Below, one piece after another: positions 1-64,000 of a stretch of 64,000 bases of DNA. Positions within the stretch are counted from its first letter, which is position 1. The number at the start of each line of letters is the position of its first letter. The stretch spans positions 1,488,001 to 1,552,000 of the forward strand of contig JAJQJQ010000043.1 of assembly GCA_028622995.1 (NCBI GenBank), read 5' to 3'. This DNA comes from Panagrolaimus kolymaensis. Taxonomy: Eukaryota > Nematoda > Chromadorea > Rhabditida > Panagrolaimidae. The notes under the pieces are model-generated. The model saw nothing but the letters and a program-made list of their open reading frames with translations, was not told where the DNA came from and made no database searches. The position numbers were made by a program, and so were the translations under genes.

Positions 1-429
1 TTTTTAGTTTGAACTTTAATTAAAAAAACTGCGCTCTTTCCATTCAATTTTGACTTAATTTTTTTTGTTTTATTCTTCGAAAAAAAAAATATTTCACAAC
101 AAAAAATATTTTGAGTATTAAAAAACTGGAACAAAAGAGATTCGTTGATTTTCATGCAAATCAAAAGTATGAAAGCTTCCTTCTTTCGTTGAATAAAAGG
201 AATAAAATTTATTTTTGAAACTGGCTTTCATCGATTTTTTTATTGTTCATTAATTTTAAATATAAACAAAATCATTAAAACTGTTACAATATGCTTTTTC
301 CTAACTATTTTTAAATTGGAAAAAACACATAAAACAGAATTTCTTTTTTTATTTGTACTTTTTAAATTTTAAATTTAATAAAAAAACAAGAAAGGAATAA
401 TTATAAATCTTTTTTTTTGATTGTTTGTT

Positions 430-3109
430 TTATCTTTTAATATTATTATTTCTATATATTTCTGATTCATAAGTACTTTTTAATAAATGAGATCGAAGAA
501 TATATTCTTTTTTGCCTTTTTTATTTTGTCGCTCTTCAAACACCCATGGACCATCAAAATACATCATTTGATCTTCCCTTCGTGGCGCGGGAGGGGGATT
601 CCAACTTGGACTCTTTTTTATTGGACATGGCATTGTTGGAGCGGCAAGGAGGATGGGATCTGAAAAAAAAAAAAATAATGGAAAGATGGAGAAATTAAAC
701 TGTAAACGAAGAAATTTAATGAAATAAAAAGATTTTTTTTAAAAACTGTATCGTAATTTTCGAAGGATTTACAGCGACCGTAAATTATTTTTTATTGTGA
801 TAGCTTTTTTAAAGACTCGTTTAAATTTAAATTTATTTTTTTTGTCTTTTAGCTATCAGCGGTTACATTTGACGGTTGTAATTTTCCAAAATTTCAAATA
901 AACTGCAAAAGCTCGATCAGACCGGAAAATTCCGAACTTTTTTCTTTTAATAAAGCCTTTAGTTTATTTAACAATTTTTAGTGACCGTATGCTTTCTTTT
1001 TTTGATTTAGGAAAGCTTTATTTTAAACTGTGTTCCTTGCTCTGATTGTTTTTTTTCTTTTGGCGTTATAGTAATTTTTAACTGTCCACGACTGAAATCC
1101 GCGGTCATAATTTTTAAGTTTTTTTTAAATAAACTGGAGCATTAGCCGCTTCCCTACAGAAAAATAGAAAAAAATATATTTTCTTCCTAAAAACTGTTTC
1201 ACCAGGTATTTTCAGCAACCATATTTGCTCCTTTGATTTTAGGTTAGCTTTTTAAAACTGTTTTTTTTATATATAAATAAAATTTATTTTGGTTTTTTAA
1301 ACTGATCAGAGTCAGTTGTGCCGATTTTAATTTTTGGATTTTTCAAAAAAAATAATAAGGACATAGCCAATGAATCGAAGGGAAAACTTTAAATATAATA
1401 TTTTTTCTTCACAAAACTGATCAGCTTTTTCAATTCATTTTTTTACTGACGGTTGCCACAATTAAGATAGATTTATAAAACTGACTTGTGCTGTTAAATT
1501 TTTTCAACACTTTTGGATTTTATTAATTCTCCTAAATAAATAATTATGGCTGCATTTTTTTTATAGCATTCACAAAATAAACTGAAGAACTTGTCTTTCG
1601 ACGGAAAATTTTAAATGTAAATTTTTTTCCACTGAAAAACTAATCAGTTTTATTAAAAAAATTTTTTGCTAATCGTATGCTTCTTTGATTATAATAAAAT
1701 TTTAAACTGACTGTTCTTATTTTTTTTGGATTTTTATTGCAAATTTTAAACTGTCGGTGAAAGCGCTTAAAGGAGGCTATTTTTTTTAGCTTTCACAAAT
1801 AAACTGTCTAACATCAATTTACCTGGAGTTTAACATGGATTTAGGAAATTTTAAAATAATTATTTATTAAGAAAACTGAGTTAATTTGTTGAAGGTTTAT
1901 TTATGAACCACATATTTTTACGATTACAGTATTTTTTTTAAACTGATAAAACATAGTAAAACTTTTTTGATTAAGAATTTTTTATGGATTTATATAAATT
2001 TTAAACTGGCATGAAGGTTCCAAAACGGACTTATTTTATTTTTAGCTTTCCTAATACTCTAGTATTTTTTTAACTTAATAACTGCCAAGAGTTTGGCATA
2101 GAAGGCGCGAATTTTAAATAAATAATTTTTTTTAGAAAACTGCATCAATTTTTTTAGGTTTTTTAGTGGCTGCTTTCTTTGACTGATTACAGTAGTTTTT
2201 TTTAACTGCAATCGTACGTTTTTTCTGATCGTTTTTTTGGCACTTCTATAGATGTGGCCCCCCGCTTTTTTATTTTATTTTTTTATTCTTTTTTCTCTTA
2301 ATTTTTTACCACTAAAAATCTGCATATACTCAATTTAGTCAGTTTCTTTCCAATGTCATTTTTCATATTTCTTTTCTCATTAAAAAGAACATGGAAATGG
2401 ATACTTTGGAAGAATTGGAGGACCTGATGTCATGTTTAATCTTTGGAACCAAATTCGTGAACATTATTCCGCTTTTCTCTAATATTTTATTATTATTTTT
2501 ACTAAATACAAATAAATTTCTTTGAATCTTTCAATCCAAGTATCTCAGTCGAATTGTAAAGGAGAGTGCCAAAATAGTTTCAAGAGCTCAATTTAAAGTC
2601 TTTGAATTTGTTTGCATTAGAATTCAAGCTTCTATGGTCGAGTGGTTAGTACATTAGACTATCAAAAGAACAAAAAGTTCGAATCCTCCATTGGTCGAAA
2701 AAAGAATAAAAAAATAAAATAAAAAAGCGAGGGGCCACATCTATAGAAGTACCGTTTTTTTTCCTTTTTAACTGACCAGATGTAACAAGGACCGATTTTT
2801 TAAACACTTTTTTCAAAATAAACTGCTTTTCATTTATTTTTTCTATTTTTTACCTGGAATTCGCCTTCGCCCAACTCTAAATCTCCAACAGCAATCACAT
2901 TCAGCTTCAGCGGGATAAATCCATATCGAATTATTAGCGGCTTTGGTAAAATTATGTAAACTTGAAAACCCATTTAATAAAAGCCATTCAGAAATAATTA
3001 TTCTTAATTTATCAATGGGAATATTAGAAAAATTATTTTCTTCATCCGCTTTTAATAAGGCAGCAATTTCAGATAATTGTGGTTGGGTTAAACGGAAAAT
3101 AGTTGGCAT
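430..3109 (-). CDS. Unknown two-exon gene (161 aa)
   Basis: Exon 1 is 2854-3109 and exon 2 is 430-659. The donor CCAG|GTAAAA and the acceptor TTTTTTCAG|ATCC join in phase (256 nt, then 230 nt) to give an uninterrupted reading frame of 161 residues ending in TAA. The product begins MPTIFRLTQPQLSEIAALL, has an amphipathic helical N-terminal half, a Cys pair (CDCCWRF, about residue 72), a basic RVGRRRIP stretch, then a Pro-rich and Lys/Arg-rich tail. No signal peptide or membrane segment is visible. I do not recognise the family. The 2.2 kb intron holds many AAACTG motifs and a 515-bp MITE with a tRNA-like segment, so this intron has expanded. Coding status rests on phase-consistent splicing and composition richer than the surroundings. 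Confidence 0.6.
2239..2753. mobile_element. hAT-like MITE in an intron
   Basis: The element is 515 bp with ~57-bp terminal inverted repeats beginning GGYACTTCTATAGATGTGGC, two mismatches between the ends. It is flanked by GTTTTTTT on both sides (2231-2238 and 2754-2761), consistent with an 8-bp hAT target duplication, although that duplication is low complexity. It has no transposase, so it is non-autonomous. The interior lacks the CAGTTT/AAACTG spacing seen around it, so it interrupts the array. It carries a tRNA-like segment at 2628-2699 and, at about 2393-2480, a short open stretch reading NGYFGRIGGPDVMFNLWN that looks like a captured coding fragment ending in a stop. Confidence 0.75.
2628..2699 (+). 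tRNA. tRNA-like / pseudo-tRNA segment inside MITE
   Basis: An A-box-like TGGTCGAGTGG (2635-2645) and a B-box-like GTTCGAATCC (2677-2686) are correctly spaced for an internal Pol III promoter. Stems are poor: the D stem has a mismatch, the anticodon stem TTAGA does not pair with its expected partner, and the acceptor arm does not close. It is best read as a degenerate tRNA-derived segment that may still recruit TFIIIC, not as a working tRNA. A T-rich terminator is not obvious directly downstream. Confidence 0.4.
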
Positions 3110-6100
3110 AGAAATAAATATCTATAAAAATAAATAAACTGTATCAAAACATTTTTTCGTGAAAAAAATGATGAAAAAACACGGTTGAAATTATTAGAAA
3201 AAAGAAATTAAAACTTATTAATGAGGGGCATTGGAATAATAAACTGAGATGTATCCGTTTTAACAGGATAATATCTTTACTTATTTTTTTGCTTTTGCAA
3301 ATCTCTGAAGAAAATCTTTAAAAAAAACTGTTGCATGCTTTGGATAGCTAATCAGTCAAAATGCTTTAACAAAAATAAACCTCTTAAAAAATAAAACTGC
3401 AGTGAAAAAGAAGAATGGCATTTTAGGAAAATAAATAAAATAAAAAAGGAGTTTAAAAAACTGAATAAAGGCGGACGAAGCTAGCATATTTTATATAATA
3501 TATTTTATTAATCGCAGGAAAAATTACTTAAAAATCATAAAATAAACTGACATAACTTAATTTAGTAGAAAAAAAAGCTTATTTTCATTTTTCTCTAAGA
3601 ATATTTTGTAAACTGTGTAAGAACCCGGTACTCGGTATCATTTTTTTTAAAATAAAAATTCAACAAAATTTGTTACAATTTTTTTTCTTTCCAATAAATG
3701 AATAAAAAGTTTCTCAAAAAAAGTAAATAAGATCAATGGTTTTATAAAGCTGTTAAGTAAATTTTAAATTTTATTTTGTGTTACAAAAAAAAAATGGAAG
3801 GGAGGAAAAAAAAGAAAAAAAAAATACACGAAGATCATTTTTTTCTTGTGATGGAAGGAAAGTATGTAATCAATCTTTGGTTTTATAAAATAAAACTGTG
3901 TCATCGAGTTGAAGAAAGATTTAATCATACAAAAAATTAAAATTTTTGGAAAATTAAAAAAAAATTAACTATTTCGAAATTAATAAAAATAAGAAAACTG
4001 CATAATAGGGTTTTTTGTATAATTAAGTAATTTAAGTAAGGAAAAAAATTTGTATCGAAAAAAATAAATTAAAAATAACTGTGTTCCATTTTCCTTATTC
4101 GTTGTTTTATTATTCTAGTGTCTTTTCTCAATTAGTTGACTTCTAAAAAACAATATTTTCTTAAATTTTTAAACTGTGGAGATTTCTTTTTCGTCAACTA
4201 ATATTTAAAAAATATATATATGAACAAATTCACTAATTCAATAAATAATAAACTGTGTTCGAATAAAAAAAAGTTGCAAAATTGCAAAAATAAATAATTT
4301 GATATGCAAAATCACGAGTGAAAAGAAAAGCACAAAAAAAAGAGACACAAAAAAGCTAAAAACCCGCGCTTCATCATTTTCATTTTTGGTATTATTTTTC
4401 CTTTCTTTTCCTTTTCCCACTCTCCTCTCTCTCTTTTTTTTTTATTACAAATAAATCCATTTGTTTTATTTATATATGTAAGCCATAAGCCAAAAATAAA
4501 ATACTTAGCTTTGTCTGCGCTGGCTTCTTTTTTTTCTTCTTTGTCAAGGTAAAAAAAAAAGTGAAATAAATAAAAATATAAATAAAATAAAATGAAAGGG
4601 AAACCATATAAAGTACATAAAAAAAAGAAAAAAAGAAGAGAAAGTTTCCGTAACATAGCAGCCCAGCAGCAGAGCAATGGTTCTCCTCCTAAACACGCAA
4701 TGAGTATTATTCTTTGCATTTGCTTTGCTTCTTTAGTTTCGTCTGCTGCAGTCATGTAAATGGAAATGAAAAAAATAAATAAAACTATGGGGAATAATCA
4801 TTTCTTTCTTCTTCTTTTTTTTGTTTATAATTTTTTTTGTTATTGCTTTTTTTTGGAATGAAAAAAAGATTATTTTTTTTTTGTGTTTTGAGAAGAAAAA
4901 CTGTGGAGTGGGAATTTTTTTTGTTGTTGATGTGAGAAAACTGAGTATAAGAAAATAAGTTTATAAATGCCGAAAATTTTTAAACTGTCGGTGGATAAAC
5001 CTATTGGCCGATCCTATTTAAGAAGAGGAAAATCAGAAAAAGATCAAAAAAAGGGATGGATTTTAAACTGTCAGCAGTTGATTGTTTTCAACAATAAAAA
5101 TATGTAATTAATTATGTTTTTTTTTTATCATTATTAATAAAAACTGCAGCCTTTTGCATTAGGTGCGTCACTTTTAATGATTTTATTTTCTAAACTGTAA
5201 AATGTGTTTAAAAAATAAATATCATAATTTTTGTTGGTATAACTGACCGCCCAAATAAAATCTCTGGATTCAATAAATAAATAAATTTTTTTTATGAAAA
5301 AAAAAACTATAATGAAAAGAAAAACTGTTTGCTTGAAACAAATGATTATCAAAAAAAAGGAATGATTTGTAACTCACTGCCATTCATTGGTAACAATTTT
5401 TTCAATACGAAAATCGTAAATAATTTATTTTTGTTAATAAAAACTGGAAGAGGATGAACTTCGGTAACACTTTTTTTATTAAAGGATTTTGTTTTCTAAT
5501 TTAAAAAAATATTAATAAACTCTAATTTTTTATTGTTGGTAAAACTGTTGTACATTAAGCACGAAAGATCTAAGAAGAAATTTTATTTTCTGAGTTAATT
5601 AAACTGTGCAGAAATATCGGAAATTATTTTCAGCATAAAATTGCAAAAAATAAATAAATAAAAAAGATTTATAACTGTCACCAGCTAAAACTTTGTCATG
5701 CCAAAAGTTATAATTAAATTCAGATTTTTTTTAATATTAATAAAAACTGAATAGAATTTCTCTCCTTGGTCTGATTTTAAAGGGTTTTTTTGAAAATCAA
5801 AATCCATGAAGAAATTTAATTTAATTTTATTTTTTTGTGAAAATTAATCTTAGGAAAAAAATATGGAGAAACTATTGGCTGTAGAAAATAGCAAAAAAAA
5901 AAAGAAGAAGAGAAGATTAAACTGAAATTTGATACAATTTTTAATATCAAAGAAAAGAGTAAGGTTTTGTTATTTTTTTTATTACAATAAAAACAGACAC
6001 GAATCAAATTGTTCTTAAGGGGTTTTTTTTAATCTTCTGGTTTACGAGTGGGGTTTAAGAATATTATATTTTTTGTTAAACTGTATTATCCTAACATAGA

Positions 6101-9100
6101 AGGGTTCAAAATAAAGTTTTTTTTTAAATTTTAGTTAGAAAATTAAACTGTCGGGAACTATTTGTGTCGGTTTTAATGCGAAGGGATTACAAAGAATGGT
6201 AGTGTATTAAACTGGAATACATTCTGAGAAATGGCACCAAAAATGTATTTAATTTTGGATTTTTTAAAAAACTGCAATTTATTTCTCAACTTTGAGTTCG
6301 TTTTAGTGGTTTTATTTTTAATTTTAAAATGGATATAAAAATTTTTAGTTTTTCTTGACAAAACTGTAGACATCTAAGGTAAATGGAATCGATAAATATT
6401 TGTTCTTTTGAAAAAAAAATTAAACTGGGTTAAAAATATTTGTTGTAAAGGATAACAAAAACAGAAGGAATTTAAACTGCCATTCACTAACCATACGAAA
6501 ATTGTTAATTTATTTTTATTTTGTTTATTAATAAAAACTGTGTTGCGATGTTTTGTTTTTTTTTAACTTTTAAAACTGATTTAAAACTTATACAATTATG
6601 GAATAACTGCAATTAAAGTAAACAAGGGGTTTAATAAATATGTCATTTTTTTATTGAAATTAAATTTAAACTGACAAGACTCCAGATTTCGGGGAGCTTC
6701 TGTATTTAAAGCATCATTTACTTCAACAAAAAACTGACCAATTAATTTTTCTTTTAGCTTTTAAGGATTTAAAGATTAATTTATCATTAAAATTTTAAGG
6801 AAACTGTAAAAAAAGTAGTAAAAGTTTTTTGGTTTGTTACCAAGAAAAAAAGATTTAAAAAACTGGGAATTATTTCCTTTTTTTTATGCTCTTTTACTAT
6901 ACTAAATTTTTTGTCAACAAAAAAGAAGAGAAAAAGCCGCAAAATTTAATCAAAAAATTAAAACTGCATCAAGAAACCATATCAAAAAAATAGATAAAAA
7001 CTGTTCACTATTCATATTTTCGATCGTTTTAAATGATAGAAAATTTTAAACAAATAACAACAACCATGCGAAAAAAAAATTAAAACGGGTAGAAGAAGAA
7101 AAAACGTAAAAAAAGTTAGGAAAGAAAAGAGAGGATAGAAACATACTTGATTGAAATTTATTTGATGTTGGGAAACAAAAACATGAAAAAAATTGAAAAA
7201 CAAAAAAGGATTAATTTTGTCCCTTCTTTTCCTTTTTTTCTACATATAAAATTATTTTAACTGAACGTAATAAAAAAAACTAGTTTTTTTATGTTTTGTT
7301 TTGTTTTAACGGAAAAAAATATAAATTAACCGTTGTTTTGAGGTAGGCGTTTAAAAAAAGTTGAATGAAATTTTAATTTTTGGGCAATGCAGCGGATTTT
7401 TTTAGGGAAGTTTTTAAATGACCAAAAAGAAGAGGAAAAAAATAAACTGAATAATAAATAATAGCTTAAATTATAAACTGCGAGTTATGTTAATTATTTT
7501 TTTCAAAATCAAAAAATGAAGAAGAAAAAATTAAGGTTGAAAAGCTCTAAATTCTATGAGTCGCGAAAGCATAATCTTTAGCAACTATGTATTAAAACTG
7601 TGGAACACGTTTAGCTTTCAAAACTCTGATTGAAATTAAATTTATGTAGCTTTAAAAAAAATTTTATCAAATTATATTTGAGTATTTTACAATTAAAAAA
7701 ACTGTTGAGCGTTTTTAGGTTTGTGAAAATTAAAAAATTATCACAAATAAAACACAAAGGAAAAAAAAGAAAGAGACAATTTCTAGGTATTTTTTTTATA
7801 AAATTTCATGGAATTTCTTTCGTTTTGCAACACAAAAACAAAAAAATAAACTGTGAACACTGGTAGAATTTTAGGTATTAAAAGAAAATAAAATCAAAAA
7901 TTCGAAAAAAATAAAAAAAAGTTTTAAAACTGTCTTCATTAATGGAAAATGGTGGGCAAGAATTAACTGAGTTGCAGTTATGGAAAGAGGCAAGGCAAGC
8001 CCATGAAAATAATTATAAAAAATTAAAATTTCATTGAAATATGTATTTTTTATATCGTTAATTTTTAAGCTTTAATTTATCGAAAATATAATTTAAACTA
8101 TTTATGGAACAACTTTTATTGGGTAAAATAAAATTTTAAGGAAAAAAATAAATTAAAAGAAAAAATATAATCAAAACTGTAAGATTCTTCAAATTCAACT
8201 AAAAAAAAGTTAAACCAAGACAGAAAATATTTTTGCACTTCATCAGCTTTAAGGATTTTTTTATTGGAGAAAAAAACTGGATAAAGTGAAAATTGAAGCC
8301 TTAAAAAACTGATTACAAATTCTATATAAATTTATTAATCAAAAACTGAGTCGAGAATAATTTTATTGAAATTTATTAATGTAAAAACTCAAAAAAAAAC
8401 TGAGTGAATTTGAATCATTTTCAATAAAACCCAAAAAAGTAAATCAATCCAATTTAGAACGCGAAAAGAAAGAAATACAAAATAAGAAAATCAAAAAATG
8501 TCATCGCATTCAAAAAAAAGAAAGAAAAAAAATTAAAATAGACTCAAATTAAAAACCGTTCCGTTTCGTTCCATTTTCTTCAAAGGTGTCTTGTCTTGCG
8601 TGTGTGACATTCATTCACTCAATCAAAAAATTTTTTTTAAATGAATGAAAAACATGTCAAAAGTGTAAGTCGTCTCTCACATTGTCAAAAATTCAATTTT
8701 TTCCCTCAAAAAAAATTGCAAAAAATAAAAAATCGATTATTATCGTCATTTTTTTGTGAAAATGATCTCTTTCCCTCATTTTTTTTTTTCAAACAAAAAA
8801 AAAGAAAAGAAAAAAGAGTTTCAATTTCTGTCAAATCAAATTACTTTTACAACAACTTTGACAAGTTTTCTATCCATTCTCTTTATCCTTCCATTTTTTG
8901 ATAGACTTATCTATCCCCTCTTTTTTTTAAAAAACGAAAAAATAAAAAATGAAAATTGATCCATCCTTCTTTTTTTTATCTACGAAACAAAACAAAAAAA
9001 ACGTGAATGTAAAATTTGCAACAAAAAAAAAGAAAAGCAAAAAATTTTTTAGCAACGTAGCCGCTGACTTTTAAGTAAGTTACTCTAAATACTGAAAAAC

Positions 9101-9480
9101 TGATTATCAATGAAGAACATTTGTTACTTTGTTTTAAAATATTTCAAAGAATTTCAATAAAAAAAATATACATAAAAAAAAATAAGCGATCAATGCTCGA
9201 AAAAAAAGGTTAAAGAATTTTTTTTTTGCTGCTCAAGTTTGTGAAGGAAGAGTATCGCTTCAATTTTCAAAAAAATCAAAACTTTACGAAATTGTTCGAA
9301 AAATTCATTCTAAATAAAAATCTTTTTTTTCTTTCTTTCTGGTATTTTTCCTTTTCCATGCTTGATCCAAAATTTAATGTCGAATTCCACGCAAAAAAAA
9401 GACACTAAAAAGCATGGATTTTTTTCGTGTCTTGGCTAATAAAATTCAAGCCAAAACATTTTAATTTCACACATTCCACC
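3110..9480. other. Gene-free motif-bearing DNA and strand-switch zone
   Basis: I see no convincing protein gene here. Content is AT-rich with AAACTG motifs to about 9107. The segment 4640-4760 has more balanced composition and an open frame on the minus strand starting MTAADETKEAKQMQR near 4755, but it runs into low-complexity Phe/Leu/Lys sequence and has no clear splice partner. 8570-8680 is also less AT-rich and could be a promoter. Between about 9110 and 9480 no motif is visible in either orientation. This is where the motif orientation flips. Confidence 0.5.
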
Positions 9481-9932
9481 ATCAGTTTTGTATTGTAATT
9501 ATTTTCATTCCTTGGGCAGTTTTTATCTCTATTTGCCTTCCAGTTTTTTTTTGATATTAATTTTGTATCCATCTGTAAAATTTCTTGTTACATATTTTAT
9601 TTAAAACTTTTGCCCAAGAGTTTTGTTTTTATAAATTTTTGATGGCTCTAACTGTATCCCTCTCAACAGATAAAAAGACAGTTTTATTTTTTTGTGTGAT
9701 TTTTATTAAAATGAAATTAATATGATCTCCAGTTTTTTTCTTTATTTGGAACTTATTCCAATTTTTTAAGGGCAACACCCAATCACAAACAGTTAATATT
9801 TTTGAAAAAATAATTTATTAAAAATTCATTTTATACAACAAAATCAAAAATCAAAAAAATATATCTTTGCCGTTTTAAAGAAACGCTACTATTAGACAAG
9901 TGTATTGCGCCTGCTCCTCCTCAGTTTTATTA

Positions 9933-10365
9933 TTATGGTATTTGGGTTGATTGTGGGCCTTCTAAAAACCGTTGATCGAAATAAATTCTAATCAGTTTAA
10001 ATTTTTGGTAAAAAAAACTTACCACAAACACAAGACAAAGTATCACAAATGCCATTAATAAATCCTTGACTTTGACAATAAATATTGCATTTTTCATCAT
10101 CGAAGCATGGTCCTAAAAAATTATTGACTATGTAATATCAGTTTTATTTTTCATAAAATGAGAAATATCTTTGTTAAGCCAGTTTTTAATATAAAAATTT
10201 TGTCCGCCGTTCATAGCTCCCAGTTAATTAAAAAAATATATCAAAAAAATCTTGCTTACCCATAGCTAAAAATGATCGAATAGGTTCGGGAATTCCATCA
10301 GCTTCAACTCTTATAAGTAAGAAAAAAACAAGAAACAAAGCTACAGTTATTAATTTTAAAGCCAT
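9933..10365 (-). CDS. Small secreted cysteine-rich, defensin-like peptide
   Basis: Three exons (10260-10365, 10023-10112, 9933-9961) with canonical GTAAGC/GTAAGT donors and TTTTTTAG/GTTTTTAG acceptors join in phase to give 74 residues. Residues 1-22 form a strong hydrophobic signal peptide (MALKLITVALFLVFFLLI). A short propeptide-like segment follows. The mature part has six cysteines (about 38, 44, 48, 58, 63, 65) spaced C-x5-C-x3-C-x9-C-x4-C-x-C. The CxxxC and CxC elements are the signature of the cysteine-stabilised alpha-beta fold, found in nematode ABF and arthropod defensins and in some toxin-like peptides. The role is most likely antimicrobial, from fold pattern only. It is the first gene on the right side of the motif strand switch, and its introns carry CAGTTT motifs. 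Confidence 0.7.
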
Positions 10366-11337
10366 ATTTGTTCGACAAAGCAGTTAAAAATTGAAAAAAG
10401 ATATTTAATCAATGGAAGCAACAACAAGAAAAAATATTGATGTTTCCAGGATTTTTTTAAAAAAGAATCATAAAACAAAAAACGTTTTCTTTTTTTGAAT
10501 TTTAAAAAGGTTTATAATAATTTTAATGTTTTGATCTCCAAATTGATCTTTTCAAATTCAGTTTAAAAAATGATGTGAGCTTTAGAAAAACGTAAAATAT
10601 TTAAAATGAAAATTTCCACAATCCTTGGTACCTAATCGTATGCAGTTTTAACAAAAATATTTAAAAATTAATTATTGCTTTTATCCAACCGCCGACGAAT
10701 AACGTATGCAGTTTAAAAAAATTCTTTAAATTAAATTACATAAATTCCATATTTTTTTATATCAAATCCATGATATTTGAAAGTACAAAGATCAACAAAA
10801 TTCCACAGTTTTGTTAAAAATAAATGTTTTAGATAAAAAAATTTAAAAAGTAAATCAAAAATCACTTCTCTTCGCAGTTTTTAGTTTAATTTATTTGAAG
10901 AAAGCAAAAAGGCAGTAACCAATTAATCAGATAAAAAAATCATTCTCTTATTCGAAAAAAAAAAAATGAAACGCTTCTGAAACAAAATATATTGGGGAAA
11001 CGCAGTTTAAAAAGCCAAAAACAATGTAGTACAGTTAAAAAAAAATATTATGTGTAATAATAATTAATACTTCATTATGACAAACATAAGCGCGCTTCAA
11101 AAGAGATGAAGAAAAAAAACGGTGAAAACAGTTTAAAATTTTAAATTCCAAAATATTATGAAGGACCTTTCAATTTGGGTAAATACAATCCATCGCAGTT
11201 AAAAACAAAGTTTGATCAAAATCGAAGTATTTTTCTGAAGCACAGTTTTTAAAAATTATAAAACAAAAGTGATGCCTGCTCAGTTATAATAAATGGATTA
11301 AATTTTAATTCTTTGGGATTTGAAATGGTGTTTATCA
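10366..11337. other. Intergenic motif array, no gene seen
   Basis: AT-rich DNA with CAGTTT motifs (for example about 10559, 10641, 10709, 10807, 10875, 11003, 11131, 11243). No open frame with coding character and no RNA gene recognised. Confidence 0.5.
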
Positions 11338-11345
11338 CTTGGGAC

Positions 11346-11722
11346 TAGTGTTCATTTTCCCCCCCGCGGGACGGGATTTTCCCCGCGGGAACGGGGACGG
11401 GGAGCCCCCGCGGGGGCTCCCCGTCGAAATTTTTTCCCCGTCATTTTCCCCGCGGGGAATCCCCGCCGATAATTTTTCCCTGTCTAAAAATTTGAATATT
11501 TTTCAAAATTCGTTAATAATAATCTAAACTTTTTCCAAATGGCTTAAAACATCTAAATAACACCAAATTACATTAAAAAAAGGCATTTTTGAGGCAATAA
11601 CCCAATTTAAGAAAAATTTATAATGAAATTCCCCGTAATTCCCCGCGGGGATTCCCCGTCAAAAAAGTTCCCCGTCCCGTCCCCGTATTTTTTCAAAAAC
11701 GGGGGGGGGGGGATGAACACTA
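11346..11722. mobile_element. hAT-like MITE with 8-bp TSD
   Basis: A 377-bp element with perfect 10-bp termini TAGTGTTCAT / ATGAACACTA, flanked by the 8-bp direct repeat CTTGGGAC (11338-11345 and 11723-11730). The ends are C-rich or G-rich. The interior contains repeated CCCCGCGGGG and CCCCGTCCCC blocks, including a palindrome around 11400-11422. This is a striking GC island in AT-rich DNA. There is no coding capacity. TSD length and TIR form place it with hAT non-autonomous elements. Confidence 0.85.
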
Positions 11723-12257
11723 CTTGGGACAGTTTAAAAAAAAATAAAAAATGAGAAAATAAAGGACTTTGTTGAAAATGAGAAAATTTATTATTCCACA
11801 AACCCTTCCTTTGCAGTTTTTTTTTCTCTCAATGTCATTCGATATCAAAAATGAGGCTGCCCAGTTAAAGCAAAGTATGTAAAGTTTAATAATAAAAAAA
11901 CACGCCAAATGACGCAGTTTTCACGATAAGATTCAATTCTTTGAAGTTAAAATAATATATAAATAAAACCAAAAACAACAACAACAAAAAAAGTGAAATA
12001 AATTCATTTATTTTTTACATACATAAATACTACCCATTATTTCATACTACAGTTTTATTTCTAAGATACAGTAATTCTTGTTAATAAATACTACATACAT
12101 ATACAAAAAATGCAACAAAAAAAAAGTATTGTTAATGCATAAAAAAAATTTACAAAGTTTTACAAAATTTAATATTTTTACAAAGTTAGTTGATTGATTG
12201 ATTATTTCTTTTCTCAAAATGAGCCTTCGTAGTATTATCCATAGTTTTCTCCTTGAT

Positions 12258-15200
12258 TTAAGATTCATCACCAATTTTAAACATAGCTTGTCGACCATGA
12301 TAATCTTCATATGGGCTTTCAGGTAATGTTCCATTATGCTTTTTTGATGTTGTTGTTGATTTGATACCATTGGTTGTTGAATCAGATTTAGATGGAGAAA
12401 GTTTGAGATGTAAATTGTGATTTTTGAGTTGTTTCTTGTTTCTTGGAAGGAAGAGGTTTAGAATTTCAAGGATATCATTACGTTCCATAGCTTTTGCTTC
12501 TTGAAGTGGAGAAATTCCAAAGTTGTCGAATGAGATGGGACATGCTCCATTTTCACAAAGATATTCAACTGCAGGTATTTCACCAGCCACCACAGCAGCA
12601 TGAAGAGCCGTACGTCCATGATAATCACGTTCTTCAAAAGTAGCTCCAGCAGTTTTCCAAGCTTTGAGAAGGTCGAGATCACCTTTGCTTGCAACGAGAC
12701 ATAGATTGATACCTGAAAAAAGGGTGATAAGAAAAGTTAGCAATTTATGAACATTAAAAACAATAATGGCGGTTCAAAATTAACACTAAATTATCCTACA
12801 GGAAACAAAGATCAAAAACCGCCCAGATGGCTTTACAGTGAATATGTGATTTCAATAAAGGTAAAACAGGAATAATCAGTTGATTTGCAAAAAAAAGTGA
12901 GACTATCTTTTACCCGTAAGACTTTAAACACAGTTTAAAAAACCAAAAATATGGTAAGTAAGTAAATAATGGAATATTTTCATCGCAAAAAATCTTATCG
13001 ATCAACAACATCCCAGTTTTTTACATAACCGAGCTCACCGAATATACAGTTTACAACCTTTCTTTAATGCGATCTTTCGCTTGGTATCACAGTTTTGAAA
13101 TCAAAGAAAATAATCTTACCTAATTCCAATGCTGTTTGACCCAATACACCACCAGTATCTTTGAGTAATTGAATGACATCACAATTTTTTGAATGTACAG
13201 CTTTCGTTAATGCACTTTCATTTTTAGAATCACTAAAACATAAACAAAGTCAGTTTTATCCTTTACAAAAATGGAAAACTCACCGAGCATGAACAGAACC
13301 ACCATGTTTGAGTAAATATTTAACAGCTTCTAAATGACCCGCTTCAGCTGCAACATGTAAAGGTGTCGTGGTATTACAATCAGGTGCAGATAAATTTGCT
13401 CCACCAAGTCGAAGATTTTCTAATTGTGATATATCATTTAAACGAGCATAATAGCATACAAGTGGTGGAAATATAGCTGATCGAAGAAGTTCCACTTCAC
13501 GAGATGTTGAAATTCCAATATTCTTTGCCAAAGATGCAACTAAAAAATTGAATAATTATAACTACAGTTTTATTCCTCCCGAAAAAAACTTACCCAAAGC
13601 ATGAGCATCATGCGTTTCAACATGAGAGACAGTCATTTCACCACGTAAATTTTTTGCTACCATTTCTTTCTTTTTTGCTAAATCCCAATCATCGTGTCCC
13701 AAAACATATGATAATTTCATTAATGCAGCTTCTGTCGTTAAATCTGATCCAGGAATAGCACCAACATCATAGAGAATTTTTCCAGTAAAATAATTTGTAT
13801 CCACATGACCTTTGACGCATTGGGAAACATTCAAAACGATACAACCACGTTTAACAGCTTTATCAATTTCTTCGATGATATCCGTTCGACGAGATGGCAT
13901 ATTTCCTGAACCAAAAGTTTGTAATACAACTCCTTCCATTGATGGTTGAAAAGCAGCTCGAACCTGTAAAAAATTTGGATTACTGAAAGTTTTGTCTTCA
14001 GTTATACAAACACTGTTACAGTTTACTCTTAATAAAACAAGAAAAGCAACTTACACATTCGATACTCATGGATGGAAAGATTCTTAATATGCTAACATTT
14101 CGACAAAGATTATCTTGAACACGAAAATGTGAGATATTACCAGATCGAAAGATTGATTCATATTTAACTAAAAAAGCAAACTTTAGTTATACATATCAGT
14201 TTAAAAAACCAAAAAACTTACTATTGATTGTTATATCCATGGATGCCAGAGGATTCATATTGGGAGTATCAAAAGCAGATAAACCAGAATTATCTAATTT
14301 TGTGCATCGATTTCCACGCAATAATTTGTTGTTGAAATATACAGTGACTTCAGGAATATCATAATTTGCAGCAATTATCAAAGCACCAATCAAATTTTCT
14401 CTTCCATCTGATCGTACTTCAGCGACGGGTATTTGAGCACCAGTTAAAACTACAGGTTTACCAAGATTTTCCATCATAAAAGAAAGTGCTGAAGCTGTAT
14501 ATGCGAGAGTATCCGTTCCATGTAGTACAACGAAGCCATCATATTCATGATAAGATTTTCTGATGTCTTTTGCAATTCTTATCCAATCATCGAAAGTCAT
14601 ATCAGACGAATCCAAAAGAGGTTCATATTCGACCAACCAATAAACCACTCGCTTCTTTGTATGTCGAACTGGAGGCAAGCAATATGGTTGAACTTGATAA
14701 TCACCATAATATTGTTCCACGTATTCTTTATCATTCAAAGGCGGAATATCACGAATTGCTAATGGAAGATAATGAGGTTCAGGTTCATAGACTAAAAAAG
14801 GTGTTTGATTAATAACAAAAACTAACTTTATCTTCACAGTTTTAACAAAAGCAAATTAAACAAAGTTAAAAGTGACAAAATTTGTTATGGTTACCGACTA
14901 TGCTCATACTCATTGGTTATTACAGTTTTAGCTTTTCAAAGAAAAAACATACCTCCATTATTTTTACATTTCATTCCAACTGTACCACCAGTGTACAAAA
15001 CAAGCACACGAGCTTCAGGCATTGGTTTTTCTTCAGGTGGAACACCACTAATTGAATTCAATCGAGCTCGAGTTATTTCTTCACGATTTATATCTTTAAC
15101 AAAATGCTAAAAACCATCACCTTTACAGTTTTCAAACAAAAAAACAAAAGAAGTAATAAACTTACAGAAATTGAATGTTTTTTGACAATGGTAGTTCCAT

Positions 15201-18200
15201 CTTTAGCAAAAATAAGATTTTTCGGTCCAACATAATGATCATCGAGAGGTTCACGTTCAGGTGTTGCTTCGTCATCCTCCGTTTGACATCCAATTGACGA
15301 TGATAATGATGTAGCGGAAGCAGCATTTTCCTTTTTGAGTGTTTCAACTTCTAACAATTTTGGTATCATCATTTCGTTTAACCTTTCTGTTCCATCTGCT
15401 TTCCAAGTATAATATCGAAATATTCCTAAAAAATAACACACAGTTAATTAAATTATACAAAATAAAATAATAAAAATAAAAGAAAACGCTTAACAAGTAA
15501 ACAGGTAAAATTATTCAAACTCAAAAAGAAACTTGGAACATCCAAAAAATTTTAAATAACAAACTATGGTTTGCACAAAAACTTGGTACTCAGTTTTATT
15601 CTATCTTTTCCAAGCAATTTAAAGCGTTGCTAAAACATTTTTTTCCATTTGCCATAACCCAAATTTTAAAATGGAACCAATCTTTAAAACTAAAAGACAC
15701 AAAGATTTGAAGCTAATTAACCAAAAAATGACAGTTTTTAAAAAATCATGAAATTATGGTAATGATTTTCATATTGACATTCAAAACGAAAACTTAAATT
15801 TCAGTTTTATAAAAATATTATATTGTAAAGTAAAATAAAGTTTTTTCTTATCTTGGTAAAAACCCTCCAAATATTACTGAAAAGAAATAAAAGAAGCTAT
15901 CAGTTTTATTTTTGGCTTTCAATAAAATTTTTGTAAATTTACAAAATACTTTATTGGAATTACTAACTAAAAAAATAATCAAACAGTTTAAAATAAATAT
16001 TTTTAGAATGAGAAGTGAATAAACAAAAAAAGAAGAAATAAACACAAAAAAAGCGAATTTACAGTTAACTAAATTTATAAGTAAATGAGAACCTCGTGTG
16101 TAAAGGCGAAAATATTAAAAAAGGAATAGTTTTGAAAAACCATTTAATTTTCACGATTCATAGAGGAGGAACTAAAGAACTAAAAGCTGACAATTTCAGA
16201 AAAACAAAAAAAAAAACAATAAAGTTTTTTTAAAAAAACATTTACTTTTGATCTTAACCGATAGATAAGCAGCAAGCAATAGGAGGAGAAAAAAAATTTT
16301 AAAAACAACAAAAAATGTTTCTGAAATATTCGGTCTTTTTTTATTTAAAGGGAAGAAACAAATAATATTTTCAAAATAATTTTTTCAATCGATCAATCAT
16401 GTTTGAAACAAACTTTCAGAAGAATAAGAAAAATTAATGTTAATGATCTAAAGGTTCAAAAAAGAATGGGAGGAAGGAAAAACAACAACAATTTCATTGT
16501 GTGTTTATTTTTAGCTTTTTGCTAGACTAGAAAAAAATGGGGAATCCCTCATTGATTTGTGTGATAAAAAAATGGGAGAAAAAACAATAGAAAAAAAACT
16601 TTTTAAAAGTAAAAATGAAAGAAAACGCGCTCAGTTACGAAAAACTAAATTTAAAAAAATAAGGAAAGCCATTGACAAAATTCCGAAAATCACAATATAA
16701 CTCAGTTTTTTAAAAGCATTTATTATGATCATATCAGTTAATAAAAACCTTTTTAAAGGAAAGCCAACCTCTAACAAAAAAAGGAAATAAAAAAAAGGAG
16801 AAAGAAAGGGTCATGAAACACGAGGCTCCAAAAAATACCTAATTGTAAACTCAGTTAAACAAAAAAAATTTCCTTAAAAAAACAAATAAACTTAAAAAGC
16901 AGTTTTGTTAATTTATATATATATATTCAAAACTTTGGAAACTTAATTCCTAATTTGAACCGCAGGAAAGAATACGCAGTTTACTTTTTTTTAAAGCCGT
17001 AACAATCGAATATATTATTTCAGTTTAAAAGCGAATTTTATTTTTTCTTCAGGACATTTAACGCTTTCAAAAAAATTCAAATAAAGGAAGGAAGAAAAAG
17101 CGTCATCGTTATTGAAAAAAAAATGAACAACGACACACGAGTGAGTGCACCAAAAAAACCAAAATAGAAAAAAAAATATAAGCATGTGGCTATTTAGTCT
17201 TCGTCGAATGAGGAGACTAAAGGAAAAAAGACGAGTGACATTTGAAAGCAGAGAATGAAAGGCAAATGTTTGCTTCTTGCTTATGGGGAACAAAAAAAAG
17301 GAGAGAAGTGGTGAAAAGAAGGCAAGAAAAAAGAAACGTGTGCCGAATGCGTGGTTTCCTTTGAAAAAACGAAACATTAAAAAAAAGTGATGTGAAACAT
17401 TTAGTTCCTTATTTTTTTCTAATAATGAAAAATAAGCTTCAAAGCAGTTATTTTTTTTTAATTATATCGTTTTTGATTAGAATCAAAGGCGCTTTGGCAG
17501 TTTTTTATGATGTAATAATTTAATAATAGAATTGAAAAGTCAGTTTTGAAACTATAAACACATACATCGACAGTTTAAAAAAAAATTTAATATTTTCCTT
17601 AAGTTATACAGTTATTATTGTTTCTCTTCCCATTTTCTGTATGCAGTTTTCATGATGGCCATAATAATAATTTATAATTGTATGTAAATAAATGTTATGC
17701 CAATAATTATATAACTCAAAATTTAGACCATTAATGTTAATGATGAGATTCAGTTTTAATTCCAAGCCCCTTAATTTTAAAAGATTTTTTTATTGCTTTT
17801 TTCCCCTCAGAAAGCATCTGATTTTTGCTATCATTAATGTTTATTTATTAGGTGACAGTTTAATTTTGTCAAAAAAAAGAAAAAGCATGCATGCGACAAA
17901 TAAAAAAAACGCATTAAATTTTACGTACGTAGTTTTTTTTCATTTAGCTTGGAGTTTGAATGCACTCTTTCACGTTTTTTATGTAGCAAATAAAAAAAGG
18001 AATGCACGAATGTTAATGTTAAATACAGTTAATATGATTTTGTTTTTTAAGCTTGAAAATACACAACATTTGTGCTTGAAAAGTTTATAGAAAAAATTCT
18101 TTGCAAAGATCGGTGAGCGTCTGAATTCAGTTAAAAATTATAAAAAAGGGTTAAAAAATTGGCAATTCAAATCAAATCACCCATATACAAGAAATGCCCC

Positions 18201-19254
18201 ATGTTTGATCAAAATATTTGAAAATAATCAAAATCATAACAAACTCAAGAGTCTTTAATATTTAATATCCTCCCTTTGATAATCAAGAATGAATACTCTG
18301 GGGCAGTTAAAAATAGAGCAAAATTTGGCCAAATTGGAAGGGCATACTCAGTTTAAAAAAATTCAACTAAATAAAGTCAAATGATTAAAAACTACACTAA
18401 TTTCAACTCAAACAGTTAAAAAAAAAGAAAAGAATATATGAAAATAACGAAGCCACGTTCAGTTTATAAAAAAATTCTAACAATCAAAAAATAACTGAAT
18501 GACTGTCAGTTTAATTTTTAAAATGGAACCCAAGCAACCCTAATAAAAAAACAGTTTAAAATAACCCCCGCTATGGCAATCAAAAAGATAAGGAAAGATT
18601 CAGTTAAAAATGAAGCAAAACACTCATAAAAAAAATATACCCCAAAAAGAACTACTCAGTTTAAAAAATATACTCCTAGTAACAAACAAAGAATAACTTC
18701 GACAAAAAAACTTCATGTGGGTCAGTTTAATTTTTTAAATGGAATCCAAATTTGTATCAAATAAAAAAACAGTTAAAAACGAGTTAATTCGCATTGATGA
18801 ATTCACATCTATTGTGACACGCCCAGTTTAAATAAAATTCAACTAAACAAAAAGTACCTCTGAAACAGTTTATTTTTTAAATTAGATGATGATGTATTCA
18901 AAGATAGTGGATAAAGTTATTAAATACCACAAAGGCTTTTAAGGGTATTAATTAGCAATGGTATCCAGTTTAAAAAACAAATAATATACCTTTCTCAAAC
19001 TTAAAAAAAAGTTAAAGTATGTATGATGACCCTATACCATGAAATCACTACAGTTTATTATATTTTTTGAAGTTATTAAGCGTGAGATCCCAGTTTCTTT
19101 AAAAATAAATGGTAAAAATCCTAATTAACTTTGACCCCTAATATTTTCCTGTATCAGTTTACAAAAATAAAATAAATAAATGTAAAAAAAAGGACCAACC
19201 TGAATCACTTTTCAAACTATTCAATGAACTTGTGGATGATGAAGTTTCAGGCAT
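12258..19254 (-). CDS. L-asparaginase with C-terminal ankyrin repeats
   Basis: Nine coding exons: 19200-19254, 15166-15425, 14953-15106, 14222-14791, 14055-14167, 13594-13963, 13284-13539, 13120-13232 and 12258-12712. All join in phase to give 781 residues. The cytosolic type-I-like asparaginase domain (about residues 135-510) hydrolyses L-asparagine to aspartate and ammonia. The catalytic motifs are present: LYTGGTVGM with the first catalytic Thr, HGTDT with the second Thr-Asp, and TGAQIP. Ankyrin repeats follow (TPLHVAAEAGHLEAVKYLL, then TALHAAVVAGEIPAVEYL). The layout matches animal 60-kDa lysophospholipase/asparaginase-type proteins with ankyrin tails. The start is the MPETSSS ATG, the first ATG after an acceptor (TTTTTCAG at 19393) that may be a spliced-leader site. 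An upstream coding exon cannot be excluded. Intron 1 is 3.8 kb and full of CAGTTT motifs. Confidence 0.9.
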
Positions 19255-19392
19255 TCTTTGTTGATATCTTCGATGATGTTGTTGTTGATTCAAAGTGAAT
19301 AATTGTCGACGAGAATTGTTATAATTTCCAAGTTTTTTTGATTCTTTAATTGAGTTGTCGTCGTTAAATGAATGATATAAGAAGACGAACCT
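19255..19392 (-). promoter_or_regulatory. 5' UTR and putative trans-splice acceptor of asparaginase gene
   Basis: On the minus strand TTTGTTTTTCAG precedes position 19392. No ATG occurs between it and the chosen start at 19254, so it could be a spliced-leader acceptor. The region is also open in the coding frame (RFVFLYHSFNDD...), so it could be the continuation of an exon with an upstream start. Confidence 0.4.
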
Positions 19393-20759
19393 CTGAAAAA
19401 CAAACGAAAATTAGTTTAATAAATTCAACGAAAGTTAAAGAGAGAAAAAAGGGCCAAAATTTTAAGTAAGAAACTTTTTAATAACAAAAAAAAAAGAAGC
19501 GCATAAAGAAAAGTATTTTTTAAAACAAGCAAAAAAGAGAAAAGAAAAGGAAAGAAAAAAGGGAAAATATAAAAAAGGCGGAGAACCGTGGAAGAAAAGT
19601 TGAAAGTCGTCGTCGTCGGTGAACATCGTTTCAAAAAAGGCGAACGAATAAAAAGCATTTTTTATGCGTCAGTTGTTTAGCGTCAAAAAGAGAGAGAAAG
19701 AAAGTAAAAAAAAAGTCAAGGATTTTGATGAGTAAAATTTTAAAATTAGAATAATAATAATAAAAATGAATCACAAATCAAGGGAAAGAAAAGTGTAAAA
19801 ATAATGAAAGAAAAATTTGAATAAACAAAAATTAGAAAGAAGCCTCAGTTAAAACTTTAATTTTGCCACCCAAATATTTTATTTGGAAACAGTTTTATTT
19901 AGTATTTTCATTTTATTTTGAATTATCGCTTTCTGATGATGTTTAAAGAACTACAGTTTTATTTCCCCTAAATTTCAAAAGACAAAAAAATATATTGAAG
20001 CAATAAATACTAATTATACTCAGTTTTATTCACACATACATATGTATGTTTAAGTATTGAAAAGAGGTTCGCCGTTCTCGGAAAAACCTGATGCAGTTTT
20101 TTTTCTTTTAAATCTTCTATTATTATTTTCAATATTTTATAATGTTTAGCATCCTTTTAATGAATCTATCCCAAATTAAGCATAGTCGTGACAGTTAATA
20201 AAAAAAGAACTATGTCTAAATTAAAATATATGAATTGCAATTCAAAAAAGTATCAACCGTCTACAGTTATTAAAAAGTTTTTTAAATTTAAAAGCGCTGC
20301 TAAAAATAAAATCAAGCAGCGGTTGAGGGAGAAGGTTTACAGTTTAAACCTTTATTTTAAAAGAACGCAGTTTTTTAATATCACAAAAACCCGTAACGAA
20401 GTTTTTAATTATAAAGATTACCGGCAAGTACCGTATAAATCAGTTTAAATTAAAAATGAGTTATAACAATGTCAAACTTGTAAATAAATTTTTTTTAGGA
20501 TTATCGCGGATTCTAAACTTAAAAATTATAAAAATATAACCCAGAGCCACAGTTTTTTTCCACATTGAAGAAACCCTTCACAATTAAACCAAAAAAATAA
20601 ACAGAATAAGACACTAACATTTTTTTCCAACGAACAAAAAATAAAAAATAAAAATCAAGAAAAAAAGAAGGCTTTAAAACAACACGACGAAGACAAAATC
20701 AACGACACAAAAAAAAGACGACGAAACGAAGCAAAGTAAATTCGTAAACGCCAAAATAT

Positions 20760-20850
20760 TTTTTTTGTGCGCGCGAGCATTTTTTATTTTCCATCATCGC
20801 GTCGCGCCACTGTCGCAGCGCTACTGGTTTATAAACTTCAACTTTGACAC
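20760..20850. promoter_or_regulatory. CpG-rich, possible promoter block
   Basis: GTGCGCGCGAGC followed by CATCGCGTCGCGCCACTG and CGCAGCGCTACTGG is a marked GC/CpG island in an AT-rich region, upstream of the minus-strand asparaginase gene and without an equivalent in duplicate copy B. It may be a promoter, but nothing else supports this. Confidence 0.25.
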
Positions 20851-21448
20851 CAAAATGCTTTCGATTAAATAAAATAAAAAATAAAACAAAACACAGACAT
20901 TCTTGTAAAATGAAAAAATAAATAAAACGAAATCGTTCATGCTTTTGTGTCTATCGCTTGCTTGTATTTGCTCATAAATTTTTTTATCTCTTTTCTTTTT
21001 GCTTTGATCATAAAAAAAGGCTAAAAAGATGATTGATAATCGTGTGTTTTAGTTTATCTATTTTGCCTTTATAATAACCTTCAGAGAATAAAAATAACAG
21101 TTTGAAAAAAAAAATATTTAAGAAAAGTGAGATAGAGTTCTAGCAAATAATCTTTGGCCTAAAATCAAAAAAAATTATTGGGACATTTTTTTTGGGTGCT
21201 TTTTTTCTCTTTTTTTTCAATGAAATTATCAAAGTTTGTGACTTTGTGATTTTCGAATAAAAAAAATGAGAGACGAGTCATTAAAAAAGTTTCTAAAAGT
21301 TTTTATTGTTTTTTTTATTATTCTTTGAAGTTAAGTTTTTTATGATTTTAAATATATGTATGTACTTTTGACGAATGAAAATAAAAAGACTAAAAAAGAA
21401 ATATGCGGGTTAATGAGAATTTTGTTTTAAACAGGTTTTTTTTCGAAA

Positions 21449-21690
21449 TAGTGATGCCATGCACCCTGAGAGAAAGTACGTTAGTAAGCACTAAAATAAG
21501 AACCCATAAAAAAGTTAGTTTTTTTTATTGACTCGAGAGTACTTGAAAAAATTAAGTTGAACCGAACAAATACGCGGGGAAATTCCTTCCATAAATAGTC
21601 TGGCTGGTTGTGTTCTAAAAATGTAAGTAATAAAATTTTATGTTTTGACATCATTTGATCGAATTTGTAAAATCAGTAAAATACAGTTTT
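21449..21690. other. Conserved non-coding block (copy A)
   Basis: About 115 bp starting GATAGTGATGCCATGCACCC is near-identical to 27266-27380, including AAGTACGTTAGTAAGCAC and GACTCGAGAGTACTTG. It continues through TCTGGCTGGTTGTG and TTATGTTTTGACATCATTTG with few changes, while flanks are strongly diverged. There is no open frame. It contains CTGA and GTGATGC elements that loosely resemble snoRNA boxes, but no convincing C/D or H/ACA layout. It could be a regulatory element or an unrecognised RNA. Confidence 0.45.
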
Positions 21691-24600
21691 ATATTTTGCG
21701 AAAATCAAAAACTGACGCCTGCTACAGTTTTAAAATTCATCAAATCCTTTTGTTAACCGTAAAAAATTATGGCCAGTTTTCTTTGAATTAATCTTTTAAT
21801 TCTGAAAAACGAATTCAGTTTGAAATTTTATTTTACCAATTTTAAAAATCTGGTTAAATTTTAAGATGGATATTATTTAATAATTTATGTCAGTTTTTTT
21901 ATCTGAGAAAAAATCCATTATCTAATTTCTCAACCAGTTTAAAAATTCTTAAAATTATTTTTTACTAAAAAAATGAAAGAACTCAGTTTTATTTTGACTA
22001 ACTTTTTATATTTTGAAGTAAAGAATTCAATTTTTTTGGTTTGTAAAAAATATCACTCCTACATAGATGCTGCTCCAGTTTAAAAAAAAAATAAAATCCT
22101 TACATATAAGTCATATCACACAGTTAATATTGATTTTACTTTTTTCCCGCAAAATTTTAATTAAAAATTCCATTTTTTATTTTCTTGTTTCTCTTCCAAA
22201 AACAGAATATTGAATTTTTTTTCAGTGAATCACTTTAAAAATTTTTTTTTTAAAATGTCTTTTATTTTATACAGTTTTGTATTTAATTATCATTTAAAAA
22301 AGTTCTTCTGAATCCAGTTAAATTTAATTTCTTTTATGTTCCAAGCAAAATCAAAACTAATTGATCCAGTTTAAAACTTTTTTTAAATAACTCTTCAAAA
22401 GTTTAAATTCCAGTTAAAATTCAGATTTTCTTTTTTACAAAGAATAAGCTTTTTTTAATTTTTTTAAATTAAAAATAACCGACAATATTTGTGTTAGCCA
22501 GTTAATTAATAATTCATATAATAAATATCGAAAGCCTTAATTTTGAATAAATCAAACGATAATTATTATTGTAGTACAGTTTTAAAAAAAATTAAATAGT
22601 TTCATAATGATGGTAAAAAAAATAATCAAAGCCATTAAGAAAAAAAAGATTACAGTGAAAAGAAAAATAATATCAAATAAATTCCTTACTTTTTTTTCTT
22701 GCTAATTTCCAGTAATGTCAGACGTTTTCAGTTTTATATGTATTTAAAAATGTTGTTTTTTCATAGCAGCAAAAATATCCCTCTAACGAATCTCATCCCA
22801 GTTATTTTCTGTAAAGAATTCATAAACCCCAGGATTTTTTTATTGAATGCTCAACTATTGAATTCAATATCACCAGTTTTTATTTAATATTATAGTTAAA
22901 AAAATTAATTTTTACGTTTAAAAACTTTTCAAATAAAAAAATAAATATTTTTTACTAAATATTTTTAAAAATCTCCACTACCAAACAGTTATCCTTCTTT
23001 GTTTTTCCTTTGAGCCCTGTTTTGTTTTTAAAAAATAAAGAAAATGCAATTTATAATTCCAGTCCAGTTTTGTGTATATTTTTTTAAGTAACAAAAGAAT
23101 GACCTCTAGCTAAATAATTTTTTTACCTCCAATTCAATAAAAACTTGTTCAGTTTTAAACTTTTAATAATCTTTAAAGTCTGGCATTCAAAAAAATAATT
23201 TTGCATACAGTTTCACAAAAATTTGGAGTTTTGATTTTTTTTAAATTAAAACCAATGGTCAAGGCAATCTCCAGTTAATTTTTTTAAATAAAATTTTTGT
23301 AAAAAAGGATTATTATAAATGTTTAATAATTTTGAAAAAATATGCTACTCTGATCCTCAGTTTTTTTTTTCAGTTCGATTAGATAAATTTAGTTTATTTT
23401 GGATAAAACAAGCCATAATTTTACAAAAATTCAGTTTATTTTTATTAATTTTTTTCTTTGCGCCCAATGTTAGTGGAAATAAAATATTATTATCTTCAAG
23501 ATGAAAAAGAACAGTTTTCTTAAATTTAAAAAAAGAAACATTCTAACTTAATTTTTTTAATGTCTGAAAAATTTTTTCAGCAGATATCAAATTTTTATTT
23601 TCCATTGAATCCCATTTTTTCTTTTAAAGTTTAAAAAAAAGTGATAGTTCTGTTCAGTTTTATATTTACATCCAATAAAAAAGGGCATTCACAAACCTGC
23701 TATGCAGTTAAAAATATTTTTTTCCTTCCATTTCAGTTGGTACAGTTTAAAACTTTTTTAAGATATCTTTTAATCACCGATTTCAGTGAAAATAATGATT
23801 TCAATGTAAGAAACAGTTCGACGACATCCTAAAAAAGAAATTGTGAAATTCTTAAATGACCCGCGCCTTTTGAATTTTCCAGTTTATTATTATTAAAATG
23901 TAAAAAAAATATCGAAAACTATAGTTTTTTTATAAATCGAAGTATAATTTTTAAATTTTTTATAAAAAAATACCCAGTTTTTTTTTTAAATTAAACTTAA
24001 CCTAATTGGCTGTTGAATAAAGAAATTCATTGCCTATAAAAAAACAACACAGTGATAAAAATAATTAGTTATATGTAAATAAATTCTTTACTTCTTTTTA
24101 TTTAAATTTTAAATCCTCCAAACACATCATGGTTTTACAGTTTTATGTATTTAAAAATATTGTTTTATTCTACAAAAATCAATTTCTTCGCGCACAGTTT
24201 TTTAATAAAAAAATTCCAAAAAAAAAATTTGTGACGAAAGAATTTTTAATTCAATGTTTTTACACATAAATGTCAATGCCCCCAGTTTTTACTTAAAATT
24301 AAAGCTAAAAAAAATCTGATTTTACTTTTTTTTAATTAAAAACTGGTTAATGAAGAATACAGTTATAAATTATAAATAAATTAAAAAAAAAATTTTTTCG
24401 ACGAAATCTCTCGCTGACAGTTTTTAAAAAATCCATAAAAGCATTCATTCATTCCCACGAACTCAAGAATCACAGTTACTATGGTATTTTTTTTTATTGG
24501 AAATACCGAGGTCATTTCAATTACACAGTTTAATTTTAAAAGGATTAATGCAGTTTTTTGCCATGGTTTTTAAAAATATTAATATCGAATGGAAACCGCC

Positions 24601-25434
24601 GCAGTTTAAAAAAAAGAGAGAAGAGGTCATACGGGATAAATATCAAATAATTAATATTGATTGCTGGATTTTTCAAGTACCACAAGCGCCGACTCATCCA
24701 GTTTTACCTAAAATCATGGGTTTTAATATTATAAAAATTATCGAGTTTAAAATCTGCTACAGTTAATTTTCTCTGTTTATTACTCTTAAAAAATAAATTT
24801 ATTCTCGATACATGAGAGGAATGAAGATTGAAAATATGTTCAAAGGACAGTTTTTTTTTCAGTTCGAAAAGATTAATTTAATTTGATAAATATCTAAAAA
24901 AAATTGCAAATATTAATTTAAATTTTTTTTTGTTTATTACTTTGTGGCAGTTTTAAGAAATCTCAAAAACCATTCATTCACACGGAATAAACCAAAGACA
25001 GTTATTTTAAATTTAATCTTTGAAATTTTTTAAAATCAGTTTCGTAATTTTTTTAATAATATTGCATCAAAATTTTTTCGCTATTTTACATTCCCACATA
25101 TTCCAGCTGACTGCAGTTTTAATGAAAACCCAGCCAACAATACAAAATAGTGAATCCTAATTTAAGAATTACAGTTTTTTTTGATACGAAAAGCTTAAGA
25201 AGAAATTCAGTTAATTTTTAGTATACAAAAAATTTGTAATCAAATACAGTAAAATTTAATGAAATCCCAATGAAGATTCTTTTTTTTCAAACATAATTAT
25301 TTTGTACAGTTTTTACATTACTTTTTATAATTTATCAAAAAAATCAACTCAGATATTCCATACGTTAGGTTAGCTAGTAATTGCTTATCACTTAAAATTT
25401 TCTGAGTACTAAGAGGTCCCAGTTTTACTAAAAA

Positions 25435-28400
25435 TGTTAAAATTAATTCGCATTGAAGAATTCACATCCATTGTGACACCCCCAGTTTAAATAAAACTCG
25501 ACTAAACAAAAAATAACTTCGAAACAGTGAATTTTTTAAATTATATAATATTATATCACAGTTTCTTTAAAAATCAATGGTAAAAATCCTAATTAACTTT
25601 GACCCCAAATGTTTTTTCTCATAACAGTTTACAAAAATAAAATAAATAGAAAGGAAAAGGGAAAAATATAAAAAAGGCAGAGAACCGTGGAAGAAAAGTT
25701 GAAAGTCGTCGTCGTCGGTGAACATAGTTTCAAAAAAGGCGAACGAATAAAATGCATTTTTTATGCGTCAGTTGTTTAGCGTCAAAAAGAGAGAGAAAGA
25801 AAGTAAAAAAAAAGTCAAGGATTTTGATGAGTAAAATTTTAAAATTAGAATAAAACAACAACAAAAAATGAATCAGAAATCAAGGGAAAAGAAAAGTGTA
25901 ATAAATTTTTTACATAAACAACAAAAAAACAAGACAGCTGTTTAAATTTTTTACTTTTTCTAAAACTGATCTAACAATAACAGTTAAAACTTTAAAGCAT
26001 TTCTTTGGAATATTCACATTTTTTCCCCTGCCAATATTATATCTAAAAACTCAGTTTTTATCTTTAAATAATTTTTTTTCAATTCTGGAAAAGTTTTAGT
26101 AAGAAACCAAAAAAATAAAACCAAGTACATCACGGTTTTATTCATACATACAATTACTTAGCTATAAAAAAAAGTAAATTGTTTAGCTATTGGACGGATC
26201 TCTCTCCTGTTTTTTTCTTCTTAATATTCCATAATTATTTTTTAAATATCTAGTATTTTTGAATAATCCATCCCGAAAGACGAATATCAACTCAGTTAAT
26301 AACAAAAGAAATTTTAAATTTAATAGCGCTGTAAAAAAAATTAACCTAGGAACGTGGAAGAATGCAGTTTAAATCTTTATTTAAATTCACACAGTTTTTT
26401 AATATTTAAAAACTTAAAACAGTTTTTAATTTAAAGTAATCGTCGAATGCAGCTTGGAACAGTTTTAGTTTTCCTTAAAAAATAAAAAAATTGCCCTATA
26501 ATTTTGAAATCCACAGTTTAAATTTAAAATTAGTAATTGCCATGTCGATATTTTGATAGGTGTAATTGTTTCAATGAAAATTAACAGAGTTTCGAAATTT
26601 AAAAAAAATTATTAAAAAGCTCCTAATCTTTACTCAGTTTTTTTTCTAATCTTGAATCTTTCTTTAAAAAATTAACACAAAAAACCAATCATTAAAATAA
26701 AAAAAAATACAGACAAAGCAAAACACAGACATTCGAAAATGAATGAAAGATTAAACAAAACGAAAGCATGCAATACCTTTGTCAGTCTGTCAATCGTTTG
26801 CATGTGCTTGATCAAACATATGTATTTATCGTGTTCTTTTCTTTGATCATAAAAATGATAAACGTGTGTTTTAGTTTATCTATTTTGCCTTTATAATAAC
26901 CTTCAGAGAATAAAAATAACAGTTTTTAAAAAAATAAGACAGGAGCAAGAAAATAATCTTTGGCCTAAAAACAAAAAAAATTTGGATACATTTTTTTGGG
27001 TGCTTTCCTTCTCTCTTTTTTTCAATGAAATGATCAAAGTTTGTGATTTTGGAATTTAAAAAAAAAGAGAGTCGAGTCATTAAAAAAGTTTCTAAAAGTT
27101 TTTTATTGTTTTTTTAAAGTTTATGAAACCTTTCGTTTTTACGATTAGAAATATATGTACTTTGACGAATTTTGAAAAATACAAATAAAGAAAGAAATAT
27201 GAGGGTTAATGAGAAATTCTTTTTTTAATTATTAAAACAACGGGTTTTTTTTATCTTTGACGAGATAGTGATGCCATGCACCCTGAGAGAAAGTACGTTA
27301 GTAAGCACTAAAATAAGAACCCATAAAAAAGTTAGTTTTTTTTATTGACTCGAGAGTACTTGAAAAAATTAAGTTGAACCGATCATGCGGGGAAATTCCT
27401 TCCATAAATGGTCTGGCTGGTTGTGCTTTAAAAATATAAGTAATAAAATTTTATGTTTTGACATCATTTGTTCAAATTTGTTAAATCATCAATATCCAGT
27501 TTTATATTTTTGATAAATCAAATAAACGTAACTTAAGACAGTTTTAAAATTCTTAAAAGTGTTTTTAATAAATAAAAAATAAATAAATGCAGTTTTCTTC
27601 TTTGGATTAATCCTTTTATAGTGAAAAGAAGAGCTCAGTTTAAAATTCTATTTGTCCAATAAAAAATACGAGTTGGTTGTTTTAAAAAATGAGGTTAAAG
27701 TTTAACGAGGAACCGTGTTTATTAGATTTTATCAGTTTTTATCCGAAAAAAAATAATCAAGAACTGATTTCATATTGCAGTTTTAAAATTTTTAAGATCT
27801 TTTACTTACAATCAAATAAATTCATTTTGCTTTGAATTTACTTTTATTAAATATTTATCAATTCAGTTTTTTCTTTGTTTGAAAAAAATATATCACTTCT
27901 TCATAAATGTTGCTCCAGTTTAAAAAAAAATAATAAAACTATTACACAGATAACATTGAATTTATTCTTCTCTTTTTTTGTCAAAAATAAAATAAAAATT
28001 TTCCATTTTTATTTCCAAATTTCTCTTCAAATAGCAGTTATCGAAAATTCTTTTAACCGAGTTTTGTTTTTAAAAAAATAAAAAAAGCAATTAAATTGTT
28101 CTCCAGTTTCATGTTTATTGCTTATTAAAAAAAGATGACACGTTGACCTTCAGTTAATTTCTTTTCTCCTTTTTTTTTATCGAATCCGATAAATAATCAT
28201 TGACTCAGTTTAAAACTCTTTTTTTTTGTTAATAAAACTTCAAAAGCTAGGTTTCACCTTTGAAAATTTATATTTCAGTTAAACAAAATTCGGCAGTTTT
28301 AATAAATTAAAATTATTAAATAATTTACTTCGCCTTAAACGCATGCAGTTTTTTTTAATATATTTTTCTCAACAGCAAATGGAAACGCAGTTATTAAAAA

Positions 28401-29260
28401 ATATATCGGCGATAGATAGAAAATTATTAGCGCTGGCTACTTTGCTTTCTAAGTTTTTTCAACAAAGTGATTAATATGAATGTTTAATGATATTAAAAAA
28501 AATGTTTTAATGCTTTACAGTTTTTTTAGTTCGAAAAGATTAATTTGGTTTATTTTGATAAAACAAGCTTTTTATTTCATAAACCGATTAAATAAATAAT
28601 ATTCAGTTTATTTTGAGTAAATTTCTTTCGCCAGAGTTAAAAAGAAAAAATCATTATTATTTTTGATGATCTGATAATCTAGCAGTTTTCGTAAAATAAA
28701 AAATGCGTACGTTATTTTTTTAAATTTGTTTTTGTTGAGCAAAAAATCAAACAGTTAACTAATTTTCATTTTGAATCCTGGTTTTTTTAATTAAAAAAAA
28801 GACTAATGATAGCTTTCATTTTTCAGTTTTGTATTCTATGTCCATTAAAAAAAGAACATAAAGAAACACATTTTTTTTGTCTTTGATAAAAATTTATTGC
28901 ACTTTAAATTTTTTTATTCATTAATCTTTAAAGAAAGGGAATTTGAATTTCAGTTAAAAAATGCTTTCAATGTAACAAAAATTTGATATTTTTGGAACGG
29001 AATTTTTAAATTTATAAACTTACCTTTTTTATTCATAAAAAATCGAAAAAAAAATTACCATAATAAGTTTTAATTAAATTTCTCCCCCATAGGATTTGGT
29101 ACATTCAGTTTTTATTTAAAATTTATTTTTACTTTTATAAAGCTGGTGTTAAAAATAGTCCAACCATAAATTTAAAAAAAACTATTTTTTTCTTTAGTTA
29201 TCTTTGTTGCAGTTTCTAAAATTTACGTAAAAGCATTCAATCACTAACAATAATCCAATG
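25435..29260 (+). repeat. Segmental duplication, copy B
   Basis: The direct-repeat partner of copy A. It lacks about 375 bp corresponding to 19185-19560 of copy A, exactly the part holding asparaginase exon 1 and its acceptor, but keeps the flanking upstream block at 25683-25820. It carries CAGTTT motifs at positions equivalent to those of copy A. A third partial relative of the terminal part (CATTCATTC-containing unit) lies at 24840-25010. Confidence 0.7.
27266..27490. other. Conserved non-coding block (copy B)
   Basis: Partner of 21449-21690. Differences are few single-base changes and a short indel near 27381. CAGTTT-type motifs resume directly after it in both copies (21684 and 27497). 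Confidence 0.45.
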
Positions 29261-29946
29261 ACATTTATTTTGGAATTAGTTTTTGAAATGTTTTTTATTC
29301 ATTCAGTTTTGGAGGATTTTAATAATATTTTTGAAATTTTATCGCCCTATAATTTTATAAATTAAACATCATTATCCAGTTTTAGTAGAAAGTTAAACGG
29401 TAGAATACAGTTAACCATAATTAAATTAATTAAAAACACAATAATTTTTAGCGAAGGAAACAACATTTTTTATATTTCAAAAAAAAAGAAATTAAGTTAA
29501 ATTTATAGTAAAAAAAATATTTTTTTGATATCAAATAGGATTATTACTTATGAAACGAAACAAAGTGCTGCAGTTTTTTTTTGCAAACTTTATTCATTTT
29601 TTCATTCAGTTTCAATTCATCTATCACAGTTTTTTTTTCGATTATAAAATTTATTTATTTTTTAAAGAACCTTTACAACAGAAATACAAAAAAATACATA
29701 ATAAACTAACAAAAAATTGTTTTTTTTATTCCAAATAATAAAAATAATATGAATGCTAGTAATAAAAAAAAATCAAAGAAGGTCAAAAACACAAAGAAAA
29801 TAAATTTCAGTTTTGATTTTTAAATTATAAAAAAGTTTTCATAAAAAAATATACACAGGTTTTTAAAAAAAAGGGAGGATACTGTACAAAAAATAATGAT
29901 TTCACAAATTCGGTGAATTTACATATTTATTTTACATTTTTTTTCT

Positions 29947-32900
29947 TTAAAACCATCCAGTTACATCATTTCGATAATCAGGTGATGGAGGGCAAGGAGT
30001 GGCTTCTTTTTGATGTTTACGATAAATGGGATCTTCTTCCATTTTACTTAAAATTGCTTCCACATCACCTTTGCATTCTTCTGAAATGCCTGTCAACCAT
30101 CCATTACAATTATCAAAACCTAATTCATTAACAAGGAAATCAACGGCAGATTGAATTTGTTTATCTAAAAAAAAATGGCGTTAAAAATTTTTTTTTATTC
30201 TGAGGTTGCTAATTTTAGGGATTATTTTTTTATATATAAAACTTACTTGGATGTTCAATTAAACATTGACGAGTATGTTTAAATTCAGCAAAATATTGTG
30301 ACATATCATAATATGCTGTACCAGCCATACATTTATTTGTTTCTTCTTGTGGGGGAGCAGTTGCACCACCATTATTTAATGCAGGATAAATTTGATTATT
30401 GGATGAAGAAGATGATGAAGATGAACCTGCACCCATTTGTTGTTGTTGTTGTTGTTGACGAGGTGGAGGTTGTGGAACAGCAGCAGCAACAACAACTGGT
30501 GTTTCAATTGTGGATGTAGTTCGTGGAGCTGGAGTTGGTGCAGTTGCAGTTACTGAATTTGCTGAAGTTGGTTGATCAACAATAATTTGAGCTAAATGTG
30601 GATATGCGATAGCTACAGCTGGAGCAACAGCTACTGGTGGAGCAGTAAAAAATGGTGCAGTTGGAGGTGCAACAACTTTGGGTGTTTCAGGTGTTGGAGT
30701 TGTTGGTTGCTCTTGTTGTTCTTGAGGAACCATAGTCATGAAAGGATTTGGAATATCGATAACAATTTTTTCAGGGGTTGCAGATTTGGCTTTAGGTTGT
30801 TGATTAACTTCTGAATTAGCTTTAGATCCTTCTGAAGATAATCGAGCACTTTCATATCGACGACACATATCTTCATAACTTCCTTGGCTCAAAACCATCC
30901 ATCCATCTCCACCATCCATAATTACTTGACCATCTGATTCAATTCGAGGTTCGGTGGGGTTAAGAACATCAGATTCCTCTCCTTCTTCTTCTTGATCATC
31001 ATCATCTTGAACAGAGATGACTTCAACATCAGAAAAAATTGACATTCGACTACTTGGAATATCATGAGATTGTTCACGATCATCATTATCATTGGCAGAT
31101 GGAACATCCCAAAAGATATCAATATTAGAATTTTGGGTGTAAGCCATAAGAGAATCAAGCATTTCTTGACTACAATGTGCAGGGGCATGATTGGAGGATG
31201 CATTGCTGCTACTTTGAGTTTTAGCTGTATGTGTGGATTCATCCATTCGTTGATCTTCGTTAGGTTCTCGTTGGTCACCTCCAACATTGCTTGCTGAATC
31301 TTCTGGGGCAATAGCAGTGTAAGTTGATTCATTCATAACTGAATATGTTTCACTTTGAGTATCATTTTCAGGAACTATAACTTGACTATGTTCTTCAAAT
31401 TCAGCTGGTTTCTCAGCTAATAAAGTTGTATCAATATTTTCAACTCGTTCTTCATTTTCTGTTTCTGTTTCATTTTCAGGTTGTTCATTCATAACTGTAT
31501 CCCAACGATCCATATTTATTTCAATTTCATTTTCATGATTTTCTTCTCCTTCTTGATGAGGTTCAGCTGGGGTGGTTGTGGGATCGGTATTCCGTGCAGG
31601 GGAAGCAATATTAGCTGGTGTTGAAGCTGGGGCTCGAGGAAACATAGTCGAATTTGTTGAATTTCCTGATTGTTGATTATTTGAATTTAATGGCCCAAGA
31701 ACATTTGCTAATTGATTCATAGCATCACGAAAATGTGGATTATTTGTAGCCATTTCACTTGCTTGAGTTAAATGTTGACTGGCTAATTGTGCAGCGGCTG
31801 CAGCATTATATTGAAGTTGTTCAATTGTTGGTGCATTAATTGGAGGTGGATTAGATACAGCTGAATTTATATGTCCTTGAAATCGTTCGTTTGCTGTTTG
31901 ATATGCTTGACATGCCATTTGAAAAGCATTTCGAAGCGCATCAGCAAGTGGAGGAGGGCGAATCTAAAAATATAAATAGGAAAATTAGTTTTAATTTTTC
32001 ATAGGATTAATTTAAAAATAATCTTACTTCTGGTTGTGGTTCAGCATTATCATTAGCTGAATTATTTTCATGCGGAATATTAGGCATTTCAATATTTGGA
32101 TAAAGACGTTCATGAGTTGGGGCTTCATCATTATTTGGAGCATGATGGCCTGCTGCTGCTTGTTGAGCGCGTTGACGAGCTTGTTCACGAACTTGATTAG
32201 CTTGTTCACGAATTTGATTAGCGTGTTCTTGAGCTTGTTGTTGAACTTGACGAGCTTGTTCACAAACTTGATTAGCGTGTTGCTGAGCTTGTTGAGCGCA
32301 TTGACGAGCTTGTTCACGAGCTAGTTGTTGAGCATGACGAGCTTGTTGGTGAACTTGATTAGCTTCTTGTCTATGAATTTCGCTCATATAATCTCTTAAA
32401 GAATCACCAAAATTATTTTCATTATTATTTCGTGATAAAGTTTCAGTGGACTGTTGATGAGTTTGTGGTGGAGGAGGTGTTTGAGTTTCAGCTTGAGTTT
32501 GATTTTGATTTCGTCCTATATCACCCATAACATCTCTCATAGTTTCATTAAAATTATTTCGTCGACAATGACGTTGTCGAGGTTCAGCATTATCGGGGCA
32601 AAACCAACGACGTCGGCGAGAACCAAATCCAACTCGAGATGCAAGAATAAAAGGTGGAAAAGGAGTTTGTGGAGTAGCTCGACGAAGCATTGGATGTTCT
32701 CCATGCATTCCAGTCTTTTCACAAGTTTCACATAAATCATAATCATCGCATGTAATACATTTATATCGAATTCCAATCACAGCTTGATCACATCCATCGC
32801 AAACTATTCCAGGATGAAGTAAAGCTGCGGATCGACGAACTTCGGGTGCTGGAGCAGATTGGGGCATTGGTGGAGGAGGAGGAAGTGGAATAGCTTCACC

Positions 32901-33342
32901 TTGAGCGATAGCAGCAGCTTCAGTGGCTTTTTCTTCAGAAATTGTTAACATTTCCATTTGTTTCTGATAATTGACTTTTCGTTCGGTGGATTTTACTTTA
33001 ATGGTTGAAGAATTTAATGATCGACTAATTGCAATCAGTTCATGAAGCTCTACCGTGGATGAAAAAGTAATACAATCGCCTTCGTCATCTGCAAAAAAAA
33101 AATAAATAGTGAGTAAGGTCCAAAATTTTAAAAATATATGCAAATTTACCAATATATCCAAGTTCATTATCAAATTGAGGATTAATTTCTAAAATTTTTG
33201 AAACTAAATCCGCAAAAGTTGCTGCGGGTTCAAGGGAAAATCGATGAAGGGAATCATTATGATCCCATTTAACTCGGATGGCATCAGGTGATAATGCAGC
33301 TGATGAAGAAATGGATGAAAAAGATAAGGAACAAACAGACAT
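29947..33342 (-). CDS. sqst-1: p62/sequestosome-1-like selective autophagy receptor
   Basis: Four exons (33150-33342, 32028-33088, 30247-31963, 29947-30164) join in phase to 1062 residues. PB1 domain, about residues 20-105: basic VKW lysine at the start and the acidic OPCA-type [13 protein letters not shown] spanning the first splice. ZZ zinc finger, about 159-205: [27 protein letters not shown] long Gln/Ala/Arg-rich coiled-coil-like stretch (repeated QARQ/HANQ units) is followed by a Ser/Thr/Glu-rich region. There is a LIR-like WMVL near residue 773 after acidic residues. Poly-Gln and poly-Ser runs precede a UBA-like C-terminus ([10 protein letters not shown]...[13 protein letters not shown]). 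The PB1-ZZ-LIR-UBA order is that of p62, which links ubiquitinated cargo to Atg8/LGG proteins. It is much longer than vertebrate p62 (~440 aa) because of low-complexity expansion. Confidence 0.9.
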
Positions 33343-34225
33343 CTAAAAAATAGTCAAATTTGAATATATAAAAATCTTTGCAATGGATCAAAAAAAGTCA
33401 AAAGTAAAAAAGAAATTTCAGCGTTAATGAAAAACGCTATAATTTTTTAGTCATCACGAATCAATAAATTTCAAAATAAAAATTATGTACATGTAATTAC
33501 AAATTATTTTTAAATTTACAGTGAAACCACAAACACACACGCGCGAGCAAAAAAAAAAGAATAGAGAAAAAATATTTACAAAATGGGGAGAGAGATAGAC
33601 TACGTTATTGGCTTCTATGTGCTGCTTCAAAAACAGCTGTTCTTAAACAAAATAAAAAAAATTGCGATTTAAAAAATAAAGACGCGCTTCATCATTTTTT
33701 CTTAAGAAACAATATTTAAAAAAGATTGTATATATAAAAATTATTACACGACATAAAAAAAAATATTTCTTCTTTTTTTTGATAAGCTTATGGTAGTTTT
33801 TGGAAAAAGACATCAAACAACAATAATTTTAAAGCATCCTTGCTCAAGAAAAAAAAATCAAAGAGAAGACAATAAAACAAAAACTTTAAAAAAAGAAGAA
33901 GCTTTTAACCATACAAAAAATTAGAAGCAACCTATTATATACATACTAGTGAGACTTTATATGTGCATGGGCAAATGAAATATTTTTTATTATGATGATG
34001 AGTCAAAAAGAAAAAAAATTGAGAAAAAACCTTCGAAGAATAAAAAAGAAGAAAGAAAGAAATTTACAATGACGATGATTTTTTCAAAACAAAAAAAAAA
34101 GAAAGAAGTATTTCGAAAGAAAATATTTTTTTTATTAGCAGCTAACGATTGCGGCTTCGTAGTCGTTAGTTGTTATTATTGTTGTTATGCATTGTCAGCA
34201 TTATTTTTTATTTGTTGATGGTATA
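33343..34225. other. Intergenic between PB1 genes
   Basis: AT-rich with CA repeats (about 33532) and purine runs. Probable p62 promoter and 3' region of the PB1-only gene. No gene seen. Confidence 0.4.
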
Positions 34226-34970
34226 TTATTTCGCTTCACCACCACTCCCGGTGCCACCGCCATTGCTATTGCTACTATGAACATATACCACATTTAATTT
34301 CATCAAATCACATACATGTATCAATTCTTTTATACCAGATGTTGATGAAATTTGTATGAAATCACCTTCATCATCTAAAAAAAATATTTAATGAAAATTG
34401 TTGGTTGAGTGAAAGAGTTTTAAAGCAAAGGGATTTTTTTTTGACGAGAAATATGAAGAAAAAAAAGGTGTGGCCAAATACATAAATATTTTTTTATTAT
34501 AAGAACAAATAATTTTGTAAATCGCACAAAAAAATTTTTACTCTATGGACGAAAATTTTTTATATCTTCTAACAAAAAATATATCCTTTAGCTAAAGTTA
34601 ATTTTAATATGTATATTAGCTCAAAAAATTATTTAAAAATAAAGTTTCGAAATTTTTGATTTTTTCTTTAAATTAAAATTTCGCAATTTCCTAAGCGCCA
34701 AGTTTTTTTTCTTCGGGGTTACAGTTTTTACTTTTTAATTTCCATCCCTTTTAAATTAACTAACTTACCAACATATTCCAATTTTCCATTAAATTCAGGT
34801 TCAACTGAAATTAAAAAATCCAAAAAACATTTATATTCCAATCCTGTTTTGGGAATGGCAAATCTTCGCCATCGATCAAAATGCCTCCATTTTATATGTA
34901 ATACTTCTTCATTACCGTATATCATCATCCTCGTTGATGGGGTGCTTGAGATTGTTGTTGAATCACTCAT
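34226..34970 (-). CDS. Stand-alone PB1-domain protein (116 aa)
   Basis: Two exons (34769-34970 and 34226-34374) join in phase across a 394-nt intron to 116 residues. After a Ser/Thr-rich start, residues ~20-105 form a PB1 domain. The N-terminal basic cluster is VLHIKWRHFDRWRRF, and the acidic OPCA motif YVDDEGDFIQISS is split by the intron at the same codon phase as in the p62 gene downstream. A short Gly/Ser tail ends the protein. There is no ZZ or UBA. With both basic and acidic faces it could join PB1 polymers. The position 880 bp upstream of p62 on the same strand and the shared intron site suggest it arose by duplication of the p62 5' end. A role in modulating p62 assembly is inferred. 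Confidence 0.8.
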
Positions 34971-37158
34971 TTTAATTGCACCTTGAACTTGACGTTTTTT
35001 TTTTGATTTGTCAGCAAAAAAAAAGTAAGTTAAACCCTTGCTGCGTCGTCTTCAAGCCAAGAAATATGAAGAAGAAGAACACCCGAGAAGCAAAACCAAA
35101 ATGAAGGCAACAACGGGGAAATAGGAAAAAAGTTGTTGTAAACACACGCACACACGCGCTGACGACGCTAATAAACTCTAAAAAAAATTGAATGAATGAG
35201 AGTTATTATGAAATTTTTTTTATTTTAAAGGACGAAATGAAACAACAAAAAAAACGTTTTATTTTATTTTTCGTCCAAATTTCTTCTTTCTTTTTCACTT
35301 TTTCTTTTTTTTTGATAACGAGACAGAAAAAATGTGAAAAAATTATTGAGAAATAAGTATCCAAAAAAATAAAACATACACGCGTTAATAAAAAAAATAA
35401 CAAAGTAAGAAAACGTCAATGAAAATGTGAGCGAAAAATAATGCAAGCAAGCGAATGAAATAAATATATGTGAAAAGAGAAATGAGATAGATGGTTGTTG
35501 TTAGTCATCTTTTTTTTCTTTTGGGTTTGCTGAAAGAAAGAAAGACTGCTGACTGAAAATTGATTGAAATTTGTCAACCTTTTTTTTGGTTTGGTTTGGT
35601 TGGTTTGGGTGCATCTTTCTCTTTTTTGAGTATTGCAATTGCGCAATAACAACAAAAAATATTTGGGAAAATGAAAAAATTGAGGTACGGGGATTTCCAA
35701 GGAATATATAACTTTTTTCGGAATTTACAAGGATTTAAAGTGATTACGAAGCTCAGTTTTTAAATATAAAAATTTACTTGTTTTGCAAATCAAAAAAAAT
35801 CGTTTCAAATGAAAATGAAATTGAAATCGAAGCAAAACGCAATTCAATGCAAGAAAAAAATTTAAACGATAGCGAGCAAGAGAAAGAGAAATGAGAAAAA
35901 ATAAAAATATATAGAATCAGCTGACTTTATGGATGGAATGGAAAAGCGACGGACATCATCACAACCACCAGTGCAACAACAACAGCAGGCAGCAGCCACC
36001 AAACCGACGACGACCTCTCTTATTTTCCTCGTCTTTTTTTTTGCATTTGCCTTTTGCTCGAATGTTTTCTTTCGTTGTTGCTTCGCTGCAAAAAAAGGAG
36101 AAAAATTTTTAGTTGATTCGTTGTGTCCCGAGTTTTATTTTTGCTTTGCCTTGTTTGCGACTACCCTTTTTTAACTTGCATACATACATTCATGTGAGAT
36201 GGCAAAGGCATAAAGAAAAAAGCTTATGTTTTTTCTTTTGTGGATAAGGAAAACGAACAAAATGCTGGACAAAAAAAATTAAATAAAATTAGAGAGGAAC
36301 CTAAAAAAGTCTCTTTAAAAAAGCGGAAGAAAAGTAATGGTGATAACAAATAAAATAATCACATGGTTCGAGTTTAAATATTCAAATCCAAACAAAGCAG
36401 CATAATTTTCTTAAACTTGAATATTTAATGCTCTAACATCGAAGTCAGAGATAGTAGGTACATTACCTAAGTTGAAAATATATTTTTCAAAATCACCAAA
36501 AAAAGAATAATAAATTAATTATTCGCTAAATGAATGAATGACTTTCAATAATGGAAAGTTTATAAAATCTCAAGCTTTCCGTGTATTCCAATAATCATCT
36601 TATATTTTACGCTTTAAAGCACAATAAAAAGTTTCATACAATTGTTTAGTCAAAGAAAAAAAGGAAGAAAAAAACATTTTAAAAGCTATCAAACAACAGC
36701 ATAATAATAATAATCACCAATAAAGTGAAAAAGGAAAAGAGAAAAGCATAGTTTTCGTAAGAAGCTTGTGGAAAGAGATTAAAAAAAAGAAGGATTGAAT
36801 TATTTATTGAATCAAAAAAAAGTTATCCATATTTTTTTAGAAAAAAAAAAAAAGCAAAATTGATTTTACTCAAATAAAATCAATCATAAAATTTTATGAA
36901 AGCAGCAAATTCAATGAATGACTTCTTTTTTTGTATCAGCGCTAATATGGCATTATGCGATTCAAAAAACATCGTCAAATTTGCTAGAAAAAAAAGGTGT
37001 TTGCATTTTTTAGTTGCAAACGTTTCCAAACCTCCAAACTTTGCTTTTTCATCAATTTTCTAATTTAATCCATACAATCACAATATTTCTCATTTTCCAT
37101 TTCCGCCAAAATCCATATGTTTATTTGATTATGTTTAACTCTGCTTTTTTTTAGGACA
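34971..37158. other. Intergenic with one doubtful open frame
   Basis: A promoter-like CG/CA-rich segment lies at 35139-35165 (upstream of the PB1-only gene), followed by AT-rich DNA. A plus-strand frame at 35929-36174 (start MDGMEKRRTSSQPPVQQQQQ, then a Phe-rich hydrophobic segment) has better composition for its first 70 nt than the surroundings, but no homology I recognise and no splice partner. Confidence 0.35.
35929..36174 (+). CDS. Doubtful 81-aa open frame
   Basis: The start MDGMEKRRTSSQPPV with a poly-Gln run and a following hydrophobic, Cys-containing segment could be the first exon of a membrane protein. Coding support is only composition in its first third. Confidence 0.2.
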   Translation: MDGMEKRRTSSQPPVQQQQQAAATKPTTTSLIFLVFFFAFAFCSNVFFRCCFAAKKGEKFLVDSLCPEFYFCFALFATTLF

Positions 37159-37800
37159 ATGTCTTCATCTGCGCTCAAATCAGCTGAATTAGCTGCTTTA
37201 TTAACTCCTTTTTCTGCTCCAGCTGTCAACGATGTTATCGAACATGGATTCAATGCTTGTATCGAACACGAAAAATCAAAGGTTTGTTATGCTTTGAATA
37301 ACCTCATATCATTGTTAACTTTTAGAACGGTGAAACCTCAAAGCTGTATAAGAATCTTTGCAAGTTGAAGACTCAATATCTCAAAGAATCCGTGGTTGAA
37401 CAACCTGATATCAATGTTGCTGAAAGCTGTTTGAATACCTTTATGGAAAGCTAAAAAACAGAGGTTGGTTTTTATTGTTCGATCGAATATGTTTATTCAT
37501 TTGTTATTTTTCAGCATGGTGAAAAGTCAAAGCTGATTACCTTCAAGAAAAAAGAATCAATGAAGCAGCAGTTCGTTATGATGAAGATAAGAATCCTGAA
37601 GAATTTCATGCCCTTATTGATAAACTTTGTAATCTTGAACACTATGGGACACGTTTCATTGATGTTATCAATCTTGTCAAATCTGATGTTCCATCTCAAC
37701 CTAATGAAAGTGGCTCCGTGGTGTTTCAAGTTGTTCCTCGTCTCAAAGAAAACCAAACATTTTCCAACCAATTAAGAAATCTTTATTTTCATCTTCTAAG
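37159..37800 (+). pseudogene. Unknown tandem family, copy 1 (decayed)
   Basis: A short reading frame at 37159-37281 plus 37326-37454 splices cleanly (GTTTGT...CTTTTAG) to about 83 residues starting MSSSALKSAELAALLTPF. It then meets TAA at 37452. Homology to copy 2 continues beyond the stop, after an acceptor at 37514: KADYLQEKRINEAA...ALIDKLCNLEHYGTRFIDVINLVKSD, but in shifted frames. The final SLFSSSKL-like end lies in yet another frame. So either the gene now makes an 83-aa product or it is a pseudogene with one stop and at least two frameshifts. An acceptor (TTTTTTTAG) sits 5 nt before the ATG, compatible with trans-splicing. I do not recognise the family. Confidence 0.55.
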
Positions 37801-37922
37801 TTATAAGTTGTTCCTTTACATGTTTTTGATTGTTGTTGTTTTTGTTTGAATCTTTTATTGTTTTGTTGTTGTTTTTATAAATTAGTTTTTGTTTGGTGAT
37901 TGTGTATTTGTGTAATGGAGGC

Positions 37923-37960
37923 AATGGAACAAACCTTTGTTACAAAGGTTTGTTTCCATC
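37923..37960. other. Strong hairpin
   Basis: ATGGAACAAACCTTTG, then TTA, then CAAAGGTTTGTTTCCAT forms a ~16-bp stem with one bulged T and a 3-nt loop, between copies 1 and 2 of the unknown family. Too short for a typical pre-miRNA. Confidence 0.5.
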
Positions 37961-38386
37961 AAGCAAGTACTCAATTTGTGGCAAAAAGAGGCAAGTAACA
38001 TAGCCTAAAATGCATGCAAACCTTTGATTGAATGGCTTTCATTTTTTCATGAATTTGCAGTTTCTGCAAAATTTGTTGTTTTTGCACCATTGCTCATTGT
38101 TATTTGTGATTTGTCTTTAGCTTGATAATGCATTTCTAATTGAAGCTTCTTACTCCCTTTATTTCTCATCCATTAACTAACTCTTTGTAAAAGGAATATT
38201 CTTGTCAAATTTTATCGTTAAAGGTTTATTCGAATTTGCTTCTTTCATTCACTGTTTTTTAGGTCGCTATTTCCTTTTTTGTGTTCACTTATTCGCGTTT
38301 AGCTTCTCATTGCTCTAAACTAGTGTTGCTATCTATGCTCGTTTCTTTGGATTTTATGTATTATTTTCTTGTTAATTTTCAGGGCC

Positions 38387-39413
38387 ATGATGTCTTCAAC
38401 CATGCTCAAAGGGATTGCTGATCAAAAAGAATATGCTGCAATGATGAATTATACTCGTAATCTTATTATTCGGCTTACTCAACCTTCAATTATGGTTTAA
38501 ATGTAATGCAACATTAAATCGTTGAACTTGACGATAAGAAAAAGAACCTGCTTCATGAGTACCTTCAAACCAAGTTCCCTGGTGGAATGATCTATGCTCA
38601 TTGTAAATTTTTTGTCCTTTTGTTTACCTTTACTAAATGCTTGAATTTTAGCTGACTATCTTTATGTTGAAGAAAAGCTCAATGGAACCACAAAGATGTT
38701 TGATGAAATTTACAAAGAACGAGAAATCATCGAAAATGCTAATGAAAAGTTTGCAACATTATTGAAAATGGCTAATGATCCAACTGAAAATGAATTCAAC
38801 CGTCGTATTGCGAAAGAAAAAGTAATGGTTTGGTTGACTTGTTTGTGATTATTTTAACGTTGTTAACTTTCAGAATGGTGATCACACATAAGATTATAAG
38901 AATCTCTGTCAAAAGAAAGCTGAATATCTTGGGCAGAATCGAGTGATTGATGAAACTGTTACTATGATTATTGGAGAAATCAATGCTCTTGTTAATAAAC
39001 TTTGCCACCTTGCATACTATGGTAAACGTTTTGCTGATGTTGTCAATCTTATCAAATCGGATGATTCTGTTGAAGCACATCATAGCTTCTCTGATGTTAC
39101 TTCGCTTCGATCACCTCTTCGTCGCAAGAATACTATTACAATTCAATCTTCATTTCAACGCAATGATACCGTTTTAAGTCTATCGCCTTTTGAACTCACT
39201 CATAATGCTTTAAGAACATCACCAATTGAACACAATAGTGCTCTTTCAAGTTCATCATCATTTCAACGAAATGATCCTGCTCAAACACCAGCTTCGACTC
39301 CAGCTTCAACTCTTGCATCAACTTCTCATCCACCTCATTTTCAATCCAAACCAAGCTTCTTTGGTTTGTTTCGACAATCGTTTTCTAAACGATTTACTAA
39401 ATCTAAATTATAA
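38387..39413 (+). pseudogene. Unknown tandem family, copy 2 (decayed)
   Basis: It starts MMSSTMLKGIADQKEYAAM after an acceptor at 38382 (ATTTTCAG). The frame is closed by TAA at about 38500, resumes as VELDDKKKNLLHEYLQTKFPG, splices at ~38604-38651 to DYLYVEEKLNGTTKMFDEIYKE, then after an intron near 38821-38872 meets an in-frame TAA (AATGGTGATCACACATAAG) where copy 1 has AAG. The last exon is open to 39413: INALVNKLCHLAYYGKRFAD, then a Ser/Thr/Pro-rich tail ending SFSKRFTKSKL. A polyadenylation signal AATAAA follows at 39475. Two in-frame stops make it a likely pseudogene, unless the assembly has errors. The family is unrecognised. Confidence 0.55.
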
Positions 39414-39474
39414 GTTTTACTGTTGTGTCGTATATTAAATCTGTACTGTTGTTTCGTACGTATATTTATTTCTC

Positions 39475-39480
39475 AATAAA
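39475..39480 (+). terminator. Polyadenylation signal AATAAA
   Basis: CTCAATAAAG lies 62 bp after the stop of family copy 2. Confidence 0.5.
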
Positions 39481-39501
39481 GTTGTTTTTCATATGTTGGT
39501 T

Positions 39502-39732
39502 TTATTCCATTGTTTTTACTACGTTTTGTTTGTTACCAAGAATAGTATAATTTGGTGGATGTAAAGGTGTTGTTTCATCGGTTTTTGATTTCTTTTCATT
39601 ATTTTTGTTGCCGATGCTTCCCTTTTCCTGCATTTGGGTTTTTGCTTTCGTTTGCTCCAATATTACCTGAAGCAAATTGCAGTTTGTTGAGATTTTACAT
39701 GATGGCGGCGGATGATTGCAAATTATTACCAT
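39502..39732 (-). CDS. Doubtful 76-aa open frame
   Basis: A minus-strand frame starting MVIICNHPPPSCKISTNC with a Lys/Glu/Asn-rich middle. Composition is somewhat coding-like, but there is no signal peptide, domain or splice structure, and it lies on the opposite strand to the neighbouring family. Weak. Confidence 0.2.
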   Translation of the reverse strand: MVIICNHPPPSCKISTNCNLLQVILEQTKAKTQMQEKGSIGNKNNEKKSKTDETTPLHPPNYTILGNKQNVVKTME

Positions 39733-40053
39733 TTATAACTGTTTTAGTTGTTTTCAAAAAATGGCTGGAAATTTTCTTTCATTAGGTTGCTTTTGTGAAA
39801 TTCTCGTTTCTTGCTTTGTTACATCTGCGAATACCTCAATAACTCAATTAAGCCATTTCAATGCTACCCGACTAATTAAAAAAGTGAAATACTGATTCAA
39901 ATCGCAAAAAAGAGAAGACACAAAAAAGATTTGAAAAAAGAAATTTATTTAGATTTCACAAAATACATATAAAATCGAGTTAAATACAATTTAATATTAG
40001 AGAGAGGAGGAGATGAGAGCGACGACGAGATGACCATGATGATGTTGATGTTC

Positions 40054-40685
40054 TTATTTGGGTCCAAGACAGCAGGAAACATCAGCGCCGGTTTTGGGTC
40101 CAAGATAGTATGAGACATCAGCGCGTGGCTTGGTAACACCAGGAGAGGTTCCAGCACCATTGTTGTTTGAATCAGGAGCACTTGAGTTTCCACCAGTTGA
40201 GCCACCAGATGATGAACCAAAGACATATACTTCACGTTGATATCCACCACCACCGCCACCTGAAGAACCACCATATGAACCACCACCACCACGACCATGA
40301 CCAGATTCAGCAACAGCACCACCAGCCAATTCTTCTTTAGCTTCTTTGGTTGGAATTTGAGTTCCATCAGTCTCATTTCATCATCATATTGACCAAATTG
40401 ATAGTGTTGTCCAGCTTGATATTGGCCACCAGCGGGTTGACCTTGCCATTGGCCACCAGGTTGTCCAGCTTGATATTGGCCACCAGCAGCATATTGACCA
40501 CCAGCAGGTTGACCATACCATTGTTGACCACTAGGTTGACCAGCTTGATATTGACCGGGTTGGCCTTGCCATTGACCACCTTGTTGATCCCATTGTTGTC
40601 CACCTAAAAAACGAAAGTATGAAAAGAAGAAAATAAGTAAAAAGAAAAACATACCTTGTTGAGGAGCACCGGAGTAAGAAGCCAT
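40054..40685 (-). pseudogene. Gly/Gln-rich repeat protein gene with one-base frameshift
   Basis: Exon 1 (40655-40685, MASYSGAPQQG) splices in phase to exon 2 (40603 onward), which encodes repeated GQWQGQPGGQYQAGQ-type units. The frame then breaks near 40375-40378. The downstream coding continues in another frame as TKEAKEELAGGAVAESGHGR, then a poly-Gly region and two tandem ADVSYYLGPK/ADVSCCLGPK-type ends, stopping at 40054. One extra A in the GAAATGAG stretch (minus strand) would reunite the frames, so either an assembly homopolymer error or a recent frameshift is likely. Length would be about 190 residues. The composition resembles Gly-rich structural or RNA-granule proteins. No function is assigned. 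Confidence 0.55.
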
Positions 40686-40943
40686 GTTGTTTAGAAGATG
40701 CGATGATGCAGCGACGTCACGAAAGAGTTAAAAATAAACTCGATTGAAGATTTTCCATTGAATCGGTCAGCTTTTATACTGTTTTTCTAATCAATCTTTC
40801 CTCAAACGATTGCAAATTTGCATGGGAAAGAAACTCCTGAACTTTTTGAATGCATTTTTTTTCGAAAAACGAAAAAAACAAAATTTCGGAAGAGTTTTTG
40901 ATAATTTTAGGCAAAAAAAAAAAATGAAAGAAAGAATTAAAAA

Positions 40944-41013
40944 ATTAGATAAGTTTTTTTTACGATAGTTGTCTTTGTGGTTTCTTCCTCCATTTTTAGG
41001 CAATGATTCATGT
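40944..41013 (+). repeat. Intron-like repeat, unit 1
   Basis: ATTAGATAAGTTT, then a TTTGTGGTTT segment, ending CATTTTTAGGCAATGATTC. The same ~65-bp sequence recurs at 41102-41170 and 42872-42940. Each begins GATAAG and ends TTTTTAGGCAATG, as an intron plus the start of the next exon would. Confidence 0.6.
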
Positions 41014-41101
41014 TCAAGTAAATGCAACTTTATGGTTTATTATTCGATGCTAATGGCTTTGCTGGATATACTGATTGATGCTGCTTACTCAATGGAAGAT
41101 G

Positions 41102-41170
41102 ATTAGATAAGTTTCTTTACGTTAGTTATCTTTGTGGTTTTTTGTACTCATTTTTAGGCAATGATCTCTC
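41102..41170 (+). repeat. Intron-like repeat, unit 2
   Basis: Same repeat as 40944-41013, closest to unit 3. It is followed by AATGATCTCTCACTC just ahead of the aconitase remnant. Confidence 0.6.
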
Positions 41171-41255
41171 ACTCTGAAGATGGAATTAAACATTGAAAGT
41201 ATTTCGATTGGTGAAAAAGCTTATGGACAATTGAAACTTGCAACTTATCTTCCCT

Positions 41256-42831
41256 ATGCAAGGTGCTACAGCTCAAATGGCTATGCTTCAATTCATCAGA
41301 TCTTCCTCATGTTGCTGTTCCTTTAACCATTCATTGTGATCATTTGATTGAAGCTCAAATTGGAGGCGTTAAAGGTCTTGCACGTGCTAAGGTATCATTT
41401 TTGTTTTTAATTTTCTAACTGTTTTTTTATCATTCATTTTCAGGATTTGAATAAAGAAGTATACAACTTCTTATCGTCTGCTGGTAACAAGTATGGAGTC
41501 GACTTCTGGAAACCTGGCAGCGGTATCATCCATCAAATCATCTTAGAAAATTATGCTTTTCCTGGTCTTCTTCTTATCGGTACCGACAGTCATACTCCCA
41601 ATGGTGGCGGACTTGGTGGACTTTGCATTGGCGTTGGTGGTGCTGACGCTGTTGATGTTATGGCTGATATTCCATGGGAACTCAAATGTCCAAACGTCAT
41701 TGGTGTCAAACTTACTGGTCGTCTCAGTGGATGGACTTCGGCCAAAGATGTCATCTTAAAGGTTGCTGATATTCTTACCGTGAAAGGTGGAACTGGCGCT
41801 ATTGTTGAATATTTTGGTCCTGGTGTTGATGCTATCTCTGCTACTGGTATGGGAACTATTTGCAACATGGGAGCTGAAATTGGCGCTACAACATCGGTTT
41901 TCCCATACAATACAAGCATGGAAAAATATCTCAAAGCTACTGGACGTGATCAAATTGCTGAAGAAGCCAACAAATTCAAACATATTCTCAGTGCTGATCC
42001 TAAAGCTCATTATGATCAAATTATTGAGATCAATTTGGATACGTTAGAACCTCATATCAATGGTCCTTTCACTCCTGATTTAGCTCATCCTATCAGCAAA
42101 ATTGGAGAAAATGCCAAGAAAAATGGATGGCCTCTTGAAATCAAAGTCGGTCTTATTGGTTCATGCACCAATAGTTCTTATGAAGATGTTGGACGTGCTG
42201 CTTCTATCGCTCAACAAGTACGTTTACATATTTAGTTTAACTTAGATAATAAGCATTTCTTTTTAGGCTCTTGACAAAGGATTAAAATCAAAAACAGCTT
42301 TTACTGTTACTCCTGGATCTGAACAAGTTCGTGCAACAATTGAACGTGATGGCTTTTCAAAAATTTTCGATGAATTTGGCGGTGTTGTTCTTGCTAATGC
42401 ATGTGGTCCATGTATTGGTCAATGGGATCGTAAAGATGTCAAGAAAGGTGAGAAGAACACCATTGTTACTTCATACAATCGCAACTTCACTGGACGTAAT
42501 GATGCTAATCCTCAAACTCATGCCTTTGTTACTTCTCCTGAAATTGTCACTGCACTTTCAATTGCTGGAACTCTCGATTTTGATCCTCGCCATGATGAAC
42601 TTACAGCTGCTGATGGAACTAAATTCAAGCTCAAGGAACCTACTGGTAAAGATCTTCCTCCTCGTGGATTTGATCCTGGTTAGGATACTTACCAATCTCC
42701 ATCATGTCGATTGGGTTGCTGTTGGAAATGAAAATTATGGTGAAGGTTCATCTCGTGAACATGCTGCTCTTAAACCTCGTCATCTTGATGGACGTGCTAT
42801 TTTCGTCAAAAGTTTTGCTCGTATAACTTGA
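41256..42831 (+). pseudogene. aco-2: Aconitase (mitochondrial type), broken copy
   Basis: Long stretches are near-identical to nematode mitochondrial aconitase, which converts citrate to isocitrate in the TCA cycle. Exon 41444-42217 and exon from 42267 join across introns at 41392-41443 and 42218-42266. Conserved parts include [23 protein letters not shown] and [11 protein letters not shown] with the three Fe-S cluster cysteines, and [11 protein letters not shown]. Damage: the N-terminal ~100 residues are largely missing, a frameshift lies after MLQFI (~41290-41300), TAG replaces the expected Glu codon at 42681-42683 (FDPG*DTY), about 100 residues are deleted between DTYQ and [13 protein letters not shown] with a frame change, and the C-terminus is lost after SFARI. 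It cannot make a complete enzyme. Confidence 0.85.
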
Positions 42832-42871
42832 ACTGCTGAAAGTATGACTGCTGCTGCTAGAAGAATGGAGG

Positions 42872-42940
42872 ATTAGATAAGTTTATTTATGTTAGTTTTC
42901 TTTGTGGTTTTTTTGTTCTTTTTTTATAGGCAATGGTCTC
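42872..42940 (+). repeat. Intron-like repeat, unit 3
   Basis: Third copy of the 40944 repeat, directly after the aconitase remnant and followed by AATGGTCTCTCATTATGG, parallel to AATGATCTCTCACTC after unit 2. Confidence 0.6.
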
Positions 42941-43869
42941 TCATTATGGAACTTGAACCACTACAACATCATGATCAACTGCTTGAAAGAAAAAAAAACG
43001 AATTTCACTATCAATCCTGTTAACCGGATATCAGATAAGTGACTTTTTTCATAGTTAAGTTTTTGTTCTTTGTGTTGTTTTTCAGGTTATTTGTGTATGT
43101 TTCAAGTATGCTCGAGGTTATGGAAGTTAATGGATCTCTTGGTCGTCAAATTAATAAATGTTTTTTATTGGTAAATTATTTTTGTTGTTATAAATGTTTT
43201 TGAAAGGTGAAATGATTTGAATGGTGGCGTGAAAATCAGTTTTGTTGTTGTTTTTTTGAAGGTCGAGTTAAATTAGTTGTAAAACGATGTGGTTGTATTA
43301 CATTGAAAGCGTTTCCCATTCATTTTTAACCCATTTTGTTTATTTGTTAGGAGATTTTTTTGTTATCGTTATAACACTTTTATTCTTTATTGATATAGCA
43401 ATTTTTTAAAAGAGAAAGATAAAAAAAATTCTCAAATTGTCAAAATTTATTTTAACCTAAAATCAATAATAATCCCCTTAGCTTTGATCATCTAACAGAT
43501 AATTTTGATGATGCTTGTTAAAGTAATTATTTTGGCTTCTCATGTTGTGTGGAAGCTGTGCAACCGACAGGCATTATAACTCGATTAACTTGCATAATTC
43601 CCAAATGCAAGTTTACGTAATGACATAATTAATTAAAAGTTATGATCAAGCAGCAAAGTTTGAAAGAAAAAAACTACAAAGCTTTGAAAAAACATTGCAC
43701 AACAAAAAATTTTGGCGAAACACGATCAATGCTTTTTTTGGATTTTTCATACCTAAAATTTGAAAGATGAAAGCTTTCATTCGTTATTCCATCATTTTTT
43801 TTTTGTTGCTATTTTCCTTCTCCTTTTTTTACTTACTACTAAAAAAATTATCACAAAACTTGCTCGAGG
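42941..43869. other. Intergenic, no gene seen
   Basis: Contains short exon-like pieces (around 42950-43040 and 43090-43150) with splice-like sites, but no consistent frame. The rest is AT-rich. Confidence 0.4.
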
Positions 43870-43877
43870 ATTAATAC

Positions 43878-44114
43878 CATACATGGGCAAGTCGGAGGAT
43901 TTTGGAGGATTGTCCTCCGCTATGTAGCATGTAGCGTAACGATTTTGGGTTATGTAGCGCAAAATTGGAAAAATCTAATAGAAAAAAAAATTCGATGTGG
44001 TACTTCTGAAAATTTAGGAAATTTTTTATTGAAAATAACAACAGGGGAGAAGCTTTGCTCCTATTTATGTAGCGGAAAATTTCGAAAATTGTCACCCCAT
44101 CGTGCCCATGTATG
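43878..44114. mobile_element. Short hAT-like MITE with 8-bp TSD
   Basis: A 237-bp element with inverted ends CATACATGGGCA / TGCCCATGTATG, flanked by the direct repeat ATTAATAC (43870-43877 and 44115-44122). The interior has repeated TATGTAGC-type words (about 43920, 43950, 44066) and no coding capacity. Confidence 0.85.
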
Positions 44115-44268
44115 ATTAATACTCCCAAATTGTAATTTGCATTTTTATAACCTTTGCGCGTCTTTGTTTCATTTTTTCCATTTTCGTGTCGTCATTCATC
44201 GTTTTATTCTTTCATTATTCATCATCAACTTTTAGGTTGTTCCTGCTTTATTGGTAAAAAAATAAAAC

Positions 44269-45339
44269 ATGTTGGGAAGAATTGCTTTTCAAAATATTGT
44301 TCGCTCAAGTTTCAACTCATTTTCAATGCATCGAACTTTGGTAAGTCAATTTAATGGTTGCTTTTGAAGCTTGATTTTTATGGTCAAAATCTTAAGGTTT
44401 TATCGATGATCTTGCAAAATGTCATGTTTCAGAGTACCTCTGCCATCTCAATGAAAGCTTTTATTGGAAAACCTGCTCCAATGTTCATCAATCCTGCAGT
44501 CATCGATGGTCAATTCAAAACTGTTAGCCTTGATGATTATAAAGGAAAATATGTTGTTCTCTTCTTTTATCCTCTTGATTTGTATGTTTTTTGTTGGCAT
44601 TTAACTTTGTTTCTTTACTTATTCTTTGTTTTTTAGCACCTTTGTTTGTCCAACTGAAATCATTGCTTTCTCTGATCGTATTAAAGAATTCAAAGAAATT
44701 GATGTTCAAGTTTTAGCTGCATCAACAGATTCACAATTTTCACATCTTGCATGGATTGGTACTCCTCGTAAAGAAGGTGGTCTCGGTGAAATGAATATAC
44801 CTGTTCTCGCTGATACTTCTCATGAACTTTCTCGTGCTTATGGTGTTCTTAAAGAAGATGATGGTATTGCTTATCGGTATGTTTACTGTGTATTAGAAGT
44901 GACCTATAGGTATCATTATAACTTTTGAATATGTCTATAGCACTTTCGATATACGCTATGTTTACTAACTTTTGCTTTTTCATGTTAGCTTATAACGCGG
45001 GATAACTATCATTCTTTTGACACACTTATTACCTTGTTACCATTCTTTTCTTTCATTTATGTAAACTTTTCATTTTCAGTGGTCTCTTTATCATCGATCC
45101 AAATGGTATTTTACGTCAAATTACAATCAATGATTTGCCTGTTGGACGCAGCGTTGATGAAACTCTTCGACTTGTTAAAGCTTTTCAGTATGTTTCTTTT
45201 GGTTTTTGTTACACTACTAATTGCTTCCATTTTTAGATTTGTCGATAAATATGGCGAAGTTTGCCCTGCTGATTGGACACCAGGCAAAGATACTATCAAT
45301 CCAAACAATAGCAAAGAATATTTTCAAAAGCAAAAGTAA
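44269..45339 (+). CDS. prdx-3: Mitochondrial typical 2-Cys peroxiredoxin
   Basis: Five exons (44269-44340, 44433-44581, 44637-44876, 45080-45187, 45237-45339) join in phase to 223 residues. It reduces hydrogen peroxide using thioredoxin. The N-terminus ([20 protein letters not shown]) is rich in Arg/Ser and lacks acidic residues, as a mitochondrial presequence. Peroxidatic Cys is ~78 in TFVCPTE and resolving Cys ~199 in EVCPADW. The spacing of 121 is that of typical 2-Cys enzymes. GGLG (after RKE) and the C-terminal YF (KEYFQKQ) are both present, the features of hyperoxidation-sensitive eukaryotic enzymes. A possible spliced-leader acceptor (ACTTTTAG) lies 34 nt before the ATG. AATAAA follows at 45403. 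Confidence 0.93.
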
Positions 45340-45402
45340 TAATGATGATAATTTTGTAATCTGTTAATTCATGTTTCAGAATATATGTTTAATTAAATTA
45401 TT

Positions 45403-45408
45403 AATAAA
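45403..45408 (+). terminator. Polyadenylation signal AATAAA
   Basis: TTAATAAAGG, 64 nt after the peroxiredoxin stop. Confidence 0.55.
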
Positions 45409-45922
45409 GGATTTATCTGTGTATTTGTATGCTTCTTTTTGTATTACTCAACTAAACAATGCGAGCTTATAAGAAGCATTAAAAGGAAAAAACCAATTCT
45501 TATTCACCCTTCACAATTACAAAAGTATCATTTTTGTATTCAAAGCTTTGTAAATTTATGCAAAAACTTAGGTTTAAAATGAAAGCTTTGATGTTATACA
45601 GTTTTTATTATGTCGTTTATATACAACAAGCCTGTATGTGTGGAATACCATAATAGCTTTAAAGTAAGTAATATTAAATATTTTACGATCTTCAAAGAGC
45701 TTGAGAGTTGTGTTATTACCCAGCAAATATTTTTTTGCGTCCTTAAACTTATAACAAGACACGACGAATAAGTTCTTTGAAAATAAAATATTCACTTTTT
45801 CTTCTCCTCCCATTCGTGACTTTCTTTTGTTGCTTATTAAATTGCATCGGTTTTCAATAACAGATGTTAAATTGTTTTTAGCTAGCTGCTTATTGATTAA
45901 AATTTGATGCTATTTGTACCAA

Positions 45923-46157
45923 TTAAAATACCATTGTGTTGTTTTTGGAGAGAAGCATTCGGTGAATGGTTTTACGGATGGGACAAGAGTTAATAACGCA
46001 TGGATCAACTTGAATGGTAAAATCAAGAGTAACAATGGAGCGAAAAATAATTTTTGTCGTTTCTGATGGAAGAATATCAGCAGCAGTTGCTGTTGCTTCA
46101 GTGGCTAATGTTGCAGATAAACAGGGAAAAAGTTGAGCAAGTAAAAAGGTTTAAAAA
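45923..46157 (-). pseudogene. Orphan coding-like fragment
   Basis: The minus-strand frame is open for 78 codons with coding-like composition (ATLATEATATAADILPSETT, VTLDFTIQVDPCVINSC, RKTIHRMLLSKNN) and ends in TAA at 45923. There is no ATG and no usable acceptor at its 5' end, where it runs into an A/T homopolymer. It is either the last exon of a damaged gene or a relic. Not recognised. Confidence 0.35.
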
Positions 46158-46577
46158 AAAAATTTTATTCTTTTTTTTTCAATGGCGTCAAAAAACAGAA
46201 AAAGGGATGATGCTGCACACTTTTATGCTGCCACATTCACAAAAATATAAAACTCCAACTTAACTTCTTCTTTTTTCTTCGGCTCTAAAGATTGTGTTTT
46301 CTCGCTTTATTTTTTCAACTATTTCTTTAGGAATTCATTATTAGACTTTAATAATGTTGTTTCTTCTTCATTTTTTTAACACAATGATTACCTACTTTTT
46401 TTGTTTTTATGTCAAAGATTTTTTTGCTCCAACTTTTTGTTTTTGTTTTAATGCTTCTTCTTAGACAATGATTATGTTGCCGACCAACGACGTCTAAAAA
46501 CAAAAGGTAGTGTATCAAAAAAAGTGATACCTTGATTTGACGTATTTCAATTTGTGCTATCTTTTTTATTCCCTCAA

Positions 46578-46967
46578 AGTAGTATGTCAGACCGAACAAC
46601 GCCATTGACGGCATGTGAATATTTTCGTCCAATCAAATGGAGGGGAAAAAAGGGGCGAAGCTTTCAATCCACCAATAAGATATCTCGATGTGGGCGTGGC
46701 CTTATAGGATAATGTATTTGCAGTTTGGGTTTTGCAGTTCGGATAATAATAAAGCCATTTTGTGACATATATTTATAGGTGTATTTTATGCATAAAGAAT
46801 TAATGGGTTAAAAATAAAAGATTTTATGATAACGTTTTTTACAAATACAAATTATCAAAAAAATGAAATTATCAGTTTGTGAAAAGTAAAGTTAATTAAA
46901 AAGAGTTTTGCAGTAATTATTTTTTACTAAGACCAAGAAAGTTGTTTGTTTTCAATGGAAAAAGAAA
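46578..46967 (+). repeat. Left terminal inverted repeat
   Basis: Pairs with 48122-48510. Contains GATATCTCGATGTGGGCGTG and TATTTATAGG. Differences from the right arm include ATG/AAG near 46586, C/A near 46753 and an A-run indel near 46635. Confidence 0.9.
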
Positions 46968-47045
46968 GTTTTTATGGAATGAATGGAGAGAATGCTTTGG
47001 AAGAAAATTGAAAACAAATTAAAAAAAATAAAGAACGAAAGAAAC

Positions 47046-47276
47046 TTATTTTTCGATGCATAAAACTTCAATGGGGTAATATGAGATTGAGCCATTTATA
47101 GGATTGGTGATTTTATAAGCTGGTATGAAAGGATAGGGAAGTTTAATTCGATATTTGGAATAAAAATATTGTTGAGCCGTGATTCCCAGATATCCATTAA
47201 AGGCAGTGGCGTCACGCGGGATTATGTCATCGAACCATCCAGGAATAAGTTTGCATGGTTTTAATTTATTTTCCAT
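47046..47276 (-). CDS. PAZ-domain-like mini-protein (Argonaute fragment)
   Basis: An intronless frame of 76 residues. The second half (ITAQQYFYSKYRIKLPYPF and then SYYPIEVLCI) matches the end of the PAZ domain of Argonaute proteins, where a T-x-x-x-YF-x-x-x-Y segment, a YP-x-x-P segment and a (Y)xPxEV segment bind the small-RNA 3' end. Only the C-terminal part of PAZ is present. There is no MID or PIWI domain, so it cannot be a slicer. It lies inside the long-TIR element, 78 bp from the left TIR. The origin is most likely a captured piece of a nematode Argonaute gene. Any function in blocking small-RNA pathways is speculation. Confidence 0.5.
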   Translation of the reverse strand: MENKLKPCKLIPGWFDDIIPRDATAFNGYLGITAQQYFYSKYRIKLPYPFIPAYKITNPINGSISYYPIEVLCIEK

Positions 47277-47826
47277 TTTCCATGACTGAGATATTAGACT
47301 TTTTAATTAAATCATTGAGCTCTTCTTTGATTTTTTTGAATGTATATTGAGATGGTCGCGAGAATTAATCAATGAGGGGGATTTTCATCATTTTTAACGA
47401 TAGAAATCATAAGCAAAATTAATTCACGATTAAATTTAAAAAAATAAACTAAAAATATAATAATTCCGACCGCAATCGTTTAAGTCTCGAACATTTATGA
47501 GACCTCATTCACATAATGCGCACTCATAGATTACAAAGCACGATCAATGTTTTTTTTTTTTTGCCAGACGCGCACATCCAATTGGCATAAAAAAAAGTGC
47601 CGATACGATTATGCGCAACTGCTGCGAATTTTTTTTTCTTTCTTTCTTCCTGACTCAATGTTATGGATAATTACGAGGGATCATCCTTTTTTATTTTTAT
47701 TTTTATTTTTCAAATATCATTTTTTATGTTTTTTTAAAGTGATTTTTTTGCATACTTTTTTTGAGTATTAAAAAAGAATTTATTTTTCTCTTAACATTGT
47801 TAAGGCATAGTTTAAAAAAATAAGCA

Positions 47827-48072
47827 TTACAAAACAGGATTATTTTTAAAGCCAACAAAAATACGGTACAACATATACGAAAGCCAGCATAACCAGCCAG
47901 AGATAAAGATAATGATTTCGCTGATGTTGGCATTGGGGCCAATTAAAGTTAGTGGAGTTTGATCGAGGCTACATAAAGCAGAGGTTTGATCGAGTGGATC
48001 GGAAGAGGTGAAGTTGGCGTAGATCATTTGAAGAGAGATAAATAAGAGAGCAAAAATGGAAACCGACTGCAT
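47827..48072 (-). CDS. Small secreted or membrane peptide (81 aa)
   Basis: A single-exon frame starting 50 bp inside the right TIR. Residues 1-19 (MQSVSIFALLFISLQMIYA) form a signal peptide. A short extracellular stretch contains a repeated LDQT word (DPLDQTSALCSLDQTPLTL) and an Asn-glycosylation-like NIS. Residues ~51-73 (EIIIFISGWLCWLSYMLYRIF) form a membrane segment. No family recognised. The TATA-like CTATAAATATATG in the right TIR upstream may be its promoter. Confidence 0.5.
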   Translation of the reverse strand: MQSVSIFALLFISLQMIYANFTSSDPLDQTSALCSLDQTPLTLIGPNANISEIIIFISGWLCWLSYMLYRIFVGFKNNPVL

Positions 48073-48121
48073 CCTGTTCTTTAATTTGTTTTTTAACTTT
48101 CTTTTTTTTCATTCCAAAGCT

Positions 48122-48510
48122 TTTCTTTTTCCATTGAAAACAAACAACTTTCTTGGTCTTGGTAAAAAATAATTACTGCAAAACTCTTTTTAATTAACTT
48201 TACTTTTCACAAACTGATAATTTCATTTTTTTGATAATTTGTATTTGTAAAAAACGTTATCATAAAATCTTTTATTTTTAACCCATTAATTCTTTATGCA
48301 TAAAATACACCTATAAATATATGTCACAAAATGTCTTTATTATTATCCGAACTGCAAAACCCAAACTGCAAATACATTATCCTATAAGGCCACGCCCACA
48401 TCGAGATATCTTATTGGTGGATTGAAAGCTCCGCCCCTTTTTCCCCTCCATTTGATTGGACGAAAATATTCACATGCCGTCAATGGCGTTGTTGGGTCTG
48501 ACTTACTACT
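48122..48510 (-). repeat. Right terminal inverted repeat
   Basis: Inverted partner of 46578-46967, ending TACTACT at 48510 followed by CCTCAA. Confidence 0.9.
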
Positions 48511-48516
48511 CCTCAA

Positions 48517-49461
48517 GATGATGATTTTCTTTTCTTTTAAAATGGAGTGTTAAATATTTTCAAAATGGTCACAAAAAGAAAATGTGAATTTCATTTTGTT
48601 CTTTCTCTCTGTAATTTATCTTCGGGAATTTAGCGATAATTATTTTTTAATTTCCTTTTTTATATGTTTTTTTTTTCATGTCCTTAGTCAATTTCCATAG
48701 ACAAGGGCAACCGTGACATGACTGACGCTTAAAAACTACAATGGCCAATCGCTTTTTAATTTTTTGCATTTTCTTCTTTTTTTGTTGCTTAGAATTTTTT
48801 TAAAAATGATAGTAAAATTAAGGATAAGACATTTGTTACTGCTATATTGATTTGATTTTTATTTACTAAACTTGCAAATATTGCAAATATATTTATCTTC
48901 ATTCGAATGGACGCGGTTTTTTTGGAAGAATTAGACCGAGATAATCGAGTAGTTTGGATTATTGCATTTTGTGCAAGTTGATCACCTGAATGTCGACATA
49001 TTTTCCCTTTTTTTAAACCTGAGTGAAAGTTTGTTATTTCCTTTTTTTCATGAGTCTTAAAAATATCTAATCCCCTTTATTAAATATTTACGTTAATCAT
49101 TCTACGGTCTCTTTGATTTGGGTTTTTGAAGCATTCGAAATTGTTTGAATTTTTTTAATGTAAAGAAAAAAACTTTTGTAATAATTTTATAAAGAATTTC
49201 AAACAGTTTTGAAAGCCTTCAAAAATCCAAATCAAACAGACTTTGTCAAAATGGGTGAGAATGTGAATGAGGAAAATGAGAAAATTTTTGCGATGAAACT
49301 TTTTTTCACCATTTTTTGTTGAAACGCTTATTATTTTTCCTCGATGTTCAGAATTCTTTGTTTTTGTTGCGCGCGCACTTAATATTATTTTTCGTTTGGA
49401 TTTAATTTTTAAATTTTCAGGTTCCATTTGTTATTGAATCAAAAACACATTATTTTCTGAA
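48517..49461. other. Intergenic, no gene seen
   Basis: AT-rich DNA. An acceptor-like TTTTCAG at about 49414-49421 precedes the kinase-fragment start. Confidence 0.4.
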
Positions 49462-50395
49462 ATGAGTTATAATACAAGAAGTAAGAAGAATGAACAAGGA
49501 CAAGGTGATATGAAAGTTGAACCAACTCAAGAAAATTGGATAGATGACAAACCTTCCGGTAAGTTTTATTTTAATAAAAATTTTTTGAGCTTTTTTTATT
49601 TTTCAAAACAGCAGTGACATTGTTGCTACTCCATATTACAAATATAAAAATATTAAAAGTGAAAATTATTCATTTAAAGAAGATTATTAGGATTTATTAT
49701 TTATTATTTTTATCTAATCATCGTTTATTTTAAGAGCTACAACAAAATCAATCTAATTCATCGAATGAAGACACAGAAAATGTAATAAGTCAAAGGTTTG
49801 TTTTTTTCTTAAATTTAATTATTTTTTGTAATGGGAAAATAATTTTAGTGAATCGAAAATTATAACGACAAAAAATTCAATTACAAATGAGCTCGGAAAT
49901 ATCACTCATAATTTGGACGATTCTTCACTAAATATTCGAGAAGATCCAAGAAAGTTTAATGAAAGCACTATATATAGGCTTAAAACAGGAATGACAATCA
50001 AATGTGGTAATCCGTAAGTTTTTGATTTTTTTTTTTATATTTAAGTGTTTATTTTTTTAGAATGGAGATTAAATACCGTGTTATATGCAAAATTGGGATT
50101 GGAGGTAGCTCAATGGTATGGCTTATTGTTGATACGAAAACCAAAGAATTCAAAGTTGCAAAAGTTTTTAAGTGGGAAAAAGGTGTAACCGTGTTAGAGT
50201 TAAATGTAAGTTTAATTTTTAATTAAAAGGGATTAACCAATCAAATACCTCGAATTTCTTATTGCATTAAAATTCATTCATTTTTACGGTAAATAAACTT
50301 CGAATAATTAAGGATTGGGTTTTTTTTCTATCATAAATAAATATAAATAATTTATTACTTTGTTTTAGACTCTTAAACAGTATGGTAGAAAATAA
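49462..50395 (+). CDS. Truncated protein kinase (N-lobe start only)
   Basis: Five exons (49462-49558, 49735-49795, 49849-50013, 50061-50205, 50369-50395) join in phase to 164 residues. Residues 1-107 are Ser/Asn/Lys-rich and disordered-looking. Residues ~108-150 carry a kinase glycine loop (CKIGIGGSSMVWLIVD, about 117-132) and the strand-3 lysine motif FKVAKVFKW (Lys ~142), resembling SRPK-like kinases. After WEKGVTVLELN the next exon gives only TLKQYGRK and a stop, so helix C, the catalytic HRD and DFG motifs are all absent. It cannot be an active kinase. The second acceptor is TTTTAAG rather than the usual TTYAG. Either a decayed gene or a short kinase-derived protein. Confidence 0.6.
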
Positions 50396-50476
50396 AGCAA
50401 TCAACAAAAGCAAAAAAAGAATCCAAATTTATTCATTCCTATATATATACATACAGTTAGTTACAATCGACATATT

Positions 50477-52891
50477 TCAAACATTACATAAAGACGACGA
50501 TGACAAATTACTTGATGATGGAAAGAAAATAGTTTTGATACTAAAAAACAACAAAGTTTAGTTAATTAGCTCGAATTTTTTGAAAATTACTCACCATTTG
50601 AATATTACATCAATCAATAATGTTACAATGGGAACAAAAAGGAAGCCAAACCAAAATATTGGGCTTTTCATCAAAATCCATGCCATTCCATTCATTTCAG
50701 CTCCAATTTTAAACCATGACCATAATTGAGAATATATAATCATAAAAATAAACCATGAAACCATTGAAGCAATACAAGATAAAATTAGTTGGAATGTCCA
50801 TACATTTGCTTCAATAAAAGCTTTCAAACATAGTGTTGCAAGAGCATACTGGAATAAAGTAAGTTAGAAAAATCCATAAATATTTTTGTTTGTTTTTTAC
50901 CGCATAAGTCGCACATCCAATTGATAACCATCCACAATCTTGATTAGGATCCAATAGAACTGAATGACCCAGAATAAAATAAGTTAGAAAGAATAAAATA
51001 AGTGAATGCCATATTGATTGAATGAGCCATAAACTAAAGACACGATTGGAAAAGGAATTTTCTTGAAGTATTCAATATAGTTGAGGATATTTGAGAATTG
51101 TTTTAGATTCTATTGGTCGCTCAAAGAGCCCAAGCATGATAGGTGGAAATGCAGTGAATATAACATTGAATGCAGCAATCATCCATCTAAAAAAAATGCA
51201 ACGTAAAATTAGCCACAAGTGAGTGAAAACTACCGATCAAAGAAAGTTTTTTCTGAGAATCCAGAAAATAATGCAAACCATAATTGAATGATAGTAAAGC
51301 AAATATTCTTGTAAAAACTATAAAGGATAACTTTGACTGTTCGATCATGATTGAATGCTCCATGAACAAGAAGTAAACGACAAAGAAAATGAAATTGTGC
51401 AATGGAGTAATCACTTGATGAAGCAGCTTGAAGACCTTCTTGACCAATTATTCCAACTCCGACATTTGCAGCTTGAATCATAGCAACGTCATTTGCACCA
51501 TCACCAATTGATAAAACTACTGCTTTTGAAGGTTTTCGAACCATTTCAACGATTTCAGCTTTTTGTGATGGTGTTAAACGATAGCACACGACTGTAGTAG
51601 CTTGTAACATAACTTCTTTGACAAACTTTTCATGCTGCGACGATATGACATCTTTGACAACATCACCACTTATAGCTAAACTGAAGTTAGTTTCTTCTGT
51701 AGGTTGAATTGTAAGGATATCATCTTCGTGTTGAATAACATACAAACGAGTTTCAGGATTGATAAGAGAACTTGATGGAACGATATTTATTGCAGTTTCT
51801 TTTTTATCACCAGTTAGCATCCAAACTTTGATATCTGCTTCTTTCATTGCCATTATTGTTTCTGGTACAAACTAAAATGGAAAACATAAATAAAAAGTAA
51901 CAACATAGAAACTAACATCTTGAAGTTTGTCTTCGATTGCAGTTGCACCAAGAAAAATAAAATCTTTTTCAATTTCATCTTCCAAATTTGCTATCAATTC
52001 TTCATCATTTGGTACATCTGTAACAGCTTTGGAATATCGTTTTTCCCATGATTTGTAAAAGTCATAATCTAATGAGCGATAAGCAAAGCAAAGAGTTCGA
52101 TAACAGTTCTCAGAGTATTCAGACAAATGTTGTTCAACTTCCTTTAGTTCATCTTCTTGATCCTCTTTGACGAGTGCTAACATTATATTATCCTAAAAAT
52201 TAATAAAAGAAATTAAAGAAGAAAAGCAAAGTAAAACTAACAGCTCCTTTAGTGTACAAAACATAATTTCCATCATCGTCATGAACAATAACGCTGGATC
52301 GTTTTCGATCACTGTTGAAATGAATGGTATAATCAATGTAATATTTGCATTCCTCACCCAGCTTCTTGATAATAACAAATTCAGGTGTTCTTGTTTGAAA
52401 TACAATTCCAAGTTGAGCAGCACTTCGAACTATGGAAGTTTCATCGGGCGAAGATCCATGATACTCGATTCTTCCATCAGTAGTTCTTTTAGGTACAATT
52501 GTATGACAAACAGCCATCAAAGTGAGAAAGTGATTGATAAGGTACGACTAAAATTGAAGTTATTACAACCCTGTTACAGAAAGAAAAAACTTGCATTTTT
52601 ATTTTTGTAATCATTAATAATTGTAAAATCTCGAAATGAGTCATCTTCATCGTTACCATAGTTTATTCCTTGAACCGAGCATCGTTTGAGTTTCATGAAA
52701 TTTCTTGTTAGAGTTCCAGTTTTATCTGTCATGATGTATTGCACGAGACCAAGTTCTTCATTGAGATTTGAAGTTCGAACAGTTGCAGATGTATCCGATT
52801 CTTTGTCGTACATTTTATTATCCTAAAAACAAGCGTAAAGTAAAAAGTAAGAAAGCTGTAGCTTACCCGACTAATAAAGAAAGCTTGTTTG
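50477..52891 (-). pseudogene. P4-type ATPase (phospholipid flippase), C-terminal part with in-frame stop
   Basis: Exons 52867-52891, 52596-52822, 52242-52547, 51917-52192, 51234-51871, 50901-51186, 50595-50848 and 50477-50540. P4-ATPases flip aminophospholipids to the cytosolic leaflet. Visible: QAFFIS and MYDKESDT after TM4, the phosphorylation motif DKTGTLT, FLTLMAVCHTIVP, KGA, ATAIEDKLQD, LTGDKKETAINI, GDGANDVAMIQAA, the FDRW segment after TM6, LKYPQLY and several hydrophobic C-terminal helices. In-frame TGA at 51072-51074 directly follows LKYPQLY with no splice sites to remove it. The intron at 52548-52595 needs a GC-AG donor (GCAAGT) to keep phase. The N-terminal actuator half is not in the window. 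The 25-nt exon 52867-52891 is bounded upstream by the satellite array. Confidence 0.75.
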
Positions 52892-52898
52892 CTGTAAA

Positions 52899-55800
52899 AG
52901 CAACAGTAAAAATTTTCCTAATAATTGGAGGTAATAAAACAATAAAGCTTGCCATTTCAAGGCATGAGTAAAAGGCTAAAATGGAACTTTTCATTTTGGT
53001 GGAATTTATAATTTTTAATTCACTTTGCCTCTGAAGCAACAGTAAAAATTTTCATAATAAATGGAGGGAATAAAACAATAAAGCTGGCCATTTCAAGGCA
53101 TGAATAAAAGCCTCCAATGGAACTTTTCATTTTGGTGGAATTTATAATTTTTAATTCACTTTGCCTCTGAAGCAACAGTAAAAATTTTCCTAATAAATGG
53201 AGGTAATAAAACAATAAAGCTTGCCATTTCAAGGCATGAGTAAAAGGCTAAAATGGAACTTTTCATTTTGGTGGAATTTATAATTTTTAATTCACTTTGC
53301 CTCTGAAGCAACAGTAAAAATTTTCATAATAAATGGAGGGAATAAAACAATAAAGCTTGCCATTTCAAGGCATGAGTAAAAGGCTAAAATGGAACTTTTC
53401 ATTTTGGTGGAATTTATAATTTTTAATTCACTTTGCCTCTGAAGCAACAGTAAAAATTTTCCTAATAAATGGAGGTAATAAAACAATAAAGCTTGCCATT
53501 TCAAGGCATGAGTAAAAGGCTAAAATGGAACTTTTCAATTTGGTGGATTTTATAATTTTTGGTTCACTTTGCTTCCGAAGCAACAGTAAAAATTTTCCTA
53601 ATAAATGGAGGTAATAAAACAATAAAGCTTGCCATTTCAAGGCATGAGTAAAAGGCTAAAATGGAACTTTTCATTTTGGTGGAATTTATAATTTTTAATT
53701 CACTTTGCCTCTGAAGCAACAGTAAAAATTTTCCTAATAAATGGAGGTAATAAAACAATAAAGCTTGCCATTTCAAGGCATGAGTAAAAGGCTAAAATGG
53801 AACTTTTCATTTTGGTGGAATTTATAATTTTTAATTCACTTTGCCTCTGAAGCAACAGTAAAAATTTTCCTAATAAATGGAGGTAATAAAACAATAAAGC
53901 TTGCCATTTCAAGGCATGAGTAAAAGGCTAAAATGGAACTTTTCATTTTGGTGGAATTTATAATTTTTAATTCACTTTGCCTCTGAAGCAACAGTAAAAA
54001 TTTTCCTAATAAATGGAGGTAATAAAACAATAAAGCTTGCCATTTCAAGGCATGAGTAAAAGGCTAAAATGGAACTTTTCAATTTGGTGGATTTTATAAT
54101 TTTTGGTTCACTTTGCTTCCGAAGCAACAGTAAAAATTTTCCTAATAAATGGAGGTAATAAAACAATAAAGCTTGCCATTTCAAGGCATGAGTAAAAGGC
54201 TAAAATGGAACTTTTCATTTTGGTGGAATTTATAATTTTTAATTCACTTTGCCTCTGAAGCAACAGTAAAAATTTTCCTAATAAATGGAGGTAATAAAAC
54301 AATAAAGCTTGCCATTTCAAGGCATGAGTAAAAGGCTAAAATGGAACTTTTCATTTTGGTGGAATTTATAATTTTTAATTCACTTTGCCTCTGAAGCAAC
54401 AGTAAAAATTTTCCTAATAAATGGAGGTAATAAAACAATAAAGCTTGCCATTTCAAGGCATGAGTAAAAGGCTAAAATGGAACTTTTCAATTTGGTGGAT
54501 TTTATAATTTTTGGTTCACTTTGCTTCCGAAGCAACAGTAAAAATTTTCATGTTCGACTGAGCAAATAAAACAATAAAGCTTGCCATTTCAAGGCATGAG
54601 TAAAAGGCTAAAATGGAACTTTTCAATTTGGTGGATTTTATAATTTTTGGTTCACTTTGCTTCCGAAGCAACAGTAAAAATTTTCCTAATAAATGGAGGT
54701 AATAAAACAATAAAGCTTGCCATTTCAAGGCATGAGTAAAAGGCTAAAATGGAACTTTTCATTTTGGTGGAATTTATAATTTTTAATTCACTTTGCCTCT
54801 GAAGCAACAGTAAAAATTTTCCTAATAAATGGAGGTAATAAAACAATAAAGCTTGCCATTTCAAGGCATGAGTAAAAGGCTAAAATGGAACTTTTCATTT
54901 TGGTGGAATTTATAATTTTTAATTCACTTTGCCTCTGAAGCAACAGTAAAAATTTTCCTAATAAATGGAGGTAATAAAACAATAAAGCTTGCCATTTCAA
55001 GGCATGAGTAAAAGGCTAAAATGGAACTTTTCATTTTGGTGGAATTTATAATTTTTAATTCACTTTGCCTCTGAAGCAACAGTAAAAATTTTCCTAATAA
55101 ATGGAGGTAATAAAACAATAAAGCTTGCCATTTCAAGGCATGAGTAAAAGGCTAAAATGGAACTTTTCATTTTGGTGGAATTTATAATTTTTAATTCACT
55201 TTGCCTCTGAAGCAACAGTAAAAATTTTCCTAATAAATGGAGGTAATAAAACAATAAAGCTTGCCATTTCAAGGCATGAGTAAAAGGCTAAAATGGAACT
55301 TTTCATTTTGGTGGAATTTATAATTTTTGGTTCACTTTGCTTCCGAAGCAACAGTAAAAATTTTCCTAATAAATGGAGGTAATAAAACAATAAAGCTTGC
55401 CATTTCAAGGCATGAATAAAAGCCTCCAATGGAACTTTTCATTTTGGTGGAATTTATAATTTTTGGTTCACTTTGCTTCCGAAGCAACAGTAAAAATTTT
55501 CCTAATAAATGGAGGTAATAAAACAATAAAGCTTGCCATTTCAAGGCATGAGTAAAAGGCTAAAATGGAACTTTTCATTTTGGTGGAATTTATAATTTTT
55601 AATTCACTTTGCCTCTGAAGCAACAGTAAAAATTTTCCTAATAAATGGAGGTAATAAAACAATAAAGCTTGCCATTTCAAGGCATGAGTAAAAGGCTAAA
55701 ATGGAACTTTTCATTTTGGTGGAATTTATAATTTTTAATTCACTTTGCCTCTGAAGCAACAGTAAAAATTTTCCTAATAAATGGAGGTAATAAAACAATA

Positions 55801-58800
55801 AAGCTTGCCATTTCAAGGCATGAGTAAAAGGCTAAAATGGAACTTTTCATTTTGGTGGAATTTATAATTTTTGGTTCACTTTGCTTCCGAAGCAACAGTA
55901 AAAATTTTCCTAATAAATGGAGGTAATAAAACAATAAAGCTTGCCATTTCAAGGCATGAGTAAAAGGCTAAAATGGAACTTTTCATTTTGGTGGAATTTA
56001 TAATTTTTGGTTCACTTTGCTTCCGAAGCAACAGTAAAAATTTTCCTAATAAATGGAGGTAATAAAACAATAAAGCTTGCCATTTCAAGGCATGAATAAA
56101 AGCCTCCAATGGAACTTTTCATTTTGGTGGAATTTATAATTTTTGGTTCACTTTGCTTCCGAAGCAACAGTAAAAATTTTCCTAATAAATGGAGGTAATA
56201 AAACAATAAAGCTTGCCATTTCAAGGCATGAGTAAAAGGCTAAAATGGAACTTTTCATTTTGGTGGAATTTATAATTTTTAATTCACTTTGCCTCTGAAG
56301 CAACAGTAAAAATTTTCCTAATAAATGGAGGTAATAAAACAATAAAGCTTGCCATTTCAAGGCATGAGTAAAAGGCTAAAATGGAACTTTTCATTTTGGT
56401 GGAATTTATAATTTTTGGTTCACTTTGCTTCCGAAGCAACAGTAAAAATTTTCCTAATAAATGGAGGTAATAAAACAATAAAGCTTGCCATTTCAAGGCA
56501 TGAGTAAAAGGCTAAAATGGAACTTTTCATTTTGGTGGAATTTATAATTTTTGGTTCACTTTGCTTCCGAAGCAACAGTAAAAATTTTCCTAATAAATGG
56601 AGGTAATAAAACAATAAAGCTTGCCATTTCAAGGCATGAATAAAAGGCTAAAATGGAACTTTTCATTTTGGTGGAATTTATAATTTTTGGTTCACTTTGC
56701 TTCCGAAGCAACAGTAAAAATTTTCCTAATAAATGGAGGTAATAAAACAATAAAGCTTGCCATTTCAAGGCATGAGTAAAAGGCTAAAATGGAACTTTTC
56801 ATTTTGGTGGAATTTATAATTTTTGGTTCACTTTGCTTCCGAAGCAACAGTAAAAATTTTCCTAATAAATGGAGGTAATAAAACAATAAAGCTTGCCATT
56901 TCAAGGCATGAATAAAAGCCTCCAATGGAACTTTTCATTTTGGTGGAATTTATAATTTTTGGTTCACTTTGCTTCCGAAGCAACAGTAAAAATTTTCCTA
57001 ATAAATGGAGGTAATAAAACAATAAAGCTTGCCATTTCAAGGCATGAGTAAAAGGCTAAAATGGAACTTTTCATTTTGGTGGAATTTATAATTTTTAATT
57101 CACTTTGCCTCTGAAGCAACAGTAAAAATTTTCCTAATAAATGGAGGTAATAAAACAATAAAGCTTGCCATTTCAAGGCATGAGTAAAAGGCTAAAATGG
57201 AACTTTTCATTTTGGTGGAATTTATAATTTTTAATTCACTTTGCCTCTGAAACAACAGTAAAAATTTTCCTAATAAATGGAGGTAATAAAACAATAAAGC
57301 TTGCCATTTCAAGGCATGAGTAAAAGGCTAAAATGGAACTTTTCATTTTGGTGGAATTTATAATTTTTAATTCACTTTGCCTCTGAAGCAACAGTAAAAA
57401 TTTTCCTAATAAATGGAGGTAATAAAACAATAAAGCTTGCCATTTCAAGGCATGAGTAAAAGGCTAAAATGGAACTTTTCAATTTGGTGGATTTTATAAT
57501 TTTTGGTTCACTTTGCTTCCGAAGCAACAGTAAAAATTTTCATGTTCGACTGAGCAAATAAAACAATAAAGCTTGCCATTTCAAGGCATGAGTAAAAGGC
57601 TAAAATGGAACTTTTCAATTTGGTGGATTTTATAATTTTTGGTTCACTTTGCTTCCGAAGCAACAGTAAAAATTTTCCTAATAAATGGAGGTAATAAAAC
57701 AATAAAGCTTGCCATTTCAAGGCATGAATAAAAGCCTCCAATGGAACTTTTCATTTTGGTGGAATTTATAATTTTTGGTTCACTTTGCTTCCGAAGCAAC
57801 AGTAAAAATTTTCCTAATAAATGGAGGGAATAAAACAATAAAGCTTGCCATTTCAAGGCATGAATAAAAGCCTCCAATGGAACTTTTCATTTTGGTGGAA
57901 TTTATAATTTTTGGTTCACTTTGCTTCCGAAGCAACAGTAAAAATTTTCCTAATAAATGGAGGTAATAAAACAATAAAGCTTGCCATTTCAAGGCATGAG
58001 TAAAAGGCTAAAATGGAACTTTTCAATTTGGTGGATTTTATAATCTTTGGTTCACTTTGCTTCCGAAGCAACAGTAAAAATTTTCATGTTCGACTGAGCA
58101 AATAAAACAATAAAGCTTGTTATTTCAAGGCATGAGTAAAAGGCTAAAATAGAACTTTTCATTTTGGTGGAATTTATAATTTTTAATTCACTTTGCCTCT
58201 GAAGCAACAGTAAAAATTTTCCTAATAAATGGAGGTAATAAAACAATAAAGCTTGCCATTTCAAGGCATGAGTAAAAGGCTAAAATGGAACTTTTCATTT
58301 TGGTGGAATTTATAATTTTTAATTCACTTTGCCTCTGAAACAACAGTAAAAATTTTCCTAATAAATGGAGGTAATAAAACAATAAAGCTTGCCATTTCAA
58401 GGCATGAGTAAAAGGCTAAAATGGAACTTTTCATTTTGGTGGAATTTATAATTTTTAATTCACTTTGCCTCTGAAGCAACAGTAAAAATTTTCCTAATAA
58501 ATGGAGGTAATAAAACAATAAAGCTTGCCATTTCAAGGCATGAATAAAAGCCTCCAATGGAACTTTTCATTTTGGTGGAATTTATAATTTTTGGTTCACT
58601 TTGCTTCCGAAGCAACAGTAAAAATTTTCCTAATAAATGGAGGTAATAAAACAATAAAGCTTGCCATTTCAAGGCATGAATAAAAGCCTCCAATGGAACT
58701 TTTCATTTTGGTGGAATTTATAATTTTTGGTTCACTTTGCTTCCGAAGCAACAGTAAAAATTTTCCTAATAAATGGAGGTAATAAAACAATAAAGCTTGC

Positions 58801-61800
58801 CATTTCAAGGCATGAGTAAAAGGCTAAAATGGAACTTTTCATTTTGGTGGAATTTATAATTTTTAATTCACTTTGCCTCTGAAGCAACAGTAAAAATTTT
58901 CCTAATAAATGGAGGTAATAAAACAATAAAGCTTGCCATTTCAAGGCATGAGTAAAAGGCTAAAATGGAACTTTTCATTTTGGTGGAATTTATAATTTTT
59001 GGTTCACTTTGCTTCCGAAGCAACAGTAAAAATTTTCCTAATAAATGGAGGTAATAAAACAATAAAGCTTGCCATTTCAAGGCATGAATAAAAGCCTCCA
59101 ATGGAACTTTTCATTTTGGTGGAATTTATAATTTTTGGTTCACTTTGCTTCCGAAGCAACAGTAAAAATTTTCCTAATAAATGGAGGTAATAAAACAATA
59201 AAGCTTGCCATTTCAAGGCATGAATAAAAGCCTCCAATGGAACTTTTCATTTTGGTGGAATTTATAATTTTTGGTTCACTTTGCTTCCGAAGCAACAGTA
59301 AAAATTTTCCTAATAAATGGAGGTAATAAAACAATAAAGCTTGCCATTTCAAGGCATGAGTAAAAGGCTAAAATGGAACTTTTCATTTTGGTGGAATTTA
59401 TAATTTTTGGTTCACTTTGCTTCCGAAGCAACAGTAAAAATTTTCCTAATAAATGGAGGTAATAAAACAATAAAGCTTGCCATTTCAAGGCATGAATAAA
59501 AGCCTCCAATGGAACTTTTCATTTTGGTGGAATTTATAATTTTTGGTTCACTTTGCTTCCGAAGCAACAGTAAAAATTTTCCTAATAAATGGAGGTAATA
59601 AAACAATAAAGCTTGCCATTTCAAGGCATGAGTAAAAGGCTAAAATGGAACTTTTCATTTTGGTGGAATTTATAATTTTTAATTCACTTTGCCTCTGAAG
59701 CAACAGTAAAAATTTTCCTAATAAATGGAGGTAATAAAACAATAAAGCTTGCCATTTCAAGGCATGAGTAAAAGGCTAAAATGGAACTTTTCATTTTGGT
59801 GGAATTTATAATTTTTAATTCACTTTGCCTCTGAAGCAACAGTAAAAATTTTCCTAATAAATGGAGGTAATAAAACAATAAAGCTTGCCATTTCAAGGCA
59901 TGAGTAAAAGGCTAAAATGGAACTTTTCATTTTGGTGGAATTTATAATTTTTAATTCACTTTGCTTCCGAAGCAACAGTAAAAATTTTCCTAATAAATGG
60001 AGGTAATAAAACAATAAAGCTTGCCATTTCAAGGCATGAGTAAAAGGCTAAAATGGAACTTTTCATTTTGGTGGAATTTATAATTTTTGGTTCACTTTGC
60101 TTCCGAAGCAACAGTAAAAATTTTCCTAATAAATGGAGGTAATAAAACAATAAAGCTTGCCATTTCAAGGCATGAATAAAAGCCTCCAATGGAACTTTTC
60201 ATTTTGGTGGAATTTATAATTTTTGGTTCACTTTGCTTCCGAAGCAACAGTAAAAATTTTCCTAATAAATGGAGGTAATAAAACAATAAAGCTTGCCATT
60301 TCAAGGCATGAGTAAAAGGCTAAAATGGAACTTTTCATTTTGGTGGAATTTATAATTTTTAATTCACTTTGCCTCTGAAGCAACAGTAAAAATTTTCCTA
60401 ATAAATGGAGGTAATAAAACAATAAAGCTTGCCATTTCAAGGCATGAGTAAAAGGCTAAAATGGAACTTTTCATTTTGGTGGAATTTATAATTTTTAATT
60501 CACTTTGCCTCTGAAGCAACAGTAAAAATTTTCCTAATAAATGGAGGTAATAAAACAATAAAGCTTGCCATTTCAAGGCATGAGTAAAAGGCTAAAATGG
60601 AACTTTTCATTTTGGTGGAATTTATAATTTTTAATTCACTTTGCCTCTGAAGCAACAGTAAAAATTTTCCTAATAAATGGAGGTAATAAAACAATAAAGC
60701 TTGCCATTTCAAGGCATGAGTAAAAGGCTAAAATGGAACTTTTCAATTTGGTGGATTTTATAATTTTTGGTTCACTTTGCTTCCGAAGCAACAGTAAAAA
60801 TTTTCCTAATAAATGGAGGTAATAAAACAATAAAGCTTGCCATTTCAAGGCATGAATAAAAGCCTCCAATGGAACTTTTCATTTTGGTGGAATTTATAAT
60901 TTTTGGTTCACTTTGCTTCCGAAGCAACAGTAAAAATTTTCCTAATAAATGGAGGGAATAAAACAATAAAGCTTGCCATTTCAAGGCATGAATAAAAGCC
61001 TCCAATGGAACTTTTCATTTTGGTGGAATTTATAATTTTTGGTTCACTTTGCTTCCGAAGCAACAGTAAAAATTTTCCTAATAAATGGAGGTAATAAAAC
61101 AATAAAGCTTGCCATTTCAAGGCATGAGTAAAAGGCTAAAATGGAACTTTTCAATTTGGTGGATTTTATAATCTTTGGTTCACTTTGCTTCCGAAGCAAC
61201 AGTAAAAATTTTCATGTTCGACTGAGCAAATAAAACAATAAAGCTTGTTATTTCAAGGCATGAGTAAAAGGCTAAAATAGAACTTTTCATTTTGGTGGAA
61301 TTTATAATTTTTGGTTCACTTTGCTTCCGAAGCAACAGTAAAAATTTTCCTAATAAATGGAGGGAATAAAACAATAAAGCTTGCCATTTCAAGGCATGAA
61401 TAAAAGCCTCCAATGGAACTTTTCATTTTGGTGGAATTTATAATTTTTGGTTCACTTTGCTTCCGAAGCAACAGTAAAAATTTTCCTAATAAATGGAGGT
61501 AATAAAACAATAAAGCTTGCCATTTCAAGGCATGAATAAAAGCCTCCAATGGAACTTTTCATTTTGGTGGAATTTATAATTTTTGGTTCACTTTGCTTCC
61601 GAAGCAACAGTAAAAATTTTCCTAATAAATGGAGGGAATAAAACAATAAAGCTTGCCATTTCAAGGCATGAATAAAAGCCTCCAATGGAACTTTTCATTT
61701 TGGTGGAATTTATAATTTTTGGTTCACTTTGCTTCCGAAGCAACAGTAAAAATTTTCCTAATAAATGGAGGTAATAAAACAATAAAGCTTGCCATTTCAA

Positions 61801-64000
61801 GGCATGAGTAAAAGGCTAAAATGGAACTTTTCAATTTGGTGGATTTTATAATTTTTGGTTCACTTTGCTTCCGAAGCAACAGTAAAAATTTTCCTAATAA
61901 ATGGAGGTAATAAAACAATAAAGCTTGCCATTTCAAGGCATGAATAAAAGCCTCCAATGGAACTTTTCATTTTGGTGGAATTTATAATTTTTGGTTCACT
62001 TTGCTTCCGAAGCAACAGTAAAAATTTTCCTAATAAATGGAGGGAATAAAACAATAAAGCTTGCCATTTCAAGGCATGAATAAAAGCCTCCAATGGAACT
62101 TTTCATTTTGGTGGAATTTATAATTTTTGGTTCACTTTGCTTCCGAAGCAACAGTAAAAATTTTCCTAATAAATGGAGGTAATAAAACAATAAAGCTTGC
62201 CATTTCAAGGCATGAGTAAAAGGCTAAAATGGAACTTTTCAATTTGGTGGATTTTATAATTTTTGGTTCACTTTGCTTCCGAAGCAACAGTAAAAATTTT
62301 CCTAATAAATGGAGGTAATAAAACAATAAAGCTTGCCATTTCAAGGCATGAGTAAAAGGCTAAAATGGAACTTTTCAATTTGGTGGATTTTATAATTTTT
62401 GGTTCACTTTGCTTCCGAAGCAACAGTAAAAATTTTCCTAATAAATGGAGGTAATAAAACAATAAAGCTTGCCATTTCAAGGCATGAGTAAAAGGCTAAA
62501 ATGGAACTTTTCATTTTGGTGGAATTTATAATTTTTAATTCACTTTGCCTCTGAAGCAACAGTAAAAATTTTCCTAATAAATGGAGGTAATAAAACAATA
62601 AAGCTTGCCATTTCAAGGCATGAGTAAAAGGCTAAAATGGAACTTTTCAATTTGGTGGATTTTATAATTTTTGGTTCACTTTGCTTCCGAAGCAACAGTA
62701 AAAATTTTCCTAATAAATGGAGGTAATAAAACAATAAAGCTTGCCATTTCAAGGCATGAGTAAAAGGCTAAAATGGAACTTTTCAATTTGGTGGATTTTA
62801 TAATTTTTGGTTCACTTTGCTTCCGAAGCAACAGTAAAAATTTTCCTAATAAATGGAGGTAATAAAACAATAAAGCTTGCCATTTCAAGGCATGAGTAAA
62901 AGGCTAAAATGGAACTTTTCATTTTGGTGGAATTTATAATTTTTAATTCACTTTGCCTCTGAAGCAACAGTAAAAATTTTCCTAATAAATGGAGGTAATA
63001 AAACAATAAAGCTTGCCATTTCAAGGCATGAGTAAAAGGCTAAAATGGAACTTTTCAATTTGGTGGATTTTATAATTTTTGGTTCACTTTGCTTCCGAAG
63101 CAACAGTAAAAATTTTCCTAATAAATGGAGGGAATAAAACAATAAAGCTTGCCATTTCAAGGCATGAATAAAAGCCTCCAATGGAACTTTTCATTTTGGT
63201 GGAATTTATAATTTTTGGTTCACTTTGCTTCCGAAGCAACAGTAAAAATTTTCCTAATAAATGGAGGTAATAAAACAATAAAGCTTGCCATTTCAAGGCA
63301 TGAGTAAAAGGCTAAAATGGAACTTTTCAATTTGGTGGATTTTATAATTTTTGGTTCACTTTGCTTCCGAAGCAACAGTAAAAATTTTCCTAATAAATGG
63401 AGGTAATAAAACAATAAAGCTTGCCATTTCAAGGCATGAATAAAAGCCTCCAATGGAACTTTTCATTTTGGTGGAATTTATAATTTTTGGTTCACTTTGC
63501 TTCCGAAGCAACAGTAAAAATTTTCCTAATAAATGGAGGGAATAAAACAATAAAGCTTGCCATTTCAAGGCATGAATAAAAGCCTCCAATGGAACTTTTC
63601 ATTTTGGTGGAATTTATAATTTTTGGTTCACTTTGCTTCCGAAGCAACAGTAAAAATTTTCCTAATAAATGGAGGTAATAAAACAATAAAGCTTGCCATT
63701 TCAAGGCATGAGTAAAAGGCTAAAATGGAACTTTTCAATTTGGTGGATTTTATAATTTTTGGTTCACTTTGCTTCCGAAGCAACAGTAAAAATTTTCCTA
63801 ATAAATGGAGGTAATAAAACAATAAAGCTTGCCATTTCAAGGCATGAGTAAAAGGCTAAAATGGAACTTTTCAATTTGGTGGATTTTATAATTTTTGGTT
63901 CACTTTGCTTCCGAAGCAACAGTAAAAATTTTCCTAATAAATGGAGGTAATAAAACAATAAAGCTTGCCATTTCAAGGCATGAGTAAAAGGCTAAAATGG
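52899..64000 (-). repeat. 136-bp satellite array (~81 monomers)
   Basis: Head-to-tail monomers of 136 bp continue beyond the window end. Variants differ at fixed sites: ATTCACTTTGCCTCTGAAGC versus GTTCACTTTGCTTCCGAAGC (the latter close to a palindrome), GAGTAAAAGGCTAAAATGG versus GAATAAAAGCCTCCAATGG, CATTTTGGTGGAATTT versus CAATTTGGTGGATTTT, and rare CATGTTCGACTGAGC units near 54549, 57540, 58085 and 61213. The first type dominates the flippase-proximal side and the second type the distal side. Because 136 is not a multiple of 3, the frames of ~70 codons repeated in each monomer are by-products. The array begins just upstream of a splice acceptor (CTTTTACAG, 52892-52900) of the flippase gene, so it appears to lie in an intron. 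Confidence 0.9.

Follow-up and report, generated by a model that had tools for sequence, protein, structure and literature searches.

A directional array of motif-led units in Panagrolaimus kolymaensis as a candidate cluster of 21U-like RNA loci

The locus and its array

Panagrolaimus kolymaensis, a roundworm revived from Siberian permafrost, is a triploid clade IV nematode. In the 64,000-nucleotide stretch of its genome analysed here (the window), an ankyrin-asparaginase gene (exons within 12258–15447, minus strand) and a ZZ-domain gene (29956–33092, minus strand) accompany a dense array of AAACTG/CAGTTT that extends from base 27 to base 29,808. The directional array described in an earlier note on this DNA is real. 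The closest listed relative of the ankyrin-asparaginase is from Panagrellus (70% identical), and array units lie in the introns of this gene on its own strand. The array stops at the ZZ-domain gene, in agreement with the earlier claim that it ends just before a p62 gene. Both readers of the sequence took this gene to be p62/sequestosome-like, an assignment of which Pfam supports the ZZ domain alone.

Within window 1–29.9 kb, AAACTG occurs 214 times on the strand of its domain and five times on the opposite strand. The shuffle control that had been proposed for the motif was run on the window and gave an expectation of 16.1 for the same span (sd 3.8, maximum 26; 200 dinucleotide shuffles), while the remaining 29.9–64 kb contain 16 copies against 31 expected (60 shuffles). 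Counted by the shorter AACTG, the window holds 280 units with only 14 wrong-way copies in the same span, which bears out one orientation per domain; their median spacing of 71 bp agrees with the recurrence of ~40–100 bp first noticed. Domain 1 (27–9102, plus strand) consists of 83 units at 27 to 9,098 that read rightwards. Domain 2 (9483–29812, minus strand) consists of 197 units at 9,483 to 29,808, seen as CAGTT on the plus strand, that read leftwards. As judged from the unit positions, the two domains converge on a switch point at 9103–9482.

The array is broken by an insertion with 57-bp terminal inverted repeats (2239–2753), and no plus-strand unit is present from 2204 to 2770. BLAST further revealed an old internal duplication on the minus strand, with copy A at 20821–24560 and copy B at 26651–29420, between which two pieces within these ranges align at 73.9% and 67.1% identity. 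With the motif masked for alignment, it is intact in place between the duplicated arrays in 7 of 43 cases, versus 21 of 43 unmasked.

Outside the window, the array resumes past the right edge at ~1,554 kb, is found also at ~1,452–1,476 kb of contig C42, and recurs on other contigs. Arrays are present on all three contigs with copies of the asparaginase region. A genome-wide count of motif pairs gave 72 versus 0 in the control. All 72 lie on eight larger contigs (C3, C5, C18, C20, C23, C40, C42 and C81) and six small ones, and such concentration in few large clusters is a feature of 21U loci. So is intergenic and intronic placement, which had been reported for this array together with absence from exons. 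The placement stands, but exons are not quite free of units. By our own codon model, 14 of the 837 units in the array stretches tested fall in exons, against 58.9 expected by length, which is a strong depletion.

A same-strand rule for units and their host genes was rejected because the tally is six same to three opposite. Units share the strand of the ABC transporter, AHA1, RPA1, the asparaginase and the short genes of loci L023 and L025, and oppose the lipase (L024), the SDR (L026) and, by eye, a small frame at 2.85–3.1 kb. In this tally the lipase, two copies of one exon, was counted once, and exons at or outside the array edges (left end of L015, L018, L022 and right end of L026) were left out.

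Anatomy of the unit

We aligned 906 units from 12 stretches, taking the T of AACTG as nucleotide 1. Each unit runs from ~24 bp of AT-rich DNA through (A/T)AACTG and a body into AT-rich DNA again. The motif CAGTTT(T/A)A originally proposed thus captured part of the signal; its core is (A/T)AACTG on the other strand, and a longer fixed unit has this core as its 5′ edge. The body prefers T at nucleotide 21 and G at nucleotide 22, and sequence information above local composition ends exactly at nucleotide 22, beyond which no position up to +84 exceeds 0.015 bit. At the same boundary, GC falls from 0.37 at nucleotide 22 to 0.21 at nucleotide 23. Upstream on the AAACTG strand, all positions between −79 and −31 stay at or below 0.015 bit, and position −30 reaches 0.018 bit; nearer to the body, the alignment contains just AT-richness and the core motif, with no other promoter element.

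Tested separately, all five groups of units (C42 outside the window, n = 253; window, 249; C3, 190; C18, 155; C5, 59) yield significance for both the body-versus-flank GC difference and the G at nucleotide 22, the weakest being C5 with p values of 0.002 and 0.045, respectively. Neither signal is present in 204 stray AACTG. The body was also considered for a strand-specific T>A bias, which was dropped as a feature because T also exceeds A upstream. The 21-mers are distinct in 884 of the 906 units, the other 22 bodies each repeating another. Spacing shows no periodicity in 857 gaps and thins out below ~28–30 bp; given that only 34 of these gaps are shorter than 30 bp, the units rarely overlap. 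Searches against Rfam at gathering scores gave no match in the window, and one tRNA across 14 loci of 140 kb.

The unit at 1719–1773 (plus strand) may serve as an example. It consists of an AT-rich leader, AACTG at 1749–1753, a predicted 21-nt RNA at 1752–1772 and G at 1773; the first RNA base would be the T of AACTG (position 1752), with boundaries taken from the 906-unit alignment.

Candidate RNA loci and competing explanations

From the sequence, we consider it reasonably probable that each unit is the locus of one ~21-nt 5′-U RNA, and that the array belongs to a cluster of piRNA-like (21U-like) loci in this clade IV nematode. Several observations weigh against this reading: upstream there is AT-richness but no further promoter element, no PIWI-clade gene was found, the duplicated arrays did not demonstrate conservation of the motif, the 21-22U loci of S. 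ratti are described without an upstream motif, and the nucleotide-22 signal is at its weakest on C5. The earlier suggestion of a 21U-like locus or an array of mini-transcription units survives in that the units are tiny, alike, set in AT-rich intergenic and intronic DNA and clustered, with 21–22 nt built in; its polarity and its C. elegans layout do not. It is on the motif's opposite side that the fixed signal is found, and the candidate RNA would therefore be read on the AAACTG strand, with the motif overlapping its 5′ end.

These features enable us to propose a putative model. Initially, RNA polymerase II would begin transcription in the motif's AAC, in keeping with nematode piRNAs, whose transcription starts two nucleotides upstream of the U. 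Afterwards, the polymerase would stall where GC-richer sequence meets AT-rich DNA, at the T-G step, and release a precursor of ~23 nt. Loss of two 5′ nucleotides would yield a 21-nt 5′-U RNA, which might finally be loaded on an Argonaute outside the PIWI clade. Published work places the 3′ ends of piRNA precursors at a drop in melting temperature in P. pacificus and, with less sharpness, in C. elegans (PMC6436959), and finds that a TG step occupies the active site in the pause motifs of all species compared (PMC8096220). The units could be independent mini-genes or pieces processed from a long precursor. Given the strand coherence over tens of kb, the arrangement suggests that they depend on, or are cut from, long one-directional transcription.

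The check for a PRG-1 homologue that accompanied the earlier note came out negative in our pattern and Piwi-similarity searches. At the DNA level, the genome contains 0 matches to the pattern DGVGDGQ and 24 to DGVSEGQ. An approximate query for the C-terminal part of fly Piwi gave 50 matches of 25%–40% identity, the best-scoring one being 27% identical. Neither these matches nor the DNA patterns revealed a PIWI-clade Argonaute, which is a feature of 21U hosts. PIWI is thus likely absent from this genome, likely rather than proven because the 143 Piwi-domain exon matches were classified in part.

It is unlikely, though worth serious consideration, that no RNA is made and that a chromosome protein, such as a meiotic pairing-centre or chromatin-domain factor, instead binds each unit at AAACTG and a weak second site ~21 bp away. 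The same boundary would result from a DNA-binding complex that contacts AAACTG and, two helical turns (~21 bp) further on, another site, and a core motif with a weak distal half-site at that distance fits the profile. Moreover, large clusters on few contigs resemble meiotic pairing-centre arrays, in which short zinc-finger binding motifs near one chromosome end are bound by pairing proteins. However, the same-strand orientation over 9–20 kb (280 units versus 14 opposite), the avoidance of exons and the distinctness of 884 of the 906 bodies, which leaves no tandem-repeat origin, argue against such binding sites.

A C. elegans-type arrangement, in which CAGTTT(T/A)A would serve 21U genes as their Ruby-like promoter and the RNA would lie on the CAGTTT strand, is in our view very unlikely, even though clustering, AT-richness and intronic plus intergenic placement would suit it and CAGTTT is loosely like CTGTTTCA. 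A promoter of this kind, ~40 bp upstream, should be followed on the CAGTTT strand by a 5′-T or YRNT at a fixed distance. Among 392 units whose next 80 bp on that side hold no other AACTG, the best of 72 offsets for YRNT (8–79 nt) was 10.2%, at 79 nt, against a mean of 6.9% (sd 1.3%). T alone peaks 8–13 nt away, at 47% at most, which is still within the AT-rich DNA adjoining the motif. Hence there is no fixed T or YRNT start downstream for the motif to lead, and a Ruby-type motif ~40 nt upstream of the RNA was seen on neither of the two strands tested. The position of the fixed signal on the motif's other side and the failure to find a PIWI gene also count against such genes.

It is highly improbable that the motif is a 3′-end signal for RNAs of the CAGTT strand, which would begin ~20 nt upstream, at a weak C-A initiator, and run as far as CAG. 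That strand does show enrichment of C at position −20 and of A at position −19, and the AT-rich stretch after CAGTT could terminate transcription, but the strongest element would stand at the 3′ end, and no 5′-U preference is seen near the would-be start. An origin from a satellite that has since decayed, or from a single short mobile element that inserted repeatedly, hardly deserves credence, as local duplications and the 22 repeated bodies are set against irregular spacing without a period, unrelated bodies with a sharp fixed internal boundary, exon avoidance, and arrays on all three contigs carrying asparaginase-region copies. Meloidogyne as the host, with its CENP-B-like or 19-bp centromeric boxes, was dropped from the comparison because the asparaginase points to panagrolaimids and no tandem unit is seen in the array.

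Comparison with known systems

The published view is that, clade V and plectids excepted, piRNAs and PIWI have been lost; in the relative Panagrellus, piRNAs are reported absent (PMC6436959, PMC4323106). A limited literature search found, among the matches listed, no work on piRNAs in Panagrolaimus and no title linking AAACTG or CAGTTT to 21U loci. It is quite possible, though short of probable, that in clade IV nematodes piRNAs were not simply lost. Panagrolaimids would then keep, or have re-invented, a 21U system encoded in the genome, with motif-led units by the tens of thousands gathered in few large clusters. It would work in the absence of PIWI, and its promoter or processing motif would be fused to the RNA's own 5′ end. 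If true, such a system would supply the missing source rule for the 21-22U RNAs of Strongyloides. If a genome spells out 21-nt units in clustered DNA yet has no detectable PIWI, the architecture of the loci would have outlived or outpaced its Argonaute. The array moreover gives an exact and cheap prediction, the start and end of each putative RNA, applicable to small-RNA libraries whether public or new, and would represent a new promoter design for studying Pol II pausing at minimal genes.

The type I piRNA (21U-RNA) loci of C. elegans and clade V carry the Ruby motif ~40 nt upstream of the RNA, whereas the present motif stands at the 5′ end of the predicted RNA. The two systems are alike in their thousands of tiny AT-rich intergenic or intronic loci in few large clusters, in the 21-nt unit length with 5′ T (read here from DNA), and in a high-to-low step near the 3′ end, described for GC or Tm in PMC6436959 and judged here by GC (0.37 to 0.21). 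In contrast to clade V, the present units show strong strand coherence over tens of kb, in a clade IV host in which no PIWI gene was found.

Long one-directional domains are also typical of the uni-strand piRNA clusters of flies. We know of no regular internal motif-bearing units in the fly clusters, and the present array differs from them in having such units.

Strongyloides ratti, likewise of clade IV and held to lack PIWI, makes 21–22-nt 5′-U RNAs from X-linked clusters with AT-rich upstream DNA; no upstream motif was reported for them, and 88.78% of the RNAs overlap others (PMC9203780). The present array resembles that system in the length of 21–22 nt, the predicted 5′ U, the clustering, the AT-rich upstream DNA and a host in which no PIWI was found. 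It differs from the overlapping, motif-less loci of S. ratti in its strong motif and in its units, which rarely lie closer than 28–30 bp (34 of 857 gaps below 30 bp).

The array in the window and in its host genes

Motif analysis bore out the earlier note's description of a dense directional array. Within the window array, AAACTG occurs 214 times on the domain strand, on which the CAGTTT of that note is read in reverse complement, against 5 times on the opposite strand and 16.1±3.8 expected from 200 dinucleotide shuffles. The other letter orders of AAACTG have a mean count of 7.0 there, the runner-up being AACTGA (86), which overlaps the motif. Positions of AACTG define two converging domains, at 27–9,098 on the + strand and 9,483–29,808 on the − strand. 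In the window outside the array, AAACTG is found 16 times against 31 expected. The motif had also been said to be absent from exons; it does avoid them, but they are not empty, as 14 of 837 units (each an AT-rich leader, the motif and a body whose nt 1 is the T of AACTG) lie inside exons predicted by a codon model trained on 1,566 codons, against 58.9 expected. The units run on the same strand as the host gene in six genes and on the opposite strand in three, the last read by eye.

The array also contains a − strand reading frame (10020–10370) for a small, cysteine-rich, defensin-like secreted protein and a short, very C+G-rich repeat of the CCCCGCGGGG type amid AT-rich DNA (11360–11720), both recognized by eye. 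An element of about 515 bp with terminal inverted repeats of 57 bp (2239–2753) contains a tRNA-like stretch by eye; ARAGORN found no tRNA in the window.

Extent of the array and divergence among haplotypes

The array extends far past the window. We sampled 20 stretches of 10 kb, 12 neighbouring the window and 8 on other contigs, the latter picked at or near matches of a motif-derived 14-mer. Arrays are present in ten of them (L015–L017, L019, L020, L022–L026), and L018 runs in its final quarter into the array of the window; nine have none (L009–L014, plus L021, L027 and L028 on contigs C1, C10 and C31). Of eight further loci of 3 kb, only the six on C3, and not those on C1 and C2, lie inside arrays. 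C42, which holds the window at 1,488,001–1,552,000, has arrays at about 1,452–1,476 kb (+), about 1,486–1,497 kb (+), 1,497–1,518 kb (−) and about 1,554–1,572 kb (−), where the sampled DNA ends. An AT-rich satellite with a 136-bp tandem unit, about 13 kb in all (window 52898–64000 and L019 1–2129; 81.6 copies within the window at 96% matches), closes the window's end and separates two stretches of the right-hand domain. Within the array of L024, two lipase exons with identical translation (786–1181 and 7429–7824) stand 6.6 kb apart; they reflect a recent tandem duplication, in which array units may have been copied as well.

Genome-wide, over 265,843,910 bases in 807 contigs, a pair pattern of TTTTTAAACTG, a spacer of 20–50 bases and TTTTAAACTG gave 72 matches against 0 for its reversal: 12 on C3 (from 6.78 Mb on), 11 on C42, 4 on C18, 10 on C5 (0.73–2.75 Mb), 13 on C20, 12 on C23, 2 each on C40 and C81, 1 each on six small contigs, and none on the largest contigs, C1 and C2. 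The 14-mer occurs 74 times against 40 for its reversal, its density on C3 7.2–10.1 Mb, C18 and C42, regions chosen after inspection of the list, being 23–30 times that elsewhere. The 11-mer TTTTTAAACTG counts 4,408 against 2,217 reversed and is carried by 40 of 906 aligned units; this excess and carrier rate suggest about 50,000 units across the triploid assembly, an estimate that is crude and possibly off several-fold. More than 15,000 piRNA loci are reported for C. elegans (PMC7917550).

P. kolymaensis is a free-living nematode of clade IV, and its published assembly is described as triploid (PMC10374039). The window's ankyrin-asparaginase gene, which holds units in its introns, is when spliced 70% identical to Panagrellus redivivus, other nematode proteins reaching at most 65% among the 120 matches listed. 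One of its exons has three close copies, on C42 (100%), C18 (98%) and C3 (93%). A further three copies on these contigs are more distant (64–65%). A second, diverged asparaginase copy lies about 110 kb off the first, at L009 2623–4077 (C42:1390621), and also on C3 and C18. C3, C18 and C42 are three haplotypes of one region; C5, C20 and C23 are, at a guess from pair-match counts, a second trio. A 1.2-kb array stretch has only partial counterparts on C3 and C18 (78% over 856 bp and 87% over 475 bp), whereas the exon keeps 93–98% protein identity between haplotype copies; array sequence diverges quickly.

Anatomy and reading of the unit

We aligned 906 AACTG, taken from 11 loci besides the joined C42 stretch, with at least 5 same-strand neighbours and at most 1 opposite within 600 bp; 204 AACTG with at most 2 same-strand neighbours served as background, and intermediate or too-near-end cases were excluded from both sets. 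Upstream of the motif, GC drops to about 0.2 across 24 bp and to at most 0.12 in the final five; downstream it is about 0.3 up to nt 22 and 0.21 beyond. T stands at nt 21 in 47% of units and G at nt 22 in 30%, and information above local composition ends at nt 22, all later positions to +84 having at most 0.015 bit. The background has no such step (0.303 vs 0.299). The step is present in all five locus groups tested separately (p 5e-16 to 2e-3) and visible by eye in the profile of 392 units whose nearest further AACTG on that side is more than 80 bp away. Of the 906 bodies, 884 are distinct. The 857 unit gaps below 400 bp have a median of 70 bp, 34 being below 30 bp, and no periodicity.

Given this concealed 21–22-nt register, the array is best read, with somewhat better than even confidence, as a piRNA-like small-RNA cluster. 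The earlier note had taken CAGTTT as an upstream promoter, a layout we consider unlikely, as no YRNT start was found at a fixed offset downstream of CAGTT on its strand. The TTTT excess after the body (41% vs 35% further on; AAAA, 35% vs 33%) is too small for every unit to end in a Pol III terminator.

At nematode 21U loci, the U is reported to lie two nt downstream of the transcription start (PMC6436959). In the units described here, such a start would fall on one of the motif's A residues; if transcription then ended at the T–G step, the product would be 23 nt long, and 21 nt once two were removed. In a comparison of species ranging from bacteria to man, pause motifs are described as sharing a TG step at the active site, with an exact register that varies among them (PMC8096220); the register of a pause at the T–G step of these units is putative.

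Argonautes and relation to 21U loci

Argonaute exons are numerous, with 143 Piwi-domain matches genome-wide, many even given triploidy and multiple exons per gene. Among 20 loci read on the forward strand, all 14 readable ones carry the SEGQ motif (AGO or worm type). As exact DNA, the PIWI-type DGVGDGQ occurs nowhere in the genome and DGVSEGQ 24 times. Some PIWI proteins carry other motifs. The search for PRG-1 advised in the earlier note returned no PIWI, either by the DGVGDGQ pattern or by a query with an approximate C-terminal part of fly Piwi, which gave weak matches only. Because that query was approximate and the motif varies among PIWI proteins, absence of PIWI from the genome is likely rather than proven. 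It agrees with published accounts that confine PIWI to clade V and plectids and describe Panagrellus as lacking piRNAs (PMC6436959, PMC4323106).

Of the 21U-like piRNA locus first proposed, the piRNA-like cluster is retained as the best reading. In contrast to the clade V 21U family, the units have no distal motif and no PIWI was found in this genome; we therefore term the array 21U-like rather than a family member. Its likeness to nematode 21U loci lies in a body fixed in length but free in sequence, with a 5' T at one end and a GC-to-AT step at the other, and at those loci a drop in melting temperature is reported to coincide with precursor 3' ends (PMC6436959).
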